64,000 nt of DNA from Gelidibacter maritimus (GTDB taxonomy: Bacteria > Bacteroidota > Bacteroidia > Flavobacteriales > Flavobacteriaceae), in NCBI RefSeq assembly GCF_014062315.1, contig NZ_JACGLT010000001.1, positions 310,001 through 374,000 on the forward strand. The letters are read 5' to 3'. The translations under genes were made by a program, and so were the position numbers. Below are positions 1-64,000 of this stretch, one piece after another; the first letter of the stretch is position 1, and each line of letters opens with the position of its first letter. The notes beneath the pieces are model-generated. The model was not told the origin of the DNA, did not search any database, and worked only from the letters and a program-made list of their open reading frames with translations.

Positions 1-2829
1 ACAATAATTCTTATTTGGCTGTTCGCCAAAAGCATCATGTAGGCCTTCCATCTCAATTGGGTCACCAATAGGAGTGGCTGTACCATGCGTTTCAATATAA
101 CTAATATTGGATGGCGCTAAATTTGCATCCTGAAGCGCACGGTAGATAGCTTCTGATTGCCCTTCAACACTTGGAGCCGTAAAACTGCCTTTGCCACCAC
201 CATCGTTACTAATTCCGACCCCTTTTATAATGCCATAGATATGATCGCCATCCGCTTTTGCTGCTTCTAAACTTTTGAGGAGGACAACGCCACATCCATC
301 ACTAAATACAGTTCCTTTTCCATCTTTGTCAAATGATCGGCAATGGCCATCAGGACTTAACATAGAACCTTCTTGATAAAGATGACCACTACGTATTGGA
401 ACAGTCACGCTAGACCCACCGGCAATTGCTACATCACATTGTCCATTTCTAATAGCTTCAGTTGCCTGCGATATGGCAAGCAACGAAGTTGAACACGCAG
501 AATGTACACTGACAGCAGGTCCCTTTAGATTTAAGTGATAAGCAGTTCTTGTGGCGATATAATCCTTTTCGTTGAGGGTACTCGCTTGGAAATCGCCTAC
601 CTGATTCAATAATTCTGGGTTGGGCAGAATGTTATTCTTATAATAGGTATTCATGCCAGTGCCTGCATACACGCCAACACTTCCATCGTAATGTTTGGGT
701 AGGTGTCCCGATTGCTCGAGGACTTCCCAAGCCACTTCTAAAAATAGACGTTGTTGCGGATCCATGACCGAAGCAACCTTCGGATTTAATCCAAAAAATG
801 CAGGATCAAATTCTGGAGCTGATGGGATAATGCCTCGCGCTCTGACGTATAAAGGATCATTCCGTAAATCTTCAGGAATAGCACGATCTAATTCTTCAGG
901 AGAGAAAAATGAGATGGTCTCTTTTCCATTTTTAAGAACCTCCCACAATTCTTGGATGGAATTTGCTCCTGGAAATCTGCCGGCCATCCCAATAACAGCT
1001 ACATCTTTTGATATTCCGTTTTTAGTATTGTTTTTATATGTTTTTTTTGTTTTCGTACTCTTATTAGGTTCTAAATAGGCTGAGATTTCAGCAATTCTTG
1101 GAAATTGGTAGAGTTTTGTTACAGGCAATTTATAGTCGTAATCATTTAATAAAACAGCTACTAGTTTCTGTGCCAAGAGGGATGTTCCGCCCAATTCAAA
1201 AAAGTTGTCATCAATACCTATTTCCGGAATGTGCAATAAATCAACCCATACCTTGGTCAAATTTTTCTGAATTTTAGTAGTTGCTGCTTTGTATGGAGGC
1301 GCGGAATTGGGTCTGCTATATTCTGGTGCGGGTAAGCTTCTTTTGTCAATCTTACCACTTGAAGTTTTTGGAAATTCTTCAACTAATATAAAATAAGACG
1401 GCATCATGTAGTCCGGTAATATTTCAGAAACTTTCTTACGGATGTCAACAATATCTAAGTTGTCATGATTAGATTGCATATAAGCAACTAATTGCGATTG
1501 ACCGCCCAAGTGATTGGACGCAATGACAACCGTCTGGAGAATACCCGACAATGAGTTAATGGCCGATTCTATTTCTGCCAATTCAATTCTATGGCCACTA
1601 ATTTTGACCTGATCATCTTTCCGTCCAAGGAACTCTATATTTCCGTCAGGTAGGTATTTAGCAATATCACCCGTCCGATATATCCGATCATACTTACCGT
1701 CAGGAGATTTCCAACCAACAAATTTTTCATCTGTTAATTCTTGTTTGTTCAAATAACCTTCCGCTAAACACTCGCCAGCAATGCACAACTCGCCAATGTT
1801 CCCATCCGATAAGACTTGTTGTTCTGAATCAAGGATATATAAACCGGTATTACTTATAGCCTTACCAATGGATGGCAGAGTTGGCCAATCGGCAGGATTT
1901 CCGTCTAATTTTAATTCTGAAACCACATGGCATTCTGTAGGTCCATATTGGTTGTAAAGTATACAGGTTTTTAATTTAGTAAATAAATTGATGACCTGAG
2001 GTGTGATTTTAAGTTGCTCCCCAGCCGTCATTATTTCTTTTAAAGAAGAAGGGTAGTGGTTGGTGCTCATGGCAGCTTCAGCTAAGGCTTGTAGTGCTAC
2101 GAATGGCAGAAAAAGCCGGTTGACCTTCTGCTTATCTATATAATTTAAAAGCGCTACCATGTCGAGTCTTAGCATATCATTAATCAGAACTAAAGTGCCG
2201 CCGCTGCTCAATGTGGCCATGATTTCTTGAAAAGATACATCAAAGCTTAATGGTGCAAATTTCAAGGTACGATCACCATTTTTGCATATAGAATGTTTGT
2301 TTTGCCAATTAATAAGATTAATCATGGCATTTTCACCCATACAAACACCTTTTGGTTCACCGGTGGAGCCTGAAGTATAGAGAATATAGGTTATTCCTGT
2401 AGGTTTATTTTCTAATGGAGTTTTAGAACCAATAGCCTGATTGGAATCATTACTGATTATTGGCTTAAGCCCGAGAGCTGTGATATGGCTTGTATCTTGG
2501 TCAGTAGTAATACAATACGACAAGTTGGAATTGTTAATTATGGAGTCAAGCCTTTTTTTAGGATATCCAAAGTCGATTGGCAGATAGGCTTTACCAGCTT
2601 TAAGAATCGCCAGAACGGATATGACTTGATTTATACCACGTGTTGTCGGGACGCCAATAAAATTTTCATCTTTCGCATGCATTAAGATGGCGTCGTAAGC
2701 TTTAGATATTTCTGCTGCCGTTTCCCTATACGTCAGTTTATCGGTTTCTGTTAACAAACAAAGCTGATCAGGATATAATCTTGACGCCTTCTCAAATAAT
2801 TGATAAACACTGCTGGTAGGATTATGCAT
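1..2829 (-). CDS. Hybrid NRPS-PKS, N-terminal part (A-PCP-KS), runs off left edge
   Basis: The reading frame stays open from an ATG at 2829 to base 1, giving 943 residues of a longer megasynthase. Residues 1 to about 500 form an adenylation domain with core motifs YTSGSTGEPKG, YGPTE, YRTGD and SGKIDKR. Next is a carrier domain (DNFFELGGTSL, phosphopantetheine Ser about 550). Then comes a ketosynthase with active Cys about 779 (VHSACSTS) and His about 915 (THGTATPIGDP). By eye alignment to GrsA the specificity code is D-V-Q-F-M-A-Q-V-V-K, close to the published proline code DVQFIAHVVK. The protein starts with the A domain and has no condensation domain before it, so it probably loads an aminoacyl starter (predicted prolyl) that the ketosynthase extends with a malonyl-type unit. 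The product is unknown because the rest lies outside the window. Confidence 0.93.
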   Translation of the reverse strand, partial: MHNPTSSVYQLFEKASRLYPDQLCLLTETDKLTYRETAAEISKAYDAILMHAKDENFIGVPTTRGINQVISVLAILKAGKAYLPIDFGYPKKRLDSIINNSNLSYCITTDQDTSHITALGLKPIISNDSNQAIGSKTPLENKPTGITYILYTSGSTGEPKGVCMGENAMINLINWQNKHSICKNGDRTLKFAPLSFDVSFQEIMATLSSGGTLVLINDMLRLDMVALLNYIDKQKVNRLFLPFVALQALAEAAMSTNHYPSSLKEIMTAGEQLKITPQVINLFTKLKTCILYNQYGPTECHVVSELKLDGNPADWPTLPSIGKAISNTGLYILDSEQQVLSDGNIGELCIAGECLAEGYLNKQELTDEKFVGWKSPDGKYDRIYRTGDIAKYLPDGNIEFLGRKDDQVKISGHRIELAEIESAINSLSGILQTVVIASNHLGGQSQLVAYMQSNHDNLDIVDIRKKVSEILPDYMMPSYFILVEEFPKTSSGKIDKRSLPAPEYSRPNSAPPYKAATTKIQKNLTKVWVDLLHIPEIGIDDNFFELGGTSLLAQKLVAVLLNDYDYKLPVTKLYQFPRIAEISAYLEPNKSTKTKKTYKNNTKNGISKDVAVIGMAGRFPGANSIQELWEVLKNGKETISFFSPEELDRAIPEDLRNDPLYVRARGIIPSAPEFDPAFFGLNPKVASVMDPQQRLFLEVAWEVLEQSGHLPKHYDGSVGVYAGTGMNTYYKNNILPNPELLNQVGDFQASTLNEKDYIATRTAYHLNLKGPAVSVHSACSTSLLAISQATEAIRNGQCDVAIAGGSSVTVPIRSGHLYQEGSMLSPDGHCRSFDKDGKGTVFSDGCGVVLLKSLEAAKADGDHIYGIIKGVGISNDGGGKGSFTAPSVEGQSEAIYRALQDANLAPSNISYIETHGTATPIGDPIEMEGLHDAFGEQPNKNYC

Positions 2830-3027
2830 TTTGTTTCGAATTTATTGATGAAGTATTGTTAGTTATTTCTTTGGCAATTTGATGATTCGTAGGCTTGTAG
2901 TGTGTGAGAGTTAGCGCAATTCTGCAATCTCTAAGGTAACCCTTGTGTTGAGATTTAATTATACTAAATTCTAAACGAGAACATGAATTAAATTTAATGA
3001 TTATGCTAAACATAATTAAGAGAAATG

Positions 3028-3110
3028 GGATAAATTGTTTCTTTCATCGTTCAAAACCAAAAATGTGACAATTAATTATTTCGTTAGACAAAACATAGAA
3101 CAATTTATCC
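3028..3110. repeat. 12-bp inverted repeat GGATAAATTGTT / AACAATTTATCC
   Basis: GGATAAATTGTT at 3028-3039 is repeated exactly in inverse orientation at 3099-3110, with 59 bp between the arms. The right arm overlaps the TAGAACA palindrome. It could be a paired regulator site with looping, or an old element end. Confidence 0.4.
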
Positions 3111-3117
3111 TGTTCTA
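3096..3117. promoter_or_regulatory. Candidate operator TAGAACA-N8-TGTTCTA upstream of NRPS-PKS
   Basis: Two perfect 7-bp half sites are separated by 8 bp, about 270 bp upstream of the megasynthase start. On the leftward strand a weak -7-like sequence (ATGTTTTG, 3096 to 3089) abuts the palindrome, so a bound protein could block or recruit polymerase. No cognate regulator gene lies nearby in the window. This is an inference from symmetry alone. Confidence 0.4.
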
Positions 3118-3190
3118 ACTCTATCAATCCTGGTTAGACTTCAAGCTTCAGAGGTAGGGGTTTAAATATTTTAATCAAAGGATTGGGGAT

Positions 3191-4030
3191 CTATCGGCTG
3201 CCGGGTTCTGCACGCGTCTCAATTATTGATGGTTTTTTGGGAAGATTGTATAATTTAAACTTTTTTATAGGATTCATGAAATACATAAAACCAAGCATCG
3301 TCAAGAAATAAATTATTGAAAAAGCGGTAAACGTAGGGATACCACCTGTACTGGGGGAGATGGACAAGGCGTTTAGTGTGATATTAAGAGCAAACTGCAA
3401 TAATAATACGCAAATCCCACTTTTGGAATGGCCGTAAACAATGGTGCACATTCCTGCAATTCCTAACATAAAAATACCCAAAGACAATATTGGTATGCCT
3501 GGTAGGACACCTTCGCCATGAATGACGACTGGAATCCACCATAAAGTCCATACAAACCCAACAATTTGACTGGCATAAAACGGCTTGACTCTTTTTGATA
3601 ATTCGCGAATACAATAACTGACCCAAACAACTTCACCAAGGAAGGCCCATACAAATAAAGCCACAATTCCGCGAAAAGTTAAAACTCCGAAATTTGTTTT
3701 TAAAAATAATGAGTAATCGCCTGTTGTGTATAATCCTTTAAGAAACAAGGTAATTCCACCTACAACAAATGCAAACATTAAGCTAAACAAATACCATTTA
3801 GGATGCACCTTCCAATTTAACATTGGTTTGAAGATATCCATAACACCCTGAATACCCCTGGTATATTGGACTAAAATAATTAAGAATAGTAAGAGGATGC
3901 AAAAACGTCCATTGGTATACACAAATCTTGGAAAAAGTCCTTGTACTCTAGCATAGACAAAAAGCGCACTAACTATTGGTCCAAGAGCTAAAAATACCCA
4001 AATCTCATTTCTTTTTATAAAATCGCCCAT
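3191..4030 (-). CDS. Degenerate CPBP-like integral membrane protein
   Basis: A 279-residue protein with about seven or eight hydrophobic segments. The stretch FLGEVVWVSYCIREL (E133) lies where CPBP intramembrane proteases carry EExxxR, and FVWTLWWIP (about 158-166) lies where they carry FxxxH. The second Glu is Val and the His is Trp, so the usual metal-binding set is incomplete and the protein may be a non-catalytic CPBP relative. It lies between the megasynthase and a methyltransferase gene on the same strand, so it may belong to the natural-product locus (immunity or transport), but this is only positional. The C-terminal residues ETRAEPGSR are encoded by a locally GC-rich stretch unlike the rest of the gene. 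Confidence 0.7.
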   Translation of the reverse strand: MGDFIKRNEIWVFLALGPIVSALFVYARVQGLFPRFVYTNGRFCILLLFLIILVQYTRGIQGVMDIFKPMLNWKVHPKWYLFSLMFAFVVGGITLFLKGLYTTGDYSLFLKTNFGVLTFRGIVALFVWAFLGEVVWVSYCIRELSKRVKPFYASQIVGFVWTLWWIPVVIHGEGVLPGIPILSLGIFMLGIAGMCTIVYGHSKSGICVLLLQFALNITLNALSISPSTGGIPTFTAFSIIYFLTMLGFMYFMNPIKKFKLYNLPKKPSIIETRAEPGSR

Positions 4031-4118
4031 AGTTTTAAATAGTTTTTCTGTTTAACCTTTTCGGAATTGTGGCCACACACGCTTATCTCATTTTAAAATT
4101 AGTTCTTATGATTAATAT

Positions 4119-4982
4119 TCATGAACTTTTAGCGCCAACGAAAGTTTGTTTGTCAGTAGCTTTAAACCATACTTTCTGTGAAAAATGCCATATATTAAAG
4201 CCGGCATTCTTAAAGAGATGAGGATAGTTATGCGAAAACGAAGGTTCGTGGCCGTAGAGTTCTGAATTCGGGTTTGTTTCAAAATTATGATCGGCACCGT
4301 TGGGTTCAATAGCAATAAACATGGTTGGTCCCAAATTGTATATGGTGTTAAGTAGTTCTTGTAACTGAGACTCTTTAAAATACTCCAAAACACCCCTGGA
4401 TGTCACAAAAACGGTTTTATCATGGCCATTGGTTTGAATCCAATCAAACGCATCAGAAGCAATAAAATTGAGCCTTTTGTTATCTTTATATTTTTTATTA
4501 TTTAATGCGATTTGGTCTTGGCAGAGATCGATACCGATAAAACGATTGATATTGGGAAACTCTGAACTTAAATAATTTAGAACATCGCCATTTCCAGTTC
4601 CAATCTCCACTATGGTGTCAAATTCCTCTGGATGATTTGATAATTCACTTTTTAGCAGTTCAAAAATAAATGTACAATGCGGCAGGAAATCTGTATTAAA
4701 AGTATCTTTTAATTCAGAAAATAAATCTGTGGCGGACTGATTTATCCAAAAATTACGATTTTGCTCAGCTATAACATCATAATCTTGAATTTTGTCAAGT
4801 TTTTGAATGAGCGCAGCACGCATTAACCTTTCTGAGATACTCAGGTTTTTTTTATTTCTGTGTACGAGCGCTATTCTATTTGCGGAAAGCTCCCGCGCCT
4901 TTTCAGGCCTAAAAAAAACGAGAGCATTACCTAATGTGCCTGAAACAATTTGATAGAGAACGAGCTTTAACTTTGTGCTCAT
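4119..4982 (-). CDS. Class I SAM-dependent methyltransferase
   Basis: A 287-residue protein. Residues about 110-200 form a Rossmann-type methyltransferase core with motif I VEIGTGNGDVL, the acidic loop FIGIDLCQDQ and the motif II region NFIASDAFDW. The first about 100 residues are basic and helical and may orient the substrate. The substrate cannot be read from the sequence. The gene runs in the same direction as the CPBP-like and megasynthase genes, which would fit a tailoring role, but an unrelated function is equally possible. Confidence 0.75.
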   Translation of the reverse strand: MSTKLKLVLYQIVSGTLGNALVFFRPEKARELSANRIALVHRNKKNLSISERLMRAALIQKLDKIQDYDVIAEQNRNFWINQSATDLFSELKDTFNTDFLPHCTFIFELLKSELSNHPEEFDTIVEIGTGNGDVLNYLSSEFPNINRFIGIDLCQDQIALNNKKYKDNKRLNFIASDAFDWIQTNGHDKTVFVTSRGVLEYFKESQLQELLNTIYNLGPTMFIAIEPNGADHNFETNPNSELYGHEPSFSHNYPHLFKNAGFNIWHFSQKVWFKATDKQTFVGAKSS

Positions 4983-5139
4983 AAGGCGCTATGTGCTAGT
5001 GTTTTGTGTTGTTTTTATGGTAGAGAAATAGAGTATAAAGATAAACTAATTGTTGAAAAAATTTATTTTTTTTATTTTTATATTTGAAAAAATAAAATTC
5101 AATACTTACGATTACGAAGGCTCTTAGGCTCTGAGAAAA

Positions 5140-5724
5140 TTAATTTTTCTTTTGAACCCTGAAAAATAATTCCATTCCGGACCTTGATGGATGCGAATTA
5201 TAAGCCGGTTCCATCAATTGGATTTCGAAATAAGGTTCGAAATACTCTAAATATTCTGTTTTATTACCACCAAAGGGTGGTTTATCAGTATTTAAAGGGA
5301 CGTTAAAGAGCAGGCCTACAAGTCTTCCGGTGCTATACAGCAATTCAAAAGCTTTTTTAACATATGTCGGTCTTAGATGAGGATTTAGGGCGCAGAAAAA
5401 AGTTTGTTCAATTAGGATATCAAATGACATTTCTAAATCAAAAAAATTTTTGTGAATAAGATGTGAGGAAGGAAACGAGGATACCCGTTGCTTGATATTA
5501 TTTAAGGCTGTTTTGGAGAGGTCCACGACATAAACGTTTTTGAATCCTTGATGGTGCAGATATTCGGCTTCATAGGAATTACCACCACCTGGAATCAAAA
5601 TCTTCAAGTCTTTATTGGTCAACTGATCAAAATAATTCTTGAGGGGCGGTGAGATTTCTCCCAAATCCCAACCCATTTCTTTATTTTTATAACGCGTGTC
5701 CCAATAGTGTTCTGACAAATCCAT
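5140..5724 (-). CDS. TPMT-family SAM-dependent methyltransferase
   Basis: A 194-residue protein of the thiopurine S-methyltransferase superfamily. It opens with the family signature WDTRYKNKEMGWDLGE, where the Trp-rich N-terminus closes over the cofactor, followed by motif I ILIPGGGNSYEAEYL and VYVVDLS. FFDL and FFCALNPHLR match the later family motifs, and the length is normal for bacterial members. Bacterial relatives methylate small thiols or detoxify metalloids such as selenium and tellurium. The actual substrate here is not known. Confidence 0.82.
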   Translation of the reverse strand: MDLSEHYWDTRYKNKEMGWDLGEISPPLKNYFDQLTNKDLKILIPGGGNSYEAEYLHHQGFKNVYVVDLSKTALNNIKQRVSSFPSSHLIHKNFFDLEMSFDILIEQTFFCALNPHLRPTYVKKAFELLYSTGRLVGLLFNVPLNTDKPPFGGNKTEYLEYFEPYFEIQLMEPAYNSHPSRSGMELFFRVQKKN

Positions 5725-5963
5725 TTAAATATTAATTTAAAACATTAAAACTGATCTTTAAATGTATGCTTTTTCAATCAATATTCTATTCATGCCCAGT
5801 GCTGTAATTAGCTATTTTTTAGTTTGTGGAAGATTACTTCATTATCGGTTGTCTTGCACCAAAGAATCTCATAGGAAATAAACTAAATAAAATTTTATTA
5901 GCGTAGTTTTTAGTTTTAGCTAATAGTTGTCTTAATATTGGTTAACTTTCAAAATAATTTTTT

Positions 5964-7019
5964 ATGTCAAAACAGATCAACAAGGAAGAAGGTTTGAGTT
6001 ATACGAGAAAGGTATGGATTGCAGGATTGATATTTGCATTGATTACGGTAATTCTTCTCATATTTGAAGCTACATTTAACATTGTGATGTTGGTGTTGGC
6101 CGGTGCATTAATTGCTTGCTATTTCCGCGGAATCAGCGCCTTTTTAAAACGTCGATACCATCTCAATGGAAAGCTTTCAATGGCGATTTCCGTATTTGGA
6201 TCATTTTTAATTTTTGGCGGCATGATGTATCTGGTGGGTGCTACAATTTGGAGCCAAACCGTTTCTTTGAAAGAGTCCCTCCCGGAATTGACGGAAAGTC
6301 TTAAGAATTTTCTTGAAGAAAGTGACGTTGGTAAGGATGTATTGGCTTGGGCAAACGAAATCAAATCTTCAAAAGAGTTTTCCAATTTTATTTCGACATT
6401 TTTTCTAACCACCTTTGGCAGTATTGCCAATATTTATATCATTATTTTAACTGGAATATTTTTAACCATCGCCCCGCGCCTTTATGTCAATGGAATTACG
6501 GAACTTGTACCGCCTCCGCATCGCCAACGAGCTAAGGAAGTTTTAAATAATTTAGGAACAAGTCTTACCAAATGGCTTGCTGGAAAATTTATTGCCATGC
6601 TTGCCGTATTTATATTGACGGCTATTGGTTTATTGATATTTGATGTTAAGCATTGGTTGACTTTATCAATCCTTGCGGGGTTATTAAATTTCATCCCCAA
6701 TTTTGGGCCTCTAATTTCAGCGATTCCAGCGTTGCTTGTTGGGCTTTCACAAGACCTTAATCTGGCGATCATTATTGGTGTTATGTATCTTGCCATTCAA
6801 CTTTTTGAAAGCAGTTTTATTACTCCAAAGGCTCAATATCATTTAATTCGTATTCCTCCAGCACTCATCATACTGGCCCAAATTTTTGTTGGGGCTCTAA
6901 CGGGACTCTTAGGGGTGATTTTTGCCACCCCATTAATGCTTATAATTATTATCCTGGTACAGGAACTTTATATAACCCCAATGAACAAGAAATATGAAGT
7001 TTCCAGAAACCAGAATTAA
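5964..7019 (+). CDS. AI-2E/PerM-family transporter
   Basis: A 351-residue polytopic membrane protein with about eight hydrophobic helices. The diagnostic C-terminal signature is present: FIPNFGPLISAIPALLVGL, then FITPKAQYHLIRIPPALII and GLLGVIFATPLM. Family members include the TqsA exporter and Na+(Li+)/H+ antiporters, and substrate cannot be predicted from the family alone. It is a single gene facing away from the methyltransferase gene and towards the thioredoxin gene. Confidence 0.88.
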   Translation: MSKQINKEEGLSYTRKVWIAGLIFALITVILLIFEATFNIVMLVLAGALIACYFRGISAFLKRRYHLNGKLSMAISVFGSFLIFGGMMYLVGATIWSQTVSLKESLPELTESLKNFLEESDVGKDVLAWANEIKSSKEFSNFISTFFLTTFGSIANIYIIILTGIFLTIAPRLYVNGITELVPPPHRQRAKEVLNNLGTSLTKWLAGKFIAMLAVFILTAIGLLIFDVKHWLTLSILAGLLNFIPNFGPLISAIPALLVGLSQDLNLAIIIGVMYLAIQLFESSFITPKAQYHLIRIPPALIILAQIFVGALTGLLGVIFATPLMLIIIILVQELYITPMNKKYEVSRNQN

Positions 7020-7048
7020 AATGTCGAACCAAAGCCCGTTTTAACGAC

Positions 7049-7345
7049 TTAATTGCTCGTATTGATGATGTTTATAATCTCATCTCTTTGAAGGACCCCG
7101 GATTGTCTCCAAACTTGTTTCCCATTTTTAAATAGTATCATGGTTGGAACACCACGTACTTGATATTTAGCCGCCAATGGCTGATTTTTATCAACATCTA
7201 TCTTTATAATGGAGACTCCATCGCCTAAACTATCCTTGACCTCTTTTAAAATTGGTGCCAACATTTTACATGGACCGCACCAATCTGCAAAGAAATCGAC
7301 TAAAACAGGTTTGTCTTGGTTTATTATTTCTGAAAATTTGCTCAT
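7049..7345 (-). CDS. trxA: Thioredoxin
   Basis: A 98-residue single-domain thioredoxin without signal peptide, so cytoplasmic. The active site is WCGPCK (Cys23, Cys26), followed by the cis-Pro motif RGVPTMILF and a C-terminal GVLQRDEI helix. It is 12 bp downstream of the heme-type lipoprotein gene on the same strand and may be cotranscribed with it. The location near the persulfide and metal genes fits a thiol redox role, but it may be a general thioredoxin. Confidence 0.93.
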   Translation of the reverse strand: MSKFSEIINQDKPVLVDFFADWCGPCKMLAPILKEVKDSLGDGVSIIKIDVDKNQPLAAKYQVRGVPTMILFKNGKQVWRQSGVLQRDEIINIINTSN

Positions 7346-7357
7346 TATTTAAAAATT

Positions 7358-7987
7358 TTAATTATCAAAAGTGACTTTCCAAATGCCTCTTACCTCATTA
7401 AGATCATAGCCTAAGGCTTTATCTTCTGGATATAGCACGGTCAATTTTTTAAGTGTAGGAGATTCAATGTTTTTCGGTTTCCCGTGACATTGCATACACA
7501 TAGGATTTGTTAGAATCGGGAAGTATATCTGTACACCGGCATCGGATGTTTTGACCATTGGCTCTGGAGCGTCCTGGCTTGCAATACTTTTCTTATAGGT
7601 TTCTATAACTTCCAATTCCTCAGTATTGGCTTGATTGTTCTGATTTCTTGGCTTATCAGAAACACGTTTCAATTGTACATTATGCACAACCGCCATACTA
7701 TCTGTCAATGGATACGCCTTTTCATTACAAAATGACAAGGCTCCTATGGTGCCGTCCTTCTTGATGGCCTGCATAAGGTTTTTTCCTAAAACAGCTTGTG
7801 CGCTCAAAGCATACTGCACACCTCGTTCAGCATAGATCGTAGTGTCAATAATTTTTGACGATGCTGTTTTTTCTTGATGGGACTGATGGTCTACTTTTTC
7901 CTCTACTGAAATACTCTTGGTTTTTTTACCATCATTACAGCTGTAAAAAGATATGAATGCGATAATGGCGAAAGCTAAGTTTTTCAT
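7358..7987 (-). CDS. DUF3365 (Tll0287-like) heme-binding lipoprotein
   Basis: Starting at the ATG at 7987 gives 209 residues with an N-terminal lipoprotein signal (MKNLAFAIIAFISFYSC, lipidation Cys17). An upstream in-frame start would put charged residues before the signal, so 7987 is preferred. The C-terminal half contains a CxxCH heme c-attachment motif (CMQCH) preceded by YFPILTNPM, as in the Tll0287-like DUF3365 family of periplasmic heme proteins. The likely role is redox sensing or electron transfer in the periplasm. It lies upstream of thioredoxin on the same strand. Confidence 0.82.
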   Translation of the reverse strand: MKNLAFAIIAFISFYSCNDGKKTKSISVEEKVDHQSHQEKTASSKIIDTTIYAERGVQYALSAQAVLGKNLMQAIKKDGTIGALSFCNEKAYPLTDSMAVVHNVQLKRVSDKPRNQNNQANTEELEVIETYKKSIASQDAPEPMVKTSDAGVQIYFPILTNPMCMQCHGKPKNIESPTLKKLTVLYPEDKALGYDLNEVRGIWKVTFDN

Positions 7988-8168
7988 TCTTATATGTTTT
8001 GAAGTGAAACTCAATTTTTTATAATAGCGAAGCTATGAATTCAAAATTGTAGGTTAAACTAATTCAGTTTTTCAGTGGTATACTGAGATTAATAACTCAT
8101 GGCTTTATGTCGAGACATCAAGAAATTGTTCTTTTTTCATACTTCGATCACTCTGCCTTGGGGGTAAT

Positions 8169-8438
8169 TTAATTAGAAAGCTTACCGGTAGCGCAACTTA
8201 CAAAGGATTTTGCCTTTGAGCTTAAAGAATTGCTGTCATCTACCGATGGATAGCCAAGCTGTTTTAATTTTTCTTTGACTTTGCCCGCGTCAGATTCATT
8301 CAAATAACTGAAAGATACCTTGCTTTCCTCTACATCTACTTGTAGATTACTAATATTTGGGATATTTGAAAGTTTGGTGGTAATCGTGTTGACACAACCG
8401 CCACATTTAAGATTTTGTACAACTATTGAAGTATTCAT
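8169..8438 (-). CDS. Heavy-metal-associated (HMA) domain protein
   Basis: An 89-residue protein. Residues 1-68 form a ferredoxin-like HMA domain with the metal motif KCGGCV (Cys12, Cys15), and the rest is a short tail with one more Cys (SFVSCATGK). It resembles copper chaperones of the CopZ/Atx1 type. No copper ATPase is adjacent in the window. The intergenic DNA upstream carries a hairpin repeat and an imperfect palindrome at 8602-8617. Confidence 0.85.
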   Translation of the reverse strand: MNTSIVVQNLKCGGCVNTITTKLSNIPNISNLQVDVEESKVSFSYLNESDAGKVKEKLKQLGYPSVDDSNSLSSKAKSFVSCATGKLSN

Positions 8439-8760
8439 TTTTTTTGTTTTATTTACCCACTAACGGGTTTTGTTATTGATATAATTTGCCGAGGTCTTGC
8501 CTCGCTGTATTTGTATTTGCCTGACTTTCCATGGACAGAGGGCATTAAAAATTATAGATATTGCATAAAAAAACCAAACGGCGTTTAGCCTAAATATGTG
8601 GGTAAACCGTGTTTGATTTTGTGAAATTGTGCGTCATGGCTTCGTTCTTATTCAACTATAATAATAAGTAAATAAACTTTTACCCCGAAATTATTAATAC
8701 CTCCTAGACTTCTACGTCCATGACGGCCAGACAAGATCCAGAGTCATTTATGGTGATCTT
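8439..8760. other. Intergenic region between cstB-like and HMA genes
   Basis: No gene is seen. The region contains a copy of a dispersed hairpin repeat at about 8454-8506 and the imperfect palindrome GTAAACCGTGTTTGAT at 8602-8617, which also occurs (14 of 16 bases) upstream of the Crp gene at 11888. Confidence 0.5.
8454..8506. repeat. Dispersed intergenic hairpin repeat, copy A
   Basis: The block CCCACTAACGGGTTTT is followed about 23 bp later by CGAGGTCTTGCCTCG. Both blocks have inverted-repeat character, and related blocks occur in the same order at about 25493-25533 (copy C). Confidence 0.4.
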
Positions 8761-10170
8761 TTATAAGGTTGAAGGACATACGAATTCTGAAACCGCAATA
8801 TCTGCTTCTTTTATTGATTTAAATCCACCGGCCACATCAATAAGGTTATGGATTCCCCTGCTTTTCAAAATCGAGGACGCGATCATGCTCCTGTAGCCAC
8901 CTGCACAGTGCACGTAAAACGTTTGGTTACATTGAAATTCTGCCAAATAATCATTGAGATAATCTAAAGGAGTGTTATTTGCATCGACAACATGCTCTGA
9001 TTGAAATTCACTTTCTTTTCTGACATCAAAAATCGGGACGTTATCTGTAGCAATAATTTCTTTGAAAGTTATAGCTTGAATTGAGGTCACGGTATCATAT
9101 TCTAAAGCTTCTTCTTTCCAGGCTGTAAAACCACCTTTTAGATAGCCCAAGGTATTGTCAAAGCCCACACGTGATAATCGTGTCACGGTTTCTTCTTCTC
9201 TTCCTTGTGGTGTGACCAATAGAATTGGCTGTTTGACATCTGCAATCAAAGCTCCAACCCAAGGTGCAAAACCACCATCTAGCCCGATAAAAATTGATCT
9301 CGGAATATGTCCCTTTGCAAATTCTTCTTGACTTCTGACATCTAATATCACGGCCCCAGTTTCATTGGCAGCGGCTTCAAAAGCGTCGGCAGATAAGGCT
9401 TGGGTGCCTCTTTTTAATATGACGTCAATATCCTCATACCCTTCCTTATTCATCTTCACATTAAGTGGGAAATAGGATGGAGGAGGTAACAAACCATCGA
9501 TAACTTCATCAATAAATTCATCTTTTGTCATATCGGCTCTCAATGCATAATTCATCTTTTTTTGGTTGCCCAAAGTGTCTACTGTTTCTTTCATCATGTT
9601 TTTACCACAGGCGGAACCTGCGCCATGTGCGGGATAGACGATCACATCATCGGCAAGGGGCATAATTTTGGTTCGTAGACTTTCAAATAGAAATCCAGCC
9701 AGATCCCGTTCTGTCAATACACCCATTTTTTGGGCTAAATCTGGACGACCAACATCGCCTAAGAATAAAGTGTCTCCACTAAAAATAGCGTGATCTTTGC
9801 CGTTTTCGTCTCTTAAAAGAAACGTTGTACTTTCCATAGTGTGTCCTGGCGTATGTAATGCAATAAGTGTAATATTTCCAATTTTAAATTCTTGACCGTC
9901 CTTGGCAATGATGGCCTCAAAGGAAGGATTGGCATTAGGTCCAAAAATAATTGTTGCGCCCGTTTCCTTTGCCAGTGTCATATGCCCACTAACAAAATCG
10001 GCGTGGAAATGGGTCTCAAAAATGTATTTGATTTTAGCATTATCTCTCGCTGCTCTATCAAGGTATGGTTTTACTTCTCTCAATGGATCTATGACAGCAA
10101 CTTCGCCATTACTTTCAATATAATAGGCGCCCTGTGATAAACAACCCGTATAAATTTGCTCAATTTTCAT
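8761..10170 (-). CDS. CstB-like persulfide dioxygenase with two rhodanese domains
   Basis: A 469-residue three-domain protein. Residues 1 to about 240 are a metallo-beta-lactamase fold of the persulfide dioxygenase type (THFHADFVSGH, HTPGHTMEST, FSGDTLFLGDVGRPD, PAHGAG). Residues about 255-360 are a rhodanese-like domain whose active-site loop reads VTPQGREEE with no Cys, so it is probably a pseudo-domain. Residues about 370-465 are a rhodanese domain with the full active loop HCAGGYRS. This order (PDO, inactive rhodanese, active rhodanese) matches staphylococcal CstB, which oxidises low-molecular-weight persulfides to thiosulfate. It lies directly downstream of the TauE and Crp genes and has its own palindromic promoter. 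Confidence 0.87.
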   Translation of the reverse strand: MKIEQIYTGCLSQGAYYIESNGEVAVIDPLREVKPYLDRAARDNAKIKYIFETHFHADFVSGHMTLAKETGATIIFGPNANPSFEAIIAKDGQEFKIGNITLIALHTPGHTMESTTFLLRDENGKDHAIFSGDTLFLGDVGRPDLAQKMGVLTERDLAGFLFESLRTKIMPLADDVIVYPAHGAGSACGKNMMKETVDTLGNQKKMNYALRADMTKDEFIDEVIDGLLPPPSYFPLNVKMNKEGYEDIDVILKRGTQALSADAFEAAANETGAVILDVRSQEEFAKGHIPRSIFIGLDGGFAPWVGALIADVKQPILLVTPQGREEETVTRLSRVGFDNTLGYLKGGFTAWKEEALEYDTVTSIQAITFKEIIATDNVPIFDVRKESEFQSEHVVDANNTPLDYLNDYLAEFQCNQTFYVHCAGGYRSMIASSILKSRGIHNLIDVAGGFKSIKEADIAVSEFVCPSTL

Positions 10171-10266
10171 CGTTTTAAATTTTGTTTTCCCGATACACTG
10201 CGAGAAAGTTTACTAATTATTTGTAAGTTTTTTTATGTGATTATGTCTTAAGGTGTCAGTTTTATT

Positions 10267-10310
10267 CAAAACTATCATCTTCTTTCAAATTATACAGTAA
10301 CCTAGGTTAC
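10267..10310 (-). promoter_or_regulatory. cstB promoter with operator GTAACCTAGGTTAC
   Basis: The perfect 14-bp palindrome GTAACCTAGGTTAC (10297-10310) abuts the tauE stop codon and lies 127 bp upstream of the cstB-like start. On the minus strand a full -7 element TAGTTTTG occupies 10274 to 10267. The palindrome centre is 36.5 bp from the end of the -7 element, the same as at tauE, which fits activation at about -41.5. Confidence 0.65.
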
Positions 10311-10313
10311 AAA

Positions 10314-11126
10314 TTAATGTTTAACCATAAACTCCATATAGAAAATGAAGAATGCCATGGCGAATATGAAATAGCCAAAAGCTTTCTTTAGTTTTTTACC
10401 ATCTATAAAATTACTTAAATAGCTACCAATAAATATGCCTACAAAAGACAAACCTGTAAATAGCGCTAAAAAGGCCCAATCTATGGTCATGGTCAAGGCG
10501 TCTCCTAAGAGGAAACCCAATAGCGATTTGAATGCAATAATCATCAGAGAAGTGCCAACGGCAACTTTCATTTCAACTTTTGCCAATATTACAAGTGCTG
10601 GAATAATTAAAAAACCACCACCAGCACCAATCAAACCTGTAATTCCACCAACCAATAGCCCTTCGAGTATAATTAAGGGATAGTTGTAATTGATTTTTTG
10701 GCCTTTATTTGAAACGGTCTTATTATTTTCCTTGAGCATGGAAAATGCTGCAGGAATCATCAATAAGGCGAAGAACCCAAACATGCCCATCCGTCTTGTA
10801 AATTCAAAATCGCCTATTGTAAATAACAGCTCAGGTAATGCAGGGACCACGAAATATCTTACTAAAGAGACCCCAATAATTGACGGAATTCCAAATACAA
10901 TGGCGGTCCGCCAATCTACAAAACCTTTATAATGTTGTTTTAATCCGCCCACTAATGCGCTGGCGCCTACAATAAACAAAGAGTATGCTGTTGCGGCTTT
11001 TTCGTCAATTGAAAATAGATATGCTAATACAGGTACGGCTAAAATGGAGCCTCCGCCACCAATAATACCCAATGAAATGCCAATGCCCAAAGCACTTATA
11101 TATCCAAAAACCTCAATTAATTCCAT
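10314..11126 (-). CDS. TauE/SafE-family sulfite or organosulfonate exporter
   Basis: A 270-residue polytopic membrane protein with eight predicted helices in two halves. Each half opens with a glycine-rich family motif (GGGGSILAVPVLAYL near residue 23 and GAGGGFLIIPALVIL near residue 167). Family members export sulfite, sulfoacetate or related anions. Placement between a Crp-type regulator and a CstB-like enzyme, as in staphylococcal cst loci which also contain tauE, suggests export of sulfite or thiosulfate formed during persulfide oxidation. Confidence 0.87.
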   Translation of the reverse strand: MELIEVFGYISALGIGISLGIIGGGGSILAVPVLAYLFSIDEKAATAYSLFIVGASALVGGLKQHYKGFVDWRTAIVFGIPSIIGVSLVRYFVVPALPELLFTIGDFEFTRRMGMFGFFALLMIPAAFSMLKENNKTVSNKGQKINYNYPLIILEGLLVGGITGLIGAGGGFLIIPALVILAKVEMKVAVGTSLMIIAFKSLLGFLLGDALTMTIDWAFLALFTGLSFVGIFIGSYLSNFIDGKKLKKAFGYFIFAMAFFIFYMEFMVKH

Positions 11127-11144
11127 TCATTATAACTTATGTGA

Positions 11145-11188
11145 CAAAAATACCCCGTTTTCATGGTAAATGCGGTAACATTGGTTAC
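11145..11188 (-). promoter_or_regulatory. tauE promoter with operator GTAACATTGGTTAC
   Basis: The inverted repeat GTAAC-N4-GTTAC lies at 11175-11188, just after the crp stop codon. A complete Bacteroidetes -7 element TATTTTTG lies on the minus strand from 11152 to 11145. Centre-to-element distance is 36.5 bp, identical to the cstB promoter. The likely binder is the Crp-type protein encoded immediately upstream. Confidence 0.65.
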
Positions 11189-11192
11189 ATAG

Positions 11193-11825
11193 TCAGAGAT
11201 TAATTATTTTTAAATAGTTTCTACCAAGTTCTATCTTGCCAAGTTGTTCCATTTTCTTTAATAATCTTGAGATAACTACACGAGAGGTGTATAGGTCATA
11301 AGCAATTTCCTGATGGGTGCTATTGATAATATCAGTGTCATTGACCCTAACTTTTTCTATTAAATATTGCGTCAATCTTTCGTCCATCTGATAGAATGCA
11401 ATACTGTCTAAGGTCATCAGCAATTCATTGATGCGATTATGGTAACTTTCAAAAACAAAATTTCGCCACGATTTATACTTCGCCGTCCATTCTTCCATTT
11501 TACCTACTGGGATCATGATCAATTTGGTGTCTATTTCTGCAATGGCCCTGATTTCACTTTGTTTTTGTCCCAAGCAACAGGTCATGGTCATAGAGCAAGT
11601 TTCGCCTTTCTCTAAATAATAAAGCAAAAGTTCGTCGCCTTCATTGTCTTCGCGTAATACCTTGATAACTCCAGAGATGAGCAATGGCATGGATCTTACA
11701 TATTCACCAATTTCCATCATTTTAAAACCTTCAGGAATTTCTTTAAAAGTTCCTACCTGAACTATTTCACTGAGAAGGGCGTCTTCAAAAATGTGCCCGT
11801 AACTTTCTTTTAATTGGTTGATCAT
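11193..11825 (-). CDS. Crp/Fnr-family regulator of the sulfur locus
   Basis: A 210-residue protein with an N-terminal cyclic-nucleotide-type beta-roll (residues 1-120), a dimer helix and a C-terminal winged helix. Cys77, Cys83 and Cys84 (CSMTMTCC) sit in the sensory domain where Crp binds cAMP, so a thiol or persulfide sensing role is possible. The recognition helix reads TSRVVISRLL, so the Glu that reads TGA in Crp and FNR is replaced by Val. This agrees with a different operator, and the neighbouring GTAAC-N4-GTTAC sites are the obvious candidates. It likely controls tauE and cstB, and perhaps itself. Confidence 0.87.
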   Translation of the reverse strand: MINQLKESYGHIFEDALLSEIVQVGTFKEIPEGFKMMEIGEYVRSMPLLISGVIKVLREDNEGDELLLYYLEKGETCSMTMTCCLGQKQSEIRAIAEIDTKLIMIPVGKMEEWTAKYKSWRNFVFESYHNRINELLMTLDSIAFYQMDERLTQYLIEKVRVNDTDIINSTHQEIAYDLYTSRVVISRLLKKMEQLGKIELGRNYLKIINL

Positions 11826-11904
11826 TATCTAATTGCATTTGCTGGTCTAAAATTGATATCTCAAAAACTATATGATTATTCGTTTATGTAAACCAAGTTT
11901 GATG

Positions 11905-11938
11905 ACCCATTCTCGATCGTTAGGAATGGGTTTCTTTT
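11905..11938 (+). terminator. Orphan rightward terminator-like hairpin
   Basis: ACCCATTC (11905-11912) pairs perfectly with GAATGGGT (11924-11931), followed by TTCTTTTC. The T-rich side faces right, yet both flanking genes run leftwards, so it has no annotated gene to terminate. Confidence 0.45.
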
Positions 11939-12007
11939 CATATTTCTAAATTACCGGTTCAAGATAAGAAAGTAAGTGATTATGTTGGATAGAGATTCAA
12001 ATTTTAT

Positions 12008-12060
12008 TTCCAACTACGGGTTGTAGACCCCGAGGTTGTTGATTTGCTAGACGGGTTTTT
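12008..12060. repeat. Dispersed intergenic repeat, diverged copy B
   Basis: The segment CCAACTACGGGTTGTAGACC followed by CCGAGGTTG resembles the ordered blocks CCCACTAnnGGGTTTT and GAGG of copies A and C. Identity is limited, so membership is uncertain. Confidence 0.25.
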
Positions 12061-12125
12061 ATTGACCCATTTTGGGCATCAATAAAAAAACAAGAGGTAA
12101 GGGGTCAGAAAAATAAATCCATTTA

Positions 12126-13175
12126 TCATGAATTTTTATTTAGCATTGATCTGTATGCAGGGAAAAACTCGGGGTCAATGGCGTCTTCCGTAACCGAATG
12201 TTGTAAGCGTTCTTTTAGCAGTGCATCATATACATGCTCATCAACGACATACTTCCAAACTTTAAAGTTTTTAAACTTCTTAGAAAAGTTCCTCTTGAAT
12301 GCAAAAAGTGAATCTTTTTTACTGCCTCTGCCACCACCAAGATTTAAAAAGTTAAATCCGGCATTGGTTGATTTTATACGCATTTCATCAATTATGAGTT
12401 TAATACAGCTTGGATCATGATAATCTTCATTTAAAGCTGATAAATGATATTGAACAAACGGGCCTTTTTCTATGAATAAGACACCGCCATGAATGGTTTT
12501 TGAGTCATTATGAATATTCAATAATAATCTTGCGTTAAAATCATTACTCGCCATAAGTCGATGAAAATATTCGTCATTAAAGAAGTATTGGTCATCGGCG
12601 TTGACCCGATTCATTGTTCTTATATATAATTTTATAAAAGCATTCAAGTCACTTTTGAGCGTGCTTTCTATTACCGTGCAGGTTTTTCGAGAGGTATTTA
12701 GGTAGGTTTTGGTTCGCCTATTAAACTGTTTTCTCTGACTGGTTAAAGATTCCTTCAAATCTATATATACTACAGGACCTAATGTGGTAACAGAACCTAA
12801 ACCATCAAGTAGTGATTCCTGATATTCCAAATACGGATGAAGTCTTGAAAAAACAGAAACGATTTTTAGATTTTTGAAAAATTCAGTAAGTTCTTTTTGA
12901 AAATGTTCTTTATTGAATTGGTCATCCAAGTGCACAGCTATAATTCCAGCATATCCATAAACTGACACAGCATCAAAATAATGGGTGTTTTCTATTGGTC
13001 TTAATAATAGAGGGAGTAGTAAGACGGTATTGCCAAAGTTATATTTAATAAGCATGGGCAATTCGTTATTTTTTTTAGAAATATGATGATAATCATAAGT
13101 AAAGTAAAAGTCCGATTCATCAACATTTGCTAGTTGCTGACTCCATTTTTCCTTCTCCTTTATAGCTTCAATCAT
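12126..13175 (-). CDS. FemAB/GNAT-type acyltransferase-like protein
   Basis: A 349-residue protein resembling the FemAB-like branch of the GNAT superfamily. It has two related halves: a first half with repeated beta strands (LLPLLLRPIE), then a second with GGVLFIEKGPFVQYHLSALNE, a substrate loop and LNLGGGRGSKKDSLFAFKRNF near residues 280-300. FemAB relatives transfer amino acids or acyl groups in peptidoglycan or polysaccharide assembly. The substrate is unknown. It stands alone, with long AT-rich DNA upstream. Confidence 0.72.
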   Translation of the reverse strand: MIEAIKEKEKWSQQLANVDESDFYFTYDYHHISKKNNELPMLIKYNFGNTVLLLPLLLRPIENTHYFDAVSVYGYAGIIAVHLDDQFNKEHFQKELTEFFKNLKIVSVFSRLHPYLEYQESLLDGLGSVTTLGPVVYIDLKESLTSQRKQFNRRTKTYLNTSRKTCTVIESTLKSDLNAFIKLYIRTMNRVNADDQYFFNDEYFHRLMASNDFNARLLLNIHNDSKTIHGGVLFIEKGPFVQYHLSALNEDYHDPSCIKLIIDEMRIKSTNAGFNFLNLGGGRGSKKDSLFAFKRNFSKKFKNFKVWKYVVDEHVYDALLKERLQHSVTEDAIDPEFFPAYRSMLNKNS

Positions 13176-13932
13176 GGATTTATTTTAATAACGAATTTAA
13201 AATGAGGGCTTTAGTGTGAAATGTTTTTTTTTCATTGATTATTAGAGAGTTGGTTTGGATTATATGGTGTCAAATGAATTCATATAAGACCTTTTGTGTC
13301 TACAGATGAAAAAATTAAACACATTCCTAATCCCATTAGTAACATGGGAAATTCATATTGGAAACAATCAATTTTAACATTTGAAACTTAATTCCAAAAA
13401 TACATTTTTAACTTTAAAATTTCATAATTATCCGTTCAGTTGTTTATAAATCCGATGATTTTATTTTATAAGAATTATGCCTATTCTAATCTTTAGTTCG
13501 TGAACCAATGCGATTTTAAATTGAGCATTATAATTTATATTTCTGATATTTAGATATTATTAATTTAATTTGTGTACGAATTTTGTGATACCTGGATGTT
13601 CCCAGCATTCTAAAGAGTTATATCGTAAATTGACGACAAAAAATTTGTAAAGAACCTTTAATTACATTATAATGGGCGTCATTAATTTATTACAAAATTT
13701 TATGATGCTCCTAACGCTTCGTTTTTCCGAAACAAAAATAAACCACAACATTTACCATCTATTCTTATTCAGGCGTCTCATTTTCCGAAATAAATACCGC
13801 TGATTCATTTAATTAGTTTTAATGTTTTCAGAGATTCACTTAATTTTAGGTGTTTCAAATATTTGATTTCCAAAATTTCACTATTTAAACAAAATAGCCT
13901 AACTATTCATTTTATATAAATAACTTATTTTT
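13176..13932. other. Long AT-rich intergenic region
   Basis: About 757 bp between divergent genes (FemAB-like to the left, BCCT to the right). I see no credible ORF, RNA gene, hairpin terminator or fixed-geometry Crp site. It presumably holds the two divergent promoters. Confidence 0.5.
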
Positions 13933-15605
13933 ATGTCGATTAAAGTTACCAGAAAAGAAAGTGCATCAAGATTTTTAGGTCTTGTTGTAAATAAAACTGT
14001 TTTTTTAAGCGCGATTGCGGTCATTATCTTTAGCGTAGCGTTTACCCTGATTTTTGAGGAAGAAGCTGAACATTATTTCGGAATCGCCCAAACGTTTGTG
14101 TCTGCCCATGGGGGCTGGATATACACTTTAGCGGTAAATTTATTTATCGTTTTTTGTTTGTATATGGCCTTTAGCAAGTTTGGAGCCATCCGAATTGGAG
14201 GTAAAAACTCAAAACCCGAATTTAGTCTGTGGGCGTGGTTTGCGATGCTCTTTAGTGCCGGAATTGGAAATGGGCTCGTGCTTTTTAGTATTGCCGACCC
14301 GGTCAGGGATTTTTTAAATCCACCAAGATTGGCAGGACAAGAGCCAGCACTCATTGCGCAAGAAGCCATTAACTTCTCATTTTTACATCACGGTATCCAC
14401 GGTTGGGCAATTTACTCGGTTGTCGGGCTATCATTGGCGTATTTTACATTCAACAGAAAAATGCCATTGACTTTACGCTCTGCATTTTATCCATTATTGG
14501 GAAATAGAATCCACGGCTGGATGGGAGATGTGATAGATATAATGGCGGTTATCACAACCCTTTTTGGATTGGCTACCACCATTGGTTTCGGTGTTGGACA
14601 GATCAACTCTGGACTCACCCATGTATTTGGCGTTCCGAATGCGTTGTTCTATCAAGTTCTTATTATATTAGGTGTTACATTTGCCGCTACAATCTCCGCA
14701 TTTAGTGGAGTAAATAGAGGCGTTCAAATGCTCAGTAAACTTAACGTTAGGGTGGCCTCAGCAATCTTTTTGATAGTTCTAATTATAGGACCTACCACGT
14801 TTATTTTTAAATCCTATATTCAAAATCTTGGTAGTTATTTAGTCCACTTTGTTGATATGGCCACATGGACGGAATCCTTACAAGGCACAGATTGGCAGAA
14901 AACACGAACCATTATGTATTGGGGATGGTGGATTTCCTGGTCGCCATTTGTTGGGACTTTTATTGCACGAATTTCAAGGGGACGCACCATCAAAGAGTTT
15001 ATTCTTTGTGTCTTGATTTTACCGGCATTGGTAACGTTCTTATGGTTTAGTGCCTTTGGTGGTACGACCATGCGCGATATCCTTCTTGGAGATACCGCTA
15101 TGATTGCTGCGGTTAATGATAATATCTCTACGGCACTTTATGTATTTTTGACAAATTCCCATTGGCAATGCTGCTAAAAGTGTTGGGGGTGATTTTAATT
15201 TGTAGTTTCATCATTACCTCGGCAGATTCAGGTGCTTTGGTTGTGGATAGTATTACTTCGGGTGGAAAATTAAAAACACCAAGGTACCAAAGAGTCATTT
15301 GGGCAGTAGCTACAGGATTGATTGCTGCAGTACTAATGTATGGCGGCGGATTGAATGCATTACAAACGGTAGTAACCATTTCCGGGCTGCCCTTTGCCAT
15401 TCTGTTGGTGATGATGTGTTTTTCATTATTTAGAGGGGTTAGTGAAGATTATCAAAAGTCCGAGCGTAAAGAAAAACTACTGGAACGGGAATCTTATAGG
15501 AAAAATATACTTGATTTGGTAAACAAGGAGCGGGAAGAGAAAAACCTCAAGAAAATTGATGCAGAAGCCCAAGCTAAAAAGAAACCTAATATAACTGATA
15601 TCTAA
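13933..15605 (+). pseudogene. BCCT-family compatible-solute transporter, single-base frameshift
   Basis: Residues 1-414 are read from 13933 to 15177 and the continuation lies in another frame up to 15605. The join is within ACAAATTCCC (15151-15160). One extra A would give FLTKFPLAMLLKVLG and restore a protein of about 557 residues, a normal BCCT length. Family hallmarks are on both sides: GWWISWSPFVGTFIARISRG before the break and SFIITSADSGALVVD after it. BCCT carriers take up betaine, choline or carnitine, usually with Na+. A base lost in an A run may be a real mutation or a sequencing error. The C-terminal tail is charged and helical, as in osmosensing BCCTs. Confidence 0.85.
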
Positions 15606-15656
15606 GTAACTTTGAGTTCTATTGAAAAGCGTTAACGAATTTTATAAATAAATCAA

Positions 15657-16535
15657 ATGACAAAGAAAATAAAATTAGACAACAATTTAAAACTGATGGT
15701 AGCTTTAGACCTAACCGAAATGGACCCCATTTTATTAGGTTATGTTAGCTTTCTTTGTAAAGTGTGGAATATCGAACATTTGTATTTTACACATAACATC
15801 AAACAGTATAAATTATACGATCTGTACGATGAGTTCCTTGAAGAAGGGATTACGGTTGAAGATATTGTTGACCGTGGTTTGGAACGATCTATTCAAAAAC
15901 ACTATACCGCTTCTGTGCCGCATACCATTTTGATCACTTCCGATGATTATACCGAGAGCATCCTGACCCACCTCGCCAAAGATTATAAAATTGACATCAT
16001 GGTCACGGGAAATAAAGATGAATTGCAAGGTACCGGTGCCTTGAGCCAGAAATTGGTACGAATGCTCGATGCGCATGTGCTGCTTGTGCCGGAAGAAGCT
16101 AAACATAGAATGGAAAATGTCTTGGTGCCAACAGATTTTGGTTCTGCTTCAGCCAAATGTTTTGAAGTTGGCAATAGCCTGGTCGAACGTTCTGGCGGAA
16201 ATATAGAGGGATTACACGTATATAATATTCCTTCCTTTTTCTTTCCTTATATCAACACGGAAAAGGCCATCGATAAAACCAAACTGCACCTCAAGGAAAA
16301 AGTTAAACACTTCCGAAAGAAGTTCAAGCTTCGTGAAGATATTTCGTTCCGATATACGGATAGGGAAGGCCTTTCAGTAGTGGAAGCCATTGAAATTCAT
16401 GCCGAAAAAGGCGATTTTGATATTGTTGTGGTCTCGGCAAGAGGTGGGAGTAATATCACATCCTTATTTGTGGGAAGTGTAACTAATGATTTATTGATTC
16501 GAAACCGAAACATGCCTCTGTTGGTAATACGCTAA
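15657..16535 (+). CDS. Tandem universal stress protein (UspA-type)
   Basis: A 292-residue protein with two Usp domains. The first (residues 1 to about 145) opens with KLMVALDLTEMD. The second starts at about 150 with VLVPTDFGSAS and ends with the nucleotide-loop motif GSVTNDLLIRNRNMPLLVIR. It lies 51 bp downstream of the BCCT gene and is probably cotranscribed with it. This suggests a regulatory partner of the transporter or a shared osmotic and energy stress response. A strong terminator follows. Confidence 0.88.
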   Translation: MTKKIKLDNNLKLMVALDLTEMDPILLGYVSFLCKVWNIEHLYFTHNIKQYKLYDLYDEFLEEGITVEDIVDRGLERSIQKHYTASVPHTILITSDDYTESILTHLAKDYKIDIMVTGNKDELQGTGALSQKLVRMLDAHVLLVPEEAKHRMENVLVPTDFGSASAKCFEVGNSLVERSGGNIEGLHVYNIPSFFFPYINTEKAIDKTKLHLKEKVKHFRKKFKLREDISFRYTDREGLSVVEAIEIHAEKGDFDIVVVSARGGSNITSLFVGSVTNDLLIRNRNMPLLVIR

Positions 16536-16567
16536 CTTAAAGTTTTAAAGATTTTATTATACTCACT

Positions 16568-16600
16568 GCCTCTCTGGATCGATCCTAGAGAGGCATTTTT
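16568..16600 (+). terminator. Rho-independent terminator after BCCT-usp
   Basis: The perfect 8-bp stem GCCTCTCT / AGAGAGGC (16568-16594, 11-nt loop) is followed by ATTTTT, 33 bp after the usp stop. Confidence 0.85.
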
Positions 16601-16880
16601 AATTTTGTTTGATAACCAATACAAATATAAAATTGGAGTTTAAACATCTTTAAAGTCTCGTCTAATGAATCTTAGTTGAAAATGCTTATTTACTTACCAT
16701 ACATCCTTGAGGTCGTGCTAAATAAATGTTAAAAAGCAACCTGTATTTTAGCAGGTATCTCATTTAAAATAAATTTTATTCAAAATAGTGGGTAACAAAT
16801 TTGTCGTATCGTGTATATCAACCTGAAAGCACAAATTAGTTGTGTGATTAGTATAATTTTTAATATAAACACGAATACAA
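16601..16880. other. Intergenic region before the outer-membrane protein gene
   Basis: No gene, RNA or fixed-geometry Crp site is recognised between the usp terminator and the start at 16881. It presumably contains the promoter of the outer-membrane protein gene. Confidence 0.4.
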
Positions 16881-18362
16881 ATGAGAAATCTATTATTTAT
16901 TTTAGTTTGCCTATTTTCTTTTCATATTTATGGACAAGAAAAAATGAACACGAAAAACCAAGGTTCAACAGAGACAGAGTCTAAAGATAAGTTGGCCCAA
17001 GAACCTACTAGAGATGTTGTTAGAGAAGAACGTTGTCCGGTAGAAGGCTATAATATAATCCTCTATAGTGATAAGCCTACTAGCACAGGTGTAAGTGCAA
17101 AGCGATATATTGACGTCGTTGGTGTTACAAAACAATTTTACGCAACAGCATCACAAATAGCAGCGCTTCCTAATTTTTCAGGCCTTCCCCAACCAAATGC
17201 CGATGCTGTGACCTATAATGGTGCCAATGGTTACTTGTCTGTGGAAAATGTAGGAACTATTGATCCACTGAAAAACTATTGTGATAGAAACGGATATCGA
17301 CTTATTCCGGCAAATGGCACTATCTATAAAGTTTTCATGGGGAGTAATCATTCTGAGTGGACAGGATCGGTCACTATTACAAGTGGAAGCCACCTTGATA
17401 GTGCAGATATCTGGTTATTGGTTAAAACTTATAACGATTTGAGATTTTTTGTTGGAGCTGAAAGAGTTCCACAGAAATGTCTTAGTGGATGCTACAATAG
17501 CGGAAGCGGTGGTGGTGTTGGTCCAAACGAACCTGACGGAACGCCTACCAGTTGGGTAGATGCATCTGGAGCGGAACATGATTGGTTTGATGATGAAGAT
17601 CAAGATGATGGTGTGGGTAATCCAAACGGAGGAATTGGCGAGACTGTATTTCATGAAAAAATTTCGTTAGTTACCGGAGGGGTTTATAATCCGATGGGAG
17701 ATGATGTTGGGAGTGATACGTACGTTAATCAAATGTATGGTGCCCAATTAGGAGCTTATGTTCCAATAACCGCTAAGCATCCCATTTCTTACGGAATCTA
17801 TGTGTCAGGTGATTATATGGCATCTAACAAGGCTGATTTCCGCCATCAAGCTAACGGCTATGAAGTTGCTGAAATGCCATCTGCCATTAGAGGCAATAAT
17901 GAGCAATCTAAAAAACAATCCTTGTTAATGTTTGGAGTTGGGCCTCAGATTAACCTTGGTCTTGGAAAAAATGTAGCTGTAAGCGCCATTGTCCAAGGAG
18001 GGTTGGCATCATTCAAGCAAAGTGAATTTTCAATGGTTCAAGAATTTCAGGAAGGTGATGCTCGGATACCTGTAATGATTTTCAATCAAAATGAAACGAA
18101 AAGCACTAATTTTTTCTGGATTCCGAGATTGAGAGCCACTTATACCATAACTTCCAGAATAGGAATATGGGCAGAAGGAAATTATTTAATGGGCACGTTA
18201 AAAACCGAGCAAATGAGCCTCAATCCAGGAAAACCAAGAAACGACGATGGCACTTATACCTTTGGCCAAATCAACGGAGCTGATCAGGTTGAAACCATTA
18301 AAAAGAAGAATTTAAAAGGCCTTGGATTGGGTGTTGGGATAACATTTAGTCTTACAAAATAA
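16881..18362 (+). CDS. Secreted outer-membrane beta-barrel-type protein, function unknown
   Basis: A 493-residue protein with a clear signal peptide (MRNLLFILVCLFSFHIYGQ, cleavage near residue 19-20). Residues about 40-190 form a globular region with several Cys. Then comes a Gly- and Asp-rich linker (residues about 190-245, including FDDEDQDDGVGNPNGG). The last about 240 residues look like an outer-membrane barrel of alternating strands (LGAYVPI, SYGIYVSGDYM, LMFGVGPQINLGLG, IPRLRATYTI, GIWAEGNYLMG, LGLGVGITFSL). I cannot name a family. The acidic linker could bind Ca2+. It stands alone between two terminators. Confidence 0.75.
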   Translation: MRNLLFILVCLFSFHIYGQEKMNTKNQGSTETESKDKLAQEPTRDVVREERCPVEGYNIILYSDKPTSTGVSAKRYIDVVGVTKQFYATASQIAALPNFSGLPQPNADAVTYNGANGYLSVENVGTIDPLKNYCDRNGYRLIPANGTIYKVFMGSNHSEWTGSVTITSGSHLDSADIWLLVKTYNDLRFFVGAERVPQKCLSGCYNSGSGGGVGPNEPDGTPTSWVDASGAEHDWFDDEDQDDGVGNPNGGIGETVFHEKISLVTGGVYNPMGDDVGSDTYVNQMYGAQLGAYVPITAKHPISYGIYVSGDYMASNKADFRHQANGYEVAEMPSAIRGNNEQSKKQSLLMFGVGPQINLGLGKNVAVSAIVQGGLASFKQSEFSMVQEFQEGDARIPVMIFNQNETKSTNFFWIPRLRATYTITSRIGIWAEGNYLMGTLKTEQMSLNPGKPRNDDGTYTFGQINGADQVETIKKKNLKGLGLGVGITFSLTK

Positions 18363-18392
18363 GAGTCTGCAAATCACTATTGGTTTATTAAG

Positions 18393-18428
18393 AAGTCGTC
18401 TATAAAGTTATTTGTAGACGACTTTCTT
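18393..18428 (+). terminator. Rho-independent terminator after the OMP gene
   Basis: The perfect stem AAGTCGTCTA / TAGACGACTT (18393-18402, 18415-18424) can be extended by flanking TTAAG/CTTAA with a one-base bulge. It separates the OMP gene from the Mla operon. Confidence 0.75.
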
Positions 18429-18484
18429 AATTATATTGTAAATGGTCAATAACCTCGATAGGGTGACTTGATATTACCCAATAC

Positions 18485-18527
18485 TGATGCAAATCATGTT
18501 TTTAAGAAAATATGTGTTATATATTTG
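18485..18527 (+). promoter_or_regulatory. mla promoter with FNR-like box TGATGCAAATCA
   Basis: The box TGAT-GCAA-ATCA occupies 18485-18496 (centre 18490.5). A full -7 element TATATTTG lies at 18520-18527, 36.5 bp from box centre to element end, and the mlaE ATG follows 17 bp later. The same box and spacing recur at five other promoters in the window. Confidence 0.75.
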
Positions 18528-18544
18528 ACCTTCACCATCTTTAA

Positions 18545-19327
18545 ATGTCAAAATCAAGTTCCTTTTTAAACCGTTCCAAAACGTTTTTCGCTGAAATAGG
18601 TGACATGACTTATTTTGCCGGTCGTTTTTTTAGGGAATTGTTCAGTAGACCTTTTGAGTTTAGAGAACTACTTAGACAATGCTATAATATGGGGAACCGG
18701 TCGTTGTTTTTGGTGATTGTCACAGGATTTATATTAGGTTTGGTCTTTACGCTGCAATCTCGACCTACGTTGACCCAGTTTGGTGCAGAATCTTGGATGC
18801 CTTCCATGATCAGCTTATCCATTGTGAGAGAGATTGGTCCGGTAATAATTGCATTGATCTGTGCTGGTAAGATCGGATCGGGCATAGGAGCAGAGATTGG
18901 TTCTATGCGCGTTACTGAACAAATTGATGCCATGGAGGTGTCAGGTACTAATCCGTTTAAATATTTGGTGGTGACCCGAATTCTTGCGGTCACGCTTATG
19001 TTGCCGTTATTGGTAATTTTGGGCGATGCAGTTGCCCTCGTGGGGTCTGCAATTATAGAAAATCTGAAAGGAGGCGTTTCTTATACGCTTTATTTTAATC
19101 AAGTTTTTGACGCTTTGAAGTTTAGTGACGTTTTTCCGGCAACGGTCAAAACCTTTTTCTTTGGATTTGCCATTGGTCTTGTAGGAACCTATAAAGGCTA
19201 TAATTGCGCCAAAGGGACCGTTGGTGTGGGAGAGGCTTCAAATTCCGCAGTAGTATACACGTCCATGTTGCTTTTTATCATTGACTTCATCGCCGTTTTT
19301 GTAACTGATATATTTTATACGCTATAA
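18545..19327 (+). CDS. mlaE: MlaE-family ABC transporter permease
   Basis: A 260-residue inner-membrane permease with an amphipathic N-terminal helix and about five membrane helices. Family signatures include RPTLTQFGAESW, VREIGPVIIALICAGKIGSGIGAEIGSMRVTEQIDAMEVSG and the C-terminal GYNCAKGTVGVGEASNSAVVYTSMLLFIIDF. It is the first gene of an mlaE-mlaF-mlaD operon whose products move glycerophospholipids between the inner and outer membranes. Gene spacing is 0 bp to mlaF. Its promoter carries an FNR-like box, so it may be expressed under low oxygen or energy stress. Confidence 0.93.
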   Translation: MSKSSSFLNRSKTFFAEIGDMTYFAGRFFRELFSRPFEFRELLRQCYNMGNRSLFLVIVTGFILGLVFTLQSRPTLTQFGAESWMPSMISLSIVREIGPVIIALICAGKIGSGIGAEIGSMRVTEQIDAMEVSGTNPFKYLVVTRILAVTLMLPLLVILGDAVALVGSAIIENLKGGVSYTLYFNQVFDALKFSDVFPATVKTFFFGFAIGLVGTYKGYNCAKGTVGVGEASNSAVVYTSMLLFIIDFIAVFVTDIFYTL

Positions 19328-20080
19328 ATGAATTCCGAAAAACATAAAAAACCCGTTTTAGAACTGAAAGACATAAAAAAGAGTTTTGGAGATAACCACG
19401 TGCTCAAGGGATTCAGTCTGACACTACATGAAGGGGAAAACCTCGTCATCATGGGGAAATCGGGTTCTGGAAAATCGGTAATGGTCAAGTGTATTGTGGG
19501 ATTGATCCAGCCCGATAGCGGCAGTATTAGAATCAAGGATCAGGATATCATCACAATGGGCCAAAAGGAATTGGATTTTTTACGCACCGAAATCGGCTAT
19601 CTTTTCCAAGGAAGCGCCTTATACGATTCAATGACCGTCAGAGAGAATCTGGAGTTTCCATTGCGGCGTCATAAGGATAAGATCAAAAATTTTCAGGGGA
19701 CTGAAGCGTCGGTTCATGAAGCGCTCAAAAGTGTTGGACTTTTGGACGCCATTGACAGGATGCCAGCAGAGTTATCGGGCGGTATGCAACGAAGGGTCGC
19801 CTTGGCGAGAGCATTGATTTTAAAACCAAAAATCATTATGTATGATGAACCCACTACAGGACTGGACCCAATTACGGCAAATGAAATCATTCAGCTCATG
19901 CGGAGCATTCAAAAGGAGTATAACACCTCGTCATTGATAATTACACACGACGTGGATTGCGCGCGCGTCATATCAAATCGGATGATCTTGCTGGTTGATG
20001 GTATCAATTATGCTGAGGGTACCTTTGAAGAACTTTCAAATTCGAAAGACCCACAGACCAGAGCATTTTTTAAAAATTAA
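19328..20080 (+). CDS. mlaF: MlaF-type ABC transporter ATP-binding protein
   Basis: A 250-residue ATPase with Walker A GKSGSGKSV near residue 43, Q-loop LFQGSALYDSMTV, signature LSGGMQRRVALARAL, Walker B IIMYDEPTTGLDP and switch His in ITHDVD. LSGGMQRR and EPTTGLDPITA are typical of MlaF rather than export ATPases. The start codon follows the mlaE stop directly, so the two are translationally coupled. Confidence 0.94.
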   Translation: MNSEKHKKPVLELKDIKKSFGDNHVLKGFSLTLHEGENLVIMGKSGSGKSVMVKCIVGLIQPDSGSIRIKDQDIITMGQKELDFLRTEIGYLFQGSALYDSMTVRENLEFPLRRHKDKIKNFQGTEASVHEALKSVGLLDAIDRMPAELSGGMQRRVALARALILKPKIIMYDEPTTGLDPITANEIIQLMRSIQKEYNTSSLIITHDVDCARVISNRMILLVDGINYAEGTFEELSNSKDPQTRAFFKN

Positions 20081-20085
20081 GTTTT

Positions 20086-21060
20086 ATGGCAAAATCAAAT
20101 TCACAAAAAGTAAGAGTCGGAATCTTCGTGGTCGTAGGCACAATTATCCTCGTGGGTGCCCTATACTTTATAGGATCACGACAACATATCTTTACCAAGA
20201 ACATCTATTTATACTCAGTCTTTGATAATGTAAATGGTCTTATATTAGGTAATAATGTGAGGTATTCGGGTATCAACGTCGGGACGGTGACCAAAATCGA
20301 AATGACGGAAGTCGGTAAAATTACTATTGAGATGACCGTGGAGGAAAAGGCGGCATACTTTATTAAAAAAGATGCAGTGGCATCCATCAGTTCAGATGGC
20401 TTGGTAGGAAGCATGGTTGTGAATATCAGTCCTGGAGATCAACAGCATGGAGCAAACGTAGTTACGGGGGATTATATCAAGGCGGCCAGTAAAGTCGGTA
20501 TGGATGATATGCTGGTAACATTAAGTGCTACCAGTGAAAACCTTTCAAGAATTACGAATCAAATCTTATTGGGTGATGGTGCTTTGGGAGTGTTGATCAA
20601 CGACACGATCATGGCACAGAATATACAACAAACACTTATAGAACTCCGAAAAACTTCCGAAGGCACTGGTTTGGCTATGGCAAAGATCAATCAGGTCATT
20701 TCCAAAATCAACTATGACGAAAGTGCTGCTGCCGTTATTTTGAGCGATACCGCTGCTGCCAATCAAATCAGAAAAGTGTTTGCCAATTTAGAAGCTTCTA
20801 GCGAGGATGTCAACACCATTACCAAAAATTTGGATACCTATATCCAAGATATAAAATCCGGGAAAGGGGCGCTAAACCATCTTACCCAAGATGAAACTTT
20901 TGTTCAGGAAATAGATTCTACGATGATCCAGATAAAAGAAGCATCGGAAAAATTAAATGAAAATATGGAGGCCTTGCAGCATAACTTCTTTTTCCGTGGT
21001 TATTTTAAGAAAAAAGCAAGGCAAGAACGGAAGGAAGCTAAGAGAAACGAGCAAAAGTAG
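20086..21060 (+). CDS. mlaD: MlaD/MCE-family substrate-binding protein
   Basis: A 324-residue protein with one N-terminal membrane anchor (residues about 9-30), then an MCE domain (residues about 38-115: VFDNVNGLILGNNVRYSGINVGTV and ISSDGLVGSMVVNI). A long helical region (about 140-305) follows, with a strongly basic C-terminus. MCE domains assemble as hexamers that pass lipid through a central pore in the periplasm. The helical tail is longer than in E. coli MlaD. MlaA, MlaB and MlaC are not present in the window. A hairpin terminator follows at 21172. Confidence 0.92.
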   Translation: MAKSNSQKVRVGIFVVVGTIILVGALYFIGSRQHIFTKNIYLYSVFDNVNGLILGNNVRYSGINVGTVTKIEMTEVGKITIEMTVEEKAAYFIKKDAVASISSDGLVGSMVVNISPGDQQHGANVVTGDYIKAASKVGMDDMLVTLSATSENLSRITNQILLGDGALGVLINDTIMAQNIQQTLIELRKTSEGTGLAMAKINQVISKINYDESAAAVILSDTAAANQIRKVFANLEASSEDVNTITKNLDTYIQDIKSGKGALNHLTQDETFVQEIDSTMIQIKEASEKLNENMEALQHNFFFRGYFKKKARQERKEAKRNEQK

Positions 21061-21171
21061 GATTGAGGAAACTCTGTGTTACCGGCCTTAATAAACTACT
21101 GATTATTTATCAAGTTAAGACTTCAGTATACACCGCGTTAGTTGCGTTTTCAATTGTATATCAATACATCT

Positions 21172-21199
21172 AATAACAGAGTTAAAGGTGTTATTTTTT
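21172..21199 (+). terminator. Terminator after the mla operon
   Basis: The stem AATAACA / TGTTATT (21172-21178, 21189-21195) with a 10-nt loop is followed by TTTT. It overlaps the last codons of the convergent topoisomerase gene. Confidence 0.55.
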
Positions 21200-22180
21200 C
21201 TTTAAACGACTACGCAACATACACAAAACGCCAACTTCTTCTTTGGATAAATTTTCGGCTTTTTTGAGTAGTTTATTTATTTCCTTCTCAAAATACTTTA
21301 ATGTGCGTCCTTCAGTGTAAACTTCAATAATTCTTGGATCTATGTAGGAGCTACGAGCAACTGATGGTGTGTTCCCCAAGCGCTCGGAGACACGGTTAAC
21401 CGCCTCCTTAATGTTTTTATCCAACGATTTTTGATCTTCTTTATCCACCACACCCAGTTCATCCAAGGCAATGGCAGCAATCATAGTGCCTGCCCAAGTC
21501 CTAAAATCTTTTGCTGAGAAATCGTCACCCATCACTTCGTGGATATAGGAATTCAGATCATCACTTTTTACATCGATAATACGATTGTCTTCATCAAGAT
21601 ATTTAAAAACCTCATAGCCTCGCATATCATCAATCTCTTGAACTATTTTGGCCAGTTTTTTATCAATAATATGTTTTTCTTGCTCTTGGCCTGACTTCCC
21701 TTTATATTCAAATATTATTTCGTCTCCATTGATTGTTAAGTGCTTGTGTCGCAATGTGGTGAGTCCGTAGGTGTCATTTTCCTTAGAGTATGTATCACTT
21801 CCAGGTCTAAAAAATGCCGATTCCAATAATCTGAGCATCGTAGCCATCACTTTATCACGGTCTAACTTTCGTTTTCGTAAATGTTGACCTGTAACGCGTC
21901 GCATGTGTTCCAACTGATCCGCAAATTCAATAATCCGATCAAATTTTTTCGAGTTCTGTCTTTCAATATACTTCGGATGATAAATATATTGTTTTCGATC
22001 TTTATCATCCCGTCCTGTCACCAAAAGATCTGCTTTTTTATTTTCATCAATTTCTACATCAGTCCACGCTGGTGGAATAACGAGCGATTTTATCCAATTA
22101 CGAATAGCTTCGTCTTTAATGGTTTTACCATTTTTATCCTGATAGGTAAAACCTTTGCCGCATTTCTTTCTGTAGTACAT
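21191..22180 (-). CDS. DNA topoisomerase IB (poxvirus type)
   Basis: A 329-residue enzyme of the bacterial/poxvirus topoisomerase IB family. The N-terminal region contains IPPAWTDVEI and YIYHPKYIERQN. The catalytic domain shows MATMLRLLESAFFRPGSDTYSKENDTYGLTTL, FEYKGKSGQ, KDFRTWAGT and the active Tyr in RSSYIDPRIIEVY near residue 290. It relaxes supercoils through a 3'-phosphotyrosyl intermediate. It is monocistronic and converges with the mla operon. Such genes are accessory in bacteria and often accompany stress and repair genes, as here (Ku and LigD 27 kb away). Confidence 0.93.
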   Translation of the reverse strand: MYYRKKCGKGFTYQDKNGKTIKDEAIRNWIKSLVIPPAWTDVEIDENKKADLLVTGRDDKDRKQYIYHPKYIERQNSKKFDRIIEFADQLEHMRRVTGQHLRKRKLDRDKVMATMLRLLESAFFRPGSDTYSKENDTYGLTTLRHKHLTINGDEIIFEYKGKSGQEQEKHIIDKKLAKIVQEIDDMRGYEVFKYLDEDNRIIDVKSDDLNSYIHEVMGDDFSAKDFRTWAGTMIAAIALDELGVVDKEDQKSLDKNIKEAVNRVSERLGNTPSVARSSYIDPRIIEVYTEGRTLKYFEKEINKLLKKAENLSKEEVGVLCMLRSRLKKK

Positions 22181-22422
22181 GGTCGGATATTTTTATAAAA
22201 TTAAATCAAAAATGTAAATCTGATAATCTCAATACCGCTAATTCTTGACCATTATGCTAAAATTTCTGATGGTAATTAGAGCTGTGATCTAATGGGATGA
22301 TATGTTATCGGGATGTTATCAAAAGAAAAGTTTATATTGAAATTTATTTCAGATTGACAGGATATTAGGTTTAACCATTTAACTTTGATATTCTAACCAA
22401 TAAATTAAAAAATTCACCCAAA

Positions 22423-25389
22423 ATGACAAAAAGAACAGCGTCCATAGTCCTTATGTTGGGACTTCTATTTTCTGTAAAAACACTCATGGCCCAACAAAAT
22501 TCTATTGAAAAACCACCATTTTTGAAATATGAAAACAGCGCCTGGGTAGATTCCATAATGAAAAAGCTTTCTCCCGATGAGCGCATTGCTCAACTCATCA
22601 TGGTGGCCGCCTATTCCAATCGGACCGAAGAGCATAAACAGGAAATTTTAAAGCTGATAAATGAACAGAAGATTGGCGGACTTATTTTCTTTCAGGGCGA
22701 TCCGGAGTCTCAGGTCAAGCTCATGAATGATTATCAAGAAGCTTCCAAAGTTCCGTTATTGGGTGCCATTGATGCCGAATGGGGTTTGGGAATGCGATTG
22801 GATAACACAATAAATTATCCGTTTCAGATGGCTTTGGGTGCCATAGCGGACAATACGCTTTTATATGACATGGGCGTTGAGGTTGCACGGCAGATAAAAC
22901 GCACCGGCCTGCATGTCAATTTTGCTCCTGTGGTGGATGTGAATAACAATCCAAATAATCCTGTCATCAATTTCCGATCTTTTGGTGAAGATAAGTTCAA
23001 TGTGACTGATAAATCTGTGGCTTATATGAAAGGCATGCAGGATAATAATGTCATGACTACGGCCAAACATTTTCCAGGCCACGGCGATACGGATACCGAC
23101 TCGCATTTTGACTTGCCTCAAATCAACCATTCCTTAGAGCGATTGGATACCCTTGAATTATTTCCATTTAGAAAATTAATTGATGCAGGGATTGGCGGTA
23201 TAATGGTTGCACACTTGAATATTCCGGCACTCGATTCCACCGGCATTCCATCCACACTATCCAAACCTATTATTACCGATTTGCTAAAGAATAAGATGGG
23301 TTTTGAAGGTTTGATAGTGACTGATGCCATGAATATGAAAGCCATCACCAAAACCTATTCGCCAGGAATTGTGGATAAGGACGCTATATTAGCTGGAAAT
23401 GATCTTTTGGAGTTTACCGAAAATGTACCAAGAGCCATTTCAGAAATTAAAAAAGCCATTCAACAAGGATTGATTAGCCAAGAAGAAATTGACCGTCGGG
23501 TCAGAAGGGTATTGGCCATAAAACAATGGGTGGGCCTGGATAATTATATACCAATGGCCACAGAACAAATTTTAACCGACCTAAATACGCCAGAAGCCAA
23601 TCTGCTCAACCGAAAATTAGTTGCGGCATCTCTTACGGTGCTCAATAACAAAAATAATATGCTTCCTTTTCATGAATTGGATCGGGTGAAGTTTGCATCT
23701 ATTTCCATTGGTTCTGACAATGAAACGCCTTTTCAGAAAAGTCTAAAACTATACACTAAGGTGAATGATTTTCAATTACCGTTAAAGGCCACCCAAGCAC
23801 AAGTTTTAGAATTGAAGAAAAATCTCGAAGATTTTGATTATATCATTACTGGCATTCATGACACAAGCAGGTTTCCACGGAATCGTTTAGAACTGTCAAC
23901 TTCGGTGGAAGAATTTGTCAATGAATTGTCCGAAAAGAAAAATACGGTTATCACTTTTTTTAAAAATCCTTATGTTCTAAATAAACTAGAACATATTGAA
24001 AAAGCTCCCGGGTTAATTGTCGCCTACCAAGATAGTAAAAACACACAAGAGCTTACAGCACAGCTTATTTTTGGTGGCATTGGCGCCAGCGGAAAATTAC
24101 CTGTGAGCATTGGTGGAAAATTTCAAGCCGGTGATGGCTTACAAATTAAAGGTGGTCTACGCTTAAGTTACACGCTTCCCGAAGCCGCTGGCATGGACTC
24201 TAAAGTATTAGTTAATGGCATTGATTCTTTAATGCATCAGGCCATGCAAATGAAAGCCATTCCTGGCGGCCAGGTTTTGGTGGCTAAAGATCAGAAGGTG
24301 GTGTTTTATAAGGCTTACGGACTTCAAAGCTATAACGACACTATAAAAGTGAAAAAGGACGATTTGTACGATTTGGCGTCGGTAACCAAAATTTCCTCTG
24401 CCATGGCGGCCTTAATGAAATTATATGATGAAGGAAAGTTTGATTTGGACGGTACCTTAGCCGATTATCTGCCAAAATTCAAGAACAGTAATAAAGCAGA
24501 CATTTCTTTTCGAGATATTTTAACCCATCAAGCGCGTTTCCGGGCATGGATTCCATTTTATAAAGAGATGTACAGAAAAAACGGTAGTTATAAATGGTGG
24601 ACCGTGAAAAAAGATTCTTCTGCGCGATATCCAACAAAAATTTCGGATAATATGTTTCTGCATCGTAACTACTCAGATAAAATCGCTAAAAAAATAAGAA
24701 AGTCGCCTTTGTTGGAGAAGAAAGCTTATGTCTATTCCGACTTCTTTTTCATTTTAGCACCTCGCGTTGTAGAAAGTATGGTCGACCTGGATTTTGATAC
24801 TTATTTGCAAAACAATTTTTATCAACCTTTGGGTGGGAATACAATTACTTACAAACCATTGAATAAGTTTCCATTAGAAGAAATTGTACCGACCGAAAAT
24901 GATTATTATTTCCGTCATCTCCCAATCCATGGAACTGTTCATGACGAAACAGCAATCATGCTTGGCGGGGTTTCGGGCCACGCCGGATTATTTGCTAATG
25001 CCAATGATCTTGCCAAATTGATGCAGATGTATCTCAATATGGGAGAATATGGAGGTAAAAGATATATTGAAGAGGAAACTCTAAGAAATTTTTCGAAAAC
25101 CCAATTTCCAGATTCAGACAATAAGCGTGCCTTAGGTTTTGATAAACGACGTCCTAATAAGAATAGCATTGTAAACAACACAGCGCCTGATGCTAGCGAG
25201 TTAAGCTTTGGTCACACCGGTTTTACCGGGACAATGGTTTGGATGGATCCAGAGGCCGATTTATTGTACATTTTCCTTTCCAATAGGGTGTCGCCCACCC
25301 GTGATAATCATCGTTTATACCAGCTAAACACCCGAACGCAGATCCAGCAGGTTCTTTATGATGCTATAAAAACAGCTTCGGAAAAATGA
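22423..25389 (+). CDS. GH3 N-acetylglucosaminidase-like / serine hydrolase fusion
   Basis: A 988-residue secreted protein with a signal peptide ending near AQQN (residue 24). Residues about 45-375 are a GH3 domain with the NagZ-type motif KHFPGHGDTDTDSH (the His acts as acid/base) and the nucleophile region VTDAMNMKAI. Residues about 400-590 form a GH3 C-terminal-like alpha/beta domain. Residues about 600-985 are a beta-lactamase/esterase-type serine hydrolase with SxxK (SVTK), the YxN-like YSD and the HTG motif (GHTGFTGT). The likely role is cleavage of GlcNAc-MurNAc or muropeptides in the periplasm for cell-wall recycling. This fusion is known across Bacteroidetes. It is monocistronic. Confidence 0.93.
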   Translation: MTKRTASIVLMLGLLFSVKTLMAQQNSIEKPPFLKYENSAWVDSIMKKLSPDERIAQLIMVAAYSNRTEEHKQEILKLINEQKIGGLIFFQGDPESQVKLMNDYQEASKVPLLGAIDAEWGLGMRLDNTINYPFQMALGAIADNTLLYDMGVEVARQIKRTGLHVNFAPVVDVNNNPNNPVINFRSFGEDKFNVTDKSVAYMKGMQDNNVMTTAKHFPGHGDTDTDSHFDLPQINHSLERLDTLELFPFRKLIDAGIGGIMVAHLNIPALDSTGIPSTLSKPIITDLLKNKMGFEGLIVTDAMNMKAITKTYSPGIVDKDAILAGNDLLEFTENVPRAISEIKKAIQQGLISQEEIDRRVRRVLAIKQWVGLDNYIPMATEQILTDLNTPEANLLNRKLVAASLTVLNNKNNMLPFHELDRVKFASISIGSDNETPFQKSLKLYTKVNDFQLPLKATQAQVLELKKNLEDFDYIITGIHDTSRFPRNRLELSTSVEEFVNELSEKKNTVITFFKNPYVLNKLEHIEKAPGLIVAYQDSKNTQELTAQLIFGGIGASGKLPVSIGGKFQAGDGLQIKGGLRLSYTLPEAAGMDSKVLVNGIDSLMHQAMQMKAIPGGQVLVAKDQKVVFYKAYGLQSYNDTIKVKKDDLYDLASVTKISSAMAALMKLYDEGKFDLDGTLADYLPKFKNSNKADISFRDILTHQARFRAWIPFYKEMYRKNGSYKWWTVKKDSSARYPTKISDNMFLHRNYSDKIAKKIRKSPLLEKKAYVYSDFFFILAPRVVESMVDLDFDTYLQNNFYQPLGGNTITYKPLNKFPLEEIVPTENDYYFRHLPIHGTVHDETAIMLGGVSGHAGLFANANDLAKLMQMYLNMGEYGGKRYIEEETLRNFSKTQFPDSDNKRALGFDKRRPNKNSIVNNTAPDASELSFGHTGFTGTMVWMDPEADLLYIFLSNRVSPTRDNHRLYQLNTRTQIQQVLYDAIKTASEK

Positions 25390-25742
25390 TAGCGATAAGT
25401 TTCCGAAAACTTGGAATGGAAACGATCAAAAAGAATTTATTTGATATATTCTGCTTTGGAGAGAAAGAATGGAGTTGACTAATACCAATTTTATTCCCAC
25501 TAGTGGGTTTTAATACCCAGAGGCCTGCCTCGGTCGAAAAAACAATTCCTTTTTCATACCTCCTGGTCCTATCCCGTGGTTTATGATTTTGTAATGTCGC
25601 ACAGAAAGCTATGCTGCTTCTTTATTCCATGACACTGTGATTCATTTGCATGGCCTTAACTATGGAGGTTATGAACAAGTAAATAGAACAAACAATAATC
25701 AAGCTTGAATGCGTCAATACATTGTTAACTTGGTATTGAACC
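25390..25742. other. Intergenic region with hairpin repeat
   Basis: No gene is seen between the convergent GH3 and JmjC-like genes. The best copy (C) of the dispersed hairpin repeat lies at about 25493-25533. Confidence 0.45.
25493..25533. repeat. Dispersed intergenic hairpin repeat, copy C
   Basis: The perfect palindrome CCCACTAGTGGG is followed by TTTTAATACCC and the inverted repeat GAGGC-CT-GCCTC. The blocks match copy A at 8454-8506 in order and orientation. Confidence 0.45.
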
Positions 25743-26606
25743 TTAGTTTAACAAAGCTTCTTTGACATCAAATGTTTTTCCTAAAACCACTTTGTATCCT
25801 TTAACAATCCAAGCGAGTTTTGGATGTTTTTGTTTTGCAGACAAATAAATTTCATCCATAAAAGTATTCCAATTAAATGAGTTGACATGATCAATAGCAT
25901 AGGTGAGATTAAAGTTATGAATATAGGTTGTATGCCACCATCCAGAGGGTATAAAAAGAGTTTCTTTTGGTTTTAAAGTGGTTTTAAGAGGTTCAGCATT
26001 TTTAAATAATGGGAATTTATCATAATCAGGATCCATAATATTCACTGGGCTTTGGTTGCGGAGTATTTTATCTGGATAAAAGTAAGGGGTTTGGTCGGGT
26101 GAGTATAGGATAAAATCTTTCTCTCCAATTATTTGCGTCAATTGGGTATGTACCCCAAGATAATCGATATGTAAAGTGGGAAAGGAACAACCTTTTCCGC
26201 CAAAAAATAATTGTCGTTGATTCGTACGTTTTGCGAAAGTATTCAGTAACAAAGGACTAAATAACCTATTGGATTTGCCATAAACGATTAACGGAATCTC
26301 GTCTACGAATTCTGGGAAATCTTGATTGAGATCAAAGATATTTGGATAGGGCGCCTTATTTTCAGGTGTTGAGGCCATACATAAATCAATTATTTCTGAT
26401 AAAGTATAGGTTTTACCGTCTATAGTTCTCTTTAAATGGCCATAATTGGCTTTAAAGAATTTTGGTGTAAATTTTTCTGAAGATGCCCAAGTTGCTTTGT
26501 CAGTTACCACTACTGGGACTGATTTTTTTACATATTTATTATAAAATTCTTTATCTGAAAGGCCACTGCATCTTTCTATTTTGGATACTTTCTTTTGAAA
26601 CGCCAT
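25743..26606 (-). CDS. JmjC/cupin-like 2-oxoglutarate oxygenase-type protein
   Basis: A 287-residue protein of the cupin_8/JmjC type. The Fe-binding pair is visible in LHIDYLGVHTQLTQIIGEKD (His-x-Asp near residues 147-149), with the distal His in GWWHTTYI near residue 220. The N-terminal part has the usual LSDKEFYNKYVKKSVPVVV lead. Family members hydroxylate protein or tRNA side chains or small molecules. No substrate can be proposed here. It is monocistronic. Confidence 0.8.
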   Translation of the reverse strand: MAFQKKVSKIERCSGLSDKEFYNKYVKKSVPVVVTDKATWASSEKFTPKFFKANYGHLKRTIDGKTYTLSEIIDLCMASTPENKAPYPNIFDLNQDFPEFVDEIPLIVYGKSNRLFSPLLLNTFAKRTNQRQLFFGGKGCSFPTLHIDYLGVHTQLTQIIGEKDFILYSPDQTPYFYPDKILRNQSPVNIMDPDYDKFPLFKNAEPLKTTLKPKETLFIPSGWWHTTYIHNFNLTYAIDHVNSFNWNTFMDEIYLSAKQKHPKLAWIVKGYKVVLGKTFDVKEALLN

Positions 26607-27076
26607 TTACCTTTGTTTTTTATGATACTGTCAAAATATTTAAACTTTTATTTAGGGCAACTCTTTTTATTCCTATGCTTAAAAAGCACATACACGAATA
26701 GAATGTAGCATTATTCAATGCTCAGTCTTAAAATTTTATAAAGATTAAAAATTGCTATTATAATTCCCTCGGCTCGCTTTATGGGGATGAAATCAGAACA
26801 GTGTACATTCTAACAGTAGAGTGATCATCAGTGTCCGAAATAGGAGAAACCTATATGTTTTAATATAGGGGTTCAAAAAATACATCATAAATATAATTAA
26901 TAATTCTTAATTATTTTAGAAAATTATCAATAACTTTTATAGAATTATTAAGTTAACTATATGGTAATGAGTTTGTTCAGGATTTCATAAGTCTTAAAAC
27001 CCAAGTAATTACAGGGTAAATTTGTGAATTCTAATAATAAGAGTATTTTACAGTCTCAATTCAAATTTCATCTCTT
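26607..27076. other. Divergent intergenic region JmjC-like / glk
   Basis: No gene is seen. A full -7 element TAAATTTG at 27017-27024 lies 52 bp before the glk start. The box TGAGTTTGTTCA at 26968-26979 is FNR-like but has the wrong first inner base and is 50.5 bp from the -7 element. Confidence 0.45.
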
Positions 27077-28153
27077 ATGGAAAAATTTAAATCAATTTCC
27101 TTACCCGATATTACGGATGCCAAACTTTCTATGGCCTATCCTTCCAAAAAGAAAAACCTACCAAGCTCAGGAATTGTTTTAGCAGCTGATGTCGGTGGAT
27201 CGAAAACGGATCTTGCACTTTTCAAAATTGAAAAAGGAAAATTGATTTCTATCAAAAAGCAACGCTATGCAACCAAGGATCATGCATCTTTTGTTGAGTC
27301 TATTTTAAAATTTCGAGGTGATGAAACCTTCATTATCGATTGCGCCTGTTTGGGTGTTGCTGGGGTAGTGGATGGCGACAAGGTGAGAGGTGTCAACTTT
27401 GCTTGGGAGATTGATGCAAAAAAATTAGAATCCGAATTGAATATTAAACGCATCATGCTCATAAACGATCTTCATGCCAATGCTTACGGACTTGCGGGAC
27501 TTGAAGAAACTGATTTTGAAATTGTTACTGAAGGTAAGATAAACAAAGGCAATGCTTCAATTATCTCACCCGGCACAGGGCTTGGTGAAGCAGGAATGTA
27601 TTGGGACGGTGTATATTACCATCCTTATGCCAGTGAAGGTGGGCATTGTAGTTTTAGTCCCAGAGATCTTGTTGATATCGAGCTGTGGAAGTTTTTAAAT
27701 GCTAAATTTGGTCATGTCAGTTGGGAAAGGGTTGTTTCGGGACAAGGGATTTATAATATTTATCAATTTTTGAGAAAATATGAAGGTGAAAAGGAACCGG
27801 AATGGCTTACCAAACAATTTCTGGAAGGAGACCCCGCTGTGGTGATTTCTACTGCTGCTAAAGAAAAAAGCGACCCTATTTGCGTCAAAACACTGCAATT
27901 ATTCATTAAATATCTTAGTATCGAATCGGCACAACTCGCTCTAAAGAACAAATCTACGGGTGGCATTTATATCGGTGGTGGAATCGTGCCTAAAATCCTC
28001 AGCCTTGTCGATAAAAAAGCGTTTTATAAAACGTTTATTGAGGTCGGTCGTATGGAGACTTTATTAAAAACCATTCCGGTAAAAATAGTGTTGAATGATA
28101 AAACACCATTGATGGGCGCTGCTTATTATGCGGCAATGGGGATTGAAAATTGA
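27077..28153 (+). CDS. glk: Glucokinase
   Basis: A 358-residue protein of the Glk (PF02685-type) family. It has the phosphate-1 motif AADVGGSKTDLALF near residue 37, the catalytic Asp in LINDLHANAYGL, ISPGTGLGEAGMYW and the sugar-binding SEGGHCSFSPRD (Glu and His). The adenosine motif GGIYIGGGIVPKIL is near residue 300. It phosphorylates glucose to glucose 6-phosphate for glycolysis. The first about 30 residues are an extension before the usual start. It appears monocistronic. Confidence 0.92.
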   Translation: MEKFKSISLPDITDAKLSMAYPSKKKNLPSSGIVLAADVGGSKTDLALFKIEKGKLISIKKQRYATKDHASFVESILKFRGDETFIIDCACLGVAGVVDGDKVRGVNFAWEIDAKKLESELNIKRIMLINDLHANAYGLAGLEETDFEIVTEGKINKGNASIISPGTGLGEAGMYWDGVYYHPYASEGGHCSFSPRDLVDIELWKFLNAKFGHVSWERVVSGQGIYNIYQFLRKYEGEKEPEWLTKQFLEGDPAVVISTAAKEKSDPICVKTLQLFIKYLSIESAQLALKNKSTGGIYIGGGIVPKILSLVDKKAFYKTFIEVGRMETLLKTIPVKIVLNDKTPLMGAAYYAAMGIEN

Positions 28154-28319
28154 GATGTAAAATTAAGACCATAAGCGTCGCTTTTTTATTACTGTTTATC
28201 ATGGCTTAATTATGATTGTCCTTTATGCGGAGTATTAATTCTGGACGTAAGTCCTGGAGTTATTTTAGTTTTTAAGTTCTTAATATTTTAGGTATAACTA
28301 GTAAAGAATACATATTAAA

Positions 28320-29126
28320 GTGAAAACATATAAATTAGCCATCATCGGCAGTGGATCATTAGGTAGCATTATAGGAAAGGTCGTTGCCAAGGATTTAAAT
28401 AAGGACTTTGAAATTTTAGGTGTCCTTAGTGGCAACTTGGAAAATGCAATAAAATTATCCGATGAAATAGGTGGGAAGGCTTATAAAACCTTAGATGAAA
28501 TAATTGAAGATCAACCAGATTATATCATTGAAGCTGCCTCTCCGGATGTATTCAAAGAAATTGGCGTTAAAATCTTAGCAAATGGCATAAATCTTATTCC
28601 GTTATCCGTGGGTGCTCTTGCTGACAAAGTGTTTTATAAACAGGTAGAAAGGACGGTTTTAGAAAATAAGAGTTGCGTGCATGTGCCATCAGGCGCAGTT
28701 GGTGGTTTTGATGTTTTAAGAGCAGCAATGGCCATGGACGATGCAGAAGTAAATATTACTACCGAAAAATCTCCAGAATCATTAAATGGCGCACCATTTT
28801 TGGAAGGTAGAATGCTTTCTGAAGAAAATATTGAAGATATTTTCAGTGGTTCTGCAATGAAAGCCATTGCGCATTTTCCTAAAAATGTAAATGTGGCGGT
28901 GGCCACTGCGTTGGCAACAACGGGAGTTGAAAACACCAAAGTTTCTATAAAAAGTATTCCTGGGTATAAAAGCAATAAGCATAAAATTAAACTGATGGGA
29001 GAGACCGTAAACATTCAAGTTATTATTGAGACAACTCCGTCTGAGGATAATCCAAAATCGAGCTCTTTGGCTGCCTATAGTGTGATTGCTTTGCTTAAAA
29101 ACTTAGCAGCTCCTATTAAATTTTAA
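28320..29126 (+). CDS. L-aspartate dehydrogenase-like protein (NadX type)
   Basis: A 268-residue protein, apparently from a GTG start. It has an NAD(P) Rossmann fold IIGSGSLGSIIGKVV at the N-terminus. The aspartate dehydrogenase domain shows HVPSGAVGGFDVLRAA and the family signature EDNPKSSSLAAYSVIALL near the C-terminus. NadX oxidises aspartate to iminoaspartate, feeding NAD synthesis or aspartate catabolism. No nadA or nadC lies nearby, so the pathway is not fixed by context. A hairpin follows at 29147. Confidence 0.85.
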   Translation: MKTYKLAIIGSGSLGSIIGKVVAKDLNKDFEILGVLSGNLENAIKLSDEIGGKAYKTLDEIIEDQPDYIIEAASPDVFKEIGVKILANGINLIPLSVGALADKVFYKQVERTVLENKSCVHVPSGAVGGFDVLRAAMAMDDAEVNITTEKSPESLNGAPFLEGRMLSEENIEDIFSGSAMKAIAHFPKNVNVAVATALATTGVENTKVSIKSIPGYKSNKHKIKLMGETVNIQVIIETTPSEDNPKSSSLAAYSVIALLKNLAAPIKF

Positions 29127-29146
29127 TATCCCATATCGCCATAAAA

Positions 29147-29174
29147 ACAGGGCTATTATAAAAAACAGCCCTGT
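29147..29174. terminator. Bidirectional terminator between nadX-like and baeRF3 genes
   Basis: The perfect stem ACAGGGCT / AGCCCTGT has a 12-nt loop. A-rich DNA on the left (ATAAAA) can give the U tract leftward. The two flanking genes converge here. Confidence 0.6.
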
Positions 29175-29243
29175 AATTCAATAAATTTAGATGTAGCGTC
29201 AACAATCGGAAAATTTGATTCCTATAAATGACGATTTTCAGTA

Positions 29244-30401
29244 CTAATACCTATACAAGGCATTTACCCTCGAGTTTGGATTAGGCATCTCATCCTTTTC
29301 CAACAAATAAACCTTACCACCTTTTAAGAAGGTTTTTATGGCTGCCATATTCATTAATGAAATGTTATTGTCTTTATCTTCACCTTCCGTAACCGATACA
29401 ACATCATTTTCTTCTTTGTAGGTTCCAAAAATATCTTCTTTGTTTTCACAAAATAGCGCTTCAACTTGCCCATTAATGGCGGCTGGTAATATTTTTCCAA
29501 TACCTATTGATGTGGTGCCCTTACCTTGTTCACTCAAGAACTTTTCAATATGATCCTTTCGTTCTTGGTCAAATACTGGAGCCATTCTTTCCCAAGCCAT
29601 TTCATGGATATCAAAGATGTCTGAACTACTGAAATCGACAATTAGATTTTCTTCCATCAGATTTGTGTAGGTGTTAACCTCCTTATAGATATCAAAAAGT
29701 GGGCTTTGTGCTGCAACTAACAACGGCATGGTCTCTTCTCGGAAGATAGTCGCAAGACCATCATTAATGGCTCGAAAGTACTTTTTTATTTCATTCTTCC
29801 TTTGACCAGTTGCGGCTTCCTGACCGTGATACATCGGTTGTCCAGACCCTGTAGCTCCTGACCTAAATTGCAGGTTTTTTTCTTCGTAATCAAAACCTAC
29901 ACGGTCTTGTTTGGTTTCTGGTATCAGATCTTCAATCTCAATTTCAGTAAAACTGTGTCTTTCACATTCGTATAATTTAACATTATCCCGATCTAACGTT
30001 AGTAAATAAAAATTACCATCGCCTACAAACATGGGCATTAATGGTTTTAAATAGAATGTATTTGAGATATGGCTATATTCTTTAAAATGAACCGGCAGCG
30101 TATAATTTCTGAAAAATCCATCGGCCGAAAAAATTGCCAGACCATCAGATTGTTCGCGCCAGAATGAGCTATTATCAATCAGTTCTTGTATGGGTTGTGA
30201 TAATTTATTGATCTCATCTGCATTTAGACCTTTTTTCGACAGCTTGTCCTTGGCCTCTTTTAGTTGGTTTTTTAAGAATAAGGTGTCTTCTTCCTGTAAG
30301 ACTTTTTTACCTGCTCTATGAGTCGGTATAAAAATTGAAACACAATGATCTTGGTTGACATTGTGTAGTTCCTCTATTTCTTCTTTAGTTATTAACGGCA
30401 T
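29244..30401 (-). CDS. baeRF family 3 protein (archaeo-eukaryotic release factor-like)
   Basis: A 385-residue protein with the N-terminal signature CVSIFIPTHRAGK and a middle region LLTLDRDNVKLYECERHSF. The C-terminal segment ends in LPAAINGQVEALFCENKEDIFG and PNSRVNALYRY, as in bacterial baeRF family 3. These are related to eRF1 domains 2 and 3 and to the Pelota/Dom34 fold, and are predicted to act on ribosomes or RNA. No experimental function is known to me. Its promoter carries an FNR-like box shared with the N-ATPase and RtcB genes, so it probably acts in ribosome rescue or hibernation under energy stress (inference). Confidence 0.82.
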   Translation of the reverse strand: MPLITKEEIEELHNVNQDHCVSIFIPTHRAGKKVLQEEDTLFLKNQLKEAKDKLSKKGLNADEINKLSQPIQELIDNSSFWREQSDGLAIFSADGFFRNYTLPVHFKEYSHISNTFYLKPLMPMFVGDGNFYLLTLDRDNVKLYECERHSFTEIEIEDLIPETKQDRVGFDYEEKNLQFRSGATGSGQPMYHGQEAATGQRKNEIKKYFRAINDGLATIFREETMPLLVAAQSPLFDIYKEVNTYTNLMEENLIVDFSSSDIFDIHEMAWERMAPVFDQERKDHIEKFLSEQGKGTTSIGIGKILPAAINGQVEALFCENKEDIFGTYKEENDVVSVTEGEDKDNNISLMNMAAIKTFLKGGKVYLLEKDEMPNPNSRVNALYRY

Positions 30402-30463
30402 ATTCTTTTGGTTTTAAAATTTAACAATTATCAGAAGCTGATCTACTTCTTATCATGTATTCT

Positions 30464-30506
30464 CTAAGATACCTTAAAAATGACCTACCTCAAATGATCT
30501 GGGTCA
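30464..30506 (-). promoter_or_regulatory. baeRF3 promoter with FNR-like box TGATCTGGGTCA
   Basis: The box lies at 30495-30506 (centre 30500.5). The minus-strand -7 element TATCTTAG lies at 30471 to 30464, 36.5 bp from the centre. The gene starts 63 bp further downstream. Confidence 0.7.
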
Positions 30507-30707
30507 GTTTAATGATAATAACAACCAGCAATATTCTTTAAAAATTAATCATTCTGCTTCATTTATACAAATAATACCTGTTTAATTTTCAATAAGGTCT
30601 TAGGTTAAATTAGGGTTTATCTAGGGTGATCTTTCAAGCTTAAATTAAATAGAGATTCGTTAATTGGAAATTATAAACTACAGATGAAATGATACGGGAG
30701 AAAAAGA

Positions 30708-30724
30708 TCCATTTTGAAAATGGA
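30708..30724. promoter_or_regulatory. 17-bp palindrome TCCATTTTGAAAATGGA
   Basis: A perfect inverted repeat around a central G, ending 2 bp before the FNR-like box that faces the gene at 30880. It could be a second regulator site. It has no T tract, so it is not a terminator. Confidence 0.4.
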
Positions 30725-30726
30725 GT

Positions 30727-30769
30727 TGACCTGGATCATTTCAAACCTTAGTTATATCAGATATATTGG
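30727..30769 (+). promoter_or_regulatory. orf30880 promoter with FNR-like box TGACCTGGATCA
   Basis: The box lies at 30727-30738 (centre 30732.5). The -7 element TATATTGG (one mismatch to TAnnTTTG) lies at 30762-30769, again 36.5 bp from the centre. The leader to the GTG start is about 105 bp. Confidence 0.65.
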
Positions 30770-30879
30770 GAGAACGAAGTAGATATTAATATTACAATTA
30801 GCTAAATGAAGCATTGATCTATCAAAAGAATCAGTGCTGAAATTGAAGCTATAAAACGTAATTTTAAATAAAAATCAAA

Positions 30880-31266
30880 GTGGAAAAACCAGTTTTATAT
30901 AATTCCAACAGGGAGTTTGAGCAGCAGCAATGGAAGGGTGAAATTGCGTATTGGAAAGAAGAGTTAGAAATGTTTACCATAAAATTGAGTGAGTTCATCA
31001 CCCGTTGGGGAGAAAAAGAAATACTTGATCAAATTGACGATTATCGAAGACAATTTGTTTTTCATGGTGAGGTTATTGAAGATTTACTTGAAGATCTTGA
31101 ACAGCAAGAAGTTTTTCTAATGGCTCAAAGTGATGCAGATATACTCAAAAATGAAACGGCATTAGTCAAAAACCATGTCAACTTAAGAAAGCGAATGGAA
31201 AACCAAAGAGAAATTTACGCCCAACTAAAAAAACAAGTGTTTAGGTTCTTAGAAGAGTATTTGTAG
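30880..31266 (+). CDS. Small helical coiled-coil protein, function unknown
   Basis: A 128-residue soluble protein from a GTG start. It is rich in Glu, Gln and Lys and almost entirely helical, with heptad-like stretches (residues about 20-65 and 85-125). A single CRP-type sequence feature or enzyme motif is not visible. It has its own FNR-like promoter and lies directly upstream of the N-ATPase operon, which has a separate promoter. Co-regulation suggests a stress role. I do not recognise the family. Confidence 0.7.
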   Translation: MEKPVLYNSNREFEQQQWKGEIAYWKEELEMFTIKLSEFITRWGEKEILDQIDDYRRQFVFHGEVIEDLLEDLEQQEVFLMAQSDADILKNETALVKNHVNLRKRMENQREIYAQLKKQVFRFLEEYL

Positions 31267-31387
31267 AATGCTTTAATATTCACAAAGTCTCCTAATATTT
31301 TATACAATCGTCAATTCGGTTATCGTATCAACATTAACTTGTGATTTAGTGGCAGTTTAAGTTTAGTAATTGAATTGGAATGTGATA

Positions 31388-31430
31388 TGATAAAAATCAT
31401 TTCTTTTAGATTTAAAGAAGCCTATCTTTA
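31388..31430 (+). promoter_or_regulatory. N-ATPase operon promoter with FNR-like box TGATAAAAATCA
   Basis: The box lies at 31388-31399 within ATGAT-N4-ATCAT (centre 31393.5). The -7 element TATCTTTA (one mismatch) lies at 31423-31430, 36.5 bp from the centre. The atpD ATG follows about 100 bp later. Confidence 0.75.
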
Positions 31431-31481
31431 CCTAATATCAGAAAATATAAACGTCTCTTTTATAACCGATTGTGAAGGTGA

Positions 31482-32939
<1,458 letters not shown>

Positions 32940-32943
32940 ACCG

Positions 32944-33345
32944 ATGAAAACGACTTTAATGCAACTTAAAATTTTACTTCCCTCTGGCGTTTTTGCTGAT
33001 ATAAAAAACGTGAGACGCATTGTGGTGGAAACAACGGATGGATCTTATGGTATTTTACCGCGCAGGCTGGACTGCACAGCGGCCTTGGTAACGGGGATTT
33101 TAGTGTATGAAATAGAAGGTGAAGATGAAAAGTATATTGCGGTAAATGACGGCATATTAATTAAAGCAGGATCGCAGGTGTCGATATCTGTGCGCCATGC
33201 CATTGGCAATGCGCCTTTAGGCAAATTAAGAGCTAGGGTTGAAAAAGAGATGATTGAATTGGATGAACTGGAAGTAAACGCTCGCAACGTGATGGCGAAG
33301 TTGGAAACTGGTTTTTTACGTAACTTCCAAAATTTGAGAAAATAA
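32944..33345 (+). CDS. atpC: N-ATPase epsilon subunit
   Basis: A 133-residue protein with the epsilon beta-sandwich (MQLKILLPSGVFADIKNVRRIVVETTDGSYGILPRRLDCTAALV in outline) and a C-terminal helical part (residues about 95-133). It forms the central stalk with gamma. It lies 4 bp after atpD, the position that defines N-ATPase operons. The helical tail is short and ends LRNFQNLRK. Confidence 0.9.
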   Translation: MKTTLMQLKILLPSGVFADIKNVRRIVVETTDGSYGILPRRLDCTAALVTGILVYEIEGEDEKYIAVNDGILIKAGSQVSISVRHAIGNAPLGKLRARVEKEMIELDELEVNARNVMAKLETGFLRNFQNLRK

Positions 33346-33347
33346 TT

Positions 33348-33671
33348 GTGAAAGAAGAACAACCAAATAAAAACAGTTCTTTTGAGAAAGTGGTCGGCGA
33401 CAAGGAAGAACGGAAATTGCAGGCGCAACGCGAAACAAAAAGCGTATGGTCCGGATTGGGTTTATTTGGAATGATCGGTTGGTCCATTGCAGTTCCTACG
33501 ATAATGGGCGCCGCGCTGGGGATTTGGCTCGATAAAAACTTCAAGGAAGATTTCTCCTGGACCCTCAGCCTTTTGGTAGCAGGATTGATGTTAGGATGTT
33601 TGATTGCGTGGAATTGGATTCAAAAAGAAAACAGGCAAATTCATAAAAAAAACAAAGATGGAACTAAATGA
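33348..33671 (+). CDS. atpQ: N-ATPase membrane protein AtpQ (AtpI/AtpZ-like)
   Basis: A 107-residue protein, apparently GTG-started 2 bp after atpC. A charged N-terminus is followed by two membrane helices (residues about 38-60 and 70-95: IGWSIAVPTIMGAALGIWLD, LSLLVAGLMLGCLIAWNWI). It belongs to the AtpI/AtpZ type, which in N-ATPase operons is called AtpQ and is thought to help c-ring assembly or Mg2+ supply. It overlaps atpR by 14 bp. Confidence 0.85.
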   Translation: MKEEQPNKNSSFEKVVGDKEERKLQAQRETKSVWSGLGLFGMIGWSIAVPTIMGAALGIWLDKNFKEDFSWTLSLLVAGLMLGCLIAWNWIQKENRQIHKKNKDGTK

Positions 33672-33972
33672 TATCTTAAACCTACTTCCTGCGGTCTTGG
33701 CAGGGATTTTATTGGGTGCAATATTTTTTGGAGGGCTTTGGCTCACCGTGAACAAAGGTTTGGGTTCAAAAAAGCCAACCCTGATATTTTTTGCTAGTTT
33801 GATACTAAGAATGGCCATTATCTTAGTTGGATTTTATTTTGTGGGAGGCGATAGTTGGCAGAAAATGTTGGCCTGTCTTGTTGGGTTTTTAATAGCGAGA
33901 ATTGTGGTTACAAACGTCACGAAAAAAATTAAACAAACAGATCCGGTGTTCATAAAAAAAAGTAAACGATGA
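33658..33972 (+). CDS. atpR: N-ATPase subunit AtpR
   Basis: A 104-residue protein from the ATG at 33658, with three hydrophobic helices. The second contains a conserved Arg in ASLILRMAIILVGFYFVG, a known AtpR feature proposed to contact the c-subunit carboxylates. AtpR occurs only with N-ATPases and is a marker of the family. An upstream TTG in frame would overlap most of the atpQ end and is not preferred. Confidence 0.87.
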   Translation: MELNDILNLLPAVLAGILLGAIFFGGLWLTVNKGLGSKKPTLIFFASLILRMAIILVGFYFVGGDSWQKMLACLVGFLIARIVVTNVTKKIKQTDPVFIKKSKR

Positions 33973-34655
33973 GAATTAGTCCTGATCAATTGGTGTTTTG
34001 GGAGTATGGATTTATTAGTTTAAACCTTACTATAGTTACCACCTGGGTATTGATGTTTCTGCTCGCGCTTGGTGCATGGCTGGTTACCCGAAATTTAAAA
34101 TCAGAAATTAAAACCTCAAGATGGCAGAATGTCTTGGAGATGCTGGTTATTATGATCCGAGATCAAATAAAAGAAGTAGGACTGAAAAAACCTGATAAAT
34201 ACATTGGTTTTATCGGCACCTTGTTTCTTTTTATTGCTGTCTCCAATTTGTTGACCATCGTGCCTTGGTATGAGGCACCAACCGGTTCTCTCTCTACTAC
34301 AGCAGCATTGGCAATTTCGGTTTTTATTGCGGTTCCCGTTTTTGGAATTGCCGACGGTGGACTCAAGGGATATCTACGGTCTTATTTACAACCAAATTTT
34401 ATAATGCTTCCTTTTAATATTATAAGCGAGATTTCACGAACACTGGCACTGGCGGTCAGACTATTTGGAAACATCATGAGCGGCGGCTTGATTGCTACGG
34501 TTTTGATTTCTATAGTGCCGTTTTTCTTTCCGATGATCATGAGTGCATTAGGTTTGTTGACGGGAATGATACAGGCTTATATTTTTGCAATATTGGCAAC
34601 AGTATATATAGCGGCAGCTACACAGGATGAAGAGGAGATAGAGGGTAGTGGATAG
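33969..34655 (+). CDS. atpB: N-ATPase a subunit
   Basis: A 228-residue membrane protein overlapping atpR by 4 bp (ATGA). The essential Arg of the ion channel is visible in ISRTLALAVRLFGNIMSGGL near residue 155-165, and the C-terminal helix contains GMIQAYIFAILATVYIAAAT. The protein forms the half channels against the c ring. It ends with an acidic tail (QDEEEIEGSG). Confidence 0.93.
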   Translation: MRISPDQLVFWEYGFISLNLTIVTTWVLMFLLALGAWLVTRNLKSEIKTSRWQNVLEMLVIMIRDQIKEVGLKKPDKYIGFIGTLFLFIAVSNLLTIVPWYEAPTGSLSTTAALAISVFIAVPVFGIADGGLKGYLRSYLQPNFIMLPFNIISEISRTLALAVRLFGNIMSGGLIATVLISIVPFFFPMIMSALGLLTGMIQAYIFAILATVYIAAATQDEEEIEGSG

Positions 34656-34750
34656 ACGGTGGAATAACGGATAAGAAAATGGAGGCGAGTTTGACAGTTT
34701 TCGGTTATGAAATTGTCAATAAAAAGCCAACGTTACCTAAGCATTCCCAA

Positions 34751-34799
34751 ACAACGGACAACGGACAACGGACAACGGAAAACGGAAAACAGACAACTG
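34751..34799. repeat. Heptanucleotide tandem repeat (ACAACGG)n in the atpB-atpE gap
   Basis: Four exact copies of ACAACGG (34751-34778) are followed by three variants (AAAACGG, AAAACAG, ACAACTG) to 34799. The tract lies in the 165-bp gap between atpB and atpE and 21 bp before the atpE start. A heptamer array can change length by slippage, and here this would alter the atpE leader but no reading frame. Confidence 0.9.
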
Positions 34800-34820
34800 A
34801 AAAATTTAAAATATAATAAC

Positions 34821-35087
34821 ATGGATAACGTAACAATCATCGCAGTGGCATCAATAATCACCGCTGGAATTACAACAGGAATTGGCAGTATGATGCCTGC
34901 ATTAGGAGAAGGAAGAGCAGTTTCAAAAGCATTGGAATCTATTGCGCAACAGCCCGATGCTGCACCAACAATTACCAGAACCTTATTTGTGGGTCTGGCA
35001 ATGATTGAATCGACAGCTATTTATTGTTTTGTGCTTTCGATGATTCTCATTTTTGCAAATCCGTTTTGGAATCATTTTATAGCATAA
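34821..35087 (+). CDS. atpE: N-ATPase c subunit
   Basis: An 88-residue two-helix proteolipid starting at the ATG at 34821. A longer in-frame reading from 34707 would translate the heptamer repeat and is rejected. Compared by eye with the Na+-binding c subunit of Ilyobacter, the second helix keeps the ligand set E-S-T-x2-Y (MIESTAIY), and the Gln of helix 1 is replaced by Glu (ALGEGRA). Two carboxylates per hairpin are typical of N-ATPases. Ion choice (Na+ or H+) is not settled by sequence, since a Burkholderia N-ATPase ring was reported to be H+ specific. Confidence 0.94.
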   Translation: MDNVTIIAVASIITAGITTGIGSMMPALGEGRAVSKALESIAQQPDAAPTITRTLFVGLAMIESTAIYCFVLSMILIFANPFWNHFIA

Positions 35088-35094
35088 TTAGCTT

Positions 35095-35865
35095 ATGGAA
35101 ATCAACTGGTTTACAGTCATAGCGCAAATAGTCAATTTTCTAATCTTGGTTTGGCTGTTAAAACGGTTTTTATATAAGCCGGTATTAGAGGCTATTGATG
35201 CAAGAGAAAAGAAGATTGCCTTACAATTAAAGGAAGCCGCAACAAAAAAAGCAGAGGCCAAAAAAGATCAAGATCTGTTCCGTCAAAAGAATGAGTATTT
35301 TGATAAAGAACGTGTCGCAATAATGAATGCTGTGCACGAACAGGTTGATGCTGAAAAGCAACGTCTTTTCGAAGAAGTGAGACAGGAATCTACGGTACTG
35401 CGTTCTAAATTTGAGGAATCTTTAAAACAACAAGAACAGGATATAACCAATCGGTTCAAAATAAAAACTAAGGATGCCGTTTTTCAAATCGCAAAAAAAA
35501 CGCTTTCAGATCTCGCGGATGTCAGTCTTGAGCAACAAGTGGTTACTGTATTTATTCACAAAATAAGGAATTTAGATGGGGCAGCTAAAACAAAATTTAT
35601 TGAAGCACTCAAGAATAGCGATGGTCTCATTACTATTTCAAGTGTATTTGATCTAACGGATAATTCGAAACAGCAACTCGAAAAAGCGCTGGAAAAAATC
35701 ACCGAAAAACAAAATGATTTTCAATACGAATTGGAACCGGAATTGGTGAGTGGCATTAAGATAGAGACGGCAACTTATCAATTATCATGGACAATTGATT
35801 CCTATCTCGAAGCCTTAAAAAAAGAAAGTATCATCACAAAGGACAAGGAAAATGCGATCAACTGA
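35095..35865 (+). CDS. atpF: N-ATPase b subunit with delta-like C-terminal part
   Basis: A 256-residue protein. Residues 1-30 hold the membrane anchor ([26 protein letters not shown]), followed by the dimeric b-type coiled coil (30 to about 140). A C-terminal region (about 150-256) resembles the delta subunit, with the [12 protein letters not shown] motif that in delta reads like DxxliGGf. N-ATPase operons have no separate delta gene, and this fusion takes its place as the peripheral stalk. Confidence 0.88.
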
Positions 35866-37390
35866 TTTAGACCAAATATTAGAGGATACCTTTCTGGAGA
35901 TAAGCGACAGTAAGCAAAATTATGATCCTGCAATTCAATTTAGTGAAAAGGGTATTGTAAAGAATGTTTCTGCAGGCATTGCTACTGTAACGGGATTGCC
36001 GGGAACAGGCTTTGAAGAATTATTGGAGTTTCCTAATAATTTATACGGCATGGCTTTTAATCTTGATGAAGATGAAATAGGCGTGGTGCTTTTGGGCAGG
36101 AACGATCAACTCCAAGCTGGTGATCCTGTTTTAAGAACCCATCGGGTTGCGGATGTGCCTGTGGGTGAGGATCTTATTGGGAGGGTTATTGATTCGCTCG
36201 GAAATCCGATGGACGATAAAGGACCCATTTCATCCCAATACCGATACCCAATTGAACGACCTGCACCGCCAATTATGAGTCGCGAGGCGGTAAATGAGCC
36301 TTTGCAAACCGGAATTAAGGTTATTGATGCCATCATTCCCATTGGGCGGGGCCAACGCGAATTGATCCTTGGCGATCGGCAAACAGGAAAAACCTCTATT
36401 GCCGTTGATACCATTCTCAACCAACACGATAAAAATGTACTGTGTGTGTACTGCGCCATCGGACAACGTACCGCAGCGGTGGCCACAGTAATTTCTGAAC
36501 TGCAAGAGAAAGGCGCCATGGCGTATACCGTGGTTGTATTTTCGGAAGGCAACAGTTCACCTGGGCTTCAATATTTAACGCCCTATGCAGCCACAAGCAT
36601 TGCTGAGTACTTTATGGAACAAGGGCGCGATGTTTTAATCGTTTATGACGATCTTACGAAGCATGCGCGGGCATACCGTGAACTTTCACTTTTATTGCGT
36701 CGACCGCCAGGAAGGGAAGCTTTTCCCGGCGATATCTTTTACATCCATTCCCGACTTCTGGAACGGTCAACCCATCTCAATGAAGCCAATGGTGGTGGTT
36801 CTTTAACGGCATTGCCCATTATTGAAACACAAGCGCAGGATATCTCGGCATATATCCCCACAAACATCATTTCAATTACCGATGGACAGATTTATTTATC
36901 GCCAAAATTATTCGAATTGGGTTTGCTTCCGGCCGTAGATATCGGAAAATCAGTGTCTCGGGTTGGCGGTAAGGCACAGTTAAGAGCCTATCGGAAAATT
37001 GCTGGGAATTTGAAACTTGCCTACGCCCAATCTGAGGAATTGGAAACCTTCTCACGTTTTGGAACCCGTTTGGATGCCGATACCCAAAAAATGATTGAGC
37101 GAGGAAAGCGAATTCGGATGATTTTTAAACAACCTGAAATGGAACCCGTTTCAGTGCCAGAGCAACTCTTGGTTTTGATGGCCCTTATTCATGGGGTTTT
37201 TGATGATGTTCCACTTGATAAAATTACAATGGCAGAAAATCTGATCAAAAGGAAATCGGCCCAACTACCTGATGAGGTATTGAGACGCATTTTTGCCTCA
37301 GAACCATTGGAGGAGGCAGAGGAAGCTGCTATCGTCGCACTGGCAAAGGATGCCATTGCAAGTATCCCTGAACGCGAGGCTCATGAGTGA
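35852..37390 (+). CDS. atpA: N-ATPase alpha subunit
   Basis: A 512-residue nucleotide-binding F1 subunit overlapping atpF by 14 bp. Walker A is GDRQTGKTS near residue 172. Further motifs are [59 protein letters not shown] and the Arg-finger region SVSRVGG. Together with beta it forms the F1 head. Confidence 0.95.
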
Positions 37391-38264
37391 TACATTAATC
37401 AACTTACAAAGACGACAAAAAAGTGCGGGCGACATGGGATCGGTGGTTAGAACGATGAAAGCTATGGCCACTTCCAATATCACCCAATATGAAATGTCAG
37501 TAGACTCTTTACAGGCTTATTATCGCACCATATCCCTTGGAATCCACGCCTGTTTTAAAAAGGAAAGGATTTCGTTGATTGCGGATCATCACGACAATAA
37601 AAATGCCAAATCTGTGGCCATTATCTTTGGATCAGACCAGGGACTGGTTGGACGCTTCAACGATACCATAAGTTCCTATGCGCAAGATCTCATAAAAGAG
37701 CTTCCTGGACAAACGGAAGTCTGGGTCGTTGGCGAAAGAGTGTACGCCTTGCTTTTGGATGGAAAATTCTCCCCTACAAAACGTTTTGCGGTTCCAAATT
37801 CGGTCACCGCAATCACGCCTTTGGTCAACCAAATTTTAATTAAAAGTGAAGCCTATCGACAGAAAGATCAGTTTTACAGCTTTTATATTTTTCACAATAC
37901 GCCAACGGAAGGCGCCAATTACCGACCAGAAAGTCAACAATTATTTCCGCCTGATAAAAAGTGGGAGGCGGAGATAGCCAATATGGAATGGCCATCGCAA
38001 AATGTACCGCAAGTAATTGGAGACATTGAAAACACCTTGCGTACGCTAATCAGAGAATACCTCTTTGTTTCGTTGTATAAAGCCAGTGCAGAATCTTTGG
38101 CCGCCGAGAACGCCAGTAGATTGGAGGCCATGGAACGTGCCGAAAAAAATATTGATGAGATGTTGGAAGATTTAAAACGCGGTTACAACCGTCTGAGACA
38201 AAGTACTATTGATGAAGAGCTTTTTGATGTTATTGCAGGGTTTGAGGCACTGAAGGAAAAGTGA
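37383..38264 (+). CDS. atpG: N-ATPase gamma subunit
   Basis: A 293-residue central-shaft protein starting at the ATG at 37383, which overlaps the atpA end by 8 bp. The N-terminal helix [25 protein letters not shown] and the C-terminal helix [22 protein letters not shown] form the coiled coil that turns inside alpha3beta3. The middle domain begins [14 protein letters not shown]. It is the last gene of the operon. Longer in-frame starts upstream lie within atpA and are rejected. Confidence 0.92.
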
Positions 38265-38309
38265 TCTGAGACCAGCTATTTTTGATTTTTGCTTAAACAC
38301 TAACGATAA

Positions 38310-38340
38310 CAAAAAATGCCGCCCATACGGGTCGGGCGGG
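38310..38340 (-). terminator. Leftward terminator after the universal stress gene
   Basis: On the minus strand the stem CCGCCC / GGGCGG (38339-38334, 38324-38319) is followed by CATTTTTTG, so it ends transcripts of the stress gene at 38461. It may also slow readthrough from atpG. Confidence 0.7.
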
Positions 38341-38460
38341 TTGTTCATATTTTCCATCCGCCGCGACAGATACAAAATAATCGCAGCGTCATAAAACGAA
38401 AAGACAACCTCGTTTTCTGTATGATATCATAAAATTAAATTGGCATAAGCGGTAATTGGG

Positions 38461-39321
38461 TTAAAGATGAAATTTGCCATAATTTTTGGCGTTAAAACTC
38501 ATTATAGGAATTTTTCCGTAGGATTTCATTTTTTTCAAGAGATTTCGGTAAAACAGATCCGCTGCTAGGCTTGTGTTTTCACGCTCAAGCATTCCAATGA
38601 TGTCGGCATTGGTTTTTTTATAGTATGTTTTTAATTCATTGAAAATATCATCCGAATATAAAATCTCCAATGCTACATTGTCATATTTTACATGTTTATC
38701 AATTTTCTCTTTCCTTTCTGTTTGCTCTACGTCAAATACCGTTTTTTCCGAAGGACAAATATGCACAACTTTGATTTTCGCTTCAAGAGGCTTGGCAATT
38801 GTTGCCAATTTACAAAGGGCGTCAAGATCTTCTTGTTGAAAATCTGAAGCGTACACAATAGTTTTTATTGGAGTGTAAGTGCTGTCTTCTGGAATGGTCA
38901 ATACAGGATAAGGTGCTTTTTCAACCAACCCTCTTGCCGTACTGCCCATAATCAAACGTCGTAATGTACTTGTACTATTCATTCCGGTGATAATCAATAG
39001 GGACTGAAGTTCCTCGGCCTTAGAAATAATACCATCAACCGCCGACTTATCCATAATGGCTTCAACCGATATGTTGTTCGTTTCTAAATTACCGCCGAGA
39101 TGCTCCTTGCAAAAGGCCTCAAGTTTCTCATTGTGTTTCTCATATGTATCTTGTTCACGATTTGGGAACGGAATTCTGGCTCTGGTTTGCATAGCTGATG
39201 GACTTTCAAACACGTGAATCACCCATAATTTTGCGTTTAGGCCTACACTCATCTGATGGGCATATTTTAATGCAGCAATAGAGCTTTCTGAATAATCAGT
39301 GGCGTATAAAATAGACTTCAT
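38461..39321 (-). CDS. Tandem universal stress protein (UspA-type)
   Basis: A 286-residue protein with two Usp domains. The first begins MKSILYATDYSESSIAALKYA and has the nucleotide-loop motif GMNSTSTLRRLIMGSTARGLVEKAPYPVLTI. The second begins IKTIVYASDFQQED at about residue 150 but lacks a clear G-rich loop, so probably only the first domain binds ATP. It is monocistronic. Its promoter has a perfect -7 element and an FNR-like box, as known for universal stress genes induced by low oxygen in other bacteria. Confidence 0.9.
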   Translation of the reverse strand: MKSILYATDYSESSIAALKYAHQMSVGLNAKLWVIHVFESPSAMQTRARIPFPNREQDTYEKHNEKLEAFCKEHLGGNLETNNISVEAIMDKSAVDGIISKAEELQSLLIITGMNSTSTLRRLIMGSTARGLVEKAPYPVLTIPEDSTYTPIKTIVYASDFQQEDLDALCKLATIAKPLEAKIKVVHICPSEKTVFDVEQTERKEKIDKHVKYDNVALEILYSDDIFNELKTYYKKTNADIIGMLERENTSLAADLFYRNLLKKMKSYGKIPIMSFNAKNYGKFHL

Positions 39322-39918
39322 TTTACCTACAGTTTTAATTATAAGTCAAATTTATGAAATGAACCATCAAAATAAAATGACATAAATCATCTTGTTTAAA
39401 TTAATGATACTGAGCCTTAAACGTTTCGGTAGCTTTTTATAATATGGAGACGACAGTAAAAATAAATTTCCTTTTGAACATTACAAGGTTTTTTGTGTCA
39501 ATGAATCAGCTACACATCACCACAAACATCTGGCTCTTAATTTAATGTGTATATGCGGATTTTTAAAAAGTCTGGCGATGGATATAATGCATGTAGTTTT
39601 CTCTAAATTGAAAGTCTAAAGTTTTTCTATTGTCGTTTTTTACTAGTAAATTCCATGTTTCTTATCATTTATGATGGATGTAATAAGTGAAAAGTTAATA
39701 ACCGAGTTAAAGTTAGGAATGCCGTAATATTTTCAAAATAAAATATTTACGAGGCGATTGGGCAATTTTCAATTTAGAAAATAGATGCTTGCCATAGAGT
39801 TTCAATCAATTCTCTACTTTATATGCGAAACGGTCTTGATGCTTTATCAAACAACAATGATGTCTAAATAAGAATACTATATACAACAGACTCTTGGTCT
39901 CAACATAAAAACAGATAT
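39322..39918. other. Divergent intergenic region usp / saccharopine dehydrogenase-like
   Basis: About 597 bp without a gene. It holds the usp promoter at the left end and the 15-bp palindrome TTGAT-N5-ATCAA at 39836-39850 near the right end. Confidence 0.5.
39347..39389 (-). promoter_or_regulatory. usp promoter with FNR-like box TGACATAAATCA
   Basis: The box lies at 39378-39389 (centre 39383.5). The minus strand has a perfect -7 element TAAATTTG at 39354 to 39347, exactly 36.5 bp from the centre and 26 bp before the start codon. Confidence 0.78.
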
Positions 39919-40992
39919 ATGATAGATAAAATAGGTGTTCTCGGATTAGGGAAGGTGGGTAGTCTTGTGGCTACTCTATTAAGTTCGAAATATGAAGTGG
40001 AAGGTATGGATCGGAATCAACCAGATGAAACATTTCCTTTTAAAATTGTAAAAGGCGATGTTTCCAAAGACGAAACGATTCGCGAGTTTCTTAAAAACAA
40101 ACAAGCGGTAGTGTCTTGTCTGCCTTATTTTCTCAATATAGATATTGCCCGGACAGCTGCCGATATGGGTGTGCATTACTTTGATTTAACTGAGGATGTG
40201 CCCACCTTGAATGCCATTATAGAATTATCAAAAGAAAGTAAAGCTGTAATGGCACCACAATGTGGTTTGGCACCTGGATTTATCGGGATTTTGGGCGCCG
40301 GACTGTATTCTCAATTCTCTGAATTTCGGTCGGTTAAGTTGAGGGTTGGCGCATTGCCCCTGCATCCTATGGGACAATTGGGCTACAGTTTTACCTGGAG
40401 TGCTGAAGGAGTGATCAATGAATACCTTAATGACGCTGAAGTCATTCATAATAGTCAGCGTAAAATGGTGAGCTCCCTTGATGACGTGGAGTCAATCAAT
40501 ATTAACGGACGTCAGTACGAAGCTTTTTCTACTTCTGGCGGATTGGGAACCATGTGCGAAACCTTAGAGGGTACCGTGGATACGCTAAATTATAAAACCA
40601 TGAGGTACCCAGGACATCGGGACGCCATGAAATTATTACTTTATGATCTGCAATTGAAAAACGATCGGAAACTGGCAAAAGATATTCTAAACAATGCCTT
40701 GCCTTTGGTTGATGAAGATATCGTCCTGGTTTATGCCGCCGTGGAGGGAAAGATAGATGGTGATTTGAGAAGAAAAGAATTCAGCGAGTCCTATCGTAAA
40801 ATATCGCTGGATGGTAAAGATTGGCGCGCCATAAGTTGGACAACAGCTTGCAGCATCTCGGCGGTGGTGGATCTTGTTTCTGAAGGCAAATTAAAAAACA
40901 AAGGGTTTATAAAACAAGAAGAGATTCCATTAGAAATGTTTCTAAAATCACATTTCGGTGCCATGTATGAAACTTATAAAGACCCAAAATAA
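39919..40992 (+). CDS. Saccharopine dehydrogenase-family oxidoreductase
   Basis: A 357-residue enzyme. It has an N-terminal Rossmann fold GVLGLGKVGSLVATLL, then the strand VVSCLPYFLNIDIARTAADMGVHYFDLTED and the catalytic-region motif APQCGLAPGFIGILGAGL. The C-terminal substrate domain contains GGLGTMCETLEG and TMRYPGHRDAMKLLLYDL. It is related to saccharopine reductase and to lysine-ketoglutarate reductase/SDH. Whether it acts in lysine degradation or another amino acid route is not shown. The xth gene follows after 52 bp. Confidence 0.85.
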   Translation: MIDKIGVLGLGKVGSLVATLLSSKYEVEGMDRNQPDETFPFKIVKGDVSKDETIREFLKNKQAVVSCLPYFLNIDIARTAADMGVHYFDLTEDVPTLNAIIELSKESKAVMAPQCGLAPGFIGILGAGLYSQFSEFRSVKLRVGALPLHPMGQLGYSFTWSAEGVINEYLNDAEVIHNSQRKMVSSLDDVESININGRQYEAFSTSGGLGTMCETLEGTVDTLNYKTMRYPGHRDAMKLLLYDLQLKNDRKLAKDILNNALPLVDEDIVLVYAAVEGKIDGDLRRKEFSESYRKISLDGKDWRAISWTTACSISAVVDLVSEGKLKNKGFIKQEEIPLEMFLKSHFGAMYETYKDPK

Positions 40993-41044
40993 TATAATAT
41001 TTAAGCTCTAAACAGGCTTTTGATCATTAAAAAAAATATAACTG

Positions 41045-41809
41045 ATGAAATTAATTTCATGGAATATTAATGGCATAAGAGCCATAACAAAAAAAGACTT
41101 CTTTGAGGATTTCTCAAAAATGGATCCAGATGTACTCTGTCTTCAAGAAACAAAGGCGCAAGATGGCGAAGTGGAAAAAGCTTTATTACAGTTGAGCACA
41201 TACCACCAGTATTACAATTCTGCCGAGAGAAAGGGCTATTCGGGTGTTGCATTACTTTCAAAGAAAAAACCGCTGACCGTTACTTATGATATGGGCGTTG
41301 AAGCGCATGACCAAGAAGGAAGAATAATTTGTGCGGAGTTTGATGCCTTCTATTTGGTCAATGTCTACGTTCCGAATTCTGGCCAAGGATTGGTCAGGTT
41401 GGATTACAGGCAGCAATGGGATACCGATTTTCGGAATTATCTATCGAATTTGAAAGCTAGCAAACCTGTTATTCTTTGTGGCGATTTAAACGTAGCGCAT
41501 CAGGCCATCGACCTCAAAAACGATAAAGCCAATTATAATAAATCCGCTGGATACACACAGGTTGAGATAGACGGAATGGATTTACTTCTTGATACTGGGT
41601 TTACCGATTCGTGGCGACATTTTCATCCGGATACCGAGGCGTATACGTATTGGAGTTACCGATTTAAAGCGCGTGAGCGTAATACAGGATGGCGACTTGA
41701 TTATTTTCTGGTCAGTAATTCCTTAATGGACAAGGTAAAGAACGTCGAAATATTATCCGAATACCATGGTTCAGACCACTGCCCAATTCAGATTGAACTT
41801 GATGTTTAA
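41045..41809 (+). CDS. xth: Exodeoxyribonuclease III / AP endonuclease
   Basis: A 254-residue EEP-fold nuclease. It has SWNINGIRA (metal), LQETKAQ (Glu), the catalytic Asn/Asp in GDLNVAHQAIDL, the DNA-binding YRFKARERNTGWRLDYFLVS and the terminal SDHCPI. The product cleaves abasic sites and degrades 3' ends in base excision repair. It is in the same direction as the dehydrogenase gene and may be cotranscribed. Confidence 0.94.
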   Translation: MKLISWNINGIRAITKKDFFEDFSKMDPDVLCLQETKAQDGEVEKALLQLSTYHQYYNSAERKGYSGVALLSKKKPLTVTYDMGVEAHDQEGRIICAEFDAFYLVNVYVPNSGQGLVRLDYRQQWDTDFRNYLSNLKASKPVILCGDLNVAHQAIDLKNDKANYNKSAGYTQVEIDGMDLLLDTGFTDSWRHFHPDTEAYTYWSYRFKARERNTGWRLDYFLVSNSLMDKVKNVEILSEYHGSDHCPIQIELDV

Positions 41810-42000
41810 ATAGGATAATATATTAATTTCTGAAGAACATAATATTTGCATATTTCTGCAGCTATGTCCAGGAATGTATCTATTATCTTTTGAAAGTTCA
41901 GCCCCATATGATGCTATAATGGTCAAAGCATCAATTAGTTGGTCGGTTTATTGATTCTCGCACATATCGCCTAGAATATTTAATACATCTTATAACCGAC

Positions 42001-42043
42001 TGATCTTGGTCATTGCAAAACTTGAAATAAATGGTTAAGTTAA
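42001..42043 (+). promoter_or_regulatory. rtcB promoter with FNR-like box TGATCTTGGTCA
   Basis: The box lies at 42001-42012 (centre 42006.5). At the expected place 36.5 bp downstream lies TAAGTTAA (42036-42043), a partial match to TAnnTTTG. The rtcB start is 43 bp further on. Confidence 0.6.
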
Positions 42044-42086
42044 AGTATCATTTAAATATACGAATCCTCTAAAAATCAAAAAAGAT

Positions 42087-43247
42087 ATGAAAGCAGTCAT
42101 CACTACGGAGAAGATACCAGTAAAATTATGGTTGGAAGAAGAGCAGATAGAAGAAGGTGCCTTAGATCAGGCGCGCGACCTTGCCAATCTCCCTTTTGCT
42201 TATAGTCATATTGCCATTATGCCCGATACCCATTTAGGATACGGGATGCCTATTGGTGCTATTTTGGCCACCAAGGGAGCCGTGGTTCCAAATGCCGTTG
42301 GCGTAGATATTGGATGTGGAATGTGTTCTCTACGAACCAACCTGACCGACATAGAGAGCTCTGATTTAAAAGAAATCATGACCATTATAAGAAAGACCGT
42401 TCCCGTAGGCTTTAACCGCCATGAAGACCGTCAGGATGAATCTTGGATGCCCGAGAAAAAGGGCAATTTGCCTATTGTGGAGCAGGAATATAAAAATGCG
42501 CTTTATCAGATTGGTACCTTAGGTGGAGGCAACCATTTTATTGAAATACAAAAAGGGTCAGATGGTTATATTTGGATCATGATCCATTCGGGGTCTAGAA
42601 ATATTGGTTTTACCGTGGCCAACCACTATAACACTATCGCTAAAGAGAAAAACGAAACCTCGAAGCATCAAGTTCCGAAAGACTTAGCGTCAATTCCTGA
42701 AGATTCTGAGTATTTTGACTTGTATTGGGATGAAATGAACTATTGTATTGACTTTGCCTTGGCCAATCGCAAATTGATGATGGAGCGGACAAAATTGGCG
42801 TTTAAGGAAATTATTCCAGAGGTGGAATTTTCACATTTCATCAATAAACCCCATAATTTCGCGGCTTTGGAGGAACATTTTGGAGAGGAGGTCATTGTGC
42901 ATCGTAAAGGCGCCACCCGTGCCAGGAAAGACGAGTGGGGGATGATTCCTGGATCACAAGGGACGCATTCATTTCTCGTAAAGGGGAAGGGGAACGCAGA
43001 ATCTTTTGAATCGTGCTCTCACGGTGCAGGACGCGTGATGAGTAGAGCAGCGGCCCGTAGAAACCTAGATTTAAAAGAAGAACGAAAATTTCTTACAGAT
43101 CAAGGTATTTTACATGCCATCCGCCACAAAGGCGATTTGGACGAAGCGCCAAGTTCTTATAAAGACATTAATGAGGTCATGGCAAACCAAGAGGCTTTGG
43201 TGGACGTACAAATTAAATTGCAGCCATTGGCAGTCATTAAGGGGTAA
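42087..43247 (+). CDS. rtcB: RtcB-type RNA ligase
   Basis: A 386-residue protein of the RtcB family. Metal and nucleotide sites are visible in VDIGCGMCSLR (Cys near residue 78), GTLGGGNHFIEIQ and HSGSRNIGF. RKGATRARKDEWGMIPGSQGTHSFLVKGKGN and SHGAGRVMSRAAARR contain the His that is guanylylated. RtcB joins 2',3'-cyclic phosphate or 3'-phosphate RNA ends to 5'-OH ends. It is shorter than RtcB of archaea, as is common for the stress-linked bacterial type. No archease or RtcA gene is adjacent. The FNR-like promoter ties it to the stress set. Confidence 0.93.
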   Translation: MKAVITTEKIPVKLWLEEEQIEEGALDQARDLANLPFAYSHIAIMPDTHLGYGMPIGAILATKGAVVPNAVGVDIGCGMCSLRTNLTDIESSDLKEIMTIIRKTVPVGFNRHEDRQDESWMPEKKGNLPIVEQEYKNALYQIGTLGGGNHFIEIQKGSDGYIWIMIHSGSRNIGFTVANHYNTIAKEKNETSKHQVPKDLASIPEDSEYFDLYWDEMNYCIDFALANRKLMMERTKLAFKEIIPEVEFSHFINKPHNFAALEEHFGEEVIVHRKGATRARKDEWGMIPGSQGTHSFLVKGKGNAESFESCSHGAGRVMSRAAARRNLDLKEERKFLTDQGILHAIRHKGDLDEAPSSYKDINEVMANQEALVDVQIKLQPLAVIKG

Positions 43248-43499
43248 AAAATATCGTTCAAGCTCCTAAACTTAATGCTGTCAATTGTTTTGAATAGTAG
43301 CAGGACGATGCAAAATCCGTAAAGTATATTAAAGTTGCAATGAGCTAAAATGATATATAAAAAGCCAAATTGAACGACCTTTCTTGTATGCTTAAGGCGA
43401 CCTCTGAAACCAGTCAAAATGTAGCGTGCTGTTAATCATTTGATTAGAGGTTGGGCTCAGGTTATGAAGCTCTCTCGGAAAACATTTTCAACAACACGC

Positions 43500-44570
43500 T
43501 CATCCGAACATTACAATATGTTCTAAGGTTTTTTTGTCTTCTATAATTATTTCTCTCCTTACACCAAACCTTATCAGCCCTTCTTCACTAAATTGGGTGA
43601 GCATGCGTATTGCCGTTTCAGTTGCCGTGCCTATGAGACCTGCAAAATCTTCTCTTGCTATACTGATGCCCTCAACGTCATTATTGATTAAAATGCGTTG
43701 TTCATGAATGTCCAATAGTGCTTTTGCCGTACGCTGCCTAACTGTGGCATAGGCAACATTGACCATGAGCTCTTGAACATCAACCAGATTATTGGAAAGT
43801 AAACTCATGAATTTATTGGCTACAACAGTGTTTTCTTTTATGAGTGAGGTAAAGTCCAATTTCGGAATTTCAAAAAGTACGGCATCTTCAAGTACAGCAG
43901 CCGATTCAATATAGGTGCCATGGTCAGAGAGTAGCGATAATTGCCCAACAAAGTGACCCGGCCCACAGAGACCAGTCACAAACTCCTTCCCTTTTTCAGT
44001 GGTTTTAAAGGTCTTGACAACACCACTTTCTACGAAGTATAGTGTGTTTGCTGAATCACCTTCCATAAAAATCAAATCTTTATTAGTGTAGGTGATGGGT
44101 TTATAATCTTTAGATAAATGTTCTAAATCCAAATAAGTGGAAGCCGCTTCAATAAATTGGGAAACTCCAGCAATAGATCTTGAAAACTTTCTTTTTAGGA
44201 AATCGTGTCTTTTTAATCGGCTTTGAATGGCCTCCAATAATTCCTTTTCAGTAAAGGGTTTGGTCAAATAATCATCTGCCCCCAAATTCATACCTTTACG
44301 CATGTCAATTTTTTCAGTTTTGGCAGTCAAGAAAATAAATGGAATGCTGGAGGTCTGGGCATTTTTATTTAATTCTTCCAGTACGTCATAACCATCCAAT
44401 TCCGGCATCATAATATCACATACAATCACATCTGGCATAAGTTGTTTTGCATGTTCAATACCCACTTTTCCGTTTTCGGCAGAGGCAACCTCATAGCCTT
44501 CGAGTTCTAAAATATCGGCGGTATTTTCCCGGACATCTTGATTGTCTTCTATAAGTAATATTTTTATCAT
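43500..44570 (-). CDS. Response regulator with Crp-type output (REC-cNMP-HTH)
   Basis: A 356-residue protein. Residues 1-120 form a receiver domain (acidic pocket E8/D9, phospho-acceptor Asp52 in VCDIMMPELDG, Lys in DYLTKPF). Residues about 150-270 form a cyclic-nucleotide-type beta roll (FMEGDSANTLYFVESGVVKTF, GHFVGQLSLL). Residues about 280-356 form a Crp winged helix with recognition helix TATETAIRML. The Glu and Arg that read TGA half sites in Crp and FNR are kept, in contrast to the Crp protein at 11193. Its start overlaps the kinase stop by 4 bp. It is a candidate binder of the TGAY-N4-RTCA boxes nearby (inference). Confidence 0.9.
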   Translation of the reverse strand: MIKILLIEDNQDVRENTADILELEGYEVASAENGKVGIEHAKQLMPDVIVCDIMMPELDGYDVLEELNKNAQTSSIPFIFLTAKTEKIDMRKGMNLGADDYLTKPFTEKELLEAIQSRLKRHDFLKRKFSRSIAGVSQFIEAASTYLDLEHLSKDYKPITYTNKDLIFMEGDSANTLYFVESGVVKTFKTTEKGKEFVTGLCGPGHFVGQLSLLSDHGTYIESAAVLEDAVLFEIPKLDFTSLIKENTVVANKFMSLLSNNLVDVQELMVNVAYATVRQRTAKALLDIHEQRILINNDVEGISIAREDFAGLIGTATETAIRMLTQFSEEGLIRFGVRREIIIEDKKTLEHIVMFG

Positions 44571-47500
44571 TTTTTTATCTGTATTGGGAACACAACCGTA
44601 AAGGTGGTGCCTTTATTTAGTTCGCTTTTAAATGTTATGTGGCCACCCATTAGTTCTGTATAGTGTTTCGCAATATTTAATCCCAGGCCGGTACCTTCAA
44701 TATTAACTGCATTTTTCGCCCTGAAAAAACGCCCAAATAAATATTTATGTTCGTTCTGCGGAATGCCGATGCCTTGATCGGAAATTGCTATCACAACAGT
44801 GTTGTTGTTATCTGATATTTTAAAATCGATGGTGGAAGCTTCAGGTGAATATTTTGACGCATTCGATAAGAGATTGTTAAGAATGTGATTTAATAGTTTC
44901 ACATCAAGATTTACAAACAATTTGGCATTGACACTACCAATAGAAATGGTCTGGTTTTTTTTTAAATTGATATTGGTTTCTTGAACCATTTTTTTACAAT
45001 AGGCAATTAAATCAAACCGTTTCATTATGGGCATAACTTTACCTTCATCCATTTTGCTCAAGGAGAGAAAATCGTTCAGGATTACCGTCAGATTGTTGAC
45101 ATTTCTTTCTATCCGAGCTAAATACTTTGCTCTTTTTTCGGCCATACCCTCTTCGTTTTGCTTTCCTATTAAAATAGCTGAAGTGAGAATAGCGCTCAAT
45201 GGGGTTCTAAATTCGTGGGAGGCCAGCGACACAAAACGCGATTTCAGATCATTTAATTCCTGCTCTGATTTTAAGGCATTTTGAATGCTAAACTCAATTT
45301 CCTTTTGCTTGGAAATATCGTTGTAAACATGTAAAGCACTATTAATTCTATTGTTTTTATCAATTAAAGGTGCAGTGTTTACCGCAAAGTACCTGTCATT
45401 ATAATTGACCTCAAACGTAAGGTGTTCTCCAGAAAGTGTTTTCTGAATACTTTCTTTGATGCGTTCTTTTCGTTGGTTGGAAAAAGCTGAAATATCATCA
45501 ATGAACATGCCCTCTTGATAAAATTGCTTCAATCCTAATTGGTCTAAGGCGTCACCTTTAGCAAATAGGATTTCTGATTGGTCGTTCATAACGGCAACAA
45601 AACCATTCGGGAAATTTTCAGCTATTTTTGACGCTATATTTTTACTTTTAACAGCCTCATTCTCGGCCCGGTTGGTGATGCGAATTTGATCTTCAAGACT
45701 GACATTGGATTCTGATAACTTTTGCACGGTTTCCATGACTTCCTGAGTACGCTCTTGAACTTTTTGTTCCAGGTCTTTGGCGTATTTCTCAAGCTGAAGT
45801 CTGTTTTCTTCAATGGTATTAGTGTTCTTACGGCTTTCAATAGCAATACTTGCAAGATGGGTCATATCTAAAAGTATCTTTTTCTCTTCCTCTAATGGCG
45901 TTTTACTGCTGTTGTTATATATGGAAATCGTGCCTAATACTTCTTCGGTGGAGGAGAGTATAGGAAATGACCAACACGATTTTAATCCATTTTTAGACGC
46001 AATTTCTTTAAAACCCTCCCAAAGCGCATTGGTTTGGATATCCGAAACTATGGTTTCTTTTTTTGAAAATGCAGTGGTCCCACAAGAACAAGCATTTGGG
46101 CCAATTTTAAGGCCGTTAAGCGAAGCTGATAAAGCTTGTGGTAAATTAGGTGCAGCCAGTTCATATAGCGTTTCTGCCTCTGGCTCCAACAAAAAGATAG
46201 AAGCTATACTGTCTTTAAAATGGGTTTCAAGAACTTTAACAATTTCGTTGCCAATGGTTTTTATGGGGTTGTCCTGAACAATTAATTCCAATATTTTTCT
46301 GACCTTATCTTTAAGGTAAGCCTCATTTATTTTATTGGTGACGTCATTTTGTACGCTGATAAAGTGCGTGAGTTTGTTGTCGTCATTATGCACTGGAGTT
46401 ATGGTAATGTCATTCCAAAACATGCTGCCATCCTTCCTATAATTGCGTATATGAGTCTTGCAGGCTTTCCCGTTGAAAATTGCATTTTCAATGCGTTCAA
46501 TCTCTTTTATATCCCGAGCATCACTCCTTAAAAACAGAAGGTTATTTTCTAAAATGTCCTCACGAGAAAATCCCGTCATTTTCTCAAATGCCGTATTGCA
46601 ATAAATAATGGGGTGGTGTGGTTGCTGCGCATCGGCAATCAGGATGCTATTTCCGGCAGAAGCCAGAGCATTATTTTGTATGGTCAGTAAGGCATCTTGA
46701 TGTAGTTTTTCTGTGACGTCCCTAACAATGGTGAGAAGTCTGTCATTGCTCATGGGTACGACGCGGGCCTCAAAATGTTCAACCCCATTATCTTGAGTGC
46801 TGATTTCTGTAACCTGCATTTTCCCAGATGCGATGGCCTTTTTATGGGAAGATTTAATTTTTTGATACACATCTAAAGGCAGAACTTCTTTCATATTCAA
46901 ACCGATAAAGTTTTCTGGCTGAATGGAAAGTTTTTCGGGACTGTTGGCATACCAATCAAGGTACACCCCCTGATGGTCTTGAATAAACATGACATCTGGA
47001 TTGGCCTTCAATAAGGCCTTTGTTTTTGATTCGCTCCGGCGCAATTCCAGTTCAGTTTCTTTTTGCAAGGTGATATCGGTTATAATACCTTCCAATATGA
47101 AGCCCTTATTGTGATCGTCATAGATACCAGTGCCTTTTTCCCAAACATATTTTATGCGGCCATCTTTATGATGAATGCGATATTCTACACTATAGGACGT
47201 TTTCTGCTTTATAGCAGATTGAATGTCCTCCCAGACTGCATCACGTTCGGCTTCCAGAATGAGCTTTCCATAACTGACTTTATGATTTAAAAAATCGGCA
47301 ATAGAATAGCCGGTAATTTCCAAACAACCTTCGCTGACATAATCCATTTCATAAGCTTTAGTGTTTATGCAGCGAAACACCATTCCTTTTAAATTATTTA
47401 TTAAAGCATCGAATTTTCGGTTGCTTTCAATGAGCTCGGCATTCGTTCTTTTAATGATGTTCAGGTCGTTTTTTTCTTGTTCGGCAGCTTGAAAGAAAAT

Positions 47501-47833
47501 AATAGTAAGGTTTTTGCCATCAATGTTTGTAGGCTTGAGGACTAAGTTTATGAGAAATTTACGACCATCTTTTTTGAGTCCAATAATACCGTTCTCTTCT
47601 TTGGTAGCTGAGTTTGGTTGTTCATTATCATTTTTATAGTGAAGATTCAGTTTCTTAGGAATTAGAATCTCAATATTTTTGTCATCCAATTCTCCAGAAC
47701 GGAATCCAAAAAGTGTTTCGCCTGCAGGATTTGCGGTGACAATAGCGCCCAATTCAGTAACAGCCATAATTCCTTCAGCAGAAAATTCAAAAATATGCTG
47801 TAGCAGATCGTTGTTAAGGCCCTTGTTTTTCAT
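44567..47833 (-). CDS. Multi-PAS/GAF sensor histidine kinase
   Basis: A 1088-residue cytoplasmic kinase without clear membrane segments. In order it has several PAS modules (about 1-510, including FSAEGIMAVTELGAIVTANPAG and ITGYSIADFL) and a GAF domain (about 525-680) containing Cys residues in GPNACSCGTTAF. A coiled coil (about 690-735) and a further PAS (about 740-860) follow, then HisKA with His873 in SHEFRTPLSA and HATPase (DQGIGIP, GTGLGLNIAKHY). It feeds the Crp-type response regulator, which overlaps it by 4 bp. The soluble PAS/GAF input suggests an internal redox, heme or ligand cue, but the signal is unknown. Confidence 0.92.
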   Translation of the reverse strand: MKNKGLNNDLLQHIFEFSAEGIMAVTELGAIVTANPAGETLFGFRSGELDDKNIEILIPKKLNLHYKNDNEQPNSATKEENGIIGLKKDGRKFLINLVLKPTNIDGKNLTIIFFQAAEQEKNDLNIIKRTNAELIESNRKFDALINNLKGMVFRCINTKAYEMDYVSEGCLEITGYSIADFLNHKVSYGKLILEAERDAVWEDIQSAIKQKTSYSVEYRIHHKDGRIKYVWEKGTGIYDDHNKGFILEGIITDITLQKETELELRRSESKTKALLKANPDVMFIQDHQGVYLDWYANSPEKLSIQPENFIGLNMKEVLPLDVYQKIKSSHKKAIASGKMQVTEISTQDNGVEHFEARVVPMSNDRLLTIVRDVTEKLHQDALLTIQNNALASAGNSILIADAQQPHHPIIYCNTAFEKMTGFSREDILENNLLFLRSDARDIKEIERIENAIFNGKACKTHIRNYRKDGSMFWNDITITPVHNDDNKLTHFISVQNDVTNKINEAYLKDKVRKILELIVQDNPIKTIGNEIVKVLETHFKDSIASIFLLEPEAETLYELAAPNLPQALSASLNGLKIGPNACSCGTTAFSKKETIVSDIQTNALWEGFKEIASKNGLKSCWSFPILSSTEEVLGTISIYNNSSKTPLEEEKKILLDMTHLASIAIESRKNTNTIEENRLQLEKYAKDLEQKVQERTQEVMETVQKLSESNVSLEDQIRITNRAENEAVKSKNIASKIAENFPNGFVAVMNDQSEILFAKGDALDQLGLKQFYQEGMFIDDISAFSNQRKERIKESIQKTLSGEHLTFEVNYNDRYFAVNTAPLIDKNNRINSALHVYNDISKQKEIEFSIQNALKSEQELNDLKSRFVSLASHEFRTPLSAILTSAILIGKQNEEGMAEKRAKYLARIERNVNNLTVILNDFLSLSKMDEGKVMPIMKRFDLIAYCKKMVQETNINLKKNQTISIGSVNAKLFVNLDVKLLNHILNNLLSNASKYSPEASTIDFKISDNNNTVVIAISDQGIGIPQNEHKYLFGRFFRAKNAVNIEGTGLGLNIAKHYTELMGGHITFKSELNKGTTFTVVFPIQIKK

Positions 47834-48112
47834 TTATAAAAAATAGATAAGCATCATAATGAGTTTTATTCAGTACAATCGACATCAATAACTCCCACTA
47901 TTTACATTTTTTATTTTAACCATATTGTTCAACACCCTTGTCGATTCATATAGTCAGTAAATATTTATTAATATATGGCTAAAGATAATTCGATTTTATA
48001 TCTTTTAAGAGCTCATTTTGAAATATGAAGTTTCTTTTATTCTGCAAGTAATTAAAATTGGAGATTTTATGTTAATTTAAATTAGTGAAACTTAATTTTT
48101 AAAAGTCACAAT

Positions 48113-48886
48113 ATGTGTTACGATATAAAGACATCCGTTGCATCTCAACTTAAACGTGCCGAACGCAAAGGAGACAAAAATGCTATAGATGAAATAATGG
48201 AGCGGCTTGTTCCATTGACCGATTTACCGCTATATCATGCCATGGGTTTTGATCATCCAGACTTATTGATTTATACCAATCGTTCGCCTGAGTTCCCGGA
48301 AGTTGCTACTTGGGGTTTAATACCACACTGGGTACGTGATGAGGCACAAGTGAAAAAGATATGGAATTCTACTCTCAATGCTCGGGGCGAAACAATTTTT
48401 GAAAAGAACTCGTTTCGTACTGCCGCAAAACAATCACGATGCCTGATTTATGTTGATGGATTTTATGAACACCATCATTTTAATAAAAAGACCTATCCTT
48501 TTTTTATCCATCGGAAGGATAAAGAACCGATGATTCTTGCCGGACTATATAATGAATGGCATAATCCGGGTACAGGAGGTAAACTACTTAGCTTTTCCAT
48601 TGTGACTACTACAGGTAATGCCATGATGGGGAAAATTCATAATAATCCTAAATTGGAGGGGCCTAGGATGCCAGTCATATTACCAGATGAATTGGCCGAT
48701 AAATGGCTTGTTGATTATAACGACGCACTTGATCAGCAGTCAATTGAAGAATTGATAAAAGAGTACCCGGCTACTGAATTGACAGCCTTTACTGTTAATA
48801 AATTACGAGGTAAGCATAGTACGGGTAATACAGAGGAAGCATCACAACCTCACAATTATGCAGAATTACCAACACTCCAGCTTTAA
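48113..48886 (+). CDS. yedK: SOS response-associated peptidase (YedK/HMCES family)
   Basis: A 257-residue SRAP-domain protein. Catalytic Cys2 follows the initiator Met (MCYDIK), and NARGETIFEKNSFR, YVDGFYEHH with the conserved Glu, and HNNPKLEGPRMPVIL with the conserved His follow in order. It crosslinks to abasic sites in single-stranded DNA and shields them. It is the first gene of a repair group with ku and ligD. Confidence 0.93.
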   Translation: MCYDIKTSVASQLKRAERKGDKNAIDEIMERLVPLTDLPLYHAMGFDHPDLLIYTNRSPEFPEVATWGLIPHWVRDEAQVKKIWNSTLNARGETIFEKNSFRTAAKQSRCLIYVDGFYEHHHFNKKTYPFFIHRKDKEPMILAGLYNEWHNPGTGGKLLSFSIVTTTGNAMMGKIHNNPKLEGPRMPVILPDELADKWLVDYNDALDQQSIEELIKEYPATELTAFTVNKLRGKHSTGNTEEASQPHNYAELPTLQL

Positions 48887-48899
48887 TGAACACGCTAAC

Positions 48900-49070
48900 A
48901 TGGTCATCACGGGTTCAAAAAAAGCAGATCTAAAATCAGATTGGGATGTGCTTTTTGGTGCGATTCAAGTGATCTACTCTAAAACTAACATCGACTTTAA
49001 TTCTGTAGAAATCTTAATTGCGTTACAAATTTCTTGTATTGAACGCGCCTATTTCTATTTCAATGATTAA
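48900..49070 (+). CDS. Small hypothetical protein between yedK and ku
   Basis: A 56-residue reading from the ATG at 48900 to 49070. A longer version would begin inside yedK. It has no recognisable motif (a helical ALQISCIERAYFYF end) and a plausible position in the yedK-ku-ligD group. It may be a real small gene or chance. Confidence 0.4.
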   Translation: MVITGSKKADLKSDWDVLFGAIQVIYSKTNIDFNSVEILIALQISCIERAYFYFND

Positions 49071-49096
49071 ATTTTCGAGTTATAAAAAAATAGATT

Positions 49097-49870
49097 ATGA
49101 GATCAGTTTGGAATGGCACCATAAGCTTTGGGCTTGTATCGATTCCCATTAAAATGTATACGGCATCAGAAGGTCGTACCTTAGATTTGGATATGTTGGA
49201 TAAACACGATCATGCAAGAATCCGCTATAAACGGGTCAATGAGGATACGGGTGAAGAAGTGGAATGGAAAAACATTGTGAAAGGTTATAAGAAAGATGAC
49301 GGTTATGTCATTCTTGAAAAGGAGGATTTTGAAAATGCAAATGTCAAGAAAAGTAAGACCATAGACATTGAAGAGTTTGTGGAGGAGTCTGAGGTGGCTG
49401 ACATGTTGTTTAAAAGCCCTTATTACCTTGAACCACAAAAGGAAGGCGGAAAAGCTTATAATTTACTCCGTGATGCTTTGAAGAAAACGGGCAAGTTGGG
49501 GGTGGCCACTTTTGTGATGCGCCAAAAGGAAAATCTTTCGCTTATAGGCGTTTATAAAGATGTGATTGTGTTGCACGTTATTCGGTTTGCGGAGGAAATT
49601 CGTGATCCTAAGGAAGTCAAAATTCCAAAAACGAAAACCTCTGATAAAGAAATTAAAATGGCCGAAACCTTGATTGAAAATTATACAGAGAAATTTGATT
49701 TCACTAAGTATAAAGATGTCTATAACAAACAATTGCTTGACATTATCGAATCCAAGGCTTCGGGAAAAAAACTAAAGGTAGAAAAAACCAAGAGCGAGCC
49801 TACCGCTGCCAAGGATTTAATGGCAAAATTAAAGGCCAGTTTGGAAGCGCGCAAAAAGAAAGCCTCATAG
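49097..49870 (+). CDS. ku: Ku protein (non-homologous end joining)
   Basis: A 257-residue bacterial Ku. It begins MRSVWNGTISFGLVSIPIKMYTA and has the core MLDKHDHARIRYKRVNEDTGEEV, YYLEPQKEGGKAYNLLRDAL and a basic C-terminal tail (residues about 215-257, KKLKVEKTKSE and LEARKKKAS). The ring-shaped homodimer binds double-strand ends and recruits LigD. Its stop codon is 1 bp before the ligD start, so the two are coupled. Confidence 0.95.
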   Translation: MRSVWNGTISFGLVSIPIKMYTASEGRTLDLDMLDKHDHARIRYKRVNEDTGEEVEWKNIVKGYKKDDGYVILEKEDFENANVKKSKTIDIEEFVEESEVADMLFKSPYYLEPQKEGGKAYNLLRDALKKTGKLGVATFVMRQKENLSLIGVYKDVIVLHVIRFAEEIRDPKEVKIPKTKTSDKEIKMAETLIENYTEKFDFTKYKDVYNKQLLDIIESKASGKKLKVEKTKSEPTAAKDLMAKLKASLEARKKKAS

Positions 49871-49871
49871 C

Positions 49872-52295
49872 ATGAGCCTCGAGGAATACAGAAAAAAACG
49901 TCATTTTAAAGATACTCCGGAACCTGAAGACATTATTGATAATGACAATAAGTTTCGCTTTGTCATTCAACGCCATCGTGCCAGTCATTTACATTATGAT
50001 TTACGATTGGAAATGCAAGGTGTCCTAAAAAGTTGGGCGGTACCAAAGGGCCCTTCAATGAATCCAAAAGATAAACGATTAGCGGTGCATACCGAGGACC
50101 ATCCTGTGGCTTACCTTACTTTTGAGGGCGTGATTCCCACAGGTAATTACGGTGCAGGAAAGATGAGCATTTGGGATGAGGGCCACTATGAAAATTTATA
50201 TCCTGATAATGATGTCACTTCAGATTATGCTTCGGGAAAATTAAAAATTGTATTTCACGGCGATAAAATAAAAGGCATATTCACCCTGGTGCGTTCTACT
50301 TCAATGAATAAAAAAAATCAATGGTTATTTATTAAGCACGCCGATGAATTTGCCACGGATATGAATTATAATGCCGAAGATTTTAATTTGGAAGTTTCTG
50401 CGAACACCCATGAGCAAGACGCTCTAAATTTGAAATCTATGGTCAAACCCATGCTGGCCTCTCCAGGCACTAAGATTTTCAACGATAAAAACTGGATTTA
50501 CGAGTTGAAATATGATGGATATCGTGTTTTGGCGAATATAAATTCTGGTCAGGTGGAACTGTATTCAAGAAATGGCATCTCTCTAAACGAAAAATTTAAG
50601 CTTATCCATGACGAACTTGGGGGTGTTGAACATACGGCTATTTTGGATGGTGAAGTGGTGCTCTTGGATGCTAAGGGATTACCACGATTCAATGCCTTAC
50701 AAAATTATTCCGTCACATCTACCAAAGGTGTTTTGGTGTATTATGTTTTTGATCTGTTGCATCTCAATGGCCACGACACTATAGATCTCCCATTATTGGA
50801 CAGAAAAGAATTATTGAAAACCTTAATTGAAGACTTTCAACACATCATGTATTGTGATCATGTGGACGCCATGGGCATCACCGTATTTGAACAAGCATTA
50901 GCCATGGGTATGGAAGGCGTTATAGCCAAAAAGGCCGATTCTACTTATGATCCCAATCTGCGATCGTCCAATTGGTTGAAATTTAAAAATATTGAAGATA
51001 CGGAAGTCATCATTTGTGGATACACCTTGTCCAAGAACAAAGCTCGCAAATTCGCCTCCTTGATTTTAGGGATGGTAGAGGAAGAGAACCTGGTGTATGT
51101 GGGAACTTGTGGTTCGGGATTCACCGAAAAGCAAATGACTGAATTATACAATAAGTTTGAACTACTTAAAACCGATACGCCAATCTTTCAAATTGGTGAA
51201 CATCTGAAAGGTCGAAAAGCTGTTTGGCTACGTCCAAAATTGGTATGTGAAGTGAAATTTTCAGAATGGACACCTAACAATATTATGCGCCATCCTGTCT
51301 TTTTACGTCTAAGGGAAGATAAATCGATCCCGTTTCACCAGACGGATGAGATTATTTCGGAACAACCTGTTAAGAAAATATCTTCTGATTCAGAGTTTAC
51401 CTTAGAAGTAGATCAGATCAAGGTCCCAATTACCAATCCTGATAAGATGTATTGGCCGGAAGCAAAATTGACAAAATATGATCTTTTGGATTATTATATT
51501 AAGATGTCCGATTATATACTACCTTATTTAAAAGATCGACCTGAGAGCTTACATCGTCATCCTAATGGTATTCAGGGAGATTCGTTTTATCAGAAGGATC
51601 ATGAAAATCTGCCCACTTGGATTGATACGGTTGCGATAGCTTCAAAATCTTCAGAAAAGGAGCTTAATTATCTCTTATGTCAAAATCAAGCAACCTTAAT
51701 TTACATGAATAATCTGGGTTGTATAGAATTGCATCCTTGGCATTCAACCCTATATCAATTGGATCGTCCTGATTATGCCATTATTGATTTAGACCCTTCA
51801 ACGGACAATACTTTTGAGCAGGTCATTGAGACTGCATTAGCAACAAAAGCGGTGTTGGATGATGCTAAAATTAAAGGGTTTTGCAAAACCTCAGGTGCCT
51901 CCGGAATACATATTTACATTCCTATGGGCGGAATGTACACGTATGAAGAAGCGAGGGATTTTACCAAATTGTTATGTGTTTATATACATGAGCAACTGCC
52001 AGAATTGACTACCATGGAACGGTCACTTAAAAAAAGAGGTCCAAAAATATATTTAGATTATCTACAAAATCGGAAAGGACAAACTATCGTGTCTGCTTAC
52101 AGTGTTAGACCTGTAAAACAGGCTACGGTTTCCACGCCTTTGGACTGGTCAGAATTGAAACTGGGAGTAAAAGTTTCTGATTTTAATATCAACTCTGTGC
52201 CTGAGCGTGTGTCAAATCAAAAGGATTTGTTTAAAGGCATTTTAGGAAAGGGTATAAATATGGATGCCGTCATTGATCAATTAATGAAACTATAA
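49872..52295 (+). CDS. ligD: LigD, multifunctional NHEJ DNA ligase
   Basis: An 807-residue protein in the order phosphoesterase, ligase, polymerase. Phosphoesterase (residues about 20-165): RHRASHLHYDLRLEM and HTEDHPVAYLTFEGVIPTGNYGAG. ATP-dependent ligase (about 195-500): nucleotidyl Lys in ELKYDGYR, then DGEVV, GMEGVIAKK and WLKFK. Primase-polymerase (about 510-807): YPYL-type ILPYLKDRPESLHRHPNG, IDLDPS, KTSGASGIHIYIP. It processes, fills and seals broken ends with Ku. Confidence 0.95.
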   Translation: MSLEEYRKKRHFKDTPEPEDIIDNDNKFRFVIQRHRASHLHYDLRLEMQGVLKSWAVPKGPSMNPKDKRLAVHTEDHPVAYLTFEGVIPTGNYGAGKMSIWDEGHYENLYPDNDVTSDYASGKLKIVFHGDKIKGIFTLVRSTSMNKKNQWLFIKHADEFATDMNYNAEDFNLEVSANTHEQDALNLKSMVKPMLASPGTKIFNDKNWIYELKYDGYRVLANINSGQVELYSRNGISLNEKFKLIHDELGGVEHTAILDGEVVLLDAKGLPRFNALQNYSVTSTKGVLVYYVFDLLHLNGHDTIDLPLLDRKELLKTLIEDFQHIMYCDHVDAMGITVFEQALAMGMEGVIAKKADSTYDPNLRSSNWLKFKNIEDTEVIICGYTLSKNKARKFASLILGMVEEENLVYVGTCGSGFTEKQMTELYNKFELLKTDTPIFQIGEHLKGRKAVWLRPKLVCEVKFSEWTPNNIMRHPVFLRLREDKSIPFHQTDEIISEQPVKKISSDSEFTLEVDQIKVPITNPDKMYWPEAKLTKYDLLDYYIKMSDYILPYLKDRPESLHRHPNGIQGDSFYQKDHENLPTWIDTVAIASKSSEKELNYLLCQNQATLIYMNNLGCIELHPWHSTLYQLDRPDYAIIDLDPSTDNTFEQVIETALATKAVLDDAKIKGFCKTSGASGIHIYIPMGGMYTYEEARDFTKLLCVYIHEQLPELTTMERSLKKRGPKIYLDYLQNRKGQTIVSAYSVRPVKQATVSTPLDWSELKLGVKVSDFNINSVPERVSNQKDLFKGILGKGINMDAVIDQLMKL

Positions 52296-52444
52296 AGCGG
52301 ATGTAATATGGTTTGGGACATGGGTTATAATTATTAGCAAATGTGATAATAAATAATAAGGAAAATATGGAAATTTAAGGGTTAAAATCCTTTTACAACG
52401 GTTTTACAGCATTATTTATAGACGATACTAAAACTATACACATC

Positions 52445-54583
52445 ATGGCCAAAAAAAAGAAAGCGTCTTCTACCTCCAAAAAGATAGAGGATTTAAAATC
52501 ATTTGAAGTAGAAACCGAAGGAACCACCATGACCACAAACCAAGGTCTCAAGGTGAATGATACCAATAATTCCTTAAAATCAGGAGAGCGAGGATCAACC
52601 TTACTTGAAGATTTTTTATTAAGAGAAAAAATAACCCATTTTGATCATGAAAGAATTCCTGAAAGAATTGTGCATGCAAGAGGAAGTGGCGCACACGGAT
52701 ATTTTGAACTTTATGACAGCATCAAAGAATTTAGTAAGGCTGGGCTATTTACAGACACGTCCAGAAAAACACCGGTTTTCGCCCGATTTTCAACGGTGGC
52801 AGGCTCTAAGGGATCCACAGATTTGGCGCGAGATGTGCGTGGGTTTGCCGTAAAATTTTATACCGAAGAAGGAACGTGGGATTTAGTAGGAAACAATATG
52901 CCCATCTTTTTTATTCAGGATGCCATGAAATTTCCCGATTTAGTCCATGCGGTCAAGCCTGAACCCAATAATGAAATTCCCCAAGCTGCATCTGCCCATG
53001 ATACCTTTTACGATTTTGTCTCCCATGCCACGGAAACCTTGCACAATCAAATTTGGGTCATGAGCGATCGGGCCATCCCGCGGAGTTTGAGGATGATGGA
53101 AGGGTTTGGGATCCATACTTACCGATTGATCAACGCTAAAGGAGAATCCCATTTTGTGAAATTCCATTGGAAACCAAAATTAGGTGTGCATTCGGTCACT
53201 TGGGATGAAGCCGTCAAAATAAGCGGTGCAGATTCAGATTTTCACCGTCGGGATTTATGGGATGCCATTGAAGCTGGTCAGTTCCCGGAGTGGGAATTTG
53301 GAATTCAGGTGGTTGCCGAAAAAGATGAACATAAATTTGATTTTGATCTTTTGGATCCCACCAAACTGATTCCGGAGGAAATGGTGCCGGTTAAGATTAT
53401 CGGTAAAATGACGCTGAATAAAAATCCTGAAAACTTTTTTGCGGAAACGGAACAAGTAGCATTTTTGCCCGGCCATATTATTCCAGGAATTGACTTTACC
53501 AATGATCCTTTGTTGCAGGGACGCTTGTTTTCTTATAGAGATACCCAGCTCTCGAGATTGGGATCACCAAACTTTCATCAAATTCCTATCAATAGGCCAA
53601 TTATGCCAACGCATAACAATCAGAGGGATGGACATATGCAAATGGATGTTCCCAAAGGGCAAACGGCCTATTTCCCGAATAGTCTAAGTGGTGGATGTCC
53701 TCATCTTTCAAAAATGTCAGAAGGTGCCTTCACTTCTTATGAGGAACGAATTGATGCACGAAAAATTAGAACGCGGAGTGAAAGTTTTTCAGATCATTTT
53801 TCTCAACCCGCATTGTTTTATAGAAGTCTTACAGATTGGGAACAACAGCATGTCACCGACGCTTATATTTTTGAATTGGGAAAATGTACGCAACAACATA
53901 TTCAGGAACGCATGTTGTATATGATTGCTCAGATAGATAATGATCTTTCCAAAAAAGTAGCTAAAGGCTTAGGGCTTAAAGTGCCTAAATCTATTGATAA
54001 GCCAATTAATCAGGCCATAGGAGCTGATGCAGAAGTCTCGAAACATCAGCCGCCGAAAAAGAAAATTTATTTGGACGAATCTCCAGCCTTGAGTCAGGCA
54101 AAAACAAAATTTGATACCATTGCAACCCGTCAGGTGGCTGTATTAATTGCCGATGGGTTTTCAATGAAGGATTATAAAAAGATGACTGATACGCTGAAAA
54201 AAGAAGGGGCCATGATCAAAAATATAGCACCACACGGAGGTACGGTCAAGAGTGACGATGGCACAGTGCAAAAAGTCGATGCAGCTATCGCTACAACAGA
54301 AAGTGTGCTTTTTGATTCACTATATATTCCTGGAGGAAAGGAATCAGTGAAGGAATTACAAAAACATGCAAAATTCATAAAGTTTATCAATGAGGCTTTA
54401 AAACATTGTAAAGCTATTGCTGCAGATCATGACGGCGCGAAATTGTTAGATGAAACCTATGTCAAGGATTTTAAAGACGATGAGGCCATCTGTATTGATG
54501 CCAAACCTTCAGTATTTATTACTGCCATGGCACAACACAGAAATTGGAACCGAATGAAAAAAGCAGAGAAAATTCCTGTGTGA
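52445..54583 (+). CDS. katE: Large-subunit catalase (HPII/KatE type)
   Basis: A 712-residue monofunctional heme catalase of the large-subunit clade. Catalytic His is in [16 protein letters not shown], Asn in [13 protein letters not shown] and the proximal heme Tyr in [16 protein letters not shown]-terminal DJ-1/PfpI-like domain (residues about 570-712: [42 protein letters not shown]) marks this clade. The N-terminus is Lys-rich. It removes hydrogen peroxide in the cytoplasm and ends with a strong terminator. Confidence 0.95.
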
Positions 54584-54630
54584 TTAGTCAATGCTTATAG
54601 AAAACGTCACAACGTTTTAAGTGGATGTTG

Positions 54631-54677
54631 AACCAAACCTTGCGATAGAAACTCCCTGAGGTTTGGTTCTTTTTTTT
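54631..54677 (+). terminator. Rho-independent terminator after katE
   Basis: The perfect 10-bp stem AACCAAACCT / AGGTTTGGTT (54631-54640, 54659-54668) is followed by CTTTTTTTT. Confidence 0.92.
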
Positions 54678-54867
54678 CAGCATTTACGATTCTAAGATAA
54701 CCCTGCAATAATATATACATAGGACCGCATATAAAGCTATAATGATTGGATGTTCTTACTTATGAGTTCACATTCTGGCGAATCGAATTAATGGGTTTAT
54801 TGCATTCTCGTTAATTTTACAACGATACATTATAAGCCAGTTGGCAATAAACTAAACTCAGAAATTT

Positions 54868-55023
54868 ATGTCGTTAATTACAATTATTTTAAACATTTTA
54901 TTACCGCCTTTAGCCGTCTTTATGAAGCACGGAATTGGTTCAACATTTTTTATAAGCCTTATACTAACACTTATAGGTTGGCTTCCAGGAGTCATTCATG
55001 CTTTTATTGTAAATGGTGATTAA
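54868..55023 (+). CDS. Pmp3/YqaE-family small membrane peptide
   Basis: A 51-residue protein with two membrane helices. It shows the family layout: a first helix with LLPPLAVFMKHGIG and a second helix LILTLIGWLPGVIHAFIV. In other organisms Pmp3/YqaE peptides are salt- and stress-induced and influence membrane potential. It lies 23 bp before the DUF421 gene and may share its transcript. Confidence 0.9.
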   Translation: MSLITIILNILLPPLAVFMKHGIGSTFFISLILTLIGWLPGVIHAFIVNGD

Positions 55024-55046
55024 ATTTCTCTTAAAATCCACATAAG

Positions 55047-55625
55047 ATGCACAAGATTTTAACCATTTCCATTCTATCGAGTTCAGGTAACCCATTGGAT
55101 GAAGCATTGGAAGCACTATTCAGTCTTAGTGAAAAATCTTTCTATCTCATACTGCTGTCCACGTTTTTAATTTACGTGGCAGTAATTATGCTCACCAGAG
55201 TTTTTGGGAAACGAAGTTTTTCCAAAATGTCTAGCTTCGATTTCGCAATGACCGTGGCGGTTGGCTCCATGATTGCTACCACGATTTTATCAGACAGTGT
55301 TAGTTTTTTGGAAGGTGCCGTAGGGCTTCTTTTTGTGTATATCTTTCAATTGACCGCAGCCTTTTTTCGCAGATACAAATGGTTTCGAAAAATTAGTGAC
55401 AACCAGCCTACTTTAATTATGGATGGTGAAAACATATTGAGCGAAAACATGAAAAAGGTCAGGGTAACGGAAGGGGATCTTCGTTCGAAATTAAGAGAAG
55501 CTAATGTGGTAAAACTCTCAGAGGTAAAAGCCGTCATTTTTGAATCTACAGGCGATATGGTGGTCTTACATAAAAATAATGATGATGTTATTGACGAATG
55601 GTTGTTAAAGGACGTACAACGATAA
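55047..55625 (+). CDS. DUF421/YetF-family membrane protein
   Basis: A 192-residue protein with three membrane helices in the first half, then a soluble domain. It has the family motif RVFGKRSFSKMSSFDFAMTVAVGS and the soluble part with LIMDGENILSENMKKVRVTEGDL and LREANV. YetF relatives are membrane proteins of unclear function linked to spore germination and stress in Bacillus. It is followed closely by the GntA-like gene. Confidence 0.9.
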   Translation: MHKILTISILSSSGNPLDEALEALFSLSEKSFYLILLSTFLIYVAVIMLTRVFGKRSFSKMSSFDFAMTVAVGSMIATTILSDSVSFLEGAVGLLFVYIFQLTAAFFRRYKWFRKISDNQPTLIMDGENILSENMKKVRVTEGDLRSKLREANVVKLSEVKAVIFESTGDMVVLHKNNDDVIDEWLLKDVQR

Positions 55626-55636
55626 TTAAAACGATT

Positions 55637-56314
55637 ATGGTGGAGACTGATTTAAATACAAAAACAAACATAGAATCTGAATATCGCAATTTCATCCTAC
55701 GAGATAAGCATCCTTGTATTATGGCCAATGCCATGTTTAAACTGAACAATTACCATTTGAAAATCTTTGATGACATGACTTCTGACGCGGTTGTCCATCC
55801 GATTTTAAATGCTATCGAAACCTATTTGGAGCATTATGATTTTGAGTCCAATGATTTTGAATCCTTAATTCTCTGTTTCAAGGAGAATCATTTCAATTCA
55901 GAACTTGATTTCGAAAATGCGCTTTGGAATCTCTTGCAGAAATTGCATGACGCCGACGATTCCGAATGGGATTCTGAGGTAAGTAATGATGCGGAAGATC
56001 CGAACTTTAGTTTTAGCCTCAAGGGAAATGCATTTTATATTGTGGGCATGCATCCCAACAGTTCCAGGTTGGCCAGGCGTGCCCCATATTGCACAGTTGT
56101 ACTGAATTTACATTGGCAATTTGAGCGACTACGTGAGATGGGTACCTATCAAACTATTAAAAAGAGAATTAGGCGTCGTGATAAAAAATTACAAGGTTCT
56201 ATAAATCCAGTATTAAGAGATTTCGGAACCGATTCTGAGTCCAAACAATACAGTGGAAGAGCTGTAGAAAAACATTGGAAATGCCCTTTCCATGCTAAAA
56301 CTGAACACTTATGA
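55637..56314 (+). CDS. YqcI/YcgG (GntA-like) heme-dependent N-hydroxylase-type protein
   Basis: A 225-residue protein from the ATG at 55637. An upstream start would overlap the DUF421 gene. It has the YqcI/YcgG family features HPCIMANAMF near the N-terminus, the central FYIVGMHPNSSRLARRAPY and the C-terminal WKCPFH. One member, GntA, is a heme enzyme that N-hydroxylates a guanidino group in guanitoxin synthesis. By analogy this protein may hydroxylate a guanidino or amino compound. The next gene overlaps it by 4 bp, so the two products probably work together. Confidence 0.82.
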   Translation: MVETDLNTKTNIESEYRNFILRDKHPCIMANAMFKLNNYHLKIFDDMTSDAVVHPILNAIETYLEHYDFESNDFESLILCFKENHFNSELDFENALWNLLQKLHDADDSEWDSEVSNDAEDPNFSFSLKGNAFYIVGMHPNSSRLARRAPYCTVVLNLHWQFERLREMGTYQTIKKRIRRRDKKLQGSINPVLRDFGTDSESKQYSGRAVEKHWKCPFHAKTEHL

Positions 56315-56904
56315 ATGCTGTAAATATTATTCAGCCGCAATCTGGCGCTGCTTTCGAATTAAAAAAAGGAGACGTCCTTACCGTAATTGATCCAAAAGGA
56401 CAGCAAGTTAGTGACATGGTAGTTTTTAATCGAGATGATACCAAGGAGAAGTTATCTGCTGGGAAAACTATGGATTTTGAGGAATCTATTCTTCTGACTA
56501 AAGGCAACTTTTTATGGAGTAACAGGTCGCGGAAAATGATGGAGATAATGGAAGATACAAATGGCCGGAACGATTTCCTTCTGGCGCCTTGTAGTCCAGA
56601 AACCTTTAAGATAATGTATAACAATCCAGACTATCATCCCAGTTGTTTGATAAATCTATATAGAAACCTTCAACCTTACCATATTGAAATTGATGATATT
56701 CCAACGGCGTTCAATGTATTTATGAATGTACAGTTTGATGCCAAGGGGAAATTAAAAGTATTGCCACCAACTTCGCAGGCAGGAGATTTGGTACGTTTTA
56801 AAGCGGAAATGGATCTTATAGTTGCCTTGACGGCATGTTCGGCAGAAGACAGCAATGGCGGTACCTTTAAACCAATACATTATACCATTACTCATAGAGA
56901 TTGA
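56311..56904 (+). CDS. DUF1989 urea carboxylase-associated family protein
   Basis: A 197-residue protein with DUF1989 features: GDVLTVIDPKGQQVSDMVVFN, LLTKGNFLWSNRSRKMMEIMED and the Cys sites in LLAPCSPETF, HPSCLINL and LTACSAEDSNGG that form a likely metal site. In guanidine pathways a DUF1989 pair (CgdA/CgdB) acts as carboxyguanidine deiminase. Here it is a single gene with no urea carboxylase, coupled by ATGA overlap to the GntA-like gene. A role in converting a guanidino-derived product is plausible but unproven. Confidence 0.85.
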   Translation: MNAVNIIQPQSGAAFELKKGDVLTVIDPKGQQVSDMVVFNRDDTKEKLSAGKTMDFEESILLTKGNFLWSNRSRKMMEIMEDTNGRNDFLLAPCSPETFKIMYNNPDYHPSCLINLYRNLQPYHIEIDDIPTAFNVFMNVQFDAKGKLKVLPPTSQAGDLVRFKAEMDLIVALTACSAEDSNGGTFKPIHYTITHRD

Positions 56905-57035
56905 TGGATATAATGACAGCGATTAGGCTGAAGCCAATAAGAATATAAGCTTTTGTTTAGAACAAAGATTTCGTTTAATTAAGTCAACAACATTGCCATG
57001 CTCTTTATAACTTGATAATTGTTAAAATCATTATT

Positions 57036-57320
57036 ATGAAGATAGACGATGACATTCCAGAGAAACGCGATGAATATGACGAAATTTTACGTTCACGACA
57101 TGTTGATGAAACAAGTGTAGAAGCTATTTGGGAAAGGATTAAAGCTGATTATCATCTTAAGTATCCAAATTTGCATGAGCGCGACTTGAATTATTTGCCG
57201 GGAGAGTTTGATAAAATGACGTCACTGATTGCAAGCAAAACGCAGCGATGTCGCGCGGAAGTAAATAACGAGATTCGAAGTTGGGAAGAGTCAGAAACTG
57301 AAGAAGACGGTATAGTATAA
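57036..57320 (+). CDS. CsbD-like small stress protein 1
   Basis: A 94-residue hydrophilic protein from the ATG at 57036. Residues about 30-85 carry a CsbD-like pattern: W-x2-I-x3-Y near AIWERIKADYHLKYP, an acidic turn, GEFDKM, then SKTQRCRAEVNNEIRSW with terminal Trp. Two further copies of this pattern lie at 57879 and 59463. CsbD proteins are small, helical and induced by general stress. Their molecular action is unknown. Confidence 0.75.
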   Translation: MKIDDDIPEKRDEYDEILRSRHVDETSVEAIWERIKADYHLKYPNLHERDLNYLPGEFDKMTSLIASKTQRCRAEVNNEIRSWEESETEEDGIV

Positions 57321-57323
57321 AAG

Positions 57324-57346
57324 ATTAAGAATAGATCTTAATTTTT
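57324..57346 (+). terminator. Weak AT-rich terminator after CsbD-like 1
   Basis: The stem ATTAAGA / TCTTAAT with a 5-nt loop is followed by TTTT, right after the stop codon. Confidence 0.4.
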
Positions 57347-57465
57347 GCCGATAAGTCATGATATCTTAAATATTAATGACCTCAATTTTGAATTTTTTTT
57401 AATTCACTAAGGATTATTGAAACAAACTTCTCTGTATGACCACAGCTATTAAAACATTTATATTA

Positions 57466-57626
57466 TGACAGATGACAAAAAAGAATTTGATCCAGAAAAA
57501 GACAAAGAGATCAAGAAAGGGCCACTTAAGCCTGAGCATAAAAATCAATACGGGGGAAGCCCGAATGTTAAAGAACGCAATCTATCTGGCCGTGTAAAAT
57601 CAGATAAGAATAAAGATGATAATTAG
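57466..57626 (+). pseudogene. Small hydrophilic protein gene with apparent one-base deletion
   Basis: From the ATG at 57466 the frame gives MTDDKK and then unnatural sequence to a stop near 57595. After the A5 run (57478-57482) the next frame reads EFDPEKDKEIKKGPLKPEH and continues hydrophilic to the TAG at 57626, but it has no start codon of its own. One extra A would give a 53-residue protein similar in character to its neighbours. This may be a true mutation or a sequencing error. Confidence 0.5.
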
Positions 57627-57737
57627 AATCTTGTTTCTTGATGAAATGTGGGATGTAGTCAATATCCTTGGCAATTAAGTCAAATGGAATTGTTACTTAT
57701 ACTTATCTTATTCTTATAAATTTTAAAATCATAAATC

Positions 57738-57872
57738 ATGAGCGATAAAAAGAAAGAAGAAACAGATAGAAAAGAATCGAGTACAAAACATGCCAGAGGC
57801 AGCACAAAAGTACATAGCGAAAAAGATGATTCCACACAGGATGGATTTAAACCAAATGAACCTAAAAAATAG
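57738..57872 (+). CDS. Small charged protein, 44 residues
   Basis: An ATG-to-TAG gene whose product is almost entirely Lys, Glu, Asp, Ser and Thr and probably disordered (it opens MSDKKKEETDRKESS). It ends 6 bp before the second CsbD-like gene and is probably cotranscribed with it. No family is recognised. Its composition resembles the N-terminal extension of the protein at 59463. Confidence 0.6.
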   Translation: MSDKKKEETDRKESSTKHARGSTKVHSEKDDSTQDGFKPNEPKK

Positions 57873-57878
57873 AAAATT

Positions 57879-58130
57879 ATGAGCTTAGACAAAGACAATA
57901 TTAAACACCATGGTTATACCGAAGATAGTAAACTGAATCCTTCAGATGATAGTCTTGAGGGTAGATGGAGTAATATTCAAGCGGATTATCGGAAAAAACA
58001 TCCAAATATTACCGATGAGGATGTGGATTTCAAATCAGGAGAATTTGACCACATGATTGCGAGTATTGCCAGAAGAACCAATAGAAGTACTGAGGATATA
58101 AAAAATGATATCCGAAACTGGAATAAGTAA
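57879..58130 (+). CDS. CsbD-like small stress protein 2
   Basis: An 83-residue protein. Residues about 29-82 follow the CsbD-like pattern: GRWSNIQADYRKKHPNITDE, DVDFKSGEFDHM, ARRTNRSTEDIKNDIRNW. It matches the domain of the protein at 59463 at most positions. A strong terminator follows at 58186. Confidence 0.8.
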   Translation: MSLDKDNIKHHGYTEDSKLNPSDDSLEGRWSNIQADYRKKHPNITDEDVDFKSGEFDHMIASIARRTNRSTEDIKNDIRNWNK

Positions 58131-58185
58131 TTCTGAAAAATCTATGAAAAAGAAATTGTATTAAATATTTCCCGATATTTAATTT

Positions 58186-58222
58186 AAAAAGTCTAAGCAT
58201 TTAGTTGCTTAGACTTTTTTTT
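58186..58222 (+). terminator. Rho-independent terminator after CsbD-like 2
   Basis: AAAAAGTCTAAGCA pairs with TGCTTAGACTTTTT around a 6-nt loop and ends in a run of T. Confidence 0.92.
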
Positions 58223-58313
58223 GAATGAGCATTAATTTGTAGTAGCTTAAATATATAGTTTTCTAAACCTCAAATCGTTTTCAGATGTCGCTTGGTCCAT
58301 CAAATTTAGAAAT

Positions 58314-58463
58314 CTACTTATTTAATCGCTTAGCTGATCTTTCATTTTTATCCTGAACTAATTTATAGATCAGATAACCAAACTGAATTCCGACGAGGAC
58401 AATTTGTGCTTTCCTACTTCTGAATATGGTTGATGCTGCGCCTAATAATAATGTGGGTTTCAT
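58314..58463 (-). CDS. Small hypothetical membrane-associated protein, 49 residues
   Basis: An ATG-started gene (MKPTLLLGAASTIFRSRK) with a hydrophobic stretch IVLVGIQFGYLIYKLV and a basic C-terminus. Its size and layout suggest a single-span membrane peptide. No family is recognised, and chance cannot be excluded. Confidence 0.45.
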   Translation of the reverse strand: MKPTLLLGAASTIFRSRKAQIVLVGIQFGYLIYKLVQDKNERSAKRLNK

Positions 58464-58788
58464 ATGCTTTTTTTTTAAGTTTCATCTAATATAACAACTC
58501 AACGCGTATTAGATTGACCCAGAACCGTTAACTCTTAATCCATAAAAGCATTGAAAAAATGCTTATAAATTATAGCTGAAAATAAATAAGGATAAAAACC
58601 TTGAACGCATTTACGGTATTGCCGGCATTATAACTCCATAACAAGCCGAGTATTAATGGTTGAAGAACTTTAAATCAATGCTTTAGACATCAACAATAGC
58701 GTGGATTGACCGGGATAAAGAAATGCTTTTTTTCGAGAATCGATACGGTATCAACTATTAAATAAGTCAATGATAAATTTATCTCTTA
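58464..58788. other. Intergenic region
   Basis: About 325 bp with no recognisable gene, RNA or palindrome. Confidence 0.4.
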
Positions 58789-59133
58789 TTAGTCTTTATG
58801 GTCAGGTGGCAGCATAAAGTCATCTCTGACATTATCCTCAGGAATCAGATTCATAAAGTTATGGATGGAGTTGTCTGCATTGGCACCGTAACTTGCTAAT
58901 AGTGTTCCTTTACTGCCGTCAGTTGTTTCAATAACGTATAATAAGGACATGTCTGATGGATTGGTCATACCCTCATAACGGTGCTCTTTTAAAATAGTAA
59001 CATCCTGCGGATTGTATTTATTCTTCGATTTTATATTCTGCAATTGATCGTCAACAATTTGAAACTGATCAGTAAAACCAGCGGCTTCATAACGCCGAAT
59101 ATAGTCCAATTCGTTTTTGCTATTTTCTTTCAT
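58789..59133 (-). CDS. Small conserved flavobacterial protein, function unknown
   Basis: A 114-residue soluble acidic protein. It resembles a small family in Bacteroidetes with the pattern EHRYEGMTNPSDMSLLYVIET and DGSKGTLLASYGANAD, which is sometimes labelled phosphoribosylpyrophosphate synthetase. That label is not supported: no PRPP-binding loop or ATP motif is visible. Its place among the CsbD-like genes suggests a stress link. Confidence 0.7.
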   Translation of the reverse strand: MKENSKNELDYIRRYEAAGFTDQFQIVDDQLQNIKSKNKYNPQDVTILKEHRYEGMTNPSDMSLLYVIETTDGSKGTLLASYGANADNSIHNFMNLIPEDNVRDDFMLPPDHKD

Positions 59134-59462
59134 AACGGTATTAATGGTATTAGATTTTGATTTATATAGAATCTTAAAGATCCACTCTTAATGGCAAATA
59201 GACTATCACAAATGAATTAATCTTTAATCTAATTGATTAATCGTTCGCAATGGAAACGTCCAGGCCATTGTCTGTTTTTTAATTGTACAAAATAACCAAC
59301 ACTAAAATTAAGCATTATTTATCAGGATACTTTGGAGGTTTTGAAAAATTCAATCTGAGCGCTCGGATTACCGCTTGGATAGGGTTAATATTTTAATTTA
59401 TAAGAATCATACCATTGTGTATTCCTTTCTAACTTTAGTAAATAGTTTATAATACTTATAAT
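59134..59462. other. Divergent intergenic region
   Basis: About 329 bp between the small acidic protein gene and the third CsbD-like gene. It must hold two promoters, but I see no exact TAnnTTTG/box pair. Confidence 0.4.
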
Positions 59463-59870
59463 ATGAGCACAGATAGAGATAAAGAAAAACAAAATCGGGA
59501 TTTTGATGAAAAGCGACAAAATCAAGGTCAGAAGCATGTTCCGAAAGCGTCTGATCAGGACAAAAATCAAAAGATTTCAGGCAATCCAGAACGCCTTAAG
59601 GATAATGATCACCGTATGGACCAGCGTGCAAATGACGTTCAGGGTGAAGTTGATTATGGAGAAAATCGACATCAACCTAATGAGGAAGCAAACCGTGAGG
59701 TTGAGAATCGTTGGAAGGCTATAGAAAGTGATTATAGAAAACGCTATCCCAAAATCACCGATGAGGATGTCAACTATAAATCAGATGACTTTAATAGCAT
59801 GACCAAACGTATTGCAAAACGTACCAACAGAACACCCGAGGAAGTCCATAAGGAGATTAGCAATTGGTAA
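59463..59870 (+). CDS. CsbD-like small stress protein 3 with disordered N-terminus
   Basis: A 135-residue protein. Residues 1 to about 78 are a very hydrophilic, probably disordered region rich in Asp, Lys, Gln, Asn and Arg. Residues about 79-135 are the CsbD-like domain (ENRWKAIESDYRKRYPKITD, EDVNYKSDDFNSM, AKRTNRTPEEVHKEISNW). The N-terminal part has the flavour of hydrophilins linked to desiccation and osmotic stress. Confidence 0.8.
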   Translation: MSTDRDKEKQNRDFDEKRQNQGQKHVPKASDQDKNQKISGNPERLKDNDHRMDQRANDVQGEVDYGENRHQPNEEANREVENRWKAIESDYRKRYPKITDEDVNYKSDDFNSMTKRIAKRTNRTPEEVHKEISNW

Positions 59871-59901
59871 AATAATACACCTGTTTTTTCTTAGGTTGAT
59901 A

Positions 59902-60921
59902 TTAGTCAACTAATATTAATTCCACATACATTGGAAAGTGGTCAGATCCTATTTTTGACAGACGTTCCAGTTTTTTCAAATTAAATTCGTCGGTGACCAG
60001 CACGTGATCAAGTGGCCACCTCATAAGAAAATTATTTGCATTAAAACTATTATAAAAACCTCTGCCGACCCTCAGGTCATATAAACTGTTTTTTGTCCCC
60101 GTCAAATCATCAACATACGACCACACCACGTCATTGAAATCACCTGCCACAAGAATTGGGTGTTCTCTGCCCTCAACTTTTTTTCCTAACTTTTTTAGAG
60201 CATTTTCTTGCTCACCAGCATTGTCAGGTAGTTCCTGAAAGTGTGTAGGAGGAACAGGATGAACGGCATGAAAGCTAAAGTTTTTGCCGTCTTCAAAAGT
60301 AATGATACTTTCAAAAGAGGGCACTTTCTCATTCGTTAAATAATTCACTTCTATTTTTTTTAACGCTAGCTTGCTATATAACACCATTCCATAGGTTTCT
60401 TCGTTAATGGCATGATGTGAAAAAGGATAATCATTTGTAAGTGTGTTAAGTTCATCATGCCACCATGAATCCACCTCCATTGCCAAAACCAGATCGGGCT
60501 TTTTTGATGCAATCAATTCAATGAGCTGCGGCGCTTTTCGATTGGACATTTTAACATTGGTCAATAAAAGACTGAATTGGTTGTCTCTGCCTTTCACATG
60601 TTTTGCTGTTGGTACTTCTACAGGTACAAGTGTGGTATAATTGATTAGAAAATAACTCTGAATAGCAATTCCTATTAACAATCCAGAAACTAATAGTTTC
60701 TTTAGCCATTTCCGTTTTCCTTCTGCAATTAGTAGTAATATGATGAGGATAATAGACAAGATAAATAATTGAATTCTTGGAAAATCAAGCATTTTTAAAT
60801 ATCGATTTTCCGTATTTCTGAAAATAGAAAGTATGGAGGCTAGAAACAGAATAACGGCAGACAGCTGAATAATTATGGTTAAGATTTTCTTTGTTTTTAC
60901 CATTAGCTTTGTATCATACAA
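59902..60921 (-). CDS. Membrane-anchored endonuclease/exonuclease/phosphatase family protein
   Basis: A 339-residue protein with three N-terminal hydrophobic segments (residues about 10-95) followed by an EEP-fold domain (about 110-339). The domain has SLLLTNVKMSNRKAP, VLAMEVDSWWHDEL (Glu), the catalytic VAGDFNDVVWSY and the terminal KIGSDHFPMYVEL. Such proteins are usually secreted or outer-face phosphodiesterases. The substrate (DNA, lipid or phosphate ester) is not known. It converges with the third CsbD-like gene. Confidence 0.87.
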   Translation of the reverse strand: MYDTKLMVKTKKILTIIIQLSAVILFLASILSIFRNTENRYLKMLDFPRIQLFILSIILIILLLIAEGKRKWLKKLLVSGLLIGIAIQSYFLINYTTLVPVEVPTAKHVKGRDNQFSLLLTNVKMSNRKAPQLIELIASKKPDLVLAMEVDSWWHDELNTLTNDYPFSHHAINEETYGMVLYSKLALKKIEVNYLTNEKVPSFESIITFEDGKNFSFHAVHPVPPTHFQELPDNAGEQENALKKLGKKVEGREHPILVAGDFNDVVWSYVDDLTGTKNSLYDLRVGRGFYNSFNANNFLMRWPLDHVLVTDEFNLKKLERLSKIGSDHFPMYVELILVD

Positions 60922-61072
60922 TTAACGACAGCATCTTTATTGCAAAAAGTTTTTAATGCTGATCTTTTTCTGATCCTATTTCCCAGGCGTAGGGATGTAA
61001 TTAGCTACTTTTAATTTACATTGCAGAAATTACAACTTATAGAAAGAACTTTTATCAATAATTTAAATTTTT

Positions 61073-61870
61073 ATGGTTTATATATTTATTTTACTAGTGA
61101 TTCTAATATTTGGGATTCATTTTTATCGAAAATCCAAACGGCAGAGGGTTCAGCCTTTTCCTGAGCATTGGCGCCCATTGTTAACAGAGAATGTCCTTTA
61201 TTATAGAAAACTTCCTAAGGCTAAACAACTTGTTTTTGAACAAAGAATGATGCAGTTTTTGAGTGAGGTTTATATAGATAGCGTACAGATGGAGATAGTA
61301 GAATTGGACAAAATTTTAGTTGCTGCAAGTGCAGTAATTCCAGTTTTTGGCTTTAAAGAATGGCATTATACTAATTTAAGTGGGATTCTTTTATATCCAG
61401 ATAATTTTAATGAGGATATGCAATTTGGTAGTAAAGATGCCGATCGTTATATCGGTGGGGTCGTCGGCAACGGACGTTTTGAAAAACAAATGATCCTATC
61501 CAAGAAAGCATTATATCACGGCTTTAAGAATTCGACCGATAAAGGCAATACTGCAATTCATGAATTTGTACATCTTATTGATAAGTTGGATGATAGGACA
61601 GATGGCGTGCCGGAACGCTTATTAGAGCATCAATATACGATACCATGGTTAAATTTAATCCATAAAGAAATGGAAGCCATAAACAATAATAAATCTGATA
61701 TTAGAAAATATGGAGGCACAAATCAGGCAGAGTTTTTTGCAGTTGCTTCAGAATACTTTTTTGAGCGTCCAGATTTACTTAAAAGAAAGCATCCGGACCT
61801 TTATAAAATGTTGGTGAAATGTTTTAATCAACCACAAGGCGCTGCGAAAAACACATCGATAACTACATGA
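61073..61870 (+). CDS. M90-family zinc peptidase (MtfA-like)
   Basis: A 265-residue protein with one N-terminal membrane helix (residues 1-17) and the catalytic motif AIHEFVHLIDKLDD (HExxH near residue 163). The downstream Glu region is NQAEFFAVASEYFFERPDLL. LTENVLYYRKLPKAKQLVF and AASAVIPVFGF match the MtfA family. In E. coli MtfA is a cytosolic aminopeptidase that binds the repressor Mlc. This version carries a membrane anchor, so its role may differ. Confidence 0.9.
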   Translation: MVYIFILLVILIFGIHFYRKSKRQRVQPFPEHWRPLLTENVLYYRKLPKAKQLVFEQRMMQFLSEVYIDSVQMEIVELDKILVAASAVIPVFGFKEWHYTNLSGILLYPDNFNEDMQFGSKDADRYIGGVVGNGRFEKQMILSKKALYHGFKNSTDKGNTAIHEFVHLIDKLDDRTDGVPERLLEHQYTIPWLNLIHKEMEAINNNKSDIRKYGGTNQAEFFAVASEYFFERPDLLKRKHPDLYKMLVKCFNQPQGAAKNTSITT

Positions 61871-62190
61871 ATTAATAATTGACCTCCTTATCTGAAACCT
61901 TCTACAAAACAATCAGAATAGTCAACCTTTTGATAGTGAATTTCGATTCTTCTCACCTGTGGTTTTTATTGCCTCGAGAGTTGCTCCAATCAGAAGCTAA
62001 TTTCTATTCATACCTCGTAGGATTTCCGGCTCGTGCCAGTAGGACGTACTCAGCGACTTTGGATTTGATCTTGGCAGAACTATTAAAGATGGATGCTATA
62101 ACAGGAATATGTCTTATTGTTGAATAACTTGTTAAACAGATCGCAAATTGCGAGTTTTGTAAATTGAAAAAAAATATAGAGCAGAGTTTT
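61871..62190. other. Intergenic region, no supported gene
   Basis: An 82-codon open frame (TTG start, 61879-62127) is present but looks non-coding. The DNA contains CACCTGTGGTTTTTATTGCC and TTCATACCTCGTAGG, loosely similar to the dispersed hairpin repeat and its flank at 25.5 kb. Confidence 0.35.
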
Positions 62191-62754
62191 ATGGAACATG
62201 AACACTTTATTTTCTGCCTGGAGGCCATTCCAGATGTTGATTCTGTCCATAATACCGAAGTGGTCAAAATCTTAGAGGAAATTGCGCTGCAACAAGGTAT
62301 AGCAAGTATTTATAAGACCTGTGATACCATTGAAGGTTTGGAGGAAAGCTTAAACGCACTGCTATATGACGATCATCATTTCAAAGATTATGAGATTATA
62401 TACCTCGTCGTGCCAGGAGAGGCTAACAATATCATGCTGAATAACTACTATTACAGTATAGAGGAAATTGCCGAAATTTTTGAAGGAAAAATGAAAGGTA
62501 AAGTGATCCATTTTTCAAATGACAAAGTTTTGGATTTATCAGAGGAGGAGTCGCAATACTTTCTCGATGTTACCGGTGCTCGCGCCATTTCGGGCTATGG
62601 CCGGGCGATAAGTGAAATTCCAAGTTATAGGACTTTAGATCGCGCCTATTTTAGTCTATATCAGGAAAATCATGACCTAAAAGAAGTGGTGGAAGAACTT
62701 TTCCAAAAATATTACGACCTCTGTCAATTTCTTGATTTCAGATTGTATTATTAA
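62191..62754 (+). CDS. DUF6642-like cytoplasmic protein
   Basis: A 187-residue soluble protein from the ATG at 62191. A TTG nine codons upstream is less likely. It has an alternating alpha/beta pattern (FIFCLEAI, VVKILEEIALQQGI, IIYLVVPGEAN, KVIHFSNDKVL) and the segment FLDVTGARAISGYGRAI. A Toprim- or CHAT-like fold is possible but not shown. It resembles a family labelled DUF6642. Function is unknown. Confidence 0.7.
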   Translation: MEHEHFIFCLEAIPDVDSVHNTEVVKILEEIALQQGIASIYKTCDTIEGLEESLNALLYDDHHFKDYEIIYLVVPGEANNIMLNNYYYSIEEIAEIFEGKMKGKVIHFSNDKVLDLSEEESQYFLDVTGARAISGYGRAISEIPSYRTLDRAYFSLYQENHDLKEVVEELFQKYYDLCQFLDFRLYY

Positions 62755-62838
62755 TTGATGTCCTAATTTTGATGTCAAAATAGTCATCATTATCGACAGA
62801 ACCTTTTGAGAAGTAAGCCATATTATAAACTCCGCTTA

Positions 62839-63441
62839 TTAGGTTGCAATAGTCCTAAAGGTTAAATTAAGTCGCGGGGTTGATACTTTCTTGGTAGGAG
62901 GTAAGCGGTGCAGCCAATTGGCTTGCGTATGGCCTTTCATGACCAATAAGCTTCCGTTTTCCAACACCACGGATACTGTTTGTTTTGTGATTTTATGTTT
63001 GAATGCAAATTTTCGAGCTGCACCTAAACTTAACGACCCTATAGCGCCGTTCTTTTTTAAATCCTTTTCATCATCGCTATGCCAAGACATGCCTTCATCT
63101 CCAGTGTGGTACAAATTTAGCAGACATGAGTTAAAGGTTTCTCCGGATTGGTCTTCGATAATCTGTTTTAACTCTAAAAGTTCTTGGGTCCATGGTAAAG
63201 CCGACTTGGTGGTTTTTGAATAGGTGTATTGAAATGGGGCATCGCCATACCACGCTACCTTACGCTTGGTGACTATTAGTTTTCCGAAAATAATAGTCTG
63301 GTCGTGCTCCCATAAAATATTTTTCAATAATTGATCAAAATAATGACTCGCGTTCTTAGAGTCAAGGATACTTCCATAATAACGGACATCTCCATCAAAT
63401 GGTAATATGTTTGATTCAGGTAGGTTGTTGAATAAATCCAT
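62839..63441 (-). CDS. alkB: AlkB-like Fe(II)/2-oxoglutarate dioxygenase
   Basis: A 200-residue AlkB-family demethylase. The metal pair HxD is in GMSWHSDDEKD, the distal His in NWLHRLPP and the 2-oxoglutarate Arg in PRLNLTFR. LSLGAARKFAF is the nucleotide-binding strand and NLYHTGDEGMSWHSDD the family block. It removes alkyl groups from bases in DNA or RNA. It is monocistronic, facing the DUF6642-like gene. Confidence 0.93.
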   Translation of the reverse strand: MDLFNNLPESNILPFDGDVRYYGSILDSKNASHYFDQLLKNILWEHDQTIIFGKLIVTKRKVAWYGDAPFQYTYSKTTKSALPWTQELLELKQIIEDQSGETFNSCLLNLYHTGDEGMSWHSDDEKDLKKNGAIGSLSLGAARKFAFKHKITKQTVSVVLENGSLLVMKGHTQANWLHRLPPTKKVSTPRLNLTFRTIAT

Positions 63442-63568
63442 GCTTACTTAGTCTTCATTTACAAACCTTGAGCTTCGTGATTGAGGTTCTGCGGCTTGTA
63501 GCGTGCGTTATTCATCAAATTTGATCGTTTTATATACCTGCTTTGGAATGAGATGAATTACAAATCTG

Positions 63569-64000
63569 TTAAAAAGCCAAACCGATGCCAACCCCAAAAT
63601 TAAGTCCAAATCCAGTGATGTTTTCATCTTCTCTTTCAAAAGACTCATCCGTATCTCCAAATACAAAGCTTGGTCCGGCGTAGGGATTTATGGAAATGTT
63701 TTGCGCTACCAAGAACTGATACCCCAATAAGGCTCGGACATTGTACAGCTCTAAGTCTCTCTGTTTTATTTGCTCCGTATAGGATTCTTCATTATCGCTA
63801 TTTCCATTGGGCTCAAGTTCAAGTGCTGATAAACGCTCTTTGTATTTCATGAATTGAATTCCTGGCCCAATATAAAAACCCTTTGGTGCCTTATGATTTC
63901 TCATATAATGTCTATAATCAATATTCACTGAAATGATTTCTTTTCTATGATGGGTATCTATTGGATTATTCAAGGGTTTGCCAAAAAAATCTAAGTACAG
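63569..64000 (-). CDS. Outer-membrane beta-barrel protein, truncated by window edge
   Basis: The frame stays open to base 64000, so the N-terminus is outside the window. The visible 143 residues are alternating strands with aromatic girdles (VNIDYRHYM, GFYIGPGIQFMKY, VRALLGYQFLV, INPYAGPSFVFGD) and end GFGLNFGVGIGLAF with the terminal Phe of barrel proteins. It resembles DUF3575-type barrels. Function is unknown. Confidence 0.75.
   Translation of the reverse strand: MYLDFFGKPLNNPIDTHHRKEIISVNIDYRHYMRNHKAPKGFYIGPGIQFMKYKERLSALELEPNGNSDNEESYTEQIKQRDLELYNVRALLGYQFLVAQNISINPYAGPSFVFGDTDESFEREDENITGFGLNFGVGIGLAF

Follow-up and report, generated by a model that had tools for sequence, protein, structure and literature searches.

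Regulators of the Crp/Fnr family activate class II promoters from a dimeric palindromic box centred at -41.5, and targets such as hemN, nirK, cbb3 and universal stress protein (USP) genes belong to the E. coli FNR and the DNR/ANR/FixK regulons. The recognition helix of E. coli FNR reads E-xx-SR. The DosR regulon of mycobacteria is under two-component control and comprises USPs, Hsp20 and nitroreductase-like proteins. The FNR/DNR box has been given as TTGATnnnnATCAA in a paper that also describes a Crp/Fnr-family regulator from the same phylum as our organism, HcpR2 of Bacteroides and Porphyromonas, with the motif GTAACnnnnGTTAC and a predicted regulon of hcp only in most Bacteroides and P. gingivalis (PMC1274295). 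Balon homologues are induced by hypoxia in mycobacteria, and Balon genes are already known near RaiA, Hsp20, HdeD and RtcB (PMC10901736); FNR, Bacteroid and Flavobact are not mentioned in that paper's main text. In Myxococcus xanthus, the NmpRSTU system exerts two-component control over oxygen-utilisation genes, with cbb3 and universal stress proteins discussed in the same paper (PMC11841059), and in F. psychrophilum oxygen limitation raises cbb3 and heme synthesis (PMC9723704). Literature searches over titles and abstract openings, covering few subscription papers, returned neither a flavobacterial Crp/Fnr regulon with a TGAY-N4-RTCA box nor a LOV-kinase/Crp-response-regulator pair among the matches listed.

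Six promoters in the window (the whole stretch of DNA analysed, 64 kb) carry a composite element consisting of a box TGAY-N4-RTCA and a TAnnTT octamer that starts 23 bp downstream of it (Table 1). As the preliminary description had reported, the box fits at all six coordinates and the octamer ends exactly 36.5 bp from the box centre in 6/6 promoters, with the minus strand read for baeRF and usp. The -7 box of F. psychrophilum occupies -12 to -5 (PMC9723704); applying this published position to the fixed spacing puts the box centre at -41.5, the position predicted for a class II Crp/Fnr-dependent promoter, as had been proposed.

Table 1. Composite sites and associated genes in the 64-kb window; octamers are given on the gene strand.
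Feature	Position	Strand	Evidence
Composite site of mlaE, box + TATATTTG	18485..18527	+	pattern match
mlaE-mlaF-mlaD operon, MCE lipid transport	18545..21060	+	PF02405 MlaE, PF00005 ABC ATPase, PF02470 MlaD, all above cut-off
Balon-like baeRF protein, candidate ribosome hibernation factor	29244..30401	-	Pfam baeRF families
Composite site of baeRF, box 30495-30506 + TATCTTAG	30464..30506	-	pattern match
Composite site of orf30880, box + TATATTGG	30727..30769	+	pattern match
orf30880, 128-aa protein	30880..31266	+	no Pfam or NCBIfam match
Composite site of N-ATPase operon, box + TATCTTTA	31388..31430	+	pattern match
N-type (alternate F1F0) ATPase operon	31491..38264	+	nine subunit matches above curated cut-offs
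Universal stress protein	38461..39321	-	PF00582, 1.8e-21
Composite site of usp, box 39378-39389 + TAAATTTG	39347..39389	-	pattern match
Composite site of rtcB, box + TAAGTTAA	42001..42043	+	pattern match
RtcB family RNA ligase	42087..43247	+	PF01139, 1.9e-109
Candidate regulator, receiver + cNMP-binding + Crp-type HTH, helix TATETAIR	43500..44570	-	PF00072, PF00027, PF13545
PAS/GAF histidine kinase adjoining regulator; LOV-like domain without photoactive cysteine	44567..47833	-	domain matches, comparison of 25 kinases

Boxes are enriched in the window (14 observed vs 5.0 expected; none of 100 shuffles attained 14). Six of 28 box-strands carry TAnnTT at the single spacing, compared to 0.24 expected (P 1.2e-7; 1.4e-5 once multiplied by 120 spacings; 2.4e-6, uncorrected, with the intergenic TAnnTT frequency), though the box-strands are not fully independent because every box is read on both strands. 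Eight of the 14 boxes lack TAnnTT at this spacing on either strand, and allowing one mismatch revealed no additional intergenic composite upstream of a gene in the window, based on simple ORF calls. Across the whole genome the composite matched 36 times vs 2 for a reversed-pattern control, and a spacing spectrum over 428 kb peaked at 23 bp with 22 matches, the other 119 spacings having a mean of 1.39 and a maximum of 5, supporting the proposal of one promoter architecture and one regulon. Of the 36 genome-wide matches 33 were placed, leaving out three on contigs C45, C56 and C67. The composite is not as frequent within coding sequence, where only 3/33 lie (L019, L021, L030), as between genes (30/33, simple ORF calls), and 28/33 lie at most ~210 bp upstream of a gene; in one of these 28 (L017), the called gene start lies 24 bp before the octamer end. 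Bases outside the search pattern are also non-random over 189 unique sites, with A/C at -48 (0.92), T at -35 (0.95), T at -6 (0.70) and G/A at -5 (0.92).

The composite recurs in related genomes, with 3254 sites vs 448 controls in 149 genomes of the family. The best-conserved among the targets tested is mlaE: with gene starts placed by tblastn, as for all the orthologue counts of mlaE, orf30880, rtcB, baeRF and the N-ATPase, a perfect composite lies upstream of 26/30 orthologues (the 30 best among 51 matches across the 149 genomes, own included). It also lies at 18/37 named loci with at least 63% identity; cultured members of the family are among those with the conserved site, named loci including Maribacter flavus and Gramella jeungdoensis. 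Within this operon, the NCBIfam MlaD and MCE models also match, both below their cut-offs. For orf30880, whose relatives adjoin mlaE in several genomes, the composite is perfect at 10/26 matches, window copy included, and present at 13/26 with one mismatch allowed; two distant matches without a tblastn match (L117, L118) were scored as lacking the site, and the gene start is uncertain in three (L070, L114, L121). USP targets number 28 genes in 20/25 genomes whose regions were examined, and together with MlaEFD they look like core members.

Two of the six genes proposed as one regulon do not belong to this core. A perfect composite precedes rtcB at 2/19 orthologues, own included, namely 2/4 close ones (at least 62% identity) and 0/15 distant ones. 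The N-ATPase operon, whose matches (TIGR03305, 03166, 02230, 03165, 03306, 03322, 03321, 03324, 03323) identify the predicted alternate F1F0 subunit set of an N-type ATPase, was found in 3/149 genomes and carries the site in 2/3, own included. These counts rule out RtcB and N-ATPase as core members; their membership is lineage-restricted. The regulon is at the same time far larger than six promoters. The composite also precedes hemN, nirK, cytochrome c, ccoS of cbb3 and sdhC (NCBIfam TIGR02046 above cut-off, no Pfam match), which fits the low-oxygen character suggested from the window's sequence, and further targets include HPF, Hsp20, FtsH, BON and dodecin.

The window's baeRF protein is related in sequence to Balon, to judge from its match to 8rd8_B (E 3e-10 over residues 9-245), the sole PDB sequence match up to E 10. 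It scored 136 bits against NCBIfam AOC03_06830, under the curated cut-off of 330. A perfect composite is present at 6/20 baeRF matches, window copy included, and absent from 14/20, the closest match, of the same genus and 76% identical, among them.

How does this element compare with the described systems? The preliminary description had called the box FNR-like. It shares a palindromic form and class II spacing with known Crp/Fnr sites, but an E. coli-type FNR box (TTGAT-N4-ATCAA) is ruled out: the outer T/A do not occur, A/C and T stand in the flanking positions, and the candidate readers have the helix TExxIR. The element further differs from known class II Crp/Fnr systems in its Bacteroidetes -33/-7 promoter and in the receiver-fused paralogues among its candidate regulators. 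HcpR2 is ruled out as a match by its motif (PMC1274295), and NmpRSTU differs in having an NtrC-type regulator, sigma-54 promoters and the box GCGCA-N5-TGCGC (PMC11841059). DosR-type gene content, USPs and ribosome stabilisation, is present among the composite targets, with a proposed two-component control, USPs, Hsp20, nitroreductase-like proteins and a Balon homologue common to both; however, DosR has a LuxR-type regulator and a different box, whereas the candidate here is a response regulator with a Crp-type HTH, and the set here includes MlaEFD and, in the window's lineage, N-ATPase and RtcB. Compared to the Balon/RaiA stress operons, dispersed genes are here joined by a common promoter element.

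Three regulators of this genome share the helix TATExxIR: an Fnr-like protein (C1:161293) and a pair of response regulators of the receiver-cNMP-Crp type, one encoded in the window and the other on contig C34. The Fnr-like protein is small, cysteine-rich and adjoins cbb3 genes; TATES[AT]IR occurs in 30/30 relatives compared, and Cys 4, 7, 29, 53, 59 and 106 are kept in 29-30 of the 30, a spacing unlike that of the four [4Fe-4S] cysteines in E. coli FNR. The Fnr-like protein and the receiver-cNMP-Crp regulators would bind the box, which thus probably has two or more types of reader. A 195-aa Crp-type protein on C34, the fourth of the genome, has the helix RVETVIR, with E-xx-IR in common with the favoured regulators, and may be another candidate reader. 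The Crp-type regulator at 11193-11825 is not favoured, its helix region reading DLYTSRVVISR and not TExxIR. A sixth Crp-type protein (C70, below cut-off) has the helix PESLSR. Speaking against an oxygen signal, an anammox-community study placed Flavobacteriales Crp/Fnr homologues near MalR, i.e. carbon and not oxygen (PMC8510549).

Observed directly are the architecture of the composite with its single spacing, its conservation, the genes that it precedes, and a correlation between site number and two types of candidate regulator. On this basis we propose, with a probability of roughly 0.78, that a hypoxia/dormancy regulon, flavobacterial and family-wide, DosR-like and read by Crp/Fnr-type activators at -41.5, includes the six promoters. 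Crp/Fnr-type dimers bound there would adjoin an RNA polymerase recognising the TAnnTTTG -7 box, resulting in class II activation. The readers would be the cysteine-rich Fnr-like protein and, paired with PAS/LOV histidine kinases, one or two response regulators of the receiver-cNMP-Crp type; one such pair sits in the window. Oxygen or light would control the regulon: the proposed signal is oxygen or redox limitation, to which blue light may add a second input. The output would be energy-poor survival through micro-oxic respiration, ribosome hibernation by HPF and the Balon-like protein, stress proteins and the transport of lipids between membranes, to which the window's lineage would add RNA repair and ion pumping.

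The kinases adjoining the response regulators bear on the signal. LOV domains are present in 17/25 kinases compared, and the photoactive cysteine in 15/25. Our C34 kinase, whose residues 130-253 match 4gcz, reads GKNCRFLQ with the photoactive cysteine and resembles LOV histidine kinases of the YtvA/YF1 type, although its matches to the NCBIfam YtvA and blue-light kinase models are below their cut-offs and the kinase here adjoins a receiver-cNMP-Crp regulator and USP genes. These photoactive domains, along with the USP, Hsp20, HPF, FtsH, BON and dodecin targets, would suit a regulon that answers to blue light, envelope stress or starvation in general and not to oxygen, with the respiration genes as part of a general stress response. 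We consider this unlikely, though it is the strongest of the rivals: the hemN, nirK, ccoS and sdhC targets speak against it, as does the cysteine-rich Fnr-like protein with its cbb3 neighbours, and a LOV match is absent from 8/25 kinases and the cysteine lost in two more, among them the window's, which reads NNLLFLR in place of the NCRFLQ motif.

It is quite improbable that the cbb3-linked Fnr-like protein is the sole reader and that the response regulators bind elsewhere, merely neighbouring USP genes. This protein, with its six conserved cysteines, is present in 91/149 genomes at E 1e-40, and Fnr-only genomes hold 933 sites vs 192 controls. However, genomes with the response regulator only hold 726 sites vs 77 controls, and the helix is common to both types. 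Site density tracks both: median net sites per Mb were 9.22 with both (36 genomes), 5.97 with the response regulator only (30), 3.48 with Fnr only (55) and 0.88 with neither (28). The two single-regulator groups are compared here by their medians, the densities take no account of kinship among genomes, and absences may be over-called because at most 13 candidates were scored per genome. Two genomes with neither regulator detected (G048, G147), both <85% complete, still have 34-36 sites. The composite also lies directly 3' of the response regulator gene at 13/14 C34-type loci (exception G143), followed by a USP gene in 11 and another gene in G061, the next gene in G115 falling outside the examined stretch; it precedes the kinase gene in 7 genomes, but the window kinase gene lacks one, also when a mismatch is allowed. 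That the composite arose by chance in an AT-rich genome is ruled out by the reversed control, the single-spacing peak and the conservation at mlaE, although such base composition makes words like TAnnTT and TGAT/ATCA more likely and 45/296 phylum genomes lack any match.

Within the hypoxia/dormancy regulon we prefer, a further and tentative reading, which we hold at less than even odds, is that the LOV kinase, a sensor of blue light or flavin redox state, with its receiver-cNMP-Crp regulator and the Fnr-like protein share the promoter code, integrating light history and oxygen shortage at the -41.5 box. The result would be a respiring-but-dormant state in which USPs, MCE lipid transport and the two ribosome hibernation factors are switched on. 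The kinase of the window's lineage, which has lost its photoactive cysteine, may have turned into a redox sensor.

For Flavobacteriaceae, which are widespread in water and soil, these results offer a family-wide promoter code of genes for dormancy and life at low oxygen that can be put to the test. The code predicts that HPF and the Balon-like protein would be switched together with stress proteins, micro-oxic respiration and MCE lipid transport, and it indicates a concrete candidate pair of regulators in which the sensor has a domain of the blue-light type.

The promoter architecture and its fixed spacing were confirmed in the window. All six boxes claimed in the preliminary description lie where it placed them and match TGAY-N4-RTCA, and TAnnTT stands exactly 23 bp past each box on the gene's strand, the eight bases there being the octamers it had listed; box and octamer at this distance are called a composite site here. 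The window contains 14 boxes, a number reached in 0/100 shuffles, compared to 5.0 expected, and 6/28 box-strands carry TAnnTT at the 23-bp spacing compared to 0.24 expected, the two strands of one box not being independent. The genome-wide scan proposed earlier returned 36 composites in the 4.71 Mb, 70-contig Gelidibacter maritimus genome versus 2 matches of a reversed control pattern, with 14 of the 36 in C1:117-352 kb, on the contig holding the window (C1:310001-374000). Across 428 kb of this genome (290 kb contiguous, the other pieces picked for holding matches or regulators), 22 matches fell at a spacing of 23, compared to a mean of 1.39 and a maximum of 5 at the other 119 spacings. The possibility that the pattern would be as common inside coding regions was not borne out: by simple ORF calls, 30 of the 33 composites examined (all but those on contigs C45, C56 and C67) were intergenic and 3 were in coding sequence. 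28 of the 33 had a gene at most about 210 bp downstream, and for the two other intergenic sites the ORF calls gave none on the same strand within 1 kb.

Base preferences extended beyond the search pattern. Among 189 unique sites, a biased set from regions of 25 genomes chosen for mlaE, baeRF, orf30880 or regulators, the positions left free by the pattern favored A (0.51) or C (0.41) at -48, T (0.95) at -35, T (0.70) at -6, and G (0.53) or A (0.39) at -5, the last two restoring the TAnnTTTG consensus. Start-site mapping in F. psychrophilum, in the available text of PMC9723704, places the TAnnTTTG box at -12 to -5; with the same placement here, the TGAY-N4-RTCA box is centered at -41.5.

The targets form a gene set that includes the six in the window and genes elsewhere in the genome.

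Composite targets and candidate regulators in G. maritimus (positions without a contig are those of the window; C, contig; L, examined locus)
Feature	Position	Relation	Evidence
mlaEFD	box 18485	window target	
baeRF	box 30495	window target	
orf30880 (128 aa)	box 30727	window target	
N-ATPase	box 31388	window target	
usp	box 39378	window target	
rtcB	box 42001	window target	
hemN		target	TIGR00538 above cut-off
Copper nitrite reductase		target	TIGR02376 above cut-off
ccoS		target	TIGR00847 above cut-off
sdhC		target	TIGR02046 above cut-off
Cytochrome c		target	PF00034
MauG-like peroxidase		target	PF03150
PPOX/Nim-like protein		target	PF12900
HdeD/DUF308		target	PF03729
USP		target	PF00582
Two further USPs		targets	
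ATP-cone/Mrr protein		target	PF03477, PF04471
CBS-domain protein		target	
FMN reductase		target	
Amidohydrolase		target	
Na+/H+ antiporter	site C20:13521 (L026)	site 111 bp upstream of gene	PF06965
HPF	site C17:21225 (L024)	target	PF02482
Fnr-like protein (225 aa)	C1:161293-161970	beside cbb3 genes	helix T-A-T-E-[ST]-[AL]-I-R
Window receiver-Crp regulator	43500-44570	receiver, cNMP-binding, Crp-HTH	Pfam; same helix
C34 receiver-Crp regulator	C34:21400-22458	aligns full length with window protein	same helix
LOV-domain histidine kinase	C34:19526-21403 (L049:9526-11400)	directly upstream of receiver-cNMP-Crp regulator and row of USP genes	GKNCRFLQ

The sole PDB sequence match of baeRF was Balon (8rd8_B, E 3e-10), whose PDB codes are given in the available text of PMC10901736. 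We call it Balon-like rather than proven Balon because it scored 136 against the NCBIfam Balon-type model, well under the cut-off of 330. A distant second paralogue (24% identity; C1:255947-256975, L076) is flanked by composites at C1:249392 and C1:260172. One promoter code is common to the genes of two unrelated ribosome hibernation-type proteins, HPF and baeRF. Nine N-ATPase subunits scored above the curated cut-offs of alternate F1F0 models. The first helix of its c subunit (ESTAIY) holds a glutamate, and proton specificity was found for a related N-ATPase bearing two carboxylates, according to the available text of PMC5376962, so we name no ion for this enzyme.

The composite is conserved across the family. 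The comparison of related genomes suggested in the preliminary description yielded 3254 sites versus 448 for the control in 149 family genomes (mean ~22 per genome), with at least one site in 146. A match was present in 251/296 genomes of a phylum sample; leaving out rows marked same phylum, there were 66 sites versus 29 control in 6 genomes from other families of the order and 368 versus 92 in 37 genomes from other orders of the class. One genome from another family of the phylum (G413) stands out among distant relatives, with 30 composites versus 1 control. For individual genes, we scored perfect composites from 350 bp upstream to 45 bp into the gene, with starts set by tblastn and the G. 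maritimus copy included. They were found at 26/30 mlaE orthologues (best 30 of 51 matches), 10/26 orf30880 matches, 6/20 baeRF matches, 2/3 N-ATPase beta orthologues and 2/19 rtcB orthologues; the background rate, taken over genes of ≥100 aa in the site-rich part of C1, was 14/230. None of 15 distant rtcB relatives had a composite, and these serve as a built-in negative control. Among the matches listed (at least 80) for mlaE relatives in named genomes, a composite was present in 18/37 at ≥63% identity versus 2/43 below 63%. Counting against a regulon, a baeRF relative from the same genus (76% identity) lacks a composite; neither mlaE nor rtcB nor N-ATPase was matched in its genome at the thresholds applied. 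Relatives of orf30880 are divergent neighbors of mlaE (L186, L187, L188, L189, L190, L199), and in G143 two composites lie back to back between them (C1:323002-323095).

Site number was correlated with two types of candidate regulator. Five G. maritimus HTH_Crp proteins scored above the Pfam cut-off and a sixth below; three carry the helix T-A-T-E-[ST]-[AL]-I-R. A fourth Crp-type protein (195 aa, C34) has RVETVIR, with E-xx-IR in common, and is a further candidate reader of the box. Cys 4, 7, 29, 53, 59 and 106 of the Fnr-like protein are kept in 29-30/30 relatives compared. At E 1e-40, it is present in 91/149 family genomes and the receiver-Crp type in 66/149, at most 13 candidates being scored per genome for the latter. 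The 36 genomes with both types had a median of 9.22 net sites per Mb; the median was 5.97 in the 30 genomes that had just the receiver type, 3.48 in the 55 that had just Fnr and 0.88 in the 28 that had neither. By rank tests, which ignore ancestry, P was 1.9e-9 for both versus Fnr only, 5.8e-8 for receiver only versus neither, and 1.1e-6 for Fnr only versus neither. mlaE and the receiver-Crp type co-occurred in 42 genomes, with mlaE only in 7, the regulator only in 24 and neither in 76 (odds ratio 19).

Gene order also links sites to the receiver-Crp loci. In loci of the C34 type, a site directly follows the regulator gene in 13/14 (exception G143). A USP comes next in 11/13 and another gene in G061, and in G115 the following gene lies beyond the examined stretch. 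Sites precede the adjoining histidine kinase gene in seven genomes, six with window-type loci (G108, G056, G011, G037, G001, G119) and one with the C34 type (G125); the window's own kinase gene has no composite. Among 25 kinases, two from G. maritimus and 23 from other loci hand-picked, non-randomly, from 66 genomes, 17 have a LOV-like domain (10/11 window-type, 7/14 C34-type) and 15 keep the LOV cysteine, which is lost in the window kinase (NNLLFLR) and G115 (NIKFLQ). The best match of the G. maritimus C34 LOV domain is the YtvA-FixL fusion 4gcz. Genes for YtxH-domain and small helical proteins lie beside the window-type regulator in several genomes, some with their own sites, and what we take to be a patatin-like gene neighbors the kinase in several (L191:2682-3011, L285-L292).

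Low-oxygen regulons under Crp/Fnr proteins are well known, as is the mycobacterial DosR response, the best-known analogue, which works alike; the regulon proposed here is not a DosR member because its regulator type differs. Also known, from the available texts, are NmpR of Myxococcus (PMC11841059), the adjoining of Balon to RaiA, Hsp20, HdeD and RtcB genes (PMC10901736), flavobacterial TAnnTTTG promoters and the induction of cbb3 (PMC9723704, where the words crp and fnr are absent from the available text), and Flavobacteriales Crp/Fnr homologues placed near MalR (PMC8510549). Among the papers listed in the literature searches, titles and abstract openings revealed no TGAY-N4-RTCA box or its fixed joining to a -7 element, no MlaEFD as a core target, and no LOV kinase paired with a receiver-cNMP-Crp regulator. 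We infer that Crp/Fnr-type dimers most likely bind at -41.5 and touch polymerase in the manner of class II activators. Oxygen would be reported by the Fnr-like protein and a second signal, flavin or blue light, by the kinase-regulator pairs, and the output would be survival on little energy.
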